From: Cristatella mucedo
Lineage: Eukaryota > Bryozoa > Phylactolaemata > Cristatellidae
NCBI GenBank assembly: GCA_009760855.2
Contig: WPIO01000013.1
Coordinates: 4,737,501-4,801,500 of the forward strand
Direction of reading: 5' to 3'
DNA length: 64,000 bases
Part shown: one piece after another, positions 1 through 64,000 of the stretch
How the letters are laid out: each line of letters begins with the position of its first letter
Numbering within the stretch: the stretch's first letter is position 1
Position numbers and translations under genes: made by a program
The notes under the pieces: model-generated
The model's database searches: none
What the model was told of the DNA's origin: nothing
Seen by the model: the letters and a program-made list of their open reading frames with translations, nothing else

Positions 1-380
1 GGAGAGGCGCCTCGCACGCCTCTCGCCTCTTTTTCGTTTCGCGAATACTCGTACGCCAGACGGCCTCCAACGAAAGCTGCACCCGGCAAGCCCTGCGTCA
101 AGCGTACAGAGGCCAAAGGTGCCAGGGTCGTAGGTGCGCCCTGCGGGTATCATTCGCCCGCCCGGCCGCCATAAAACCATTTACCTTCTTTTGAAAAGTG
201 AAATGCCAGCCGTAGCATGACTCGAAATGACAAGTCTCCAGAGTCTCCAGGCAGCTCATTGACGGCCTTCGATCAGTCTCCGCCGCCGCCGCCGCCAAAG
301 GTCACAGGTCGTCGCTGTGCTTCGGCGGTTTCTGTCAGTCATGATATTGCCCGATGTCGCCGCTCCGCTCTCGCGCCCAG

Positions 381-5384
<5,004 letters not shown>

Positions 5385-5421
5385 GCAGCGGGAGCCGCCA
5401 ATTTGGTCGCAGCTCGCCCTT

Positions 5422-5510
5422 CGCGGCCGAACGCCGCAGCGTTCGGCCGCCACTGGAGCAGCGCCGCCGCCGGCGTCGGCGGCGGCGGCGCTGCTCCAGC
5501 GTTCGGCCGC
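5422..5510. repeat. Nested perfect inverted repeats in PKG 3'UTR
   Basis: Arms 5453-5471 and 5481-5499 (19 bp, exact) form one hairpin. The flanking CGTTCGGCCGC at 5440-5450 and 5500-5510 also pairs with CGCGGCCGAACG at 5422-5433. They lie 40-130 bases after the PKG stop codon, so a 3'UTR location is likely. No clear AATAAA signal was seen nearby. Confidence 0.75.
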
Positions 5511-5519
5511 GATCGCTTC

Positions 5520-6176
5520 CTGCGCTCGCTGCCGCCGGCGTTGATATTTTCTCTCTTTAATGCCAGCCGTGGCGGCCGCCTCGCCGCCGCCGCTCAACTT
5601 TGCATGTTACCTCACGCTTTTTATCCGACGTCCGTCGGAGAATCGTTTTGAGTTTCCAAACATCGCATAGGCACTCGAGCTTCGTATCTTGGCGACGCTG
5701 CGCGCGATTAGTCATGGATGGTGAAAATACAGCGGAGTAAATTTCTATGTTTCCAGCTTCTCGCGCGAGTTCGCCTCGCTCTGTCAACGAGTCGCTCAGG
5801 ACAGCCGCTCCAGACGGAGCGCTCCAGGCGGATTGCTTCGCTCTCTTTTCTCGCGTGCTCGTAAAGAATTTATACGTAAAATTCATTTGTAAGCGCCCTA
5901 AGAGAGAACTGAGACTCTGTCCAGACACTCGTGACACGTGTGCCGCAGTGCTCGCGCCCACGAAGACGGTCGTCAAAGGCGAGAGTCTTTGATTCCTAAA
6001 CCAAACCAGGGCGGCTGGTTTGCAAAGCTTCATTCCGGTCTGAAGAGACTTGAGCCGGGCATTATCGAGCAACGTAATGCGAAGTAGTGCCTAGCCACTT
6101 GAAATGTCTTTTACATGCCCTCGCCGTCGGCTCAGAATATGCAACTCTGTGCAGAAACGTCAGGATTTTCTAATAT

Positions 6177-6177
<1 letters not shown>
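5520..6177. other. Intergenic, no gene seen
   Basis: Downstream of PKG. It contains only short open frames with no recognisable domain. Some of it may be PKG 3'UTR. Confidence 0.5.

Positions 6178-6239
<62 letters not shown>
6178..6239. repeat. (CA)n microsatellite
   Basis: About 30 copies of CA, about 55 bases left of the hAT MITE. Confidence 0.95.
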
Positions 6240-6241
<2 letters not shown>

Positions 6242-6294
6242 GTGAAGTGAAGTGAAAGTTTCAGCAGGTTGCCGTTTTGTAAACAACTTTAGAC

Positions 6295-6656
6295 CAGTGG
6301 TTCTCAACGTTCCTAATGCCGCGACCCTTTAATGCAGTTCCTCATGTTGAGGCGACCTCCAACCATAAAACTATTGTGCGCGAAATGTGGAAATGCGTGT
6401 TTTTCCGATGGTCCCCCGTGAAAGGGTCGCCGTGATGGCACACTAGGTAAGGCGGTTGCTTTCACGACCTCGGTCCCGAGGTCGTGGGTTCGATTCCTGC
6501 GGTGGGCGATCCTTTATCGCCACTGCAAGCGGTGGTGACAGCCGTAAAGGCTCTTCTGTCGCTATAAAAAAGAGGCTGTTTAATCAGCTAGGATTTATTT
6601 ACTTAAAGGGTCGTCCAACTCCCAAAGGGCTCGCGACCTACAGGTTGAGACCACTG
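6295..6656. mobile_element. SPIN-like hAT miniature transposon (MITE) with nested SINE
   Basis: Terminal inverted repeats begin CAGTGGTTCTCAAC and end GTTGAGACCACTG. An 8-bp target duplication flanks them: CTTTAGAC at 6287-6294 and CTTTAGAG at 6657-6664, one mismatch. The 8-bp duplication and CAGxG termini are diagnostic of hAT elements. The subterminal text (GCCGCGACCCTTTAAT, CCTCATGTTG.GGCGACC, GGGCTCGCGACC) resembles, from memory, the SPIN family known for horizontal transfer among vertebrates and some invertebrates. No transposase is present. With the SINE removed the element is about 180 bp. Confidence 0.8.
6430..6604 (+). mobile_element. tRNA-derived SINE (best copy) inside the MITE
   Basis: The 5' half is tRNA-like: an A-box-like GATGGCACACTAGGTAAGG and a B box GGTTCGATTCC. 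It is followed by a conserved body (CACTGCAAGCGGTGGTGACAG, AAGGCTCTTCTGTCGCTAT) and the end GAGGCTGTTTAATCAGCTAG. It is flanked by a perfect 9-bp duplication AAAGGGTCG (6421-6429, 6605-6613), so it inserted as a unit into the MITE. This is the reference copy for the other SINEs in the window. Confidence 0.85.
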
Positions 6657-6979
6657 CTTTAGAGCGCCTCCACAATTTTTCTTCGGATTCAGGTCGAGCA
6701 GCATCGTTCGCACTGCAGCACCTCGCGTGGCTCTGCAGAAGAAGCTCTCGCTTTTCCTCCTTTCTTTTTCGTCTGCTTTCTGTTCGCTCTAGATGCAAGC
6801 CGTTTCCCAAAGCCTAAACCCGTTAGTCAACTGAGCCCACTAACCGGAGGAGCGAAGCGGACGCTTCACCGCCATCACAGCGCTTTCCTTGCGGTTTCCT
6901 TCGGTAGATAGTGAATACTATACAATCTAGCCGTGTACTACAAAAGCCCCCAAGCTTCCATGGCGCTATACAAACCTAG

Positions 6980-7060
6980 GACGATAATGATAATAATACG
7001 TCTTTTTTATGGCGCTGTGAAAGAACTAAATCTCTATCCAGGCACTTTGAAAATCACTGC
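6980..7060 (-). mobile_element. LINE-B-type 3' tail remnant
   Basis: Reverse complement of the LINE-B tail: ATTATC-rich end, GGCGCT, then TCTCTATCCAGGCACTTT. No coding part remains; it could instead be a SINE using the same tail. Confidence 0.5.
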
Positions 7061-7249
7061 CGTAGAACCAATGACCAAGGGTTAGTGGCATGTTCGCAAT
7101 AAGACGAACATGCAAAGCACAAACGTAACACGCCTAGGCTTAGAGAGGCCAACGCTTAGTAAACTCCATCACTCACTTCGCTTCGGTGTCAGCCAAGGGC
7201 AATTCAGTCACGCCCGACTAAACATCTGTCTCGTCTTGGCCATCAAAGG

Positions 7250-7251
<2 letters not shown>

Positions 7252-7319
<68 letters not shown>

Positions 7320-7333
7320 CTCTCTCTCTCTCT
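7252..7333. repeat. (TC)n microsatellite
   Basis: About 80 bp of TC with one GC interruption near 7316. Confidence 0.95.
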
Positions 7334-7392
7334 GCCGCCTGGATTAGGGGATGCTCCTCTTAGCTGCTGCCTGCCATGAGACTGACCGGAAG

Positions 7393-7485
7393 CAATAGTA
7401 ATAACATTAATAGTAATGCACTTGATAAAGCTCCCTCAGAGAACTCAATCTCTTTCTAGGCACTTTAGATTTGCTGCAAAGGAAG
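7393..7485 (-). mobile_element. LINE-B 3' tail remnant
   Basis: Reverse-oriented ATT-rich end, then GCACTTGATAAAG and AATCTCTTTCTAGGCACTTT, matching the terminal hairpin region of LINE-B at 12193-12260. Confidence 0.7.
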
Positions 7486-7489
7486 CGCG

Positions 7490-8320
7490 ATCGCGACTGG
7501 CTCTGACTGGCCGCCGCAGGCGAAGCTCAGTCTGACGCCCAAGGAAAGTGGCCGCCGGCGGCGGCGGCATCGGGAAGCCGTTCGAACTGCGGGCGACAAA
7601 ACGAAGCGGAACCACCGCGGGCTAAGCGCCGGCAGCAAATTCAATTTTCTGGGCTTAACAGAGTCCGAGCACTAGCGATGGCGCCGGCTCGCTGTTGCCG
7701 GCTCGCTGCTCGCTTTTGCGACGCGCGAAACCCGGCGCCGCGGCCGCGATGGGGCGCGCGCATCTCTCGCAGCCGACGCCGATTGTGAGCCGCTGCCGGC
7801 GCGTACGTCTGGCGGCGGTGGCGGCATCGCGCCCCGGCTCCCGCCAGCGCTGATCCGGAGGAAGTGCGATTACGCGACGTCCGCATCGAAGCCGAGGATT
7901 AGGGGAAGCCTGGGAATGCATTTCGCTGAAATTATTTCGCTGCGCCCTCTGCAATGACGCCGTTCGTCGTGCGGAAAGCCGGATAAGATTAAGATTAGAT
8001 TACGCTGCAGCTAAAAAGATGGCTGATGGGGACTCGACGGTATCGAATCGTCGTGGTTGGCAACGAAGCAGCAAGCAGCAATGTTGCTCAGTCCAATCGA
8101 CCAGTTTTGTTGCCGCCACACTAGACTCCTCGCCGAAACGGATGACTTGGCGAGGAGACGCGTAGGCTTCGACTCCAGCGTTTCACGCACAGTTTGATCA
8201 AAGTTACTTAAACTGCTATGCACGAGCGCACCATTATTGCAAACGCGCTAGCGCAAGCGCGCCAACGCCGTTTGCTCCCCGAATTCAATTTCTTCAAGAT
8301 ACAAACGTAGAGACAGCCTG
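7490..8320. other. GC-rich intergenic stretch, no gene recognised
   Basis: Contains several overlapping open frames typical of high GC. None shows a domain or a convincing splice pair. Confidence 0.4.
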
Positions 8321-8325
8321 AGTGA

Positions 8326-8331
8326 AAGAGG

Positions 8332-8376
<45 letters not shown>

Positions 8377-8380
8377 GCAG
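8326..8380. repeat. (GA)n microsatellite
   Basis: About 50 bp of GA repeat with one AAAG and one GGCAG interruption. Confidence 0.9.
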
Positions 8381-8439
8381 AGAACTAACGTTCGTGCACA
8401 GAGAAAATTCGAAGCTCGCAGCAATCGCAACGGCAAGTG

Positions 8440-9180
8440 CACTTCGCGGGACCGGTACTATAAATAAACAGGAAACACCTAGCTAGGCGCACTAGAACTA
8501 AACTGCCGCAAACATTTGTACTTATCGATATACGCACATTTAAGTATGACTTAAGATATGAAAAAGTGCAAGATACCGTGCTGGTTTGGCATAGTGGTTA
8601 AGAGGTGGTGGCCTTTAGCAGCAGCAGCGTGGCTGTGCTGTCCGAACGGCGGAACGTGTTTTCGCCGAGACGACGGACGGACGAGCGGCGAGCGGCGGGC
8701 CGTTGCTCCTCGTGCGCACGAACTCGCGGCGCGCGGTGAGACGAGATGCCGCAAGGACGCAGTGAGGACCCCTGCGTCTCAGGGGCGGACTGCCAAACGA
8801 CGAGACCGCCAGGCGGCGCGGCGGGCGAGCGCGGCAGCCAGCGACTTCCGGCGACAGCGCGTCGCCTGCGAGCCAGCAGTCAAACAGGCTCGCGACTCGA
8901 GGCAGAAGATGAGATTGCATTTACGATCGGAGGGCAGTCCGACAAAGCGCTCGCGGCGGCGGCGATGCAGGCGATTCGAATGGTCGCCACCACCGCGGCG
9001 TCGACGGGCCAACGGTGCGAAAGCGCTTCGCGACCCAGAAATCGCCAGTTCGAGTCCTTTTGCGATTCTTTACTGCCCGTAGACAGCGTGGCAACCGCCG
9101 CTAAAACTCGTCGTCTACCGCTAAATAAGTGGGGCTCCTAAATTAACCGACGCCACCTTACCATAGCTCTTTCTACTGCA
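8440..9180. other. Unannotated GC-rich stretch
   Basis: Both strands have open frames up to 174 codons but no recognised domain. A tRNA-like promoter fragment (GGCATAGTGGTTAAGAGG, about 8587) and a distant B-box-like GTTCGAGTCC (about 9048) hint at a disrupted SINE, without proof. Confidence 0.3.
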
Positions 9181-9187
9181 TCCTTAT

Positions 9188-9400
9188 AGTAATAATAATT
9201 ATACTAATAACACATTTTGATAGCGCCCTCAGAGAATGGAATCTCTTTCTAGGTACTTAACGGATGCTGCAAAGAAAGCATGACAAAATGATTAGTGGTA
9301 ACATTCACAACTTCAAAAAATTTAACATATTTTGAGGTGACGTGCGCAGAGTCAGCATGCAAATATTCTCACTTTGCTGCTTCTACGTTGCATTGATCTG
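9188..9400 (-). mobile_element. LINE-B 3'UTR fragment
   Basis: Reverse strand carries the LINE-B end: TAATAATAATTATACTAATA, GATAGCGCCCTCAGAG, TCTCTTTCTAGGTACTT, and the upstream 3'UTR phrase GTCAGCATGCAAATAT. Confidence 0.7.
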
Positions 9401-10867
9401 CTCCTGCAAACTAATGTAACAAATGCGTAAATAACTGCGTAACTAACCTCATAAATTAGTCATCAGCTTCGCGTCGTGTCACAGCACCTTTCGAAAAGGC
9501 TGTAGCCAGGCCACAACTCAAGAAAGCAAAACTAGACCAAAAGAACTTAAGAAACTGCCGCCCAGCCTCCCTCCTACCGTCCTATCAACGACACCGGAAC
9601 GAGTCGTGGCAGACCAGCTTAACTCGTATTTTGAAACTTTAAGCCTTGCTAGGAAGTTCGATCCTGGTTTTAGAGCTAATCAGTCCACAGAGTCAGCATT
9701 GCTTCGGGTCTATAACGACTTATTTAGGAATGCAGACTTATGGAGATTCTCTCTGGTTGCTTTGCACAACCTTTCGACAGCTTTGATGCCATCGATTACC
9801 AAGTCCTTCAGGACTTGATGCTCTGTCCCGTTCTTGACACAGTTTATACTCTCCATCCTGCCAATAAGATTGCCAGGCACAATCTAGGCTTCCACTTCTA
9901 TGCGGATGACACTCAGTTGTACGTTTGCTTTGATCGCTCCCGGCCCTCCAGCGTGTCGAATTCTCTCAGCTTCCTTACTGCATGTATTGTTGACATCCAT
10001 ATATGGATGGGAGCAAACTTTCTTAAATTTAATGCTGGTAAAACGAACACACTTGTTCTGGGCATACCAAGCGCGATTCAAATATTGGAAAAGTTAACAC
10101 TCGAAATCGGCTCTGCCGGCATATCTCCAGTTGAATCTGCACAAAATCCAGGTGTCCTATTCCAAAGTGACCTTTTATTAGACGACCGCATAGGCTCCAC
10201 AGTCACGTCTGCTTACTTTCAGCTACATAACATTGGTAAAATTCGGGCTTGTTTAGACAGGGATACTACATCTAAATTGGTCCATGCATTTGTGACATAC
10301 CGGCATGACTTGTGTAACTCATTGCTTGCTGGCTTGATGGATGGTGCAATCAGGCGCTCAGAGCTGGCGCTAAACTCTGCAGCTAGGCTTGCCTATCGTG
10401 AGCATTGCAGTTGCCGCAGCACACCACTTCTCGCCGACCTCCACTGGCCCAAGTCAAGAAACGCACCGACTTCAAGGTTTTGTCATCAATTTTTAGGTCT
10501 TTTTATTCTTTGGCTCTAGCCTACATATTGGATCTACTCTCCCACCAGGCTAAGCATCATACCAACCGCTTTTCGGAATCTAATAATTTACTTATACCTC
10601 GCACAAACCTCAAATCCTTTGGAGACCGTACCTTTAGTTTGTATGCTTCAAAAGCTTGGCACTCATTTCCGACTTGCGTCACATCATCTTCTGACTTGAC
10701 CCCATTTAAAAGAAACTAAAATCTAATCTATTTATCACAGCATTTAGTTGGTCCATGTGATTTAACCTTTATGTGCTTATGTGTGCTGACAATGCATGGT
10801 GCCACTAACAATACTTGCATGCTGACCCTGTATGGGTCACCCCTAACCATGTTGTTCTTGTTGTTGA

Positions 10868-12028
10868 TTGAGCTTGGTACTACTTGTTTTGCTCGATCTT
10901 TCGGCAGCTTTTGATACCATCGATCACAAAGTACTTCTAGAGCGCCTCTCATCTCGCCTGGGCATCACTGGCACTGCTCTGCAGTGGTTCAGGTCCTATC
11001 TCAGTGGGAGACTCCAGAGTGTTGACGTGAATGGACAAAGATCATCTGAAGTACCTCTAAAATATGGAGTACCTCAGGGCTCTGTGCTAGGTCCGGTCCT
11101 TTTCACCGTTTATACTCTCCCTCTCGCTGATGTGATTGCCAAGCACAATCTAGGCTTTCACTTCTATGCGGATGACACTCAGTTGTACCTTTGCTTTGAT
11201 CCCTCCCAGCCTTCGAGCACCTCAAATTCTCTCAACTCACTTGCTGCATGCATTGATGACATCCGATCATGGATGGCAGCAAATTTTCTAAAACTAAACG
11301 ATGATAAAACTAACTTACTAGTTATGGGCAAACCTAGTGTTATTGAGAAATTGGAAAGGCTGACTTTCAAAATTGGCTCTGCCAGCATATCTCCAGTTGC
11401 ATCAGCTCGAAATCTAGGTGTCATATTCCAAAGCGACCTCTCGTTAGACGACCACATCAGCTCCACAGTCAAATCAGCCTATTTTCAGCTTCATAACATT
11501 GCTAAAATTAGGGCTTGTTTAGATAAGGATACCACGTCCAAGTTGGTCCATGCATTCGTGACATCTCGTCTCGACTTCTGCAACTCACTGCTTACTGGCC
11601 TACCAGCATGTGCGATCAGGCGATTGCAGCTGGTGCAAAACTCTGCAGCTAGGCTTGTCTGTCGTGAGCGTCGCAGTTGCCACATTACTCCACTTCTCGC
11701 CGACCTGCACTGGTTACCAGTCAAGCAACGGATTGACTTCAAGGTTTTGTCGCTCACCTTTAGGTCTCTTCATTCTATGGCTCCAGCCTACCTTTCAGAT
11801 ATACTACCCCATCAGGCAAAGCATCGTACCACTCGCTTTTCGGAATCCAACAGTCTAGAAATACCTCGTACAAACCTTAAATCCTTTGGAGACCGTGCAT
11901 TTAGCTCGTATGCTCCCACAGCCTGGAACTCCCTCCCGACCTGCATCAGAACATCCCCTGACCTGACCACATTTAAAAGAAACTTAAAAACATACCTATT
12001 TAGGACAGCATTTAGTGGGTCCTTGTGA
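10868..12028 (+). CDS. LINE-B reverse transcriptase, 5'-truncated but open
   Basis: 386 codons without a stop, in L2/CR1-type reverse transcriptase. It contains [17 protein letters not shown] (palm), [27 protein letters not shown] (catalytic YADD intact), [17 protein letters not shown], and the C-terminal half ending FRTAFSGSL. Endonuclease, N-terminal parts and a native start are missing, so it is a truncated insertion that cannot move by itself. Its intact frame suggests recent insertion. Confidence 0.85.
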   Translation: MSLVLLVLLDLSAAFDTIDHKVLLERLSSRLGITGTALQWFRSYLSGRLQSVDVNGQRSSEVPLKYGVPQGSVLGPVLFTVYTLPLADVIAKHNLGFHFYADDTQLYLCFDPSQPSSTSNSLNSLAACIDDIRSWMAANFLKLNDDKTNLLVMGKPSVIEKLERLTFKIGSASISPVASARNLGVIFQSDLSLDDHISSTVKSAYFQLHNIAKIRACLDKDTTSKLVHAFVTSRLDFCNSLLTGLPACAIRRLQLVQNSAARLVCRERRSCHITPLLADLHWLPVKQRIDFKVLSLTFRSLHSMAPAYLSDILPHQAKHRTTRFSESNSLEIPRTNLKSFGDRAFSSYAPTAWNSLPTCIRTSPDLTTFKRNLKTYLFRTAFSGSL

Positions 12029-12261
12029 TTCGTCCTCGATGTGCTTATGCGTGCTGACACTGTTCATGCTGCCAGTAACCACATTTGCATGCTGACCCAG
12101 TGCATGTAACCCCTAACCATGTTATTCATTTTGTTTGTTTTTCAAGCATGATTTTACATACTATTCTATTGCGTATCACTTTGCAGCAAATGTAAAGCGC
12201 CTAGAAAGAGATTAAGTTCTCTGAGGGCGCTTTATCAAGTGCAATATTATTATTATTATTA
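10882..12261 (+). mobile_element. LINE-B copy 2, young 5'-truncated insertion
   Basis: Starts abruptly inside the reverse transcriptase and ends with a TAAAGCGCC...GGCGCTTTA hairpin (12193-12234) and an (ATT)n tail at about 12245-12261. It lies inside the 3'UTR of another LINE-B copy. Boundaries are good to about 10 bases. Confidence 0.8.
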
Positions 12262-12918
12262 ACCAATCGATCGTGCTTCCTATCCAGCAGATATAAAGGG
12301 CCTAAAAAGTGATTGAGTTCACTGAGTGCGCTTTATCAAAAATATTACCGTCATTATAATATGGTTAGTGACAGCACGCATGGTGTCAGCACGCATAAGC
12401 ATGAACAAGATGGATCGCGTAAACTAAATGCTAAATGCTGTGATGCGTTTCAGCTTCTTTCTGAATTTCGTGGGAATAAAGGCAGCAGATGTCGTAACAC
12501 CAGTCGGAAGTGAGCTCCAGGCTTTGGGAGCATACTTACTAAAGGCACGGTCTCCAAAGGGTTGGAGGTTCTTACAAGATGTAGGTAAATGATTCGATTC
12601 AGAAAAGTGGGTGGTACGATGCTCAGCCTCGTGGGGGGGGGGAGATAGGTAGGCCAGAGCCAGAGAATCAAGGACTTGATCCTCTAATCCCTGTCTAAGC
12701 CAGCCTGAATGCAGAAATTTTAGGAAGCTACAGTCAGACCAACATGACTACAGCTAATGGGTTCATCTAGTGACAAGACAATTTTTTGTAACAGGGAGCT
12801 TAGATAGACGGCAGAAGCCACAGGAGATATGCTGGCGGAGCAATAGTCTTTGAGCAATAGTCTTTTCAGTTTCTGAGTCACGCTTGGTTTGCCCAAAACT
12901 AGTAAGCTGGTTTTATCA

Positions 12919-13082
12919 TACTAGCCGATTTAACAGCCTCTTTTGTACAGCGACAGAAGACCATTTACGGCTATAGCCACCTCTTGCAGCGGCGATAAAG
13001 GATCGCCCACCTCAAGATTAGAACCCACGACCTCATACCGTGGTCGTGCAAAGAAACCGCCTTATCTAGTGTGCCGTCACGA
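12919..13082 (-). mobile_element. tRNA-derived SINE
   Basis: Reverse-complement match to the 6430 copy: GATTTAACAGCCTCTTTTGT end, TGCAGCGGCGATAAAGGATC body, degraded B box, and AACCGCCTTATCTAGTGTGC A-box side. It is inserted in LINE-B copy 3. Confidence 0.8.
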
Positions 13083-13261
13083 CATCATTCAACGCAAGAA
13101 AGTTTGCTGCCGTCCATGTGCGGATGCCAGCAATACATGCTGCAAGGGTGTGTAGAGAATTAGACATGCCTGAGCGTTGGCACGGATCAAAGCAAGGGTA
13201 CAACTGAGTGTCATCTGCATAAAAGTGAAAGCCTAGATTGTGCTTGGCAATCGCATCGGCA

Positions 13262-13270
13262 AGAGAGAGA

Positions 13271-13351
<81 letters not shown>

Positions 13352-13401
13352 GGAGAAAGAGAGCGAGTGAGAGAGAGAGTGAGTGAGAGAGAAAGACAGT
13401 G

Positions 13402-13456
<55 letters not shown>
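13262..13456. repeat. (GA)n followed by (GACA)n microsatellite inside LINE-B
   Basis: GA repeats to about 13395, then about 15 GACA units. Adjacent sequence on both sides encodes consecutive LINE-B RT motifs, so the array grew inside the dead element. Confidence 0.9.
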
Positions 13457-14059
13457 GTATAAGGTGTGAAAAGAAGTGGAGAGAGCACAGAGCACTGAGG
13501 TATCCCGTACTTCAAAGGTTCTCCGAACGACCTTTGCTCGTTCACATCAATACTCTGGAGTCGCTCACTGAGGTAGGATCTGAACCATTACAGTACCAGT
13601 GCCAGTGATGCCCAGGCAAGATGAGAGGTCTCCTTGCCTGGAGCGTAACTGGGCCACGTTGCTTTGAGCAAAGGCAGCTTCAGTCTGTGTTAATCAATGA
13701 CAGCGTACGAATTCTCCACCGTTTCTTGCAGCGCTGCTGCTGCTGCTGGTGAATGCATCGCGAATTACCGGTCGACTTCAAACCCGAACTCTCTCGCCGC
13801 ATTTTCTGGAGCTGCGAGCTAATTCGGGTACAGGGGTGCACTCAGTGAGCTAAGCGCCCGTCTCGCTCCGGCGATGGCTCACCGACGAACACTTGCCGCT
13901 CCCAACGCCTGACACGCCACGACCGACAAGTGTGCACGCACGACCGACAAGTTACGCCGCCAGCGCTCGCGCTCCACCGGGCCGCCGCCGCGTTGCAGCG
14001 TGCCGGCGTGCGCCGCGAAGCCGGCTCGATCCATTGCGAGTCGGTCGCACGAAAGCGCA

Positions 14060-14195
<136 letters not shown>

Positions 14196-14412
14196 AGCCC
14201 CGAGGTCGTTTCCATGATCGCTCAAGTGCGCGCTCGCCTGAATCGATTCTAAAGAGGTCGACATAAAAGAGGTGCTCCGCGCCGCCGCTGAATAGCGCGC
14301 GCCCGCTCGCTCGTGCGCGCGCGCCCCGCGGCCTGCTCTCGCTCGCTCGCTAGAAGGCGGAGGCGGCGGTCACGGCGGCGGCGGAGGGACGGTCAACTTC
14401 TTCGGCGCCGCC

Positions 14413-15498
14413 ATGCTGGTCGCCGGCGAACGGCCGCCGACGGCGAGCAGCGAGCGGACGAACACGACATGGCGCTACGACGTATTCGGACACCCGCGCC
14501 CGGGCAAGGGAGCCATAGTGTTCACGGGTGAGCGCGCGACGCCGCCGCCGCGCGCTCCCGTCGCGCCGTGCGATGTGCCGCCGCAGAAGAGCCGCCCGCA
14601 TTCGGCTGGTTTGGGCAGGTCCCGACGGCCTTCGCGACTACCGCGCCGCCGTGCAGACCGAGTGCCAATACGTCGGCGAGGGGCTGCAGTCAATCGAGCG
14701 CACGAGCTCGGCCCAGTACGTCTGGCGGCCGGCGCCCAGCGCCCACCATCCCAAGCCGAAGTCGGCCTTCTCCGGCTCCTATGGCTGGGGCGTGGCCGAG
14801 CTCGTGCCCATGCGCGAGCGGGAGACTCCCGACGCGCGGATAAAGGCGAGTAGGACGCGCGCGTGCTCGCTCGCGCGCCCGCCTGGCGGGTGCAGGCGGC
14901 CCTTCGCCGGACAGCCGCATACGGTCGTGCCCACGGCCCGTCCAGCCGGGCGCCGCCGCCAACGGCCGGCCGGCGCCCGGCGGGCGGCTGACCTAGGGGT
15001 ACTCTCGCCCCGCGAGCTGCGCCGCGAGCCGGCGCGGCGCGAAAGGCGCGAGGGGGCAAACACGGAGCTAATGGCGGCGCGCGCGGCGAGTGCCGTTTGT
15101 GTAAACAGTGCCTCTGTGAGCTAATGGCGGCGCGCTTGTCATGCGGCGCCGAATTGTTAGCCGCGCCGCCCGCTTGCAGATGAATACGTTCTTACAAGCA
15201 ACGGAGCAAAAGATCACGCATCTCTACCAGAATGCCTGGTACGTGCCGGAGGCGCGCAAGCTGCCGAGGCCGCTGCTGAGGCCGCGAAGGACGCGCCCCG
15301 CTTCCCCCGCACACGCACATACGCACATCCCCCCGGCGTACCCAAAGGCGCGTTGCTGGGCAGGACGGGACTGAGCGGCCGCGAAGGGCCGGCCTCAGCG
15401 GCAGACGCCCTCCGAGCGCTTGCGAAAGCGAGTCTTGCTTGCTGCGTTAGCAAATGCAGCTAATGTCCGCCGATCGTTGTCGAGCGCAATTCTAGCAT

Positions 15499-15582
<84 letters not shown>

Positions 15583-18500
15583 TGCTCGGCGCGGCGCCGC
15601 CGCCGCCTCCACAGGACGAGTCTCGTCTCTTTCGCTCTCGGCTGCGGCAGCCGAGTGCGAGCGGTCTGGAGGCGAATGTACTTCCCGTCGGGTCCGTCCG
15701 CTCTTGACCTCCGTCCGACCTATGGTAGCTCGTTGCTCTGGCGCGGCGCGACGCTATGCACCGCCGCGCCGCGCCCTCTAGAAATGCGTGCGCCTATTGG
15801 CGACCTTTCGAGTGTCCGCTTAGACTGGCTGAGCTAACCGTAGCCCGGTCGGAGCCGGAGCAAGTGAAGGTTCGCCGGAGAGCTTGACCTCGGGAGAGCT
15901 TGACTTCTGCGTAGCCAGGCTGGTCTGATCACGTCTGCTCGGCAAACAAAAGAAACCGCCGAGCGAAACTGCAGCCCAATGGCGGCACTCAGCGCGCTCT
16001 CGGCAGCCGCTGCCGCCTCCCCCGGCTGCTAGCCGATCGCCGCTGGTGGAAATCAAACCGGAAACGAGGTCCGCTCGTGGAGAGACCCGATTTACCACGG
16101 ACGACTGGCGCCGCGCCCGCCGCCGCCGTCCGGCAAAGGACCGACCGCGGCGGCTCCGGTCGGTTCGGCCGGAGGTGACGCTGGCGGAGCAGCCGCGTCG
16201 CACCGCATCGCCTGCTCTCTCTCTCTCTCTCTCTCTCCGGGGCTGGGAAGCGTCGATCGGGCAGCAGCAGCGCCGCAGCGACGCCGGCTCTGGCGGGCGC
16301 GCAAAGAATGCACGCTCACATCTGGCGCCGCCGGTAGCTGGCTTCAGAGTGGCGGCGGCGGCGGCTGCCGAACGCTTGGGCATCTGGCGTACGATCTGCG
16401 GCGCTAGTGGCGCGCCAGAGCTCCCGACCGCCGCCGCCGCCGCCGAGCGGCCGCAAACAGGGGCCTGGCCAGAGGCTCTCTCAGCCGCCGATTGCGGCGG
16501 CGGCGACGGAGGCGGGGGGGGGCTGGCGATCGGCGTCACGAAGCAGCCTAGCTACAGCATGCGGCGCAAGCTCGCGCGACTATGCTACTAGAGTGACGGA
16601 TCGTTTGGTTGGCTCGAGAGGTTTGGACGAGTAGAAGCTCGGTATTTAGGCGTAACGTGGACGAGTAGTATCACCGCGAGTCCAGTATCTCGCTGCGCAG
16701 GAGATCAACGTCCCAATGCGCCGCCGCAACGCCGCCGCCGCACGAGCGCGCAGCATTTCGGCGGCGCGCCGCGATCGGTTTGGCTGTCGCGCGGCGCGGC
16801 GACGGTAAAGGTGAAGTGCGCGTCAGTCGAACGTGACGAATTTAAAAGTAGAAAAATCGGTCGTAAAAGACGAGCCGAATGAGGTGCGTCAAAAGTTGGA
16901 GCTTGCTTAGACAGGGATACTACGTCTACAATTGGTCCGTGCATACGTGACATCTGAACTCACTCCAGACTCATTATGAACTCACTCCCGACTTGCATCA
17001 CAACCTCCCCTGACATCATCACATTAAAAAAGAATTTAAAAAACGCACCCATCTATCACGTCAATTTGTGGGTCCAAGTGATTCGACCTTTTTGTGCTTA
17101 TGCGTGCTGACACGGTGCATAGTACCACTAACTATACTTGTATGCTGATCCTGTACTTGTATGCTGATCCTGTACTTGTATGCTGATCCTGTGCATGTCC
17201 TCCCTTATGATGTTGTTCTTGTTGTTTTTTGAGCTCGCTACTACTAACCATTCGATCGTGCTTCCTATGCAGTAAATGTAAAGGGCCTAGAAAGAGATAA
17301 AGTTCTCTGATGGCGCTATATCAAATTTATTATTATTCTTATAACTATTGTTATCATTATTGTGGCGCCGTTTGCTAGGCAAATGCCTGAGTGTCGATGG
17401 ACGGAGTGACCTTTTCGGGCCAGCCATGCGATCCGACACGACGTTCAAACTGCGAACACTTTTTTTCAGTCGCTGCCATCTTGGCCCGTATGCACGGAGC
17501 ACTCAGCAGGGCGGCATTCGGTTTCCGTCGGCCTCCTCCTCTCTCTCTTTCACTTAGCCTGGACATGGGCGTGCTGACATTTGCCGGATGAAGTTCGAGC
17601 AAGTTCGCATGTGCAATGCTCGCATCTATCTATCATCGCGGCGTTACAAAAAACCCAGCGAAATCGCGGCGCACCCATTGGCCCGCGGCGTTCCCATTGC
17701 CGCGTTGCCGCCCTCGCAGCTCGACGAAAAACCGCAGAGCGAGCGACGACCTCCACCGTTCCTCCCTCCGACCTCCCCCATCTCTCGACCTTCACCTTAC
17801 GTTCGAGAGAGGCCCGCCGCCTCCATTACCGCGCCGAGCCGTCTACGGTATTGTCTGGAAACGCCGCTCGAGCAGTTTTCACATCAACCTGCGGCGGCTC
17901 GCGCGCAGCTGCTCCGCGCTCAGCCTGCTGCACCACGCCGGAAGCGAACGTAGCAGGCGAAGCGCGGCGCTCACCTCGCGGCAGCAGCTCTATCGGCGGC
18001 ACTGATTCTCGAATAAAGCCACGCGTCGCGTTCGTTACAATGCACGGGAGCCACCTCAGGCTGGCTTTAAATTTTAAAATGGAGCCGGCTGGCCACGTCT
18101 CCCTGGCTTTCCTTAGCCGGCGTTTCGCTCGTCAATTTGGCGCCAAGAAACAGGTCCTCGCGGCTGCGACATTCGCGGCGGTCACTGGCGAAATGTTGGC
18201 GAAATGTCCTTGCCAACGAACAGCGGCAGGCCTGCAAGCCATCGCAAATTGCTGGGCGAAAGAATCGCATCGCGACAGAAAGTGGCCGCCGCCGACGCGA
18301 GCTGTCGCCTCAGCGTTGTCGGGGAGGGGGAGGGGCTAAAGTGCGGACGCGTCACGCGCCAGGTCGTTTGTTCGAGTCCTGCACAAGAAGGCAGTCCTCA
18401 ATTGCCCTCTGCGAGCAAGATCGAGTTGCCGCCCTGGCTCTGCTGCCGCACTATATAAATGAGGCTGTGAAATCAGCTACCTAGTGTCTACTGTATCTAT

Positions 18501-19018
18501 TGCTATTAACCGATACTCGGCAATCTGCATCGCTGCTGCGCCTGGGCGAATGTTTGAGTGAATGGCTCCGCATCGCGTGCCCGTATCGGCTATTCGTCTA
18601 AAGTTGCACGTCGCGCTATAATCGATGGCGCCGGCGCCCGCGCGCGCGCTTCGCTCAAACTTCGGCCGTCCGCTGGGCCGTTTGGAGTTCTGGCTCCGAT
18701 AGCTCTGCTCCGCGAGCGCAGCTCCGTGGAGAGCTGAGCAGCGGCCCTCCGGAGAGGCTGAGGCCGCACGTAGCGAAGCGTCCAGCGGCAGCAGACGACG
18801 CGGACGAATCGCGAGCGAGACGCGCCGCGCAGCTTCGCGTCTCGCCTGCAGGTACCCAGGCCCGAGACAGCACGTCAAGCCCGACACGGACGCCGCGCTG
18901 GCTTTCAACGTCTACGCGCTTAAAGAAGAGGCGAGCGGGCGCGAATCGGGTCGCGCCAATCGAGGCGCTACCGAGCCCAGCGGACCGCTGGGCGATTACT
19001 CCCAGAGGGCCGTACTAC
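14413..19018 (+). CDS. spmip2: SPMIP2 (C4orf45)-like sperm microtubule inner protein, partial model
   Basis: Exons 14413-14527, 14619-14845, 15180-15238, 18852-19018; the next donor is GTGAGC, so the 3' end is not settled. The start ATG sits in GCCGCCATGCTGG. Recognised family signatures are GAIVFTGPDGLRDY (across the first splice), YVGEG, YVWRPAP, SYGWGVAELVP, KITHLYQNAW and a following YPGPRQHV. In vertebrates SPMIP2 lies inside sperm axonemal doublets; the assignment rests on my memory of the family. All phases join (1, 0, 2). The second intron uses a GC donor (AAG/GCGAGT). The third intron is 3.6 kb and holds repeats. Confidence 0.65.
15499..15581. repeat. (GGC)27 trinucleotide tract
   Basis: 83 bp of perfect GGC repeat inside the third intron of the SPMIP2-like gene. 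Confidence 0.95.
16213..16237. repeat. Short (CT)n run
   Basis: About 25 bp of CT in the GC-rich intron; no other feature is seen from 15600 to 16890. Confidence 0.8.
16895..17345 (+). mobile_element. LINE-B 3' fragment with triplicated 19-mer
   Basis: Begins with remnants of the RT C-terminus (CTTGCTTAGACAGGGATAC), then 3'UTR and the terminal hairpin and ATT tail. Positions 17136-17192 are three tandem copies of ACTTGTATGCTGATCCTGT. It lies in an intron of the SPMIP2-like gene. Confidence 0.8.
18336..18482 (+). mobile_element. Diverged tRNA-derived SINE
   Basis: Contains a B box (GTTCGAGTCC) followed by the family ending ATATAAATGAGGCTGTGAAATC. The middle is diverged. Confidence 0.65.
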
Positions 19019-19429
19019 GTGAGCGTGGCTAATTCACTCCAGCTTGCGTTGCTTGGCTTGCACGCTGCGTTCGCGTATCGCCTGTCGCTGCTCGACTCTG
19101 TGCGCGAGGTTTGCGAAGAGTATCTTTAGAGAGTGATTTTTCCAAAACTCATTGCGCACGCGCGCCTGCATATTCGCGGCGGCCGGAACTGAGCAGCTGG
19201 CTCCGGTTTGATGCCATTCGGTGACACTCGTCTAGTCCACGCGGGACTGTCGAGACTGTCGCACTCTCTTGGCATTCTGCGCACTTGCACATCGCGGGCG
19301 CGCGCGCGCGTTTTAAAAACGCAACTAAAGTGGGCATTTTTACGGGGTGCTCATTTTTCGCTGGCTAATGCACGCGCAGTTCGCCGCCATTAGCCAACGT
19401 GCGGATTCACTGTACGTCTCGCGTTTAAG

Positions 19430-19509
19430 GTGAGCGAATGCCATCCAGCCAGCAGCAGATGAGCAGCTCGGCGACTCCTCAAAGTCACGCCGATGGCGAA
19501 AGTCCGTCG
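19430..19509 (+). CDS. Possible further exon of the SPMIP2-like gene, or first exon of another gene
   Basis: Between an acceptor (CGTTTAAG at 19422-19429) and a strong donor GTAAGT at 19510. If joined to the exon ending at 19018 the phases agree (1) and the frame reads RERMPSSQQQMSSSATPQS onward to the donor in phase 0. Alternatively ATG 19438 starts a separate 24-codon first exon. Low-complexity Ser/Gln content prevents recognition. Confidence 0.35.
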
Positions 19510-20815
19510 GTAAGTCTCGATGTGCGTTGCTCGCGGGCGGAGGAAAGGCGTCTCCGCAAGAGGCTCCTCACCCGCCCTCTCCCGGACCGACCGGAAGGGG
19601 CGGCGTGCGTTTGGCGGTTTGGTCGCCGCCGCACCTTTTCGCGAACTATTCACGAATGGCTTCTCTCCGGTTACGGTCAAGGTCAAGCATACACTCGGCT
19701 CGCTTCTGGCTACGCCAGCGGGCCGCTGCAGGCGTGCTTCGGTGTCGCAGAGAACACCGTTTTCCGCTAATTTATCTGCTGCTGCCAATCTCCCCGTCAG
19801 AAAGAGATTCAGCCTACGTTGACTGTCGCTGAAATGCGCTGCGTAAGTTGCAGGGCCGAGCTAAAAACGCGTTTACTTGAGTGAAATTTGAGAGCAATTT
19901 AATTTGAAATTAAAATTAAAACCGCCATTGCATCCGTATAAGGTTCTTGTACGTAACGCTGGAGTGCATCTTTTAAATGAATGCGTTCTCTCTTGAATGT
20001 CAATCATTGTTCATTCTCTGTCTTGCTTACGCATTGTCTTAAGATTTCTGTAGCAATGACTTCTGCCTCCTTGGTTAGCCAGTCACTAGATACGGTCACC
20101 TACTGTCTCTGTTCACCAGATTTTGCTTCAATGACAATCGACCGCATCGATTCAGATTTTCCAATGTCTTGTCGTAGAGTTGCCATCAAATACGTATTGG
20201 CCTTCCCAGTGTTGAGCTTATAGTGGATAGATCAAATGAGCCGACTTCGCAAGCCGTCCGACCGACATGTTGGATGCATATTTCGATGACGTTTACGCTT
20301 TCAGGCACATCTATCGGATCGAGGTCGTCTTAACTAGTCAGCACCACAAAGGGCGACTGACGCCGCTTACAATTGCAACTTGCTCAAACCCACGCGACAC
20401 GTGACGCTTTCCTTGATTACTTGCTCAAGAAACGGCATCCTTACGTCTGCGATGTCCGATGCCAGAAGTCCTTTCGCTGTCTTTCTCGTAGACTATATTA
20501 AAGTGAGCCTAAAACAAAAAACGAGTCGGCTTGTTTCGCCTTGTACAAGGCTGACAAGGGCTCAGTACGCATGTGCAGCTCAACGCAACTTCCGCCTCGG
20601 AAAGTGCTGCGGGCGTTTTCTAACGTATCAATGCTTCTCTGGTGGAAAAATAAACATGGTTTCTGAAACTCACAACTGACAAAGATATAGCATCTTCAAT
20701 CCACGGCTTTGACACAACACAGCCCCAACTGACGTGCAATACTAAATGTAGGAGAGAACGAGCGAGCGTCGATCTCTTCAGGATCAAGGGCACACATGGC
20801 TTGTTTAATTACAAT
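19510..20815. other. No gene recognised; possible faint Gypsy protease remnant on minus strand
   Basis: Open frames are short. Around 20180-20220 the minus strand reads KLNTGKANTYL, reminiscent of the DTG region of a retroelement aspartic protease, but nothing nearby confirms it. Confidence 0.25.
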
Positions 20816-20821
20816 TATATA

Positions 20822-21750
20822 TTAACAATATTTAGAAATTTGTATAGCGCCCTCGGAGAGCTCAATCTCTTTCTAGGCATATTTAAATGTGCTGTAAAGC
20901 AAGCATAGTCATATGGTTACTGGTAACATGCGCAGCATCAACATGCATATTTTGGTTAGTGGCAAAATGCAAAGTGCCAATAGGCAAATATGGTCAGTGT
21001 TAGCATAAACAATCTTAGCTGATTAAGCAGCCTTATTTGTATAGCGGCAGAAGAGCCTTATCAGCTATCGCAATCGCTTGCAATTGGCAATAAAGGATCA
21101 CCCAACTGCAGGATTCGAGCCCAAGCAAGCACCCTCCCTCGTGGGCCATCATGGCCCAGTTACAGTGTCACTTCACCACGCATAAGCATACAGGACAAGT
21201 CACATGCACCCAGCAAATGCTGTGGGAAGCAGGTGCGTTTTTTATCTTCTTTTTAAATGTTGTCAAGTCAAGAGACTTCGGGACGTCAGTCGGAAATGAG
21301 TTCCAGGCTTTATGATCACACAAATTGAACTCATGGTCTCCAAAAGATTTCAGGTTCATTTGATCAATAGCTAAATAATTTGAGTCAGAAGACCGGGTGG
21401 TACGATGCATAGCCTGGTTGGAGAGTAGTTCTGATATGTAGGCTGCAGCCAAAGAATGCAGGGACCTAGAAGTGAGTGACAAAACCTTGAAGTCAATGCG
21501 CGGCTTGATTTGGAGCTAGTGCAGGTCGGCGAGAAGTAGTGTGATGTGGCAACTGCGACGCTCACGACAGACAAGCCTAGGTGCTGAGTTTTGCCCCGGC
21601 TGTGAGTGCCCGATTGCTTAGGCAGGCGGCCGGAAAGCAGTGGAATTCCAGATGTTGAGATGGGATGTCATAAATGCACGGGCCGATTTGAATGTAATGT
21701 CCCTGTATAAGCAGGCACGAATGTTTGCAATATTTTAACAGTTAGTTAAA
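20822..21750 (-). mobile_element. LINE-B copy interrupted by a SINE
   Basis: Minus-strand 3' tail (TAGCGCCCTCGGAGAG, TCTCTTTCTAGGCAT), 3'UTR, and RT C-terminus (ADLH.., LTSRSLHSLAAAYISELL, RTTRSSDSNYL). Frames shift repeatedly. A SINE splits the 3'UTR. Confidence 0.75.
21011..21160 (-). mobile_element. tRNA-derived SINE
   Basis: GCTGATTAAGCAGCCTTATT end, CGCTTGCAATTGGCAATAAA body and a B-box remnant GGATTCGAGCC on the reverse strand. It lies within the LINE-B 3'UTR. Confidence 0.75.
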
Positions 21751-22110
21751 AATTGATGGTTTCCATGAAGACTAGGTTTTGTAGAGCACCACGCTGTTCA
21801 AGCTCGGTCAATTATTTGCAGCCGATATAACCAAACAACAAAGTACGCATGTAGCCTCAAGCTATCAAAAACGATCGTTCACTCACAAATTACATGCGAT
21901 CACATGCAGTGCATCGTATGCCAAATATAGAAATAAATAAATAAATAAATATATACATATGTGTGTGTGTGTTTGTGTGTGCACGAGCAAGCGCGTATGT
22001 GTAGCAGGTGCATGCCCCAGCATAAAGTTGCGAACAATTTGCACTTCATGTCGCCCGTTCGAGCCCTGCAGCACTGGAAATTCTGCCAATTCAATCACAT
22101 GCAGTTCCTC

Positions 22111-22304
<194 letters not shown>

Positions 22305-22490
22305 AAAGACCGGCCAATGGCTGCATATTTATCCGGCTTGTTCCGGGCCGCCACAATCAGAGCACCCTTGCTGCTGTCAAATGGCGCCGTCACATCCGCA
22401 ATTACTAAGTCAGTGCCGTTGTCAATGACCAGGTCCAGCTTGAGAGCCAGACCACCGGCAAGTGGGAGGGCGCCGCCTGCCGACATGTAG
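22305..22490 (-). pseudogene. R2/NeSL-like retrotransposon endonuclease fragment, minus strand
   Basis: Minus strand reads [20 protein letters not shown] then [20 protein letters not shown]. This pattern (D, then DVT.PF, then K..KY) is that of the C-terminal restriction-like endonuclease of site-specific non-LTR elements. It lacks the rest of the element and opens directly onto the TA repeat. Confidence 0.55.
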
Positions 22491-22529
22491 TCGAGCTCGA
22501 TGGCCGGAAGAGCTCCAATTAGGTGGCCC

Positions 22530-22899
22530 AGAACCAGGTTGTGTCGAACCGTAATTGTGTGCAGTGTAAATGTATATGTGACCGTGCCGTTCGACGGCAG
22601 TGAAGATGCTCTGATTATGGCAGTCCGGACAAAGACCGATAAATATGCAGTCTTTCCTGACCTCTGGCTACTGGTCGGCAGTCATGAGGCACTTCTTGAT
22701 CGGGGCTCTCGGCAGCTGGTGGCCAAATAATGAAGCTTGCATGGCCGAACTCGGCATCCCACGCTCGGAGAGGGTGGCTTCAAGGTGGCACTGCGTCTCC
22801 GACGCCATTACCAGCTCAGAAGCCGTGTGGTCCATGTTTCTGAACCAGGAGGCCCTGGTAGCACGCTCGACCCCGGCAGGACAGGGCACCGCCTGCTAA
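22530..22899 (+). pseudogene. R2/NeSL-like retrotransposon C-terminus, plus strand
   Basis: Plus strand reads VYVTVPFDGSEDALIMA, K.DKYA, then GSWWPNNEACMAELGI, WHCVSDAITSSEAVW and a stop (frameshift near 22700). Same domain as the neighbour at 22305-22490 but in opposite orientation and extending to the protein end. Confidence 0.6.
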
Positions 22900-22936
22900 T
22901 GCGCCTATACTAGCTAAACAATTTCAATGAATCGTT

Positions 22937-22967
22937 ATATATATATATATATATGTATATGCATATG

Positions 22968-23000
<33 letters not shown>

Positions 23001-23056
23001 GCATATGCACATATATATATATGCATATGCATATATATATATATATATATATATAC
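22937..23056. repeat. (TA)n / TGCATA compound microsatellite
   Basis: TA runs interspersed with GCATATGCA palindromes and a short CACACACA stretch. Confidence 0.9.
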
Positions 23057-23449
23057 ACGTGCATAGCAGTCATGAAGGACTGGCGATTCTTTATTTCCCG
23101 CAGCAGCCATTTCACCATTGGCTGCAACGGAAGCGGAGTGATATCCACTATGGCTCTTTTGCCGCTTTTTAAATGAGGCTGACTAATAAGCAACGAGCCG
23201 TTGCATAGTCAATGCGGCACTTCAATAAACCCGCAGCATTATTGTGCATATATTTCCGTCCACGAATCGACAAAACCGTTAAGACTAAGCGATACATAAT
23301 TGATGAACTCTTTTCTGCAGAGCGCTCGAAGTCTACACTAGTACGAATCAATGATGAATAGCGTAACTCATTTGTTTAGCGCCGCAGGAGAATTTGATGT
23401 CGATTCAGGTGATTCACATATGCCACGGGGCTCAAGCTCACAAACATGG

Positions 23450-23745
23450 TAATCTTTTCTCACGCAACGACAACTACTCTCCTCCGTCCGACTACGGCTC
23501 GTCTTTTTCAGCGGTCCTGAGCTGCTACTTCCAAGCTACTCACTACCTCAACTGCTCTCCTGACTCTGCTACGCTTCTCAGTTTCTCTTTGTTGCGCGAG
23601 ACGAAGTCTGTTGGCTACCGAATGCGTACCGAAAGCCAATTGGGCTGTGAGTTCACTGTACCAAACTGTCATGCGTAACACTCACACAGTCTTCTTGGCT
23701 TTGTATAATTACATGTGGTGATACATTACATTGCATGACCTTGAC
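23450..23745 (+). mobile_element. LINE-A 3' fragment
   Basis: RT C-terminal tail (RNDNYSPPSDYGSSFSAVL to [16 protein letters not shown], stop), then 3'UTR ending in ACATTACATT. Confidence 0.8.
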
Positions 23746-24335
23746 TTTGGTCGCGGTGACCATCTTAACCACTGGGCCAAACCAGGTCGGCGTAGCTTTG
23801 CTGTGCTTGTCGCAGCTAACAGGATTATTGCATCCAAAAACAAAATTTTAAGAGCACGTGGCAAGAATACAGGAGCTTAAGAGTAAATACTTGGAAAGCG
23901 TCTTTTGGGTTGGAAGCGTACTCAAACACCTAATAATGTGTCATTACTGCGCCACACATACAGAGAGCCGAGACAACAGGTTTAACCTTGCGATGGATGG
24001 CCTTTATCCGCCACGAAGACCTTACCTCTATGGACTGCCGTCCGCTCCCTTACTTCTTTTTGTGCAGCAGTAGCAGCATATTTTATTGCATATCCCACAA
24101 TCCTCAGACGACCATCGGCGGCGCCGCCGCCATTGCAATTTCGCCAGCGACCCAGCCCCGGTCCCAAGCGCCGCCGAGCGGACAGCGAGCCCTAAAAAGA
24201 GCTGCACGACCCGGAGGCTTTTTGTACTTGCCCTGCCAGAGAAGTAAATTAGAGCATTGAGTAGAGCGTGCTAGTCATTCGGTGCCCGGGCCTGTCGCTC
24301 GGCGGCAGCGCGATCAAAGCCATCGATCCTTTGCA
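23746..24335. other. No gene seen
   Basis: Begins with a reverse-oriented tRNA-like A-box fragment (CTTAACCACTGGGCCAAACC, about 23765); nothing else recognised. Confidence 0.35.
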
Positions 24336-24480
24336 CCCTGGTCTTAGCCTAGGGGTAGTGTACTCGCGCTATACGAACCAGGTAGTGGCTACAAGCTTAA
24401 CAGTGAGCAACTGTTGTTGCCCAGTGCAAGCGGTTGTGAAATTCGGCAAGGATCTTCTGTCGTCGTGCAAGTCGATCGTC
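24336..24480 (+). mobile_element. Degraded tRNA-derived SINE
   Basis: Has TGGTCTTAGCCTAGGGGTAG (A-box side, as in the 43570 copy) and GTGCAAGCGGTTGTGAAATT / AAGGATCTTCTGTCG body. Confidence 0.55.
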
Positions 24481-24489
24481 TGTCGCTAT

Positions 24490-25325
24490 GCATGTCGCTA
24501 CTCAAGCGAGGCCGTTGATTCAGCCGACCTCTACCCTTCTAGACCTTCGCAGTTTCGTGCCGTCAGCGAGCCGAGGACCGAGTCGAAGACTTTACAAAGG
24601 CCCGAAGGTTGAGCTCGCTATCAGAGCCGATGCGAGGATTGGGCGTAGAGAATCTGTGGCCTCTATTCTGTCTTGACAATAAAACACTGGAAGTAAACGG
24701 GTTTTCATCAAATCGATAGAAGCTTGGATTCTCGCAGTTGAGTTTAAACGTGGAGAGACGTCAGGCGAGATCCAAAACCTAGCTGCAGCCAAGAAGGACT
24801 TGGAATGCTGCTTGGCTGCATTGTGGATTCGAGTGGAAAATGACAAAAGATATAGCTAGATAAGGTCGGCTTCGCATTGGTATTGCAGCACAAATAAGCG
24901 AGCGCCTGCCGTTCCTTCTATTGCCTGCTTGGATAGATGGAGATCGCGGCCATCTTTGTTATGTCTAGATTCACCGTGAGCCATTTTAAATAGTTCCCTC
25001 CAGGCTTTGGAGCAATTTAAAAACTCGGCCGTTGGGCCGAGACCTGTAGGGCTGCATCACTTGCTCTGCTTTGTTGCTCACAACGAGCCGCACGGCGCTG
25101 CTGCAGATCGTTGTCACGTGTTCGGCACTTCTGGAGCTCACTAATTCAAGCTCCTCGGCAGGGACCAAAGCGTCTGCGTGGTGCTCTGGTGCAGCAATAA
25201 GAGGCCGCAGGTGAATTTCTGCAGAGGTGAAGGATTGCCGAGATCAGACATTGGTGGCGCTTTAGGGGTGGCGGCGCTTGTAGTAATGCGGCGTTTACTC
25301 GTTCGACGACACGGGTTCTCTTTGC
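24490..25325. other. No gene recognised
   Basis: Several short open frames; none has a domain, splice pair or repeat match I can name. Confidence 0.35.
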
Positions 25326-25330
25326 TATTC

Positions 25331-25505
25331 TAGCTGATTTAACACGAGCCTCTTTTGTATAGCGAATGAATAGCGCTTACGGCTATCCCCACTGCTGCTT
25401 GCAGTGGCGATACAGGATCGCCCGCTGCAGGAATCAAACCCGCGACCTCGGGAACGAGGTCGTGAAAAGCAGCTGCTCACCTAGTGTGCCATCACGGCTC
25501 ATCCG
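25331..25505 (-). mobile_element. tRNA-derived SINE
   Basis: Reverse match to the 6430 copy over its full length: TAGCTGATTTAACACGAGCC, TGCTTGCAGTGGCGATACA, B box AGGAATCAAACCC, CACCTAGTGTGCCATCACGG. Confidence 0.85.
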
Positions 25506-25529
25506 CAATCACTTCGTCGAGCAGTAATA

Positions 25530-25850
25530 ATAATGTATCTCCGTCTGTAACTTCACAAAGCCACAAAGACCATGTGGTTGTTACGCAGGAGAGTTCTGCA
25601 TAGCGCACTCACTACTCAAGGGGCTTTCGGTAAGCATTCGGTAGCCCACAAACTTCATCTCACGCAACAAAGAGAAAGTGGGAAGCATAGCAGAGTCAGG
25701 AGTGCTATTGAGGTAGTGAGTAGCGTGGAAGTAGCAGCTCAGACCGCTGAAAAGGATGAACCACAGTCGGAAGCAGGAGTGTAGTTGTCACTGCGTAAGA
25801 ATCGTGGAAGCGAGTTCCACAGTCTGGGATTTTTTATCGCACACAAAATT
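25530..25850 (-). mobile_element. LINE-A 3' fragment
   Basis: Minus strand starts with AATGTATCTCCGTCTGTAAC (tail), then the RT C-terminal region (LLTFSLLREMKF, NDNYTPASDC-like), with frameshifts. Confidence 0.75.
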
Positions 25851-26173
25851 TGCTATTGCTGGCAATGTCGAGCAGGATCGCGATCAACGAGCCGCCGCTA
25901 AATCAACTCGCTCGCTGGGACATTTTTCCTCGCTCCCGCCAATTGCCAATTGTCGGTCGCAGTTTCCAGTAACGAGGTGCTTGCACTGACGACCCAGGTC
26001 GTGGGCTCGGGTAAAGCAGCATCAGTCTGGCGGTCACTTCTGCCACTTTGGCCACTTTGAGCCGCAGCGATAGCCGCTCAGACCGCTCAGCGTATTGCAT
26101 GCCGTCGAATCAGCTGATCTTCGCATCATTTCAGAGGAAGAGCAGCCGACAGCAGCAGCGATGCGCGAACAGG

Positions 26174-26521
26174 TCAAAGGAAGGTCGCGGCGGCGATCCA
26201 CAGAAGCAAGCCGCCAGCAGCCCGTCGAGCGGCCGTCGCGCCAGCAGAGGCGGCGAGCATCCTCTGGTATTCGTAGTAGATGGAGAAGTCGGCCACGTCG
26301 TCGACGGCGGCGGCGGCGGCCGCCGCCGCCGCCGGGAGCGTGTATTCGACGTGGTTGCAGCCGCTCTGGCCGCAGCAGAAGTGACACACCGTTCCGTCGT
26401 TGACGCAGTGGTGGCCTCGATCGTCTTGCTCGTGCGGACAGAAAGACTTTGGCGCGCAGCGCAGATGGAAGTGCGTCACGCGCCACTCACCGCCGCCGAC
26501 GAGCTGATTGATGTACGTACC
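26174..26521 (-). CDS. Exon: LU (CD59-like) second half and GPI-like tail
   Basis: Reads [20 protein letters not shown] then RCAPKSFC and [14 protein letters not shown]-x5-C and CC-x4-CN have the same spacings as in CD59. After the domain come a nine-alanine run, an ASAGA segment suited to an omega site, and the C-terminal hydrophobic end [13 protein letters not shown] then TGA: a likely GPI-attachment signal. The acceptor is taken at the CAG before GGT; an acceptor 18 bases upstream (adding IYLSSQ) keeps the same frame. Two extra cysteines (HHC and TVC) sit between the CAPKSFC and CC motifs. Confidence 0.8.
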   Translation of the reverse strand, partial: GTYINQLVGGGEWRVTHFHLRCAPKSFCPHEQDDRGHHCVNDGTVCHFCCGQSGCNHVEYTLPAAAAAAAAAVDDVADFSIYYEYQRMLAASAGATAARRAAGGLLLWIAAATFL

Positions 26522-27878
26522 CTGCGACGACAGATAGATCTCGCAGACGCTAGCCCTAGTAGATAGTGCACTCTCAGCCAGTAGCAAACCTGCATGGCAG
26601 CGGCGGCGGCCGTGGACGGGCCGAATCTGGTAATGCACTTTTACCGGAGAATGCACTTTTAGCAATAGCAATTAGCCAACGCCGCTGCAGTCTGGGTAGC
26701 GACGAGCGACCAAGTGTCGTCTGTAGCCGCTCTGTAGTCAACTCGAGCCCCTCCCCTCCCCTCACCCCCGCCGCTTTTCGGCTGGCGCCAATCGGGACGC
26801 CTTCGGCAGCAGGTGCGCGAAGCCAGAAGGGCAGGCGAGCAGAGCTTACGTAGCAAACCTCGTACGTCTCGCACTGAACCAGCGACGACGTCTCGTTGCA
26901 GCCGGTCACTTGGTCGCAGACGTAGCACGCCAGCGGGTCCGGAACTGCGATCGAAAACCGTACCATTTCCGGACAGTGTGCGAGGCGTGCAGGTCAAAAA
27001 GCGGCGGGAGGCCTGAAGCGAAAGCTCCGAGGCGGAGGACGATGAGGAGGACGATGAGGAGGAAGAAGAGGAGGAGAGGCGCGAGAGAGCTCGGAGCCTC
27101 TCTCTCTTTGCGGATCTTTGCTCGAGCTCATTTACACTATCGCAGCGTCACCAGCAAAGTTGCCAGACCGAAAGCGGCGCTAACGATATCGGCGCTAACG
27201 ATATCCTCCAGCAGAGAAGCGGCGGCTCAGCTGCCTCGGAGCACGCGGCGCTATCGATCTATATCGAGCTCTCGCGCCCACAATGCTGCTCGGCGGCCAG
27301 GCGTCTGCAGTGAGCAGGCGAATAGTGAACAACGTGTGCTCCACGTATGCCAATTGTACGCCTGCTTTTTTTGCACGAGCGCTTCGCTTCCGGCACAATT
27401 CGATGCATCGGCTTTTTAATCGCCCCCCCCCAATGTCGACAGTACCCGGACTTTCACTTTCACTATCACTGCATGTCAGCTTCAGGGGGGGCTCTTGTAG
27501 CGAAAGCAAAGCTGCACAGGGCGCCAGGCTGCACTTTCATTCCTTACGTCAATGGCCGTTTAGGATCCGTCGCGGATTCAGCCCGACGGATCCAGCTGCT
27601 GTCGAAGCATCACGTTTTCATGGCCTGGACTACGGAGGCTAGTTGGTCGCGAGAGCGGGCTGAATTTAACTGCCAACCTCCGCCAACACAAATGCAGCTC
27701 ACTGCTTTCACCGTGCAACTCAGGCGACTTAGTAGTTTAAGTGGATATTTATTCACAGAAGAAAAAATGAAAGTGGCTTAGTTAGGCAGTAACAGCACTG
27801 TTATGTCTTGCTTAGCAAACCAGTCAGTGACGAACTTCCGTTCTAGAGCACCACAACACAGCATAGCTAGGCTAAGAC

Positions 27879-27964
<86 letters not shown>

Positions 27965-30900
27965 AGAGAGAGAGAGCGATAGAGAGAGGAGGAGGAGGAG
28001 AGGGAGAGGAGAGAGAGAGAGGGCAGAGAAAGATGGATGGATGCACGCACGGACGGCCGCACGGACGGATGGATTTTTCGATGGATGAATGGACGGATAA
28101 GAGCTACTAGAACAAACAAAATAAGTTAAGAGTACTGTGTTCAGACAGCCCACCCATGCATCGGGCAGAGTAGTAGCCGGGCGATTGTCCTACACTCCTC
28201 AATAGCAGCCGACGTGCAACTGCTAACATTAGGGTGTTTATTAATGCAATCAGCTGCGACATCACGCCAGTAGTACGACGGAGCTACAAAGTGTAGCCAA
28301 ATTAATTAGACTTCTTCAGCGGATAGCAGCTAATGGCCATCGTGAGTCGTTACTGGCTCGCAACTTCGCAGCGACCGGACAATAACAGAATCTCCTTAAA
28401 GGAGCTGGTGCTACTTTGTGAGCGATTGCTCTTCGACGGGCATTTAAGGAATTCCGATTGAACGACCCAAGTATAAAGGCAATCTACTTCACTACGACCG
28501 TGCAGACGAACAGAACGTTCCTTAAGACGCACCTTGCGACTGGCATATTAATTCAGCTAGTTGTATATGTATTTAGTTTAGAAATCAGATTGGCTACTCA
28601 AATTTTATCTCATAGGCGCCATCACTGCATGTTTGGTGCCTCATCAAATGTCGCCAGTAAAAAGGGAAAGAGATAGAGAGAACAGCCAGCCGACGTTCCC
28701 ATAGAACGGCTCGGCGATGGAGAGAGACGCTGCGGCTTAGCGCATCAACCCTAGCCGAGGCATAACGGCCTTTGTCGTGTCGGCACCACTCTCGCCTCTG
28801 GGTTCGCCTCGAGTCTCGTTCCGGATATCGAGGTTTCAACGCAAGCACCCAGCAACCGATGATTGCCGACGCTAATCTGAAGGCACGAAACCATCCAAGG
28901 CCGTCTGCCGCGGTACTGGACACTGCCGGCAGTCTCGTCCGTGCGTGTGCCGATGCAGCAACCACTAGCTGGCTGAGCCGCAGCAATAGGAACTGAGCAA
29001 TTCTAGATTTCCGGGGGCGCGACCGCACCGACACACAATCGGCCCCTAATCCCGGCGCGAACTGCACGACCGCCGCATCTGTACGGTTTCTTAATCGTAT
29101 CTCTGCATATTTCCATTTAATTGTAATTCCGCAGCCGGAGGCCCGTATGCAGCTGTCGCGTCTGCTCCGGTCGGTGACCGATCGACCGACATTGACAGCT
29201 CGGATCTCTGCTGTCCAAGATGTCAGAAGATGCTGATCCAAGATGCCAGGCTAGGCCTCTGCGGGCCTTTCAAGAGCCACCGCATACCCAACGTGACAGC
29301 GCTGACAGCGAAACTACACGAGCACGCTTTTAGACTGCCTAGCGGCGCCTCACCTTAGAGACCCGAGCATACCTTGACAGGCGGGGAAAGGCCCGGCCCA
29401 CTGGCCGTCGCTTTGGCACGTGACGGACTCGAAGCTCAGTCCGCTTCTCAGGACGTAGCCGTCATTGCACCAGTAGTTTATCGTCGTGCCGTAGACGATG
29501 TCGTACTTGTCGTACGTGCCGTTTGGAACGTGAGCTGGCGGAGGCGAACAGTACACATCTGCAAGCGCGAGAACGACGCATCCGCATCCGGGGCGTGTCG
29601 TCTTCTCGTCGTCGAGCCGCAGGACGGGAAAACGCGTGGAGAAAGCGTTCTCCTTAGGCCATACACAGCCACTTTGCCCGGTTGCCCGAATGCCTCGCTC
29701 CCCGATCGGAGCGAGGCGAGGTCGCTAGCGAGCGCGCTAACATTAATACCAATAAATTGGTAGGCATCGCACGGCCTCTATGGAATCCTCTCAGCGAGCT
29801 TTGCCGATTGGTGCTACAGCGCTATTAAGGCGTGCTCGCCGGGTGCCTCGATCTTGGACTCGGCGTCACTTTCGGTTTGGACGCACATTTCGAAGCTCTC
29901 GCGGGCCGCGCTCGAAAGATACCGATCGACGTCTTTGGGCACTGGCACTGGCACTTCAAAAGGCTTCTGAACACAAGCGCATTTACTCATTTTTAGACAA
30001 GGCGACGTTCTACGATATTGATCAAGGATGGTCGTCTAGCCAATTCAGAAAGAACACCAACAGTTCGTCTCCGGGGGCATTTTCACAGCTGCCTGCGGGT
30101 CTCTTTAGACAAAGCTATCGGCAGCGTCTAAAAAAGCGTATAAAAATATAATTCATTTGTATAGCACCCCAATAGAACTTAATCTCTATTCAGGCGCTTT
30201 ACATATGCCTCGGGGCTAGAGCCCACGACCTCAGCCAGACCTTGGCCGGGGCGAGCGCCTTAACCGCCGGACCAATCCAGCTCTATATAAAACACGTGTA
30301 CGTATTCTCCAAAAGCTCGAGGGATTTTGGAGAGCATAATAGAATTCAGAATGGCACTCAGCTGCAGCCACAAGCTTTGCCGGTGCGACTGTGACCGAGA
30401 CGCTATCCACTTGGGCTGCAAGGCCCCAAAAAAGGCCCAGTTACAAAAAACTCGGGATGCTGGACGATGGCATCAACGAACGATCTGTCAGACCGCGGGC
30501 ATCACCCTTAAGAATCATCAGAAAGCCCTCGGGTAACCCTAGAGTTGATTGCTGTGATTATTGAAAACTTAATGAGGTCACAGTGAGCGACAGCTATCAA
30601 TAGCCCAATCTCACAGAGAAGCTGGGTCTTCTTTACAAAGCCACGTTCTTTAGCAGCCTCGATATGAGTTACATCCGGTTACCATCAAACTGCGGCTGTT
30701 GAAGCATATAGACAGAAATCGCCTTTGCATCACTTTGCAATTGCCTCTACAAGCATGATCGTATCCAATTCGGACTCAACGATAGCCCTGGGACATTTTA
30801 ACGTGTTGTCAATGACCTCATGCATGTGCTTGACACAGAAGATGTCCTGGCATGCCTCAACAACTTCCGTTTGCTTCCACAAAACTTGGGATGAACATAT

Positions 30901-33900
30901 GGCTAGCCTTGATAGAGTTCACAGCCTGTTCAGGTCGTCTGGATTTAAACTCTCCGGAAAAATTGCTGCTTTTCCCAACAGAAGTTGCTTTCTTGAGACA
31001 CGTCGTATCTTCAGGAGGCATTAGGCCAATGCCGAAAACAGTGTCATTCACCACTGGCGAGTACTTAAGGAGGCTGACCAACTGTCAAGCCTCCTGGGAT
31101 TCGTAGAGCTGCTATTTGACGGTGTAGTGCTGAAGCTCCAAGACCCAGACATTCCGTTTGTAGCAGCTTGTATGATGCTTCCTCAGTGGCGGTCATCTTT
31201 GTCCTGGAACAGCTCGATAAGCGCAGTGGAGCACCACCCGGTGAATGGCATTTGAAGGGCGCATGCTGAATGCAAGAGAGGCAAAGTGCTAGGGGCAACT
31301 GAACTGGAGTTCCTTGAAGTAGCGGAGGCGCTGAAAGTGTACAGATTCTACTCGTTGGGCGCTAAGTTCACTCCATACACTGACAACGAGAAGTTAAGGG
31401 TTACTTATTATGAAGAAGGAAGCGCTGGATATCTATGGCATTGGTCTGGCAAGTTGGACAAGTTCGACTTCAAGGTGTTCCACAAACCGTGAGAAGGAAA
31501 ACGTTGCCAACGCTCCAAGCCAGGCACCTAATCATGTCGCAGCTTTTATTCTGCTGAGTGGCTCCAAGCGGTGCAGTCTAGATTTTCCGTGGACTCGGTA
31601 ACAATACTGCTCACTGTAGAGGTACTTGAATCATGTAAAGTGCCTAGAGAGAGATTGAGTTCTCTGAGGGCGCTTTATCAAGTGAATTATTATTATTATT
31701 ATTAATCATGTTGCCCCCAACAATTCAACGCAACGCTTCGAGGGCTCTTCATGACAGCGAAGCTGCAGGGCACCGTTCCACGGAGAAGATTTTCTCGAAG
31801 ATCAAAGTGCGGTTCTTCTGGTTAGAAATGAAGGACACTGATGATTGGTCTTGCGTGGCTTTGTCAGGAGCGCCGACCAACGCTAAGCAACTCGGGATAA
31901 AAAAGGCTCCAATTAGCCGACACCAAACAAGCCGTTTCCATTTGTTCAGCTAGACCTGAATTGCAACCTCTTGGAAATTTCAGCCTGAATACACTCATTT
32001 TCTGATCATCTACGACTATTATTTGAAGTGCATCGTTGTTGTCCCTCTACCGAACAAGCTCACAGAGACGGTTACGGAAGCTTTAATCTGAAAAATTGTT
32101 CTCGCCTACGGTGTCGCGAATATCCCGTGCATCAATCAAGGTTCTCAGTTAGATTCGACACTGCTGCACGGAGTTTGCTGATTGCATACTTCGTCCGTTG
32201 CTTCACGTGTAAAAAGTACGCTCTAGCTTTGCCCATCCTACTATTAATAGGGATGTCGAGCGGTGTAATTGACCTATTGGCGACCTGCTTCAACTACCTG
32301 TTCGTCTAGTCCAGCAGGACAAGAATTCGTGTGGTCCTCATGAATGTTTTGCATATGACAGATCAAGACATGCAACGACTCAGTTGTCTCCATGCGAACT
32401 GATATTTGAGCTCAGAACCGCTCGAATCCATTGTGATGCAACGTTGGAAAGACTGCATCGTCTAGACAAATCACATACCTCATTAGCTACAATGGCTAAC
32501 TGAAATGAATACAGAAATCGCACTCAAAAGGCCTACGACACAGTGGCCAAGAACTTGACACCGCAACAAGCTAGGCAAAAGAGTGAACAAAGCAGGACAG
32601 TTAAATATATGCCCTTTCAAGAGGGTGGAACAAGTGTGTCTGCGTAGCTGACGAAAATCGCCTGGTTTCAGCACTAAGCTTCAACCTCACTGGTGAGGCC
32701 CGTACGTCGTCAAAAGAAAAGTCAGTGACCTTTCGTGTCTAATCAGATATGGAAGGGCGAGACCTTTCACTGTGCACAGTGACCATCTGTTTCGCTTTAA
32801 AGAGCGGAAATAGCTGACCGATGGAGATCACACGTTTCAGGGTAGTCATGATGACAGTGACGACTCACAGCCACCAGCAATTGCGGCGGATCGTTCGGAG
32901 GCTGCAGGTGCTTGGCCCAGAGATGTGCTCTAAGTGCTGCCCGAATCGTCGGCTCCTCCAGCTGTCGACTCGTCTGCGAACGAAAGCCTGCCATAGCTTG
33001 CTGGCCTACCGGCATGTGCAATCAGGCACTTACAGCTGGCGCAAAGCTCAGCGGCTAGGCTTGTCTGTCGTGAGCGTCGAAATTGCCACGTCACACCGCT
33101 TCTCGCCGACCTGCACTGGCAACCAGTCAAGCAACGGATCGACTTCAAGGTTTTTTCGCTCACTTTTAGGTCACTTCATCCTTTGGCTCCAGCCTTTCTC
33201 TCAGACCTACTCCCCCACCAGACCACGCATCGTACCACCCGCTTTTCGGAATCCAACAGTCTACAAATACCTCGTACAAACCTCAAATTCTTTGGAGACC
33301 GTGCATTTAGTTCGTATGCTCCCAAAGCCTGGAACTCCTTCCCAGCCAGCGTCAGAACATCCCCTGACCTGACCACATTTAAAAAGAAGTTAAAAACACA
33401 CCTATTTAGGACTATTTAGGACAGCCTTTAGTGGGTCCCTGTGACTCGCCCTTCACGTGCTTATGCGTGCTGACACTGTGCATGCTGCCACTAGCCACAC
33501 TTGCATGCTAACCCTGTGACGTCACCCCTGACAATTTTATTCATGCTGTTTATCAAGCATGGCACTACTCACCATTAAATCGAGTTTCCCTTTGCAGCAA
33601 ATGTAAAGCGCCTAGAAAGAGATTGAGTTCACTGAGGGCGCTTTAACGAGTGTGATATTATTATTATTGTTATCATTCTTCCCATCAGCTACCATGGATC
33701 TGGACCAACTGAGCAGTGAAGTATTGAACTAACCCGATCACCAGCCAGCTAGGCAAATTGGGTCACGAGCTTTCAAACCTCCAACATGGCTGAGCAACTA
33801 TGTGACTGACTAAGTTCTCATGCCGTATTTAGGAAACAAGCAGAGGGGAGAAGTTGTGACATTACATCGGTACATGAGGGGGTCAAGGCTGGAGTGGTTC

Positions 33901-36900
33901 TCATTGAGTGTTAACAAAGGCTGGTGAGAGTAACAGCCATGCTCTGTTCAGCAGTGGTACGAGGTGCAGTCAAGCGAAGCGACGTGCAGCCAAGCGAAGG
34001 CACACTAGCTTTCATTAGATGCTTCCTTAACCCGTTTTTCTATTAATAAGAATAATAACAAATCTGTATAGTGACTCAGAGAACTTCTTATCTTTCTGTG
34101 GAACTGATTTTGCAAGGGAAGCATGGTCGAATGGTTAGTGGTAGCATGCCGAGTGACAGCAAGCATAACATAGTTAGAGGTGACATGCACAGGGTCAGCA
34201 TGCGAATATGGTTAGTAGCAGCATGCACACTGTCAGCACGTATAAGCACTTGAAGGAAGAATCACACGGATCCAAAAAATGCTGTGATAAATAGATGCGT
34301 TTTAGCTTCCTTTAAAACGTCTTCAAATCAGGGGATGTCGTGATGCCAGTTGGAAGTGAGTTTTTAGGCTTTGAGAGCATACAAACTAGAGGCGCGCTCT
34401 CCGAAAGATGTGAGGTACGTACGAGGTGCATCAAGGGCGTCAATCGTTTGCTACCTTCGCGCGTACGACTGAGACCGCTTACGATCTGATGACGATTGCC
34501 GGAACTTGCTGCGCAGAGACTGGAGAGCTTCGTCCGTCGCTTCGAGGCATTGACGCCTTGCCACGCTGCTTGCTCACCTGAACAAGCCGCTGGTAGCACG
34601 GGATCCCACACCGCGACGTCGTTGCATCTCACGCGTACGCTAAGCAAGCCGGGTTGGAACCAAAGGCCAGTGTTGCAAGTGTAGATAATCGCTGCCCCGT
34701 ACAGCCAATCGATCGGATTCGTCATCGACGCATTGGCTGGTGGCGCTGGCGGCTCTTTGCACAACTTCCCTGGAAAAGAGACGAAGGGTACAAGGTCGAG
34801 GCCGAAGCGTGAAGCGCTCGTGCCTGCTGAGAGTTCTGCACTAGGGCAAATGACAACATCGCCCTATTGGCCTTTGGCGTTGTGTAATGCGTAGGCACGG
34901 CTGGTGCTGAAATACAATTCGACTGTGCTTACCAAAAGCCGCTTAGGCTTTGACAACTCTCCTGCATAACAAAGGCTCAGTCTTTGTGACTTTGTGGAAT
35001 TACAGACGGTGACACATCATCATCACCTTCATCATCATTATCAACATCATCATCAATATCATCATAATGAGCTGGACGCTTTTCTGCTTGCTCGTAAAAA
35101 AACATTCCCTTTCGTCCATATTCGTACTTTAATCGAATGATTATGCACTTGCTACCCAAATCATTATCTTAAATTGCCCATAGTAAGGCGTCTAAAAAAT
35201 AATCTATCGACTACTGACTCATTATTTTCACTTAGTAAATTATAACCTTCTGATGTAGTTCGTTAGATTCAATTGTAATTGTAGCTTTCCTGCAAGTGAT
35301 TTGTATTGCATTACTTTAGTTTCTAACTGCCAGGTCACTACCAAGTTTGTGAGTGGAAGACCTAGTAAAGGCCAGCAAGCATTAAGTATTATTTGATAGT
35401 TAACAACACTTACGTATTCTATGGAATCTTCCCTATCTTAGAATGCATCAAATTATTTAGTACGAATAACGGAATATTTACATTTTAATGTGATTAAATA
35501 TCTCTGCGTTTGGGAAATTTTATAGCAATGAAATGAAATGTAGCTTTGCCTGTAACTGCACAGAGCCATAAAGACTACGTGGGTGTTACTCAGGAGAGTT
35601 TTGTGTATTGTTATCACAGCCTAAGCGGCTTTTGGTACGCATTCGATAGCCAACAGACTTTATCTCACGCAATAAAAAGAAATTCAGAAGCATAGCTGAG
35701 TCAGGAGAGCGGTTGAGGATCATGTAAGTAGCAAATCAGGACAGCTGGAAAGGATGAGCAATAGTCGGCAGCTGGAGAGTAGTTGTACTTGCCTAAGAAC
35801 TGTGGAAGTGGGCTTCACAGTCTAGGAGTTGCAAAGCCAGAGCTTCTGTTGCCAACGGTCTATAAGTGGAGGCATTGTAAAGCAAATTTATTGTCAATGC
35901 AGGACCTGAGGACACGAAGAGGCTGAAACTGGTGCAGCAGTTCAGCCTCGGTATGGATGAGCGAAGCCGCAGCGGGCCGCAGCGGGTCAGCGTAAGAACT
36001 TCGCTTTGTATCCATTGATCAATAATCAGCCATCCAAGCTCTTTCAGAAAAAGACACTCATGGTCAAACCTCTGGGATTTTTAAACTAGACTAAAAACTA
36101 AACTAAAAGGGGAGAATGGAAACTGAGCGTTAGTTTGCAAGGACCTCCGTATCTAATCCAGGCTTTTTAAGCATCGGTCTAACGATGGCTCATTTGAAGG
36201 ACTTGGTTGCGACCCCTTTTTCCAAAGAAGCTGTAACAATCTCGGTTATGGCTGAGCTACGTTGGTCTGCCACTGAAGACCATGGAGATGATGGTACGGG
36301 ATCTTCAAGAGACGAGCACTTTTCACTAGAACTTATTAACGGAGCCACATCGCAGGCAGACACCTCGAAAAAGCCTTTAAAGTTTGGTCGCAGGTTGCGA
36401 TTGAGCAATTGTTTTAGTCGGTGGGGCTTTATTGAGGCATGAATGTGCTCAATTCTTTCAGTGAAGAAGGCTTAACAATTTTCAGCCGATCTGCTAATAT
36501 CTGGGAAGTGAGACCTCTCAGCATTGGCCAGCAATTGTTTACCGTCTTATAATCTATTTTGGTTCTGACTGGCAGAACTTCAGCTTTTGAGTGGATAAAA
36601 AAGCCCGGGCTTTTTTTTTAGCTTATAGGTCTAGACTTGAAGAAAGTCGTTGAAATTGACTAGATCTTCATAAGACGCAGACTTCTTAAAAGGCGTTCAA
36701 GCCTGTGCTTAAGGTGGTGCATCTTTTGAAGTTGTTTCGTAAATTGAAGGGATTCTCCACGGCTCTGTACGCGGACAGAATGTACGGGAGCATGCTCGTC
36801 AAGAGCACTCCTAAGTGTCATCTTCACTGCATCAGTGAGGGTATCGAGACTTCTTTAAGTCTCGGTGCAGATCAAGAAGGCCTGCCTGGCGTACAGATTT

Positions 36901-39900
36901 CAAAAATATGTCTTGGTCAATGCTTTTAAAGCTACGTCGCTGTACGAGCTCGACTCTCCCGTGCACGTACAACGGAGCTGAAACAGTAAACGAGACCAAA
37001 CAATGATCCGAGAGAGTCAGCGGCTATATCACAAGGTCATTGGGGCAGACAGTCTTAGTGATAGCGAGTTTCAGGATATGGTCCTATGACGTGAGTGGCA
37101 TGATTATCATGTTGGACCAAACGGATGTCCTCCAGACTGTCAAGAAATGAGGGGGTCTGGCTGCTGCTAGTGTCGTCAACGTGACTATTCAAGTTTCCTG
37201 CAATCACCAATGGCTTTTCACAAGCAAATATTATGTATGTTTTTCAAGGCCGCATAGATTATGTGAATGTTACACAGGAGAATTTTGTACAGCCCACTCG
37301 CAGCTTTCTATAGCGGCTTTCGGTTCGCATTCGGTAGCCAAAAGACTTCGTCTCACGCAACAAGGAGAAAGTGGGAAGCATAGCAGAGTCAGGAGAGCAG
37401 TTGAGGTAGTGAGTAGCATAGAAGTAGCAGCTCAGGACCGCTGGAAAAGATGTGATATAGTCGACAGTAGGAGAGTTGTGGTCGTTTCGTAAGAATCGTG
37501 GAAGCGAGTTCCACAGTCTAGGACCTACAGAGCTAAAGCTTCCGTCGCCAACGGTCTTTAACCGGAGGACAGACCGGTGGTAGTGAGAAACTCCGAAAGC
37601 TCCTCTATGAAAAAAGTTTAGACGGCCAGAAGGGGGTCGGTATATCATAACAGTGGAATGCGCTGTCTTTGATGAGGACCTGATTGCAAGTTATTCAAAC
37701 GATGGCCCATGCGCAAAACCGCCTGTCTTATAGCCAAGCGATTCCCTAACAACAACAGCGATCCCACCACCAACCTTGATAGATCGCACGGACTGAAAGG
37801 ATTTAGAACCTGGGTATGATGGTCTCAGATATATTGCTATCCGACCAGTTCGTCATCCACGTTTTGATCTGCAAAAATGCATTTAGCTTCTCCCGGACAG
37901 CCTGATCTCGGTTTAGGAGCCCCTTCGTTTTTAGCGAGCGGACATTTAAAATGCGGAATTTAAGAGGGTGCCTAATAATTGAGCGACTCTGATTAAGTGG
38001 CTTGCATTCTAGTCGGCACGTAGCCGGCCCAGCAGACACTGCTCCTTTGAATTTAAATTGGACCTAAGTAACGGTCTCTGGTAGACTTTTCATAACATGC
38101 TGGGGCTCGGCAAGTGAGCTACTACAGCAACGAGTGTTGATCAGCGCTTTAGGCTTAATGTAATGTATCTCCGTCAGTAACTCCACAAAGTCATAAAGAC
38201 CATGTGGGTGTTACGCAGGAGAGTTTTATATAGCGCACTCACAGCCTAAGCGGCTTTCGGTACGCATTCGGTAGCCAACAGACTTCGTCTCACGCAACAA
38301 AGAGAAAGTGGGAAGCATAGCAGAGTCAGGAGAGCAGTTGAGGTAGTCAGTAGCATAGAAGTAGCAGTTCAGGACCGCTGAAAAAGATGTGCCATAGTTG
38401 GCAGTTGGAGAGTAGTTGTCGTTGCCTAAGAATTGTGGAAGCGAGTTCCACAGTCTAGGACCTGCAGAGCTAAAGCTTCTGTCGCCAACTGTCTTTAAGC
38501 GGAGGAATGGGACAGCTAATTTATTGTCCACACAGGACCTGAGGGCACGAACAGGCTGAATCTGATGCAGCAGTTCAGCTAGGTACGAAGGAGCTAAGCC
38601 GTGGCGGGCCTTGTGGGTCAGCGTAAGAACTTGGCTCTGTATCCTTAGCTCAACCGGCAACCATCCTAGCTCTTTCCGCAAAGGAGACACGTGCTCAAAC
38701 CGCTGGGACTTGAAGACCAGCCTTGCAGCCATACTCATAGTCCGCTGTAGTGGCATAATAGTTTCCTTTGGCAGCCCAGCCAAAAGGGAATTACAATAAT
38801 TAAGCCGAGACAGAACTAAAGAGCTAATTAATTTTTTTTTAAAAGCCACTGTGGGAGACAGCTTCCAATCTTGGATAGGGATCGGATGTGATGGCTAGCT
38901 GTAGGGGCAGTCTTCTGAATGAAGATTTTGAAATTGAGGCAGCTGTCGAACACGACACCTAGATTACGAGCACGTGGTGAAGGTCGCACAATAACATCAA
39001 CTATTAGAACAGCAAAGCCTTTTAATCCAGCCACACGCTTAGGGTGTCCTATGAGCAGCAGTTCGGTTTTATCGTCATTTAGTTTCAGGAAGTTTTCCGA
39101 CATCCTTGATCGAATATCGGCAAGGCAAGCATTCAGTTTCTCAGTTGCTGCAGCAGATTCCGACGGTTTAAATGACAAATACAACTGAGTATCGTCAGCA
39201 TAAAAGTAATATCCTATTCCATGGGCCTTAATCACTTTTCCCAGAGGTTGTGTATAAATGGATAGCAGCAAGGGACCAAGTACAGACCCTTGAGGGACTC
39301 CGCAGGTGACCCTTCTCATGTCTGAGACCTGACCCCACACAACACGGATTGAGCACGATCAGACAAGTATGATTTAAACCACGCCAGTGCTTCGTCTGCC
39401 AGACCGATCGTTGTTCTCAATCGTTCAAGCAGAACCTCGTGATCAATGGTGTCGAAGGCAGCAGACAGATCTAGCAGAGCTAGGGCAGTGACGTTCTTGT
39501 CTTCGTTGCCACGTAGAATGTCATTGTTAACACGGAGGAGAGCAGTTTCAGTAGAGTGCTGCCTCTTGAACCCTGATTGAAATGTTTCTGACATTCCATT
39601 ATTTTCAATATGTTCAACTAGCTGCTTAGCAACAATTTTTTCAAGAATCTTTGATAAGAACGGAAGAAGGGAAACTGGACGACAGTTTGCTAGGACCTCT
39701 GTGTCTAATCCAGGCTTTTTAAGAATGGGTCTAACGATTGCCGATTTGAAGGACTTGGGGACGACCCCTTTTCCCAAAGAAGCATTACAAATCTTGGTTA
39801 TGGCAGGGCTAAGTTGGTCTGCAAATGAAGACCACAGAGATGAAGGTTTAGGGTCTTCAGGAGACGAGCTCTTTTTGCTAGACCTTATTAAGGCAGCCAC

Positions 39901-42900
39901 ATCACAGGCAGAAACATCGGAGAACTTTTTAAGAAAGGTCACAAGTTGAGGAACGGCGATTGCTTTGGTCGGAGGGGGCTTAATGGAGGCACGAATGTGC
40001 ACAATTTTTTCAGTAAAGAAGGCTGAAAACTTTTCGGCTGAGCCCTTAATATCTGGGGAGTCAGACCTCACAGCATTGGCCAGTAAATGGTTTACTGTCT
40101 TATAAATCTGTTTAGTGTCCGACTGGCAGGAATTCAGCTTTTTAATGAAAAAAGAAGCCCTGGTTTTTTAAGCTTTCGGGTGTAAACTCGAAGGAAGTCT
40201 TTAAAATTGACTAGGTCTGCCTCAGACCCCGATTTCTTGAAACGACGTTCCAGCCTGCGCTTAACACGGCGCATCTTACGGAGTTTTTTTGTAAATTGAA
40301 AGGAATCTCGACGACTTTGAACACGGATAGAGCGAACGGGAGCATGCTTGTCAAGAGCACTCCTGAGTGTCATGTTCATCGCAACAGTGAGGGCATCGAG
40401 GCTGCCGGTCGAGTCTGAATGCAGATCAAGAAGGCCTGCATCACAAACAGATTTCAAAAACTTGTCCACGTCAATGCTTTGTAAGTTACGTCGTTTGGCA
40501 AATTTGACATTGCCCTGTACGTACGAGGGAGCAGGAACAGGCTTACGGATCGTAGGGCCGATAGCCAAGCTGTCGATAGGGCGAACACAAGATGCAGTGA
40601 GGTTCTTACTGACCCACCGAAGAAGGCCCACGGGTAAGTATTTACTAGTAGCGGCATCGCACCTTATGCTAAGCAGGTCCGATAACTATCTGCGTAACTA
40701 ACTATCCGATAGCCAGCAAGCAAGCTATCCACAGCGCCGCTGGACCCTGTCCGACCAATGCACGGAGCTTTGCCAGTGCATTACATCCTGCCCCCCCCCC
40801 GCTTCGGCACTGCATGGGCATCTGCTGCAAGAAATAGGAACTCGAGGTTACTCATGCGGCAATCACATCCACATTCAGCAACTAACCGGGTGGCTCGATT
40901 AGAATTGGCTGGCCAGCTTCGCGGCGATAGAAGGCAAAATGTGATGGCCTTTATTTAGAAAGGCCGTTGAGGCCGTTAGGGGTTTCAGTGGTCACCGTGC
41001 GGTCGTGGCGAGGCGCGGACAAAAAACAATGCAGGGGGAGTGCCCCAGCCTTGTGGCCATCAATCGCCGAGAGTGGCTCGCTGCTTCGCTGGGTGGGACG
41101 TATGTAGGCCGTGGCCATGGCCGCGCCCACATCGTTTTATAAAATGCTCTGTCCGAAGCTTGAGGTGGTTCCAGCGGAGATACTCGGGCCAGCATGGCCG
41201 CTGTCGAATTTAACGCCGGCTGGAGCACTACGCTGGAGGTGTGCCGTCAACCCTGTGGAGCATTCACGACAGACTTTTCCGATTTATCCGTGGCCCCGAG
41301 TGCTTGGCTAAGCTGAACTGCCACCGAAAAATGAGGGTTTGGACGTAAGACAAGCGAATCTTGAAATATATTGACACCGCCGAGTTGGTTCATCATTAAT
41401 GACATCCCGTCTCGACCTCTGTAACTTACTACTAGCTGGTGCAAGACTCTGCAGCCAGGCTTGGCTGTCTTCAACTTTGCCAGCGCCACATTACACCACA
41501 TGAAAGCGACCAGCACTGGCTCCCCATCAAGCAGCATATCGACTTTCAGGTTATGTCACCTAACGTCAGATTAGATCCTTCTCTTGTTCCAGAAACACTT
41601 CCAGAAATGATTCCCAATCAAACTTTGCATCGTACAAGTGGCTCTTTCGCCTAGTTGCTTTGCCATGCCACTAACAAACCTCAAACCTAATCGAGACTGT
41701 GCGTTTAGTTGGCATGCTGCTAAAGTCCGGCACTCGCTGCTGACTGGCGGCACGACGTTCTTTGACTCGTTGACATTTAGAAAAAAGCTAAAAGCTGACC
41801 TGTTCCTCGCAGTGTGCGCCCCGTCCGAGTGAATTGTTCGTTTTGCGTACGACTGAACGCGTGCTGATTGAATGCTTCTTCTCCAAAAAACGTAAATTCT
41901 CTCGTAAAGAGATCTATCTCTCTTTGGTCCCTGTACAAATGTCTTGGCATTCTCATTGCATTTGCTATTCCGACATTGCTTGGGGTTTTGTCGGATGAGC
42001 ACATCTTTGCGTTTCGTACACGATCAAAACTGAGATCCTGTAGCTCTTTCTAATACCTAAAGCCAACAAGTTCGTGGCTCGCCAGCATTGACGTAACGAG
42101 TCACTGGCTGGCCCATCTTAGGTACAGTGGGTGATGTATCGTGACATTTCACAACAGCGTCCTTCTTCGATAATGAATTGCCAGCTTCTTGCGAACAGTG
42201 AGACGCTCATCGCCTGACGGTATAATATCGAGCTGCTACAAACCCTTCCAATGCTTGCAAGGCCTGGTTTAGCTATAAGCTACCTGTAATCAGTCATCCG
42301 GCGTATGCTAGTCAAGCGGCTGGGCAGTGCAGCAGCACAGTTTTCCGATGATTTGAACTCGTGCTATTAGAGTGCAGGGGTAATACTAATTACAGCACCT
42401 AGGGAATGCTAATTACAGCTCTCTAGTCACGCCATTACAGCTCCTAGGTCTTACTATTGGAGCTGATGGCTCCGTTCCCTTTCTCGAAGCATCGGAAAGG
42501 TCTTCAAGCTTCTTAGAAGACACTATTCCACAAAGAGGCCCTTATCAGCAGTGTGAGTTCTCTGCCTTAGCCGAGTTCAGCTTTCTCTTGTCGTCAAACC
42601 GTGTTTTAAAGCGTTTCGTGGCATAATGCGTACTTTCTTGTCTGAACGGGATCCCTCATTTACGTGAATGCATGCTAGCGCTCACTTGCTGAATGCTACG
42701 GTTAGCTCGACTTGGGGAACCTTTCCTGGGCGTGGTTCGTCTAGCGTTTAGAGCGTATCCTAAATTAAGGCCTACTAATGATTTCTAAGGAGCTACTAGA
42801 TGTATATGATTACTTTATTTTGATCCCAAGGCCGGATGATTATTTTGTTTGCCCATGATTACGTTATTTTGATCCCAAAGCTGGAAGAGTATGTTGGATG

Positions 42901-45900
42901 CCCAGCTATACCAACGCTGCTTGCTGGGATTCAGAGCGCCGCTAAGTCTCTGTGGGCTCTGCCCTAGGGCCCTGTGCAAAGTTTACACTTCCTAAAAAAA
43001 TTATTTAATGGTACAGCATGTTAGGAGCAGCTAGCCATAGAAAAGTCAGAAAGAAACTGACACACTGATACAAGAGCTCTTCTACGGGCACTGAAACTTA
43101 GCAATAGGAATCACTCGTGTCACATTTACGAATCTAGTTGCATGCATGCACGGTTAAGTGCCAGCGCATATTGCCAGACTGAGCAATCGGTCGAGCGAGC
43201 TGCCAAGACATGCGTGGTAGCTGCATGCAGAGCACCTACGCGCGAGCGTGAAGAGCCAGCCGAACCACCCTGTCGAACTGCGAAATCGGCCAGGGGGCGA
43301 GCTGGGCTCTTACTTTCGCACGGCGGTATGGTGGCCTGTGGAATCCATTCTCCCGTGAAGTCGCAGCTGATCGTCAGGTCTTCCTTGCCATCGGGAAATG
43401 CGTGCCCTTGCAACGGACGTGGGCACCGCGCGATGCGCCTGGCGGACACGCCTCCGGACAGGCGAGCACACCTCCAGACAGGCGAGCACACCTCCAGACA
43501 GGCGAGCACACCTCCAGACGCCCCCGAGAACGAAGCACGTGCTTCGCTGTATGAAATGCTCCTGGCGAGGTAGGCTGATTTAACAGCCTCATTTACGTAT
43601 ATAGCAGGCAGATGAGCCTTCACGGCTATCACCACCGCTTGCGGTGGTCAAAACTGAATCGACCACCGCAGGACTTGAGCCCACGACAAGGGCCGGGAAG
43701 AGCGAGCGCCTTACCCCAGGGCTAAGACCCAGCGGTGGCCGCTCGAGTTGCTCCCGGCCTACCGTAGTTGCAGAAGTAGTCCACCGATGCGCCGAAGAAT
43801 CTCTCGCCAGCACTGCGGCGCCCGTTGGCTGGAGCGCCCGGCGTCGGAGGACAGTGCACGGCTGAAAGGAACGCTGCTGCAGCCGTACAGTACATCATCG
43901 GAGACGGGCCCGGCTGGCAAGCGATGGGCACCAATGGCGCTTGCGCGGGTTTTGGGCAGAGGCCCTTCTGCAGAGTGGGCACACACTGAGCTCGTGGGAG
44001 CCAGAGATCCGACGGCCGAGGTCCGACTTGTTTAGCGCTTCCGATCGCCCGAGCCGTTCGAGCCGCTCGAGGCGCGGACCGCTCGAGGCGCGGACCGCTC
44101 GAGGCCGATTGAGAAACCGGCTGCTCGGTGCGAGGGGAGGTTCGCAATGGCTGTTGCTGCTGCTGACTCATGCCTTGGAGATTCTGCGGCAGCAGCCTTC
44201 ATTGCGCAGCCAGTGTCCCAATCAGAAGCGAGATCGAAGCGGACGAGCAGTCGCAGACGTAGCAAGAAGCTTGCAGCAGTGCAGCAGCAGCCCAACGCGA
44301 ATCCATAACCCGGAAAAGGCCATGAAGAAGAGCAGGCTTGTTGTCCTTTTATGCAAAAATTGAGGCGCATAATACAGACTGCAGGATATAGGCACTACTT
44401 GCACGATACGGGTGTTGCATGCATAATAAATCAAAGCAGTAGGTGAAACAGTCTTAAGCGCAAGCACATGACAGCGAACGTCTCGCCCGAAGAAGAGCAA
44501 ATCTTACCTCTTCATGCAAATCTTACCTCTTGGATGCAAGTAGTTGCAGCATTACATACTAAATATGCGTATCTCATGCTCCTAGGTAGTTTCTCGGGTT
44601 CAAAATCTTAGCGAAATGCACAGTAGACAGCCATTCTTTCATTCCAGACAGGGCGACCTGATATCCTACTCATCAAAACAGCGAGCGAGCTAATTTTAAA
44701 TTATACGTGTCACTTTTGAGAGCAGCCGTGCTATTACCGGGGCTGCTCAATACCGGACGCAAGCAACCTGTCACGCCCCCATACAGTACAGGTACCCTGG
44801 CCTTAAGTGAGGACGGACGGTGGCTGACTTTGTCGCAGGGGTTTTGACGGGTTAGTAAGACTGCTTTGTGGATGAAAAATACTTTCCTTAGATTGCAACA
44901 TTGTCCTACGGCCTTTTTGAGGCTGATCGCAGAACGTTGGAGCAGTACTCGGTTGGCTTTAGTCGGTTTAGTTAAAGCTACCCTTTAAGTCAGTAGGCAG
45001 ATGGTGTATTTCAAGGAATCGAGCAAGATTGCTCACTCACGATCGCTGCTTGAGAAAATGAACAGATATAAACATTTGCATTCTCCTTCCAAGGATCTGA
45101 GGTCATCGGTTCAAGGTCATCATTCCTCACAACGATTAAGCCGCTCGTGAACAGATGTACAGGTCTGATCACCATTACTGAAGAACAATACAGGTGCGTG
45201 TTCGTCAATTAATGAGCCTATTCTACCGGCGGCTTTGTTGCACAAATATGGCCATACACGCACAATTGCATAGCTATTCGATTTTTCGTCAATCTTAGTC
45301 GTGCAATGGGGCTGGTTAATTCGGGGATTGCATGGCTGAGCAAACGGGACTTCAATAACAAGGCATGACTCCCTGTTACTTAAAAATGTCGATCATACAG
45401 CCAGCCGCCCTTGTCACGTCTACATGCGACTCATGCACTCGCGACATGTTAACAGCAATCGGACCGCAAGGAGAGGCTGGGGTGTGTTGAAAAACCACGA
45501 TCGGAGAGCCCCCAGATGTTCTCCGACCTTCTCCAAATACCAAGGTCATTAATATCCGCCAAAGAAGATCAAACGTGAATAGATAGCAATGACCAGAGGT
45601 CCTTGACCTATTGCCGTCAAGCGGCAGTGTCTTTTATGCGATAGAGCTTGGCTGGATTGCGGTCTGGCATTGATAGGATAACCCTCGTGGTGGTATAACC
45701 ATCATCTAATCGGACAGATAAAGGGAGGAGTTACGAGCGATTGGAAAGACTAAAATCTGCCTCGCCCGTTCTGTGGAAGAGGGTAGCGAGGTAAGAAGCA
45801 GGTGCCTGGAAGGCACCGATGTTAACAATCTGGAAGCGTCAAAAGGGGACGCCAACCGTCGAGTGGCCATGACGGCCCTTTCAGCAATCGTGGCCGCTGC

Positions 45901-48900
45901 TTTGACCAGCCGTCCGCACCCGCACCCAGGAGCGGAACGACTTCGATGAGACTGCCAACGTTTACGGGGCTCGGTTTCCTGACCGAGATACCTTCAATTA
46001 TAAAGAAAGAGTTGGGGCGCAAGAACAAGGCGACCCTGGCGGCACCGAGTGCGGCCACGGTCGCCTAACGCCTAAAGTGGCGTGCCGCTGCAGTCGAAGA
46101 CCGACGGATGACATGGCAAGCTCCATACGCATGCGCAGGCCGCTAAGGTGGCAACAGCCGCCGACTGTTGCCGTTATTACACCTTGGCAGAGCCACGAAG
46201 TGACTGGCGCCTCTCAAACCTGCAGCCAACAGGCAACGCAGCGCACAGGCAACAACGCAGCCAATAGGCCCGAGGCGCCCGCTTCAGGCTCCTCAGCGAA
46301 TCTTACGAATGCAATCTTTGGGAGCTGCAGCAGTCCACTGTCCAGTAGTTTTGTCGCACTCGATTGTGCTTGTCGTTTCGTTCGTGCCCTGAATGTGGTA
46401 TCCCATGTAGCAGGTAACAGTAACGTTATCTCCAGGATACGACACTTCCCAGCTGAGCTGTGCATTCCTGACGCGTAGCGTCGGACACGGTCCTGTAAAA
46501 GTAGTGCGGCTTTACGCATAAGTGGTAGAACTTTGAGCTGGCCGTGCTGGCTTGCTCGCTCCAAGCCCAAGTTTTCAAATCGGTTAGACATCCGAGTATT
46601 TAGTTAGTTGCACGAGACCAGACCTCAAGCTCAGACAGCCTCGCAGTCACTCTGCATATCCCTGTCACGGTAACACTCAGGCGCTTGCCAGTACTTGCAA
46701 ATATCAAGTATATGTGACAGCGTAAACAACTTTCGCCTGCTTATCATCTGCACTGTAAAATTTAAGCGAAACTTTTTCACGTAAAGTAATATATTATTTA
46801 AAATAGTATTTCAAACTGGCGGACCTTTAAAAACCGGGGCATACGTAAAAATTGGTCTAGTTTATAAAATGGTAATCATGAGACCGAAAATGCTGCCTAA
46901 TTTGAAAAAATTAAGAGATATGCTTAGCTTTTGAGGTAATTTAGATCATTCAATTATTACATAATAACTAATTTACATCGTCATTGTCCTGGTATGGGTA
47001 TCTTAAAGTCAAGCAAAAGAAGGTGCTGTACAGCTTAGCACCACGGTATATTCTAGCGCCATGGCGCTGTACATTCTATCAAGAGATGGCGTTGTACAGT
47101 CTAGTGCCACGGTTTTGTACTGTCTATTGTCGTGGTTCTTTAAAGGAGAGGAGCGCTATAAATGGAAGAAACCGTCAAGCTGGTTTAAACCAAGAAGCGA
47201 TTGCATGCAAATTTATATTTCCTTAATCGCCCATGCATCATAAGGTGTCTCTCGCTCGTCTTGTATCAACCGGTTTGCTTGAGAATTTTACTTCAATGTC
47301 ACTAACTTGACAGGTCCTTCACTTAAAACTCCGAGTTCTTAGCTCAAGACTATAAAATACTGTGGACGTGAGAGATCCTATCGAAATGGCCAGTAAAACC
47401 AAGCTTGTGGTGAAGTACCCGCTTTTGGCAGAGATCCTTGCTCAGAGAGGCTGCACCAGCTTACCTACATTCCAATTTAGATATGCAAGTCTAAAATGCA
47501 AGTTACATAATTTCCTCTGGAGTTGTTTATATTGAGCTGCGAAGTCATTCAATATGGGTACAAAGATAATCAATCACATTCAACAAGCTGCGAGGTTCGG
47601 ATCAAGAACGTACACTAAGAGCATAAGGCCAGTCTGCTATGGCGAATAAAAAAAAGCTGATCTGACGATTGTAAAAGATGAAAAAAGAGCAGCCGGTTAG
47701 CAGCCTTATTTTGAACAGAAGCAGTTACAAAGCGACAGAGAGCCTTTACGGCTGTCACCGCCGCTTGCAGTGGGCAATGCTGGATCGCTCATTGCAGGAC
47801 TCGAACCCACGACCTCGGTCGTAGAGAGCGATCACCTTACTCCTGGGCTAAGATCCACAGGCAACAAATGAAGCTGATTTAGCACTCATTTAAATAGCGG
47901 CAGAAGACCCTTCAAAGCTATAGCCACCCTCTGCAGTGGGAATTAAAGGATCAAACACTGCAGTACTCAATCTCTCGACCTGGGTCGTGAAGCGAAATGT
48001 CATGTAATGTATCTCCGTCTGTAACTCCACAAAGTCATATTGACCACGAGGGTGTTACGCAGGAGAGTTTTGTATAGCGCACTCACAGCCTAAGCGGCTT
48101 TCGGTACGCATTCGGTAGCCAACAGACTTTGTCTCACGCAACAAAGAGAAAGTGGGAAGCATAGCAGAGTCAGGAGAGCAGTTGAGGTAGTCAGTAGCAT
48201 GGAAGTAGCAGCTCAGGACCGCTGAAAAGGATGTGCCATAGTCGGCAGTAGGAGAGTAGTTGTCGTTGCCTAAGAATTGTGGAAGCGAGCTCCACAGTCT
48301 ATAACCTACAGAGCTAAAGCTTCTGTCGCCAACGGTCTTAAAGCGGAGGAATGGGACAGCTAATTTATTGTCCACACAGGACCTGAGGGCGCGAACAGGC
48401 TGACTCTGATGCAGCAGTTCAGCTAGGTACGAAGGAGCCAAGCCGTGGCGGGCCTTGTGGGTCAGCGTAAGAACTTGGCTCTGTATCCTTAGCTCAACCG
48501 GCAACCATCCTAGCTCTTTCCGCAAAGGAGACACGTGCTCAAACCGCTGGGACTTGAAGACCAGCCTTGCAGCCATATTCATTGTCCGCTGTAGTGGCAT
48601 AATAGCTTTCTTTGGCAGCCTAGCCAAAAGGGAATTACAATAATCAAGCCAAGACAGAACTAAAGAGCTAGTTAAATCTTTTACAAGCGCAAGCGCCTTA
48701 ACCCTGGGCTAAGACCATTGGGCATATTGTACGTATATGGTGGCACATGAGACTTTTTTGGCTGTCATGTCGCTCGCTGTAGGCATTCGGTAATTGCGTA
48801 CTTCAGGAATACAACATAAGAGCTTGACCGCGTCTTTCCTTGAGCTCATCTTTCCTTGACCTGGTCTTTCCGATCTCGCAATTTCGATTTTCTCTCGACG

Positions 48901-51856
48901 TTATACGACGATCGACCTAGGCCGGTCCGCTGCTCTTGTGCCATGCCTAAAAATCGGAGCAATGCCTATCCAAGGCGACTTGATCGATCGTACTTATGAG
49001 GTTCAATAAGGCAGCCGGGTGAGGCGAGCCAATATTAAGAGCTACCTAGGCCTTTGGTTCTTAGCCCAAGGATAGGGTGCTCGGTCATAACGACCTGCGC
49101 CGTGAGATCAAGTTCTCTAGCAAATAAGCAATGCTTCATTCCCCAATGCAAGCGTAGATATTGCCAAAAAGGCTTTCCTGAACTTCATAAATGAGGCTGG
49201 CGAGTCAGCTGACATATTTTTAGTTTATTGTATCCCTTAGTGAGCTTCGCAACTTACATTCGGCCAGACAGTGCATAACATAAGCACAGGATTACTTGGA
49301 TCGCACCCGAAGTTGCCAACGAGGAAAATTGAGAAAATATCGTGAAGAGTAAACAATGACAGTACAAACTTACATTTTTTGAAATACCTGGATAGCTCTT
49401 AAGCAAGTGCTTCAACTTCAGTCTTCCTTCTCTCGAGGAAGCGCGGGCTTTTCTCCAGTTATTGCGTGCAGTTTTTAGTGGCCCCTGACTAGGGATACGA
49501 CCCTCGTCGTTTCCCTAGTCAGCGGCCACTCTACAAGGTGACACTTGCCCTCAGGCTCTGTTAGCCCCTGAGACTTCCTCAGCCTCTGCTAGCCACTCTA
49601 CGAATTCGTATTCTACGATCCCTACGTATACACGCTACATACGTAATAAAAAACGAATACAGACATTCCGATAGAGTGTAGTTCTTCTGAAGAGCAGTAG
49701 TTAGACTAGCAGTGGAATAATGGTAAACGTCGAGAGAATACTAACAAATGTGTCTAACGCTAGAAAACTGCTATGGTACCTGTTAAGAAACTAGCATACT
49801 ACAGGTTGGGTTGGAAGTTTTGAAGATCTGGAAATATAAGAAAAATCGATTATACCCACCGCGTCTAAACCGGAAGCAAAGCAACTAAAACTAAAAAGCT
49901 ACCGATCTCACAACCACATGCGACTTGTGTCACAATTTTTTTAGCCTTGATAAGTTGAGGTACATTTTACAGCTGGGTGAGGTGCATGCATTTGACGTAC
50001 AGTGGTAGCTTTGGACTTTTAAAATCCATAACTCAGTCAATACTTGGTGTAACATTGTGAAATTTTAAATGCAAGTTCAGCCCTGCTTGCAAATTACTCC
50101 AGAAGTTTATTGCTGACTTATAATTGATAATTATTGGTACACACGTCTATTATTTCAGAAAATATAGCGTCAGAAAATTGATGACGTGTGCAGTACTTAT
50201 TCAACCTAAATAAGAAATGTAAAGCAGTGATTTGTAAGCAGGGCTGGGCTCAAAAACGTTAAATTTCACGTTGATCTGTGAGCTACTGGCCGACTTGCGG
50301 AATTTAAAAGGTACACAGTTATACTGAAAATGAAGCTGCTTAAAAATCAAATGCATGCACCTAAACCAGCTGCAAACAAGTACCTCCATGTACCACAGTT
50401 CAAACAAGTTGGGACATGAGTAGCAAGCGACGCAGAGATCGGTAACTTTTTGGATATTAATAATAATAATAATGTACTTGATAAAGCGCCCACAGAGAAC
50501 TTAATTTCTTTCTAGGCACTTTACATTTGATGCAAAGGGAAATGCAATTAAATGGTAAGTAAAATCATGCTTGAAAAACAAACAAAATTAATAACATGGT
50601 TAGGGGTGACATGCACAGGGTCAGCATGCAAATGTGGTTACTGGCAGCATGCACAGTGTCAGCACGCATAAGCACGTGAAGGACGAATGACAGGGACCCA
50701 CTAAATGCTGTCCTAAATAGGTGTGTTTTTAGGTTCCTTTTAAATGTGGTCAGGTCAGGGGATGTTCTGACACAGGTCGGGAGGGAGTTCCAGGCTGTGG
50801 GAGCATACGAACTAAATGCACGGTCTCCAAAGGATTTGAGGTTTGTACGAGGTATTTCTAGACTGTTGGATTCCGAAGAGCGGGTGGTACGATGCTTGGC
50901 CTGATGCGGGAGTATGTCGGAGAGATAGGCTGGAGCCATAGAATGAAGGGACCTAAAAGTGAGCGACAAAACCTTGAAGTCAATCCGTTGCTTGACTGGT
51001 AGCCAGTGCAGGTCGGCGAGACGTGGAGTAATGTGGCAACTGCGACGTTCACGACAGACAAGCCTATCTGCGGAGTTTTGCACCAGCTGCAATCGCCTGA
51101 TCGCACATGCTGGTAGGCCAGTAAGCAGTGAGTTGCAGAAGTCGAGACGAGATGTCACGAATGCATGGACCAACTTGGACGTGGTATCCTTATCTAAACA
51201 AGCCCGAATTTTAGCAATATTATGAAGCTGAAAATAGGCAGATTTGACCGTGGAGCTGATATGTTTGTCTAACGAGAGGTCGCTTTGGAATATGACACCT
51301 AGATTTCGAGCTGAAGATTTCTAGATTTTTTGCAATCGGTTTACTTTCAGTTTGGGCCTGGTGTGCATAAACAATTTTTCCTTCTACGCGGAATTCTGTA
51401 TAGCTTCCGAACCAATTATAATATGCTTGTGTTTTGAAAGGTACGCTAAAAATTTGTTTTTCTGTCGTTCGCATTACGTACCTAGGAATATGAACTTGTC
51501 AGAAGTAGCCACTGTCGGGTGGCTATAGTCAGCACAAAAATCCTTACACTCCAGAGGCACAACAGCGTAAGGCAACCGAGGCACTGCTGGAGTAATTGCA
51601 AACAACGAGAGGGAAGATGGTCATCAAGAATCAGAGCTTGAAAATTGGTGACTTTTGACAATAATGTCCGTGTGTGGGCACGCTGCTTTCGCGCCGTAGA
51701 AATCGAAAGTCTTTGAAAGCCCTCGTTCATTAGCAGAACTCTACAGGAGCGTGTCTGAGCGTGCCCGAACGTACCTGAGCGTGTAGAGGTTTGCTACTTA
51801 CCTGCAACAGTGGAGTCATAGCGACCAAATAGAAGAAACAGTATACTAGCGAGCAT
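26174..51856 (-). CDS. Four-sushi plus CD59-like (Ly6/uPAR) GPI-type surface protein
   Basis: Model on the minus strand, 5' to 3': 51856-51802 signal peptide; 46492-46307 CCP1; 43861-43763 and 43406-43314 CCP2; 34769-34578 CCP3; 29558-29373 CCP4; 26944-26850 and 26521-26174 LU domain and tail. Each junction up to the LU domain is phase 1, the LU intron is phase 0, and the sum is 1254 bases (417 residues). All introns are GT-AG. Four CCPs plus GPI is the plan of CD55/DAF and one LU domain plus GPI that of CD59, so a membrane complement-regulator role is inferred, not shown. An undetected exon or a gene boundary between CCP4 and LU is possible; transcripts would decide. Confidence 0.6.
26850..26944 (-). 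CDS. Exon: LU (CD59-like) first half
   Basis: Between acceptor TTTTCGATCGCAG and donor GTAAGC. Reads [20 protein letters not shown] then [11 protein letters not shown]. LxCYxC is the classic opening of Ly6/uPAR domains, with five cysteines in this exon and one N-glycosylation site (NET). It begins in phase 1, matching the end of the CCP4 exon, and ends in phase 0. Confidence 0.8.
26945..27870. other. Intron sequence, no further exon found
   Basis: GC-rich with short open frames on both strands; no sushi or LU cysteine pattern. A poly-C run lies at 27422-27431. Confidence 0.4.
27875..28100. repeat. (GA)n and (GGAT/GGAC)n microsatellites
   Basis: GA repeat to about 28028, then ATGGATGGATG, CACGGACGG and similar tetranucleotide units to about 28100. 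Lies in the CCP4-LU intron. Confidence 0.9.
28100..29370. other. Intron sequence; one long frame of doubtful meaning
   Basis: A 215-codon minus-strand frame (28594-29241) has no recognised domain, unremarkable composition and lies in GC-rich intron sequence. I treat it as chance. Confidence 0.3.
29373..29558 (-). CDS. Exon: sushi/CCP domain 4
   Basis: 62 codons, phase 1 at both ends, acceptor CGCTTGCAG and donor GTATGC. Reads [54 protein letters not shown]. Four cysteines, the tryptophan before the last cysteine and the Pro/Gly pattern define a complement control module. One N-glycosylation site (NGT). Confidence 0.92.
30138..30290 (-). mobile_element. tRNA-derived SINE carrying a LINE-B-type 3' tail
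   Basis: Minus strand: tRNA-like head AGCTGGATTGGTCCGGCGG, TTAAGGCGCTCGCC, GTCGTGGGCTCTAGCCCC, then CATATGTAAAGCGCCTGAAT, AGAGATTAAGTTCTATTGGG and an AT-rich end. The last part equals the LINE-B terminus. It differs in head sequence from the commoner SINE family. Confidence 0.7.
31629..31711 (+). mobile_element. Tail-only LINE-B insertion with target duplication
   Basis: Only the terminal hairpin (AAAGTGCCTAGAGAGAGATT to GGGCGCTTTATC) and ATT tail, about 67 bp. Flanked by AATCATGT at 31629-31636 and 31704-31711. Host Gypsy sequence resumes immediately after (integrase zinc finger). It could equally be a SINE that lost its head. Confidence 0.8.
32998..33672 (+). mobile_element. LINE-B 3' fragment inserted in the Gypsy element
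   Basis: RT C-terminus ([10 protein letters not shown] in one frame; [40 protein letters not shown]), 3'UTR, hairpin and ATT tail ending near 33672. Gypsy-like sequence is seen before and after. Confidence 0.8.
34047..34425 (-). mobile_element. LINE-B 3' fragment
   Basis: Minus-strand tail (AATAATAACAAATCTGTATA), 3'UTR and a short piece of RT C-terminus ([22 protein letters not shown]). Ends about 150 bases from the CCP3 exon. Confidence 0.75.
34578..34769 (-). CDS. Exon: sushi/CCP domain 3
   Basis: 64 codons, phase 1 at both ends, acceptor CTCTTTTCCAG and donor GTGAGC. Reads [54 protein letters not shown]. Four CCP cysteines and the tryptophan are present; one N-glycosylation site (NAS). 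Confidence 0.9.
34925..35070 (+). mobile_element. LINE-A terminus followed by (CAT)n repeat
   Basis: GCTTACCAAAAGCCGCTTAGG, CTCTCCTGCATAACA and GGAATTACAGACGGTGACA match the LINE-A 3' end. Instead of ACATT repeats it runs into CATCATCA to about 35070. Confidence 0.6.
35070..35520. other. AT-rich intron sequence, nothing recognised
   Basis: Intron between CCP2 and CCP3 exons. No exon, repeat motif or long open frame. Confidence 0.5.
35528..38065 (-). mobile_element. LINE-A copy, decayed, with a tail copy inserted in its endonuclease
   Basis: Minus strand from 38065: endonuclease start ([46 protein letters not shown]), an unrelated LINE-A 3' piece at about 37250-37590, then endonuclease again (ETIVTLTTL-like; hallmark histidine region near 37100), an inter-domain part, RT start ([18 protein letters not shown]) near 36350, and the 3' end at about 36090-35528. 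Most of the RT core is deleted. Confidence 0.7.
38158..40690 (-). mobile_element. LINE-A best copy: reverse transcriptase region, 5' truncated
   Basis: L2/CR1-like element. The minus strand has three coding blocks: 40631-40134 (linker after the endonuclease, with [15 protein letters not shown]), 40071-39316 ([69 protein letters not shown]), 39340-38226 ([31 protein letters not shown] with intact YADD, to [18 protein letters not shown]). Breaks lie near 40100, 39330 and in a poly-T/A run near 38835. It ends with a short TAATGTAATG tail. No endonuclease, so immobile. Confidence 0.85.
40691..41385. other. Intron sequence, unclassified
   Basis: Includes a poly-C run near 40790-40799. No domain or repeat match identified. 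Confidence 0.35.
41388..41840 (+). mobile_element. LINE 3' fragment of a third lineage
   Basis: Plus strand resembles RT C-terminus ([30 protein letters not shown]), related to LINE-B but clearly more diverged, ending [10 protein letters not shown] then a stop. Confidence 0.6.
41841..43313. other. Intron sequence, no exon found
   Basis: Searched for cysteine-spaced frames next to splice sites on the minus strand; none found. Confidence 0.4.
43314..43406 (-). CDS. Exon: sushi/CCP domain 2, second half
   Basis: 31 codons, phase 1 at both ends; donor GTAAGA, acceptor CGTTGCAAG. Reads [20 protein letters not shown] then [10 protein letters not shown], giving cysteines 3 and 4 and the tryptophan of the module started by the next exon upstream. 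Confidence 0.88.
43441..43520. repeat. 20-bp minisatellite
   Basis: Three copies of a 20-base unit (GGCGAGCACACCTCCAGACA in one register), preceded by a diverged copy, in the intron splitting CCP2 and beginning about 35 bases from the second-half exon. Confidence 0.9.
43566..43735 (-). mobile_element. tRNA-derived SINE
   Basis: Minus strand: GGGTCTTAGCCCTGGGGTAA (A-box side), GTGGGCTCAAGTCCTGC (B box), CACCGCAAGCGGTGGTGATA, AAATGAGGCTGTTAAATCAG. It occupies half of the intron splitting CCP2. Confidence 0.85.
43763..43861 (-). CDS. Exon: sushi/CCP domain 2, first half
   Basis: 33 codons, phase 1 at both ends; acceptor GTTCCTTTCAG, donor GTAGGC. Reads [29 protein letters not shown]: cysteines 1 and 2. 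Joined to 43406-43314 it makes a complete CCP module; the others are each encoded by one exon. Confidence 0.88.
43870..46300. other. Intron between CCP1 and CCP2, no exon recognised
   Basis: Contains GC-rich frames near 44000-44370 and an unrecognised stretch at 45450-46080 whose plus strand ends [17 protein letters not shown] then a stop; it may be transposon debris but I cannot name it. Confidence 0.35.
46307..46492 (-). CDS. Exon: sushi/CCP domain 1
   Basis: 62 codons, phase 1 at both ends; acceptor CTACTTTTACAG, donor GTAAGA. Reads [55 protein letters not shown]. All four cysteines and the tryptophan are present; potential N-glycosylation at NVT and NET. The open frame in another phase over the same DNA is a shadow. 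Confidence 0.92.
46500..47685. other. Intron, AT-rich, degenerate local repeats
   Basis: Between 47030 and 47130 phrases such as GCTGTACA and TAGTGCCACGG recur imperfectly. No exon recognised. Confidence 0.4.
47690..48000 (-). mobile_element. Two SINE copies in tandem
   Basis: First: 47690-47865 (GGTTAGCAGCCTTATTT, CGCTTGCAGTGGGCAAT, B box GGACTCGAACC, CTCCTGGGCTAAGATCC). Second: 47873-48000 (GCTGATTTAGCACTCATTTA, CTCTGCAGTGGGAATTAAAG, degraded B box). Same strand, end to end, followed directly by a LINE-A. Confidence 0.75.
48003..48680 (-). mobile_element. LINE-A 3' fragment with open RT C-terminus
   Basis: Starts at its tail (GTAATGTATCTCCGTC). An open frame 48055-48627 runs from [20 protein letters not shown] to [18 protein letters not shown]. 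Nearly the same as 38226-38849, so both are fairly young. Confidence 0.85.
48686..48722 (-). mobile_element. SINE head fragment
   Basis: AAGCGCCTTAACCCTGGGCT matches the A-box end of the SINE family on the minus strand. Confidence 0.5.
49058..49215 (+). mobile_element. Degraded SINE
   Basis: GGTTCTTAGCCCAAGGATAG at the 5' end and TTCATAAATGAGGCTGGCGA at the 3' end, with the CAATGCAAGCGTAGATATTG body between. Confidence 0.55.
49477..49530. repeat. 19-bp inverted repeat (hairpin)
   Basis: Arms AGTGGCCCCTGACTAGGGA (49477-49495) and 49512-49530 pair with one mismatch around a 16-base loop. No gene around it. Confidence 0.75.
49531..50450. other. Intron, nothing recognised
   Basis: AT-rich, only short open frames. 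Confidence 0.45.
50456..51316 (-). mobile_element. LINE-B copy 4, young 3' fragment
   Basis: Minus strand. (ATT)n tail at 50456-50472, hairpin, 3'UTR and an open 202-codon frame (51173-50565) from [20 protein letters not shown] to [15 protein letters not shown]. Very close to the copy at 10882-12261. The 5' end is truncated at about 51316. Confidence 0.85.
51802..51856 (-). CDS. Exon: start codon and signal peptide of the sushi/LU gene
   Basis: Reads [19 protein letters not shown] with the last codon split by a GTAAGT donor (phase 1), as needed by the CCP1 exon 5.3 kb downstream. An in-frame TGA lies 33 bases upstream of the ATG. The hydrophobic core is short, so this assignment is the least certain part of the model. 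Confidence 0.55.
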
Positions 51857-51869
51857 TGAGATCGTTGCT

Positions 51870-52765
51870 TTCAGACGGCCTCGTTGCCGCGGTCAATAGC
51901 AAAGATGCCAGCTGACGTCATCAGGACCGGAAAGAAAAGAGCGTCAAGCGAGCTTCCATTACTCGCAGCTAAATAGAGCGCAGTGTCTTGACTTAAAGCT
52001 CTCGAGCGGGACGCTTCAAGAGGAAGTTGTTGTTGCAGAGTGAGCCTGGTTACGCGCTTAGAAACCGAGGTAGGGTGTAGAACTGCTGACATAGCAGCCT
52101 ATCCAACGCTGATACCTTGGCGCGCCACCTATTGTGTTGCTTAATCCTTTCCTAAACCAGCTGTGGTTCATTCACTACCGTTGTTGCTTGGGACGAAGGT
52201 CTTTGGCTGCTACGAGCGCATTGAAAGCTGTCCAGGTTTTTAGTAATACCATACATTTTAATATTACTTTTTTAATTTTAAAAATATTAAATAAATAAAA
52301 ATTTTTTTAACCATAGACAATTTACTCGCGTAAAACCGACTTAGCTCGAATGCCATTAACAGACCATTATGCATATTCGGTGTAATACCTGCACATTACC
52401 GTTACTCTGCTAGGCAAAGGAAAAAAAAAAACGGGAACGGTTGTGACGGCTTGCTGCGATGCTAGTGCTCCTTTCGAGTAGACCAGTAGGTGGCCTTATG
52501 ACCTTACGAGTCACAAATTCCATTGAAAATTGAATTTCAGCTCTGGACCCCTGCCTACAAAATTTCCTAAGCACATAAACACGATTTTGCCTGCAATAAT
52601 AATAATATTAATGGATGTATTTAGCAGCTAGGTGAAACAAAACGACCATCTATGAGGACAACAAAATCCCCATATATATGACAGGTATAGCATAAAAGAA
52701 GAATTTTATTTAGTTATCCATAACGTTAGATTTTTCAGAACTCGTTCGCAGAAAGGAAAATTAAA
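51870..52765. other. Presumed promoter region between head-to-head genes
   Basis: No domain-bearing frame. AT-rich with poly-A/T runs (52250-52310, 52420-52430). If both flanking first exons are real, the two genes would share about 0.9 kb of upstream DNA. Confidence 0.3.
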
Positions 52766-52769
52766 ATGG

Positions 52770-53260
52770 ATGGAGCAAATGCCGCGAGGAAAGGGTCAAG
52801 TTTTTGGTTCATTTTTTATTATTATTTTGTTATTATTATTTGTTCATTCAGCCGCCGAATCAGCAGATGACGTGATGTCATTTTATTCTGCTGTAAGTTT
52901 CTCGCTCACTTTCATACAAAAACTAATGCCCAACACAGACAAAAAATCTAATCACAATGTGTAAATTAAAAAACAAAAACAGTTGGCAATCATGCTCTAA
53001 ATTTTATTTCTATGAGATTTCTTTCTCGTTTGGCTTAATATGAAGATTAAACCAATGGACTACGTAGACATAGGTGGATTGCTTTCCGAGTTCCTTCTGT
53101 CACTCATTTCCTTTACGCAACGATGCTTGACGTGCCGCCTCAGCTAGCTGCCGCTGCTGTCGCGGATACCGCGAAGTTGAAGCCATCCGAGCTCAAAACG
53201 CCGCAAGGAAAAGAGCTTCTATCCATTTTGAGAATCACGCGAGTACTTTGTCCGTAGCAC
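52770..53260 (+). CDS. Candidate small secreted peptide (two exons), low confidence
   Basis: Exon 1 (52770-52892) reads MEQMPRGKGQVFGSF, then FIIILLLLFVHSAA and ESADDVMSFYSA, a signal-peptide shape, ending at a strong GTAAGT donor in phase 0. A possible second exon starts after CCGCCTCAG near 53150 (LAAAAVADTAKLKPSEL...) and reaches TAG near 53260. A competing ATG four bases earlier opens another frame. No family recognised. Confidence 0.25.
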
Positions 53261-53261
53261 A

Positions 53262-53690
53262 GCATGAATTGCGCGTGAGTGGACGTGCACGTGCGCGCCA
53301 CCAACCGGGTAAGTGCCATCGTCATCGTACGTGGGCCCTGTCGATGCGAGTCCGTTTTCGGATGCCCAGACAGTCTAGTACTACCGCTCAGGCTTGTTGT
53401 CATTTAGTGCTCATGCGGGTAGTAGTGCTGCCTGCTCGTTCAGCCTCTCGTATCCTGCTAGGCTTCGCTGCCAAACTGGCACTTGCATGTATCGTTGTTG
53501 CTAACTGCAATCTCCCGTTAGAACTGACGATAACACCTCGAACTGAGTGCAAAAAAAAGCCGAAGCTGACCTTGACCCTTGACCTCGAAGCTGTGATCAC
53601 TTTTAACTGGTGCCACTGGAGGTTCGCTCCTCGAGCCTCGAGCCCAGTTGTTTACAGCCTAATTCGTCTGCACTCCGTCTACGTAGACTA
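53262..53690. other. No gene recognised
   Basis: Plus strand has a 147-codon frame with no domain; codon usage and repeats give no support. Confidence 0.3.
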
Positions 53691-53693
53691 GTC

Positions 53694-56600
53694 CCACGAA
53701 CCCACTAAACGCTGCGTTATATTGATGAGCTTTTAGTTTCTTTTTAAATGTGATCAAGTCAGGAGATGTCGTGACACGAGTCGGAAGTGAGTCCCGGGGC
53801 CTTGGGAGCATGCAAACTAAAGGCACGATCTCCGTGAAGAGTTTGAGGGTTATACGAGGCATGGGTAAGCAACTAGATTCCGAAAATCTGATGATACGAC
53901 TGGTATGGAAGTAGATTTTATAGGTAGGCAGGAGCCAAAGAATGAAAAGACCTAGAAGTGAGCGACATAACCTGGAAGTCGATGCATTGCTTGACTGGTA
54001 GCCAGTGCAGGTAGGAGATAGGTAGTGTTATGTGGCAACTGCGACGCTCACGACAGACAAGCCTGGCTGCAGAATTTTGCACCAGCTGTAAGTGCCTAAT
54101 TGCACAGGCCGGTAGACCAGCAAGCAGTGATTTACAGAAGTCAAGACGGGATCACAAATGCATAGACAAACTTAGATGCGATATCCTTATCTGCATGGAC
54201 CAACTTGGATGTGATATCCTTATCGAAACAAGCCCAAATTTTAGCAATTGTATGTAGCTGAAAGTAGGCAGACTTGACTGCTGAGCTGATGTGGTCGTCT
54301 AATGAAAGGTCACTTTGAAACAGGATACCTAGATTTCGTTCAGATTAAACAGGAGACGTGCTGATATCAGATTAAACAGGAGACGTGCGGATATCAGATT
54401 AAACAGGAGACGCGCTGATATCAGATTAAACAGGAGACGCGCTGATATCAGATTAAACAGGAGACGCGCTGATATCAGATTAAACAGGAGACGCGCTGAT
54501 ATCAGATTAAACAGGAGACGCGCTGATATCAGATTAAACAGGAGACGCGCTGATATCAGATTAAACAGGAGACGCGCTGATATCAGATTAAACAGGAGAC
54601 GCGCTGATATCAGATAAAAACAGGAGACGCGCTGCTGGCGGAGTCGATTGTGAATGTTATTCTCTTCACGAATTGAATCACACTTGGCTTGCCCATAACT
54701 AAGTAAGTTTTATTTTTATTATCATTCAATTTTAAAAAGGTTGCTGCCATCCGTGCGCAGATGCCATCGATATATGCAGCAAGAGAGTTTAGAGAATTTG
54801 ACACGTTCGAGGGCTGGGAGGGATCAAAGCAAAGGCACAACTGAGTGCCATTTGCATAGAAGTGAAAGCCTAGCTTGTGCCTGGCAATCACGCCGGCACG
54901 AGGGAGGTTGAAAACCATGAAAAGAACCGGACCTAGCACTGAGCCACGAGATACCCCATATTTCAGAGTTCATCGAATGTTTTTTGTCAAATCACATCAA
55001 TACTCTGGAGTCTTCCACCGAGATAGAGCCTGAACCATCGCAATCAGTACCAGTGCTGCCCGGATGAGATGAGAGGCGCTCAAGAAGGTCTTGGTTATCG
55101 ATAGTATCAAAAGCTGACGATTAATCGTGCAAAACAAGCATAGATATTCTACCTAAGTCCGAATTTCTATGTAAGTCGTTATGCACCCAAAGCAATGATG
55201 ACTGTTAAGTGATTAGCACGAAAATCAGACTGCGACTTACTTGCAACATTTGAATCTTCAATAGATGAGCTCAGCTGGTCTGCCGCGACTTGATACAGAG
55301 CCTTAAATTGCTAGTTACTCACAGCAGCAGCAGATCAATTCATCGTAAAAGTAGGGCAGTGGGATTAAGGTCAAGAGGACTAGTTGTATTCTTTCATTGT
55401 GATATGAATTTCAATGCGAAGACACTCGTGACCTCCTTGAATGCAGGCATTGAGGTACTGCATGGAATTGAGGAACAGGATTCCATGGGGATGCTGCGGT
55501 CTTAGGTATGGAGTCTGATCTTTTCAATCTTGTTGACAAAGAAGATTAAGAGCGATTAGCTAGATCATCACACGGATCACTAGAGAAATAGCTAATATGG
55601 GAGTGGTTATGGAGATGGTTGATCGTCGACATCAGCATTTTGTGATTGTGCATCTGTGGTTCAACAATGATTCTTTAGAAGCTAGGTTGGCCTTTGCTAT
55701 GACCGATTGGTACGATCTACAGTATTTCTTGTAGGCCTGTCGATGGACAGTCAGTCCTGAGTTTTTGTACGCTTTTTCAAGCTTGCGTTTATTAGTCCTA
55801 GCTAGTTTAAATGTCTGTGGCAAACCATAAGCCATCTGGGCGAGGGCGCACATTGCTCTTAGTCAGAGATGCAAACTCTTTGAGCATGTCAGTTAGTGTC
55901 GTGTTGCAGCAATCACCAAATGTTGACAGGTCGGAAGGGGCAATGAGCAGCAGAGATTAAGCAGATATTATCGCTGGGACAGAATCGATTTCAAGGGTCT
56001 TGAGGTTTTGCGATTCACAGGCAATTTTAGATGAAGAGGAAGAAGGCACACATTGTAGACTGAATAAGATCTGCTCGTGGCCAGATAAGCAGATTTTGGT
56101 AATAGTCGGTTATGAAAAAGTGCAGTTTTACGAGAAAATTTGGTCGAGCTTGTGACGCCTGATGTGAGTAGGGCCATGCACATGAACCACAAGAGATAAT
56201 GAGTCAGTCAGTGCACAAAATGCAGTGCTGAAGTCGTCAGATAAGTTATCAGTGAGAGTTGTTTTAAAATCACCCATGATGAGGAAAGATCAGTTTCTCG
56301 CCCGGAGAATCAAAATGAGATAAGAAAAATCTGAGGTAAAAGAGGACTTGGTACCTGGTGGGCGACAAACTACTGTAAACATTGGTAGCTTGCTGTCGGG
56401 TGAAATCAAGGCGATAGATTCGGAAGACTGCTTCGAGGGTACTGCAAACGGCTTGAAGTCAAAGTTTGAGCATGTGATAATAGTGACTCCACCTCCAGGT
56501 TTGATCTATCTAGGCGTGTGAAATCAGGAAAAGCCAGTCCGGTTGCGTCTTTAATTGTCAGCCATTTTATCGATTTTAGCAAAGCTTCAGTCAAGGCGAG

Positions 56601-56730
56601 CAGATCAAGACTTTTACAGAAATAATGTCGTCTATTAATAGAAGTTTATTGCACATTAATTGAGGATTCCAAAGACAAACGTTTAGTTGGGACGCCGGGG
56701 TTATATCAGGCCTTATAACCACTTACTTAA
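53694..56730 (-). mobile_element. LINE-B copy 5, near full length but dead and lacking its tail
   Basis: Minus strand from about 56730: endonuclease remnants (ALTEALLKSIKWLTIKD near 56550; GDF-like, HVHGPTHIRRHKLDQIFS near 56160), linker (KLARTNKRKLEKAYKNSGL at 55800), RT (VLGPVLFMVFNLPRAGVI, FHFYANGTQLCLCF with YADD changed to YANG), and C-terminal part to 53694. The usual hairpin and ATT tail are absent. Confidence 0.75.
54341..54637. repeat. 27-bp minisatellite, 10 full copies plus a partial
   Basis: Unit starts CAGATTAAACAGGAGACGCG and ends CTGATAT. Units begin every 27 bases from 54341 to 54611. The first two units (GACGTG) differ from the identical inner ones. The array sits inside LINE-B RT sequence. 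Confidence 0.95.
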
Positions 56731-59080
56731 AAAATTTCAAAGCAACGCTTGAGGGAGAACGCATTGAGCGGTTCAAGAAAATGCTAGGAATACCAAACGA
56801 GTGAGTACTCAGCTCGCAGCTCCCTTCAAACATGCGGCGTCTCAGCTAGAGGCCCGGCACCCTCGGCGGCTCCGAGGTGCTTTTCCTTTGTTTATGCATT
56901 ATTCACGGATCTTAGCGACAGCAATAGCATGTAGGAATGCATGCAAACCCAGAGGCCTGGGGCGATAAGAGTTTAAATGTCTATAGGCACGTAATTTCTT
57001 GCGTGCTACGGTCAAAAAGCAAACAGGTAAGCTTTAAACAGGTCTTGGCTGTATCGGTTTTCTTACATGATGTTCGCAAGAACTTCGGTTTCCGGAAGAG
57101 AATTCTGCAACGGACTAGGAACGTGTGCATCGCTCCGTAGCAGGAGGCGAGAATGTGAAATAAATTAGATTGCATGTCGGTATACATGACGGATCCATTC
57201 CCGCCCAGACGCAATTAACTTTAAAGTTGACGTAATAAAATAAAAGAATAAAATGAGTTGGCTCGGAAGGGCCACCTCCAAGTGAGGGCTTGCAGTCAAT
57301 CGCCTTTCCATTTGAGGACTATTGTTTGTCATTAATATGCAATTGAGCTAAGGTCTAGTCTAAACTTTATTGCGAAATTTGATCGAATCATGGATCAGCA
57401 ACCAACATCGTTACTGCCTACTGTCGACCTTCCTCGTAGCCTCAAGCAAACCAGCTGTGAAGTGATCCCGATGAACAAGTCGACTTGTCGAAGGAGTGCT
57501 CCACCAAAATTCTTCTCTTAGGTGTGGTATAACAGAGTAGGCTCCCCGATACACTTACATGCTTCAGCGCCGGACTAGTACAGCTACAGCTCTCTGCTCT
57601 TGCCGCTGTTCAGTGCCTGTTCAGAATTCGACTCGTCGTTGATCTTTCACGATAACAAAGAGACCACTAGTACACTAGACTCTGTCCCAAAGAGGTCTTC
57701 TTAAGAGGTGCAAAGACCGGTTGCTGCCCGGCGTAAGCATAATTCCTGTTTAATTTTTGGGCTCTCACCTCTCAAAAACGGCTGCACGTAGATATTGCGA
57801 TTTGGCCTGTGCGGACGGGAGAATTACGAGACTGGTTCGCGAGCTTGTGACATCGTCGAGTCTAGATTGCTGTCACAGTCTTGTCAAGAGCGGGTGGTGT
57901 GCCTGCAAATATAAGAAGAAGTCGGGTCAATAGTTAGACAGATGCAAGGTAGTACGATAACCTATAAGCAAATATTGAGGGCCGAATTTAACGGCTACGG
58001 TTGGGTAAGCCGGTGGCAGCTGGCTGCACTTAGGCTAGCCAATCGAAATTCCACTTAGCTCCGCCTATAAAGCCTGAGCTAATACCTTTCAACTAATGAG
58101 GGGAGATTCCCTGTAACCCTCCGAGCCGTCTGAGACGGGGGAGGCCAGCAATACACTCGGTAGCCGATCAAGCTGTCCTGTGGAAGAACTTGTGACGATC
58201 CAATCAATACAGAGAGGTACGACGCCAATACTTTGCTTATGTGGCGCACATGTATTGATTTTATGCATGCCTGAGTAACGTTGCGATGCGTCAACTAACT
58301 GCAGGGAGTATCTTTAGGGAGCAGATGTCTGCAGGTTGTGGGCTCTTCCCTCTTGACTACCTCGTCGAGCCAATGCAGCCGTAGCTGCTCACGTGCCTGT
58401 GTGGGAACGCTGAAGGCCCGTTAGTTCGCCGTAGACCCTCAAACCGGGCAGGTCGCATTCGCCGAAAATACGTGTAGATACTGTATGCCACGTTTACTTA
58501 GTCCTCGCTATGGACGCATTGGCACCAGGGATTGCCAAGATAGTACGCGTTACCCTTATCGATCGGTGTGGTACCACAAGGTCACTGGCTGCCACCTTCC
58601 GCTGGCGTTGGCTACGGCACGACTCTAGCAGTCCGCTGGGGACGAACAACACTGAAGATTTTTTTTACACGCGAAAAGTAGCATGCAAACAGCGTTCGAC
58701 GAAACACGTTACATAAAAAAAAAAAAACTTCTTCCGGTAGCGACTGGCTCTTGCACCTTGAGCAGTAGCTCAGGACCTTGGACCGTCGTCGGATATGAGC
58801 CGCCCTCTCTCTAACTAGGATTTGATTGCTCCCACCTGAGCTACCGTTTCCTTATCTGTAATTTCGTACCTGCTCGTTGCGCAATGCTGCTAGTAGGCGA
58901 CACAGGAGTGAGGCTGGATTGACCGGCCTACGGTTTACTGCAGACATTGAAGGCACACTGATCCATAGCTTTGAAAACAAACGCACTAAGGATCGGGACT
59001 GACTGTCCATCGACAGACATACATGGACTACCGTAGACCATGCCAATCCATCCTCGGCCAGCAATCGTATACTGGCGAAT
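56731..59080. other. No gene recognised
   Basis: Short frames only. A T8 run lies near 58660 and an A12 run near 58720. Confidence 0.4.
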
Positions 59081-59084
59081 GCAA

Positions 59085-59230
59085 TGTAATGATGTTGCGT
59101 ATCTCCGTCTCTAACTCCACAAAAATCATTTGGGCGTTATGCAGGAGAGTATTATATAGCCCATTCACAGCCTTAGCGGCTTTCGGTGCGCATTCGTCAG
59201 CCAACGGACTTCATCTCACGACGAAACCGC
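59085..59230 (-). mobile_element. LINE-A terminus
   Basis: GTATCTCCGTCTCTAACTCC, GCAGGAGAGTATTATATAGC and GGCTTTCGGTGCGCATTCG match the LINE-A 3' end on the minus strand. Confidence 0.75.
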
Positions 59231-59509
59231 GGTATAGTTGAGCTGGGGTGGGTGATAAAATATATTTTGTATTTCCTGTAGACTATAGGATCACACAAAC
59301 TGAGTCACTCGCTCCGGTGCAAGCAGAGAGCTCTATCTTGTGTACAAGCGACCGCATACCCCCATTGGGGAGTACTTCATAGCCAATAGCTTTTCTAATC
59401 TTGCTAGGGCCCTGCGACCGGAGCATACAATTATCTTTCGCGAATATAATAGGGACTGGGCAGAAATCTTGGGTGAGATATGAAGAGGGTCTCCTCACCG
59501 ACTCGTGTA

Positions 59510-60250
59510 AGAGATCAGACGTTACTTTAGAGCCGATGTGGTCATCTAGTGAAATATCCCTTTGAAACAGGACACCTGTATTTTGTACCAATGCAACGGA
59601 TGTGCCCGCAGAGCTAATTTTTAGCAATAAGCTTTCCAATTTATAAGTCACACTTGGTTTTCCAATAGCTAGTAAGTTGGTTGCATTGTAATTCAATTTG
59701 AGAACGTTTGCTGCTATTGAAATGTGGATGTTAGCAATACATGTAGTAAGGGAGTTGAAAGAATTCGACGTGCTGATGGGCTGGAATGGATCAAAGCAAT
59801 GTTACAGCTGAGTGTCGTATGCACGGACGTGAAAGCCTAGTTTGCCATTGGCAATCGCATCAGAAAAAGGAAGAGTATAACCTGTGAAAAATAGCTTACC
59901 AAACATAGAATCCTCAGGTAGGCCATTCATCCATAGTTTCTCAGTTAACATTTTCCGTTTACATCAATACTCTGGAATCTGCCACTGAGACGGGATCTGG
60001 ACTATTGCCGATCAGTGTCAGTGATGCCCGGACAATATGAGAGGCGCCCGAGAAGAATTTGGAGATCAATAGTATCAAACGCTGCCAAATCATCAAGCGA
60101 AATAGGCGGAGAGACTTTAACTAAGTCTGTCTTCATGAGAAGGTTGATACAAACCCCAAGCAATGCTAACTCGGTTAAGTGTTTAGTTGTAAAACCAGAC
60201 TGGATTTTACTTTATAGGTTCGGAGTTTCACGTTTTGGTTCTTGCTCCGG
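59510..60250 (-). mobile_element. LINE-B copy 6, decayed RT
   Basis: Minus strand contains NYNATNLLAIGKPSVTYKLE and GVLFQRDISLDDHIGSKVTS, plus FHVRAYDTQL-like and SSRLSGHH-like upstream motifs. Frameshifted. Confidence 0.7.
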
Positions 60251-60259
60251 CTACAATTA

Positions 60260-61107
60260 GTCCGGCCACTTCTAGACAAACTAAGAGCCAGAAAACATCC
60301 CGGTGTCAAGCGTACTTTCAGCTGATAAGAAGTTATTTCTGCTTTCCCAAGGTAAAATTCTAGCTTTACGCCCGTGTCTAACTCGCTGTGTGGGAACCAT
60401 GTGATCTTGTGGGCGGGAGGACACGGCTAACGGCTGTTTTCCCCTCTTCATAAAGGTCATGACGCAGTTAAGTTTAGCTCCCGGTTGCATTCACGTTGCA
60501 TGCACGTGGCATATTTACCGACCGTCAGTTTTCCAACTTTCAAGTTGAAAGACTGTTAGGCTAAAGAGGTCACTGACAGTCTCAGCCCTAGGGCATCCCG
60601 ACTCCAATGCCACCAATTGATCGTGGGGTTCATTGCTATTTAGAACTGTCTCTCGGTATTCCCTGGAGCTGACCAGAAAGTCCGTAGACGCTGTGAAACT
60701 GCAGTTTGACTGAGGACGTTTTTGCATTTCTTTTCGTGTTTCTGACAGCCGGGTGTAGGCAGCAGCTGCATGCCTCAATCCAGTCGGCACTCTAAGTTAA
60801 GGGCTGAAACCCTGACTAGCCGAAAAAAAAAAAAAGCCAGTCCTGCCTATTACACAAAAAGGTGGTTAACAGTTCGTCCTAACTATGTGTCAAACTGCAC
60901 ATTGTTGGATTTGTATTTCAGCAGCAAAAATCTTTTCGTTCGGCATTAGTGTAAATCGACTGAACGGTAGGTGGAGCAGACTGCTCGTAGCACTGGCAGC
61001 AGCTCAGTGGACACTGACTCGACGATCGATGATGGCTTCGAGCTTGATACGCTCGGCGGAGCAAACCTATCTTTGTTTCTGTGATCATTTGTAGACCTCC
61101 GGCAGTC
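60260..61107. other. Upstream region of the ISG12-like gene
   Basis: No coding evidence. The first 200-300 bases upstream of 61108 are the likely promoter and 5'UTR. I see no convincing ISRE-type motif. Confidence 0.35.
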
Positions 61108-63941
61108 ATGGAATTTCTCGGAACGGCGATCGCAGGACTCGTTGGCGGTGGTCTCGCCATTGCAGCTGCACCTGTAGCTCTCGGTAAATACCTTCTGCTT
61201 GCCACATCTGCTTTTTTCACAATGCTCAGCTAGTTTTTGACAGAAACTTGACTCCTCGACGTCTCGCAGCAACCCGAACGATTGGTATGTTGACTTAAAT
61301 ACAGGTAACTCTGGTCCAAGTGAATCTGTAAACATAAACTCGGGATATTGGAAAGTGTTGCCGCCGAGTGACGTAGTTTATTATTGTACTAAAGGTTGCT
61401 TCATTAGTGAGGTCGCCCCTCCTTTATCAGGGTAAGTCAGCGTCAGACTCCACGGCGAGTAGTGAATCTCCGAGAAATATGATTATTTACTGTAAATCTA
61501 ACGTTTTCCCAGCTAGAACCGAGAAAAGGTGTTCAAGACCCTCTAAATGAGGTTTTTAACATTGTTGCAGCCCTCTGGCCACGAAATAATACCCCTTTAG
61601 TCATCAATACATTTTGACTGAATCTGCTTTTTAGCCAGTTTGCCTACGGTACACCAGGCGGTTTCACCTTGACCCATAGTTCAGCACTATCTGACTCAAG
61701 ACACCACGTTTATTTTTGGAACCGCAGCCTACTGCTGATTGGCTGATTATCACGACTACCTAGGCGGATTGGCGTCAGCCGAGGCTACATCAGCTACAGC
61801 TGATGGGAGCCTGTTCCTGAAGAGGAGCCAATGGCATTAAGATTGTAACAGATGCTGGCTTGCTCAGCCAAAGATGTTAGCTTAGGACTGGCATATATTG
61901 GACCTGTCTGTCGTTTATTCTCCGTTCATATTTGCAATGGTCGACGTTCTTTTTGTCGGCTGCGTTATTCACACGCTCGCAAAGTGTGGAAATCACGGCC
62001 GACTGTAGTAGGACATTCTCTGCTCTAAAAGGAAGCAAACAGCACAGCTTATTCCCGTGGCATTAGCTCCGTCCAAGTCAGCCGCTCATTTTCGGCTAGA
62101 GCGTGCGGAAAACGTTCGCATTTACCACTAACCAGCAACGATTTGTCTAATAAAACGTTTCAGGGTCATAATTATTCATTAATATTATTAATATTAATTA
62201 TTAATAGTATTTAATAATATTATAATTATTCATTTAAAATCCCAATTGAATCAGTAAGAGGGTCGAATACGAGTGAAAGAGTGCTGAGTGAGAGTGCGCT
62301 AGTCAGTGAATGCGAGTCTGAGCTCGTCGGAGCAGTTCGGTGCACATCGGGGGGGGGGGGCGCGGAGGAGGAGGTGCGTTGGAAAAGAGGGGCGGCCCAC
62401 ATAGTTACAAGCTACATCGTTCCCAGCTACAGGAGGGCAATTACCCAGCTGCCCCAGCCCCCCCCCACCACCCACTTGACTCAGTCGCTGCTTTCGTCAG
62501 GCTTTAGCTTGACTATACGCTTCCGTCGTTATGTGTGCGTGACGTAAGACACGCTAACGATAACCAGGAGCAGAGTTGTACTTACAACACATTCTTTACA
62601 CAAAACTAAGGGGTGGGGAGTGCAGCAGACCAGGCGATGCCCAGCAGACTATTGTTGCTAGAGAACTTCGTCCCGACGTTTTTCTGGGACTAAACAGCAA
62701 GTAGCTGGTCGGTCGTACGGCCCTAGGTTTTTAACTAATTTTTCAAATTATTTGGTTGACCCTCGAACTGTGAATCGTACCAACTTAGCTTATAACATAC
62801 TTCTTCTAGCTATTTTGAATTTTCGGCAACGAAGACTATAAGAAAGAAAGAGCTTTTACCTGCTCTCATCAACAGCTCAAAGCTGGTAATAAGGGGCTAC
62901 CTGCTGTAGGATTTGAACCAATTACATAATAAGTTGACTTCAGCACCTTAGTCTTTTGCTAATACTAGGATACTAGGGGCAGATGCTATTACGCGCATTG
63001 CACCAGCGACGAGGTGAAGAAGCAGTTCTTTTGACCTCTTTAGACTCAAAGATAGACACACTAAAAAGAAAACTACCAGAGTTAATCTACCTGGCGCGGA
63101 TAAAAACGTCATGCAGGAAGCAAAAAGTTCATCTGTTTTTTGCGACCTTCTGCCACTAACCTTGATCCTTTTGTACTAACTATTTTTGAAGCTCCTTGGT
63201 TCCATGCTAACTGAACTACATCGCATTTATGAGTTAGTGGTTATGATAGCTTCAAGACATCAAATAGCATGTGAAGTTTTCCGTCGCTACACACAGACGG
63301 ACAACCTTGCACACATTTGACTTCATCGGAATCTAATTTTTGAAAAAATTAATTGGCGAGTGGTACGTTCAAAATTCCTTCTGCCGCTGCGTACAGCGAC
63401 AGGAGCCTAAGTGGCTTCTACGTACTCACTGCAGCCATCGACTTATTGCCTTTTGTAAGTCTCGAAATCCACAGCCTTTATGTGTGAGTGCATCGTCACT
63501 GCTTGACTGAGACCTGTGCGGTCGTCTTATTTCTTTCATATTTCGTTAGTTGGGCTAGCTAAATTGAGACTATACCTTTGTTGTGTTGACAAAATTCATA
63601 AGTACAAGCAATGACCGATCAGCTGGAGAATATCTAGTTATTTCTCTGCACGTGTGCTAGCTAAGCGATGCAACTGCAACGTTCTGCGTCTCCGTTTGAC
63701 ACGAGAGTAAGTGATTCTGTCGATTGCAGGATTGGCGGGATTTACCGCCGCAGGCGTTGCTGCTGGATCTATCGGAGCCGCGATGATGTCAACTGCCGGC
63801 AACGTGGCGGCCGGAAGTTTGGTGGCGGCTCTGCAGTCAGCCGGTGCTGCTGGCATAGGCTCAGCTGTATACGTTGCGCTGGGCGGTGCAGGAGCAGGTG
63901 TCGGAATGATTACTCATGCGGTAGTCAACGGAGACAACTAG
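61108..63941 (+). CDS. ifi27-like: ISG12/IFI27-like small hydrophobic protein, complete, two exons
   Basis: Exons 61108-61183 and 63730-63941 (TAG), 288 bases, 95 residues. Exon 1 reads MEFLGTAIAGLVGGGLAIAA then APVALG; exon 2 reads LAGFTAAGVAAGSIGAAMMS, GSLVAALQSAGAAGIGSAV, ending VVNGDN. The family signature GFT-x2-G-x3-GS-x-AA-x-MMS and GSLVA-x-LQS-x-GAAG is plainly present. These membrane proteins act at mitochondria, ER or nuclear envelope; in vertebrates many are interferon-induced. The intron is phase 1, 2546 bp. Vertebrate relatives share length and hydrophobic makeup. Regulation is not visible in the sequence. Confidence 0.92.
61184..63729. other. Intron of the ISG12-like gene
   Basis: Contains an AT-rich palindromic stretch (62170-62235, ATTAATATTAATTATTAAT), G10 at about 62350 and C9 at about 62459. 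Around 62880-62980 the minus strand has a perfect B box (GGTTCAAATCC), possibly an old tRNA-derived SINE. Confidence 0.6.
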
Positions 63942-64000
63942 AGACAGGTTTACCTATCGGAACTGGCTACTATTTGCCAGTGCTGCATTCGGGACAGTGT

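Follow-up and report, generated by a model that had tools for sequence, protein, structure and literature searches.

A predicted gene in the DNA analysed here joins four CCP (Sushi) modules to an LU (Ly6/uPAR) domain, which would yield a membrane-anchored surface protein with a GPI-type end. As judged from the sequence, a single gene of this composition is the best explanation of the locus and one that we consider probable, and when all of the explanations that involve one gene are taken together, the case for one gene becomes fairly strong. The exons lie on the minus strand of the window, by which we mean the entire 64,000-nucleotide stretch under analysis (contig C44:4737501-4801500 of a 572-Mb assembly of 688 contigs). 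Eight of them, from 51856 down to 26174, splice into one unbroken frame of 417 residues that encodes, in order, a signal peptide, four CCPs, an LU domain divided between two exons, and a GPI-like tail (Table 1). An earlier note on this DNA had proposed the same exon coordinates, strand, order, and protein length, all of which were reproduced by our spliced model. It had also described a signal exon, four CCPs, and an LU domain with a GPI-like tail, and each was recovered, with the LU domain scoring under the Pfam cut-off and the tail being recognized by its hydropathy. The exons, their order, splice sites, and phases, as well as both domain types, can be read from the DNA itself as features of a predicted gene.

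Table 1. Features of the predicted CCP-LU gene, in window coordinates.
Feature	Position	Strand	Remark
Exon 1: ATG and signal peptide (18 residues), phase-1 donor GCAG/GTAAGT	51802..51856	-	
Exon 2: CCP1	46307..46492	-	weak donor TTC/GTAAGA
Exon 3: CCP2 first half, cysteines 1-2	43763..43861	-	
Exon 4: CCP2 second half, cysteines 3-4	43314..43406	-	weakest acceptor of the model
Exon 5: CCP3	34578..34769	-	acceptor and donor strong
Exon 6: CCP4, phase-1 donor	29373..29558	-	acceptor and donor both in best 1%
CCP4-LU intron (2428 bases)	26945..29372	-	
Exon 7: LU cysteines 1-5, phase-1 acceptor	26850..26944	-	moderate acceptor score
Exon 8: other LU cysteines, alanine run, tail, stop	26174..26521	-	
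GPI-signal-like C-terminus (28 residues)	26177..26260	-	hydropathy only

Gene structure and splice sites

All seven introns are of the GT-AG type, and their phases are 1, 1, 1, 1, 1, 1, and 0 in order. The earlier statement that every inter-domain junction is in phase 1 was borne out, as the sole phase-0 intron falls inside the LU domain and the other six are all phase 1. Splice sites were ranked with a generic consensus. By this generic measure, the scores were good at exons 1, 5, 6, and 8, while the exon 7 donor was in the best 6.0%, the LU acceptor at 26944 in the best 7.1%, the exon 3 acceptor in the best 9.4%, the exon 2 donor in the best 15% of GTs, and the exon 4 acceptor in the best 23% of AGs. 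A strict scan for phase-1 signal exons on both strands of the window returned exon 1 as its single match. The model contains 28 cysteines, of which 12 belong to the LU domain and four to every CCP, and the last 11 residues of the putative GPI tail have a hydropathy of 2.39.

Domain content of the model

Comparison of the whole model with the Pfam Sushi profile detected four matching stretches (72 bits, E 5.4e-20). The open frames of CCP1 and CCP4 each passed by themselves (E 1.3e-6 and E 6.9e-10, respectively), as did CCP2 after its two exons were joined (24.4 bits vs. a cut-off of 20.7), while CCP3 alone scored 17.0 bits and was under the cut-off. CCP3 has a counterpart exon elsewhere in the same genome (contig C528), with 46.5% identity over 43 residues. 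With a CCP profile that was in part derived from these exons, only these four CCPs were detected at E <0.5 in 124 kb.

The LU domain was matched by UPAR_LY6 with 21.4 bits when the 94 residues were taken alone (E 3.6e-4, profile positions 3-81/82), with 19.4 bits in a 147-residue C-terminal piece, and with 16.0 bits in the whole model (E 0.017), all of which are under the curated cut-off of 24.8. None of nine shuffled LU sequences was matched, neither the four shuffled in full nor the five with their cysteines kept in place. The unspliced open frame of exon 7 scored 17.5 bits, below cut-off, with Activin_recp, which is a relative of the LU fold. The cysteine pattern begins with C-x2-C and ends with CC-x4-CN, and the count of 12 differs from the plesiotypic 10. 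The LU-internal intron follows cysteine 5 and precedes cysteine 6, which places it in loop 2. LU genes generally have an intron in loop 2, and a Ly6-type gene normally consists of a signal exon and two LU exons with flanking phase-1 introns, the last exon also carrying the GPI signal, according to a 2019 LU review (PMC6600238). The exon pair in the window fits this standard structure, with its phase-1 entry, its loop-2 intron, and a GPI-like signal, judged by hydropathy, in the last exon.

LU and CCP loci elsewhere in the genome

At E<=1e-3, this assembly contains a minimum of 80 Sushi matches. A search of the genome with the CCP part of the model gave 50 matches at E<=10, consisting of its own exons and distant CCP exons, and the locus nearest in kind has four CCP exons on one strand of C528 (800.2-805.0 kb). 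Clusters of many Sushi exons are found on C71 (348-549 kb), C30 (329-350 kb), and C442 (5227-5282 kb), and these are apparently expanded CCP gene families.

No close copy of the LU domain was found in the genome, as the search yielded five matches at E<=10, two of which are the domain itself. Among the weak matches, C332 proved to be an unkempt-type zinc finger, the protein that the LU domain also matched in the PDB, and nothing LU-like was recognized in the reverse frames of C624 and C561. With UPAR_LY6, the genome search identified three exons below cut-off (on C95, C11, and C49), and inspection of their translations showed each to be LU-like and to end in a hydrophobic tail. Applied to these pieces alone, the profile was passed by C95 (25.7 bits) and not by C11 or C49, and no Sushi matches are listed on any of the three contigs. 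The C49 locus (218.7-218.9 kb, reverse strand) is a solitary LU gene of the quiver type, with a signal exon, an LU-N exon (CYQC...), and an LU-C exon with a hydrophobic tail, and it scored 19.8 bits with QVR and 17.6 bits with UPAR_LY6, both below cut-off. Its LU-internal intron is apparently phase 1, as opposed to phase 0 in the window gene. Two CCP loci were read for a following LU domain, C528 (802-822 kb) and C155 (528-538 kb), and neither has one after its CCP exons. A regular-expression flag at C528 813.8-814.2 kb was discarded, as it consisted of two overlapping frames without an LU ending. Thus, within these two stretches and the LU copy search, no second locus with the CCP4-LU layout was found.

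One gene or two

The phase-1 donor of CCP4 can be joined to the phase-1 LU acceptor without a change of frame, and neither half of the model is complete by itself. The 2.4-kb interval between the two halves is where a two-gene arrangement would have to show itself. In such an arrangement, which we think rather unlikely, a four-CCP gene (secreted or anchored) would end in the gap and an adjacent Ly6-type GPI gene on the same strand would begin there, for example at 28262-28154. That the LU exon pair has the standard structure of Ly6 genes (PMC6600238) speaks for two genes, as does the presence of solitary LU genes in the same genome. The distribution of poly-A signals points the same way: the gap contains AATAAA at 28242 and 27753 and ATTAAA at 29121 and 27420, whereas neither hexamer occurs in the 1.7 kb 3' of LU (26174-24500), where only weaker variants are present. 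Moreover, if the intron after CCP4 were retained, translation would stop after seven further residues (GMLGSLR).

The search for a separate LU start argues against this arrangement. A relaxed scan for phase-1 signal exons in the 124-kb neighbourhood (248 kb of strand) produced 30 rows, with exon 1 and its duplicate, described below, at the top. A phase-1 signal-like exon does exist in the gap, in favour of two genes, but it is the only row there and ranks 21st of 30, and about 0.3 such rows are expected in the gap by chance. It has a hydropathy of 2.21 and a donor score of just 0.2, whereas the donors of exon 1 and of the C49 signal exon score 8.9 and 4.0, respectively. The solitary C49 gene served as a positive control, for which the same scan returned a single row in 3.2 kb (hydropathy 3.02), located about 0.9 kb before the first LU exon. 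No signal rows were obtained for the 3.1-kb loci on C95 and C11, in each of which the second LU exon alone was recognized, and the scan is therefore validated on one gene only. Directly upstream of LU, then, this chance-level candidate is the only signal exon, and no convincing one was found.

An ending for the CCP half was sought in the same interval. In the gap, six acceptors are followed by a frame that contains a hydrophobic stretch. Three of these acceptors share a single open frame, the other three lead through a CT repeat, and a scan for hydrophobic ends found no anchor-like terminal exon. This again weighs against two genes, except that a secreted CCP protein would need no hydrophobic end and would escape a scan that covered such ends. 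The missing ends of both genes would also have to fit into the gap. Of the two observations that the earlier note had named as telling against its one-gene reading, a separate signal exon for LU is thus represented by a chance-level candidate only, and for the other, transcripts with a stop and poly-A in the gap, the sequence offers candidate poly-A hexamers. One gene would be the simplest reading, because the gap, unlike the solitary LU gene on C49, holds only a chance-level signal exon. This reading draws upon features that are missing between CCP4 and LU and is partly supported.

For a single gene, the CCP and LU exons would be spliced together into one message. With regard to its origin, the two LU-GPI exons that end a Ly6-type gene were probably added to a set of CCP exons, an event that phase-1 introns at the junction would permit. 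The solitary LU exons with hydrophobic tails on C95, C11, and C49 indicate that donor genes for such a fusion do exist.

Exon 1 and a possible alternative start

Exon 1 resides in an 18.2-kb block (window 46949-64000 plus 1168 bases beyond it) that is present as a direct repeat 26 kb upstream, with 99.67% identity. In window coordinates the other copy spans 72929-91157, and the sequence at the left breakpoint is unrelated. The repeat could be either a recent duplication or an assembly haplotype that was not collapsed. Within the block, 54340-54634 consists of 10.9 copies of a 27-base unit (98% matches), which is also found in the duplicate.

The distance of exon 1 and its position in duplicated DNA are compatible with one gene whose main product is shorter, for instance with three CCPs and a start at 43898, but we consider this highly improbable. 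An in-frame extension upstream of CCP2 (43898-43862, minus strand) might provide an alternative signal start, and this start accounts for the 9th and 10th of the 30 signal-like rows. It may, however, be mere read-through of the acceptor tract. Furthermore, the best signal and donor score belongs to exon 1, and CCP1, which a shorter product would omit, is preceded by a good acceptor and scores clearly as Sushi.

Possible functions of the encoded protein

In the single-gene model, the tail would be exchanged for a GPI anchor, and the row of CCPs would most likely form a rod that reaches out to bind a ligand, which might be a partner on a different cell or else an opsonin or thioester-type protein. 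The LU domain, positioned at the membrane, could act as a folded spacer and as a lateral contact for other membrane proteins. Both CCP and LU are general-purpose binding modules.

A more specific role would be that of a bifunctional complement shield, with the CCPs taking apart C3 convertases and the LU domain blocking the membrane attack complex (MAC), and we judge this to be very improbable. By sequence, the CCP region matches PDB entries of complement receptors and of CD55, which is common for CCP arrays. The idea gains further from a published engineered chimera that reportedly regulates C3 convertase as well as the MAC (Fodor 1995, title cited in PMC4816337) and from the 20 matches to the thioester domain (TED_complement) in the genome. 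One thioester sequence on C88 was read with its motif, PWGCGEQNM, and counts against the idea, since it resembles what we take to be the A2M/CD109 type. As a separate observation, TED_complement exons are clustered on C122 (3202-3436 kb) and C88 (4166-4172 kb). Stops interrupt some of them in six-frame translation, and the arrangement on C122 suggests a tandem family.

For the LU half, the PDB returned no CD59 at E<=10, and its single match was an unrelated zinc-finger protein. An exon-by-exon search of the 572-Mb genome for MACPF found no match at E<=1e-3 with two candidates scored, which is weak evidence against a pore to be blocked, given that a 214-position domain split by introns may escape such a search. 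CpG dinucleotides are undepleted (observed/expected 1.04), unlike in methylated vertebrate genomes, which probably speaks against a typical methylated vertebrate genome and hence against a vertebrate-like setting. The proposal of the earlier note that one gene might do the jobs of both CD55 and CD59 consequently found no support in these three results, and a double role in complement is unlikely. A more far-reaching version, a natural single-chain shield with CCPs that regulate convertases or opsonins and an LU domain that blocks pores, which would have arisen separately from CD55 and CD59 of vertebrates when a phase-1 LU exon pair was shuffled onto a CCP gene, we likewise hold to be scarcely probable. 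The general mechanism outlined above is the most likely one.

Comparison with known proteins

Searches of the protein database recovered no relative with the CCP-LU layout. The whole model gave no match at E<=10 among the 7995 scored candidates that shared most words with it, a set that alanine words may crowd, while residues 79-362 gave one match among 442 candidates, a CCP-only protein. Similarly, the earlier note knew of no characterized protein with a CCP4-LU-GPI layout, and none combining CCP/Sushi with LU appeared in the titles and abstract openings of the open-licence literature, among the matches listed. In a survey of 48 starfish LU proteins (PMC11595613), the words sushi and CCP are absent from the main text.

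The closest parallels are to the separate halves. CD55, a member of the vertebrate RCA group, likewise has a signal peptide, four consecutive CCPs, and a GPI-type end, features that are predicted here from the gene model and from tail hydropathy. Between CCP4 and its anchor, CD55 has a Ser/Thr-rich stalk, whereas the window gene has the LU domain and an alanine run in its place. It also differs in that CCP2 is split by a phase-1 intron and in that the genome is probably not that of a vertebrate. The LU half shares with CD59 and other single-LU GPI proteins the two LU exons, the loop-2 intron, the phase-1 entry, and a GPI-like signal in the final exon (PMC6600238). In contrast to the CD59/Ly6 type, it lacks a convincing signal exon of its own and has four CCPs in front of it, and its sequence has no similarity to CD59 that was recognizable in the PDB search.

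A few proteins do join LU to non-LU sequence. In the examples named next, the partner is a disordered segment or, for the TGF-beta receptors, a transmembrane kinase, whereas a row of CCPs is predicted here. GPIHBP1, SP-10, and the ectodomains of TGF-beta receptors are the examples given in the LU review (PMC6600238), which also regards LU as probably no true mobile module, being found mostly alone or repeated with itself. If our model is true, the CCP4-LU-GPI gene would clearly exemplify the shuffling of LU onto another classical phase-1 module, and it would also provide a natural test of how useful it is to have CCP and three-finger domains together near the membrane. Should transcripts confirm it, this would be a new architecture built from known modules and not something categorically new.

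The man-made construct attributed to Fodor et al. in 1995 reportedly has the order DAF-CD59-GPI, is said to be assembled from human parts, and was reportedly directed at C3 convertase as well as the MAC. The present case differs in being a natural locus with a putative function.

Neighbouring features of the window

No Rfam match was found in the window, and ARAGORN made one tRNA call of 93 bases, which is doubtful. Broken frames of non-LTR reverse transcriptases are located at 38229-40167, 48058-48708, and 50568-51320 on the minus strand and at 10868-12025 on the plus strand, and several of them fall inside introns of the CCP-LU gene; we presume that these elements are L2-like. At about 1000-5300 on the plus strand, convergent to the CCP-LU gene, are exons of a cGMP-dependent protein kinase separated by short introns, with cGMP-dependent protein kinase 1 being the best PDB match of the stretch at 3754-4329 (E 7.5e-49).
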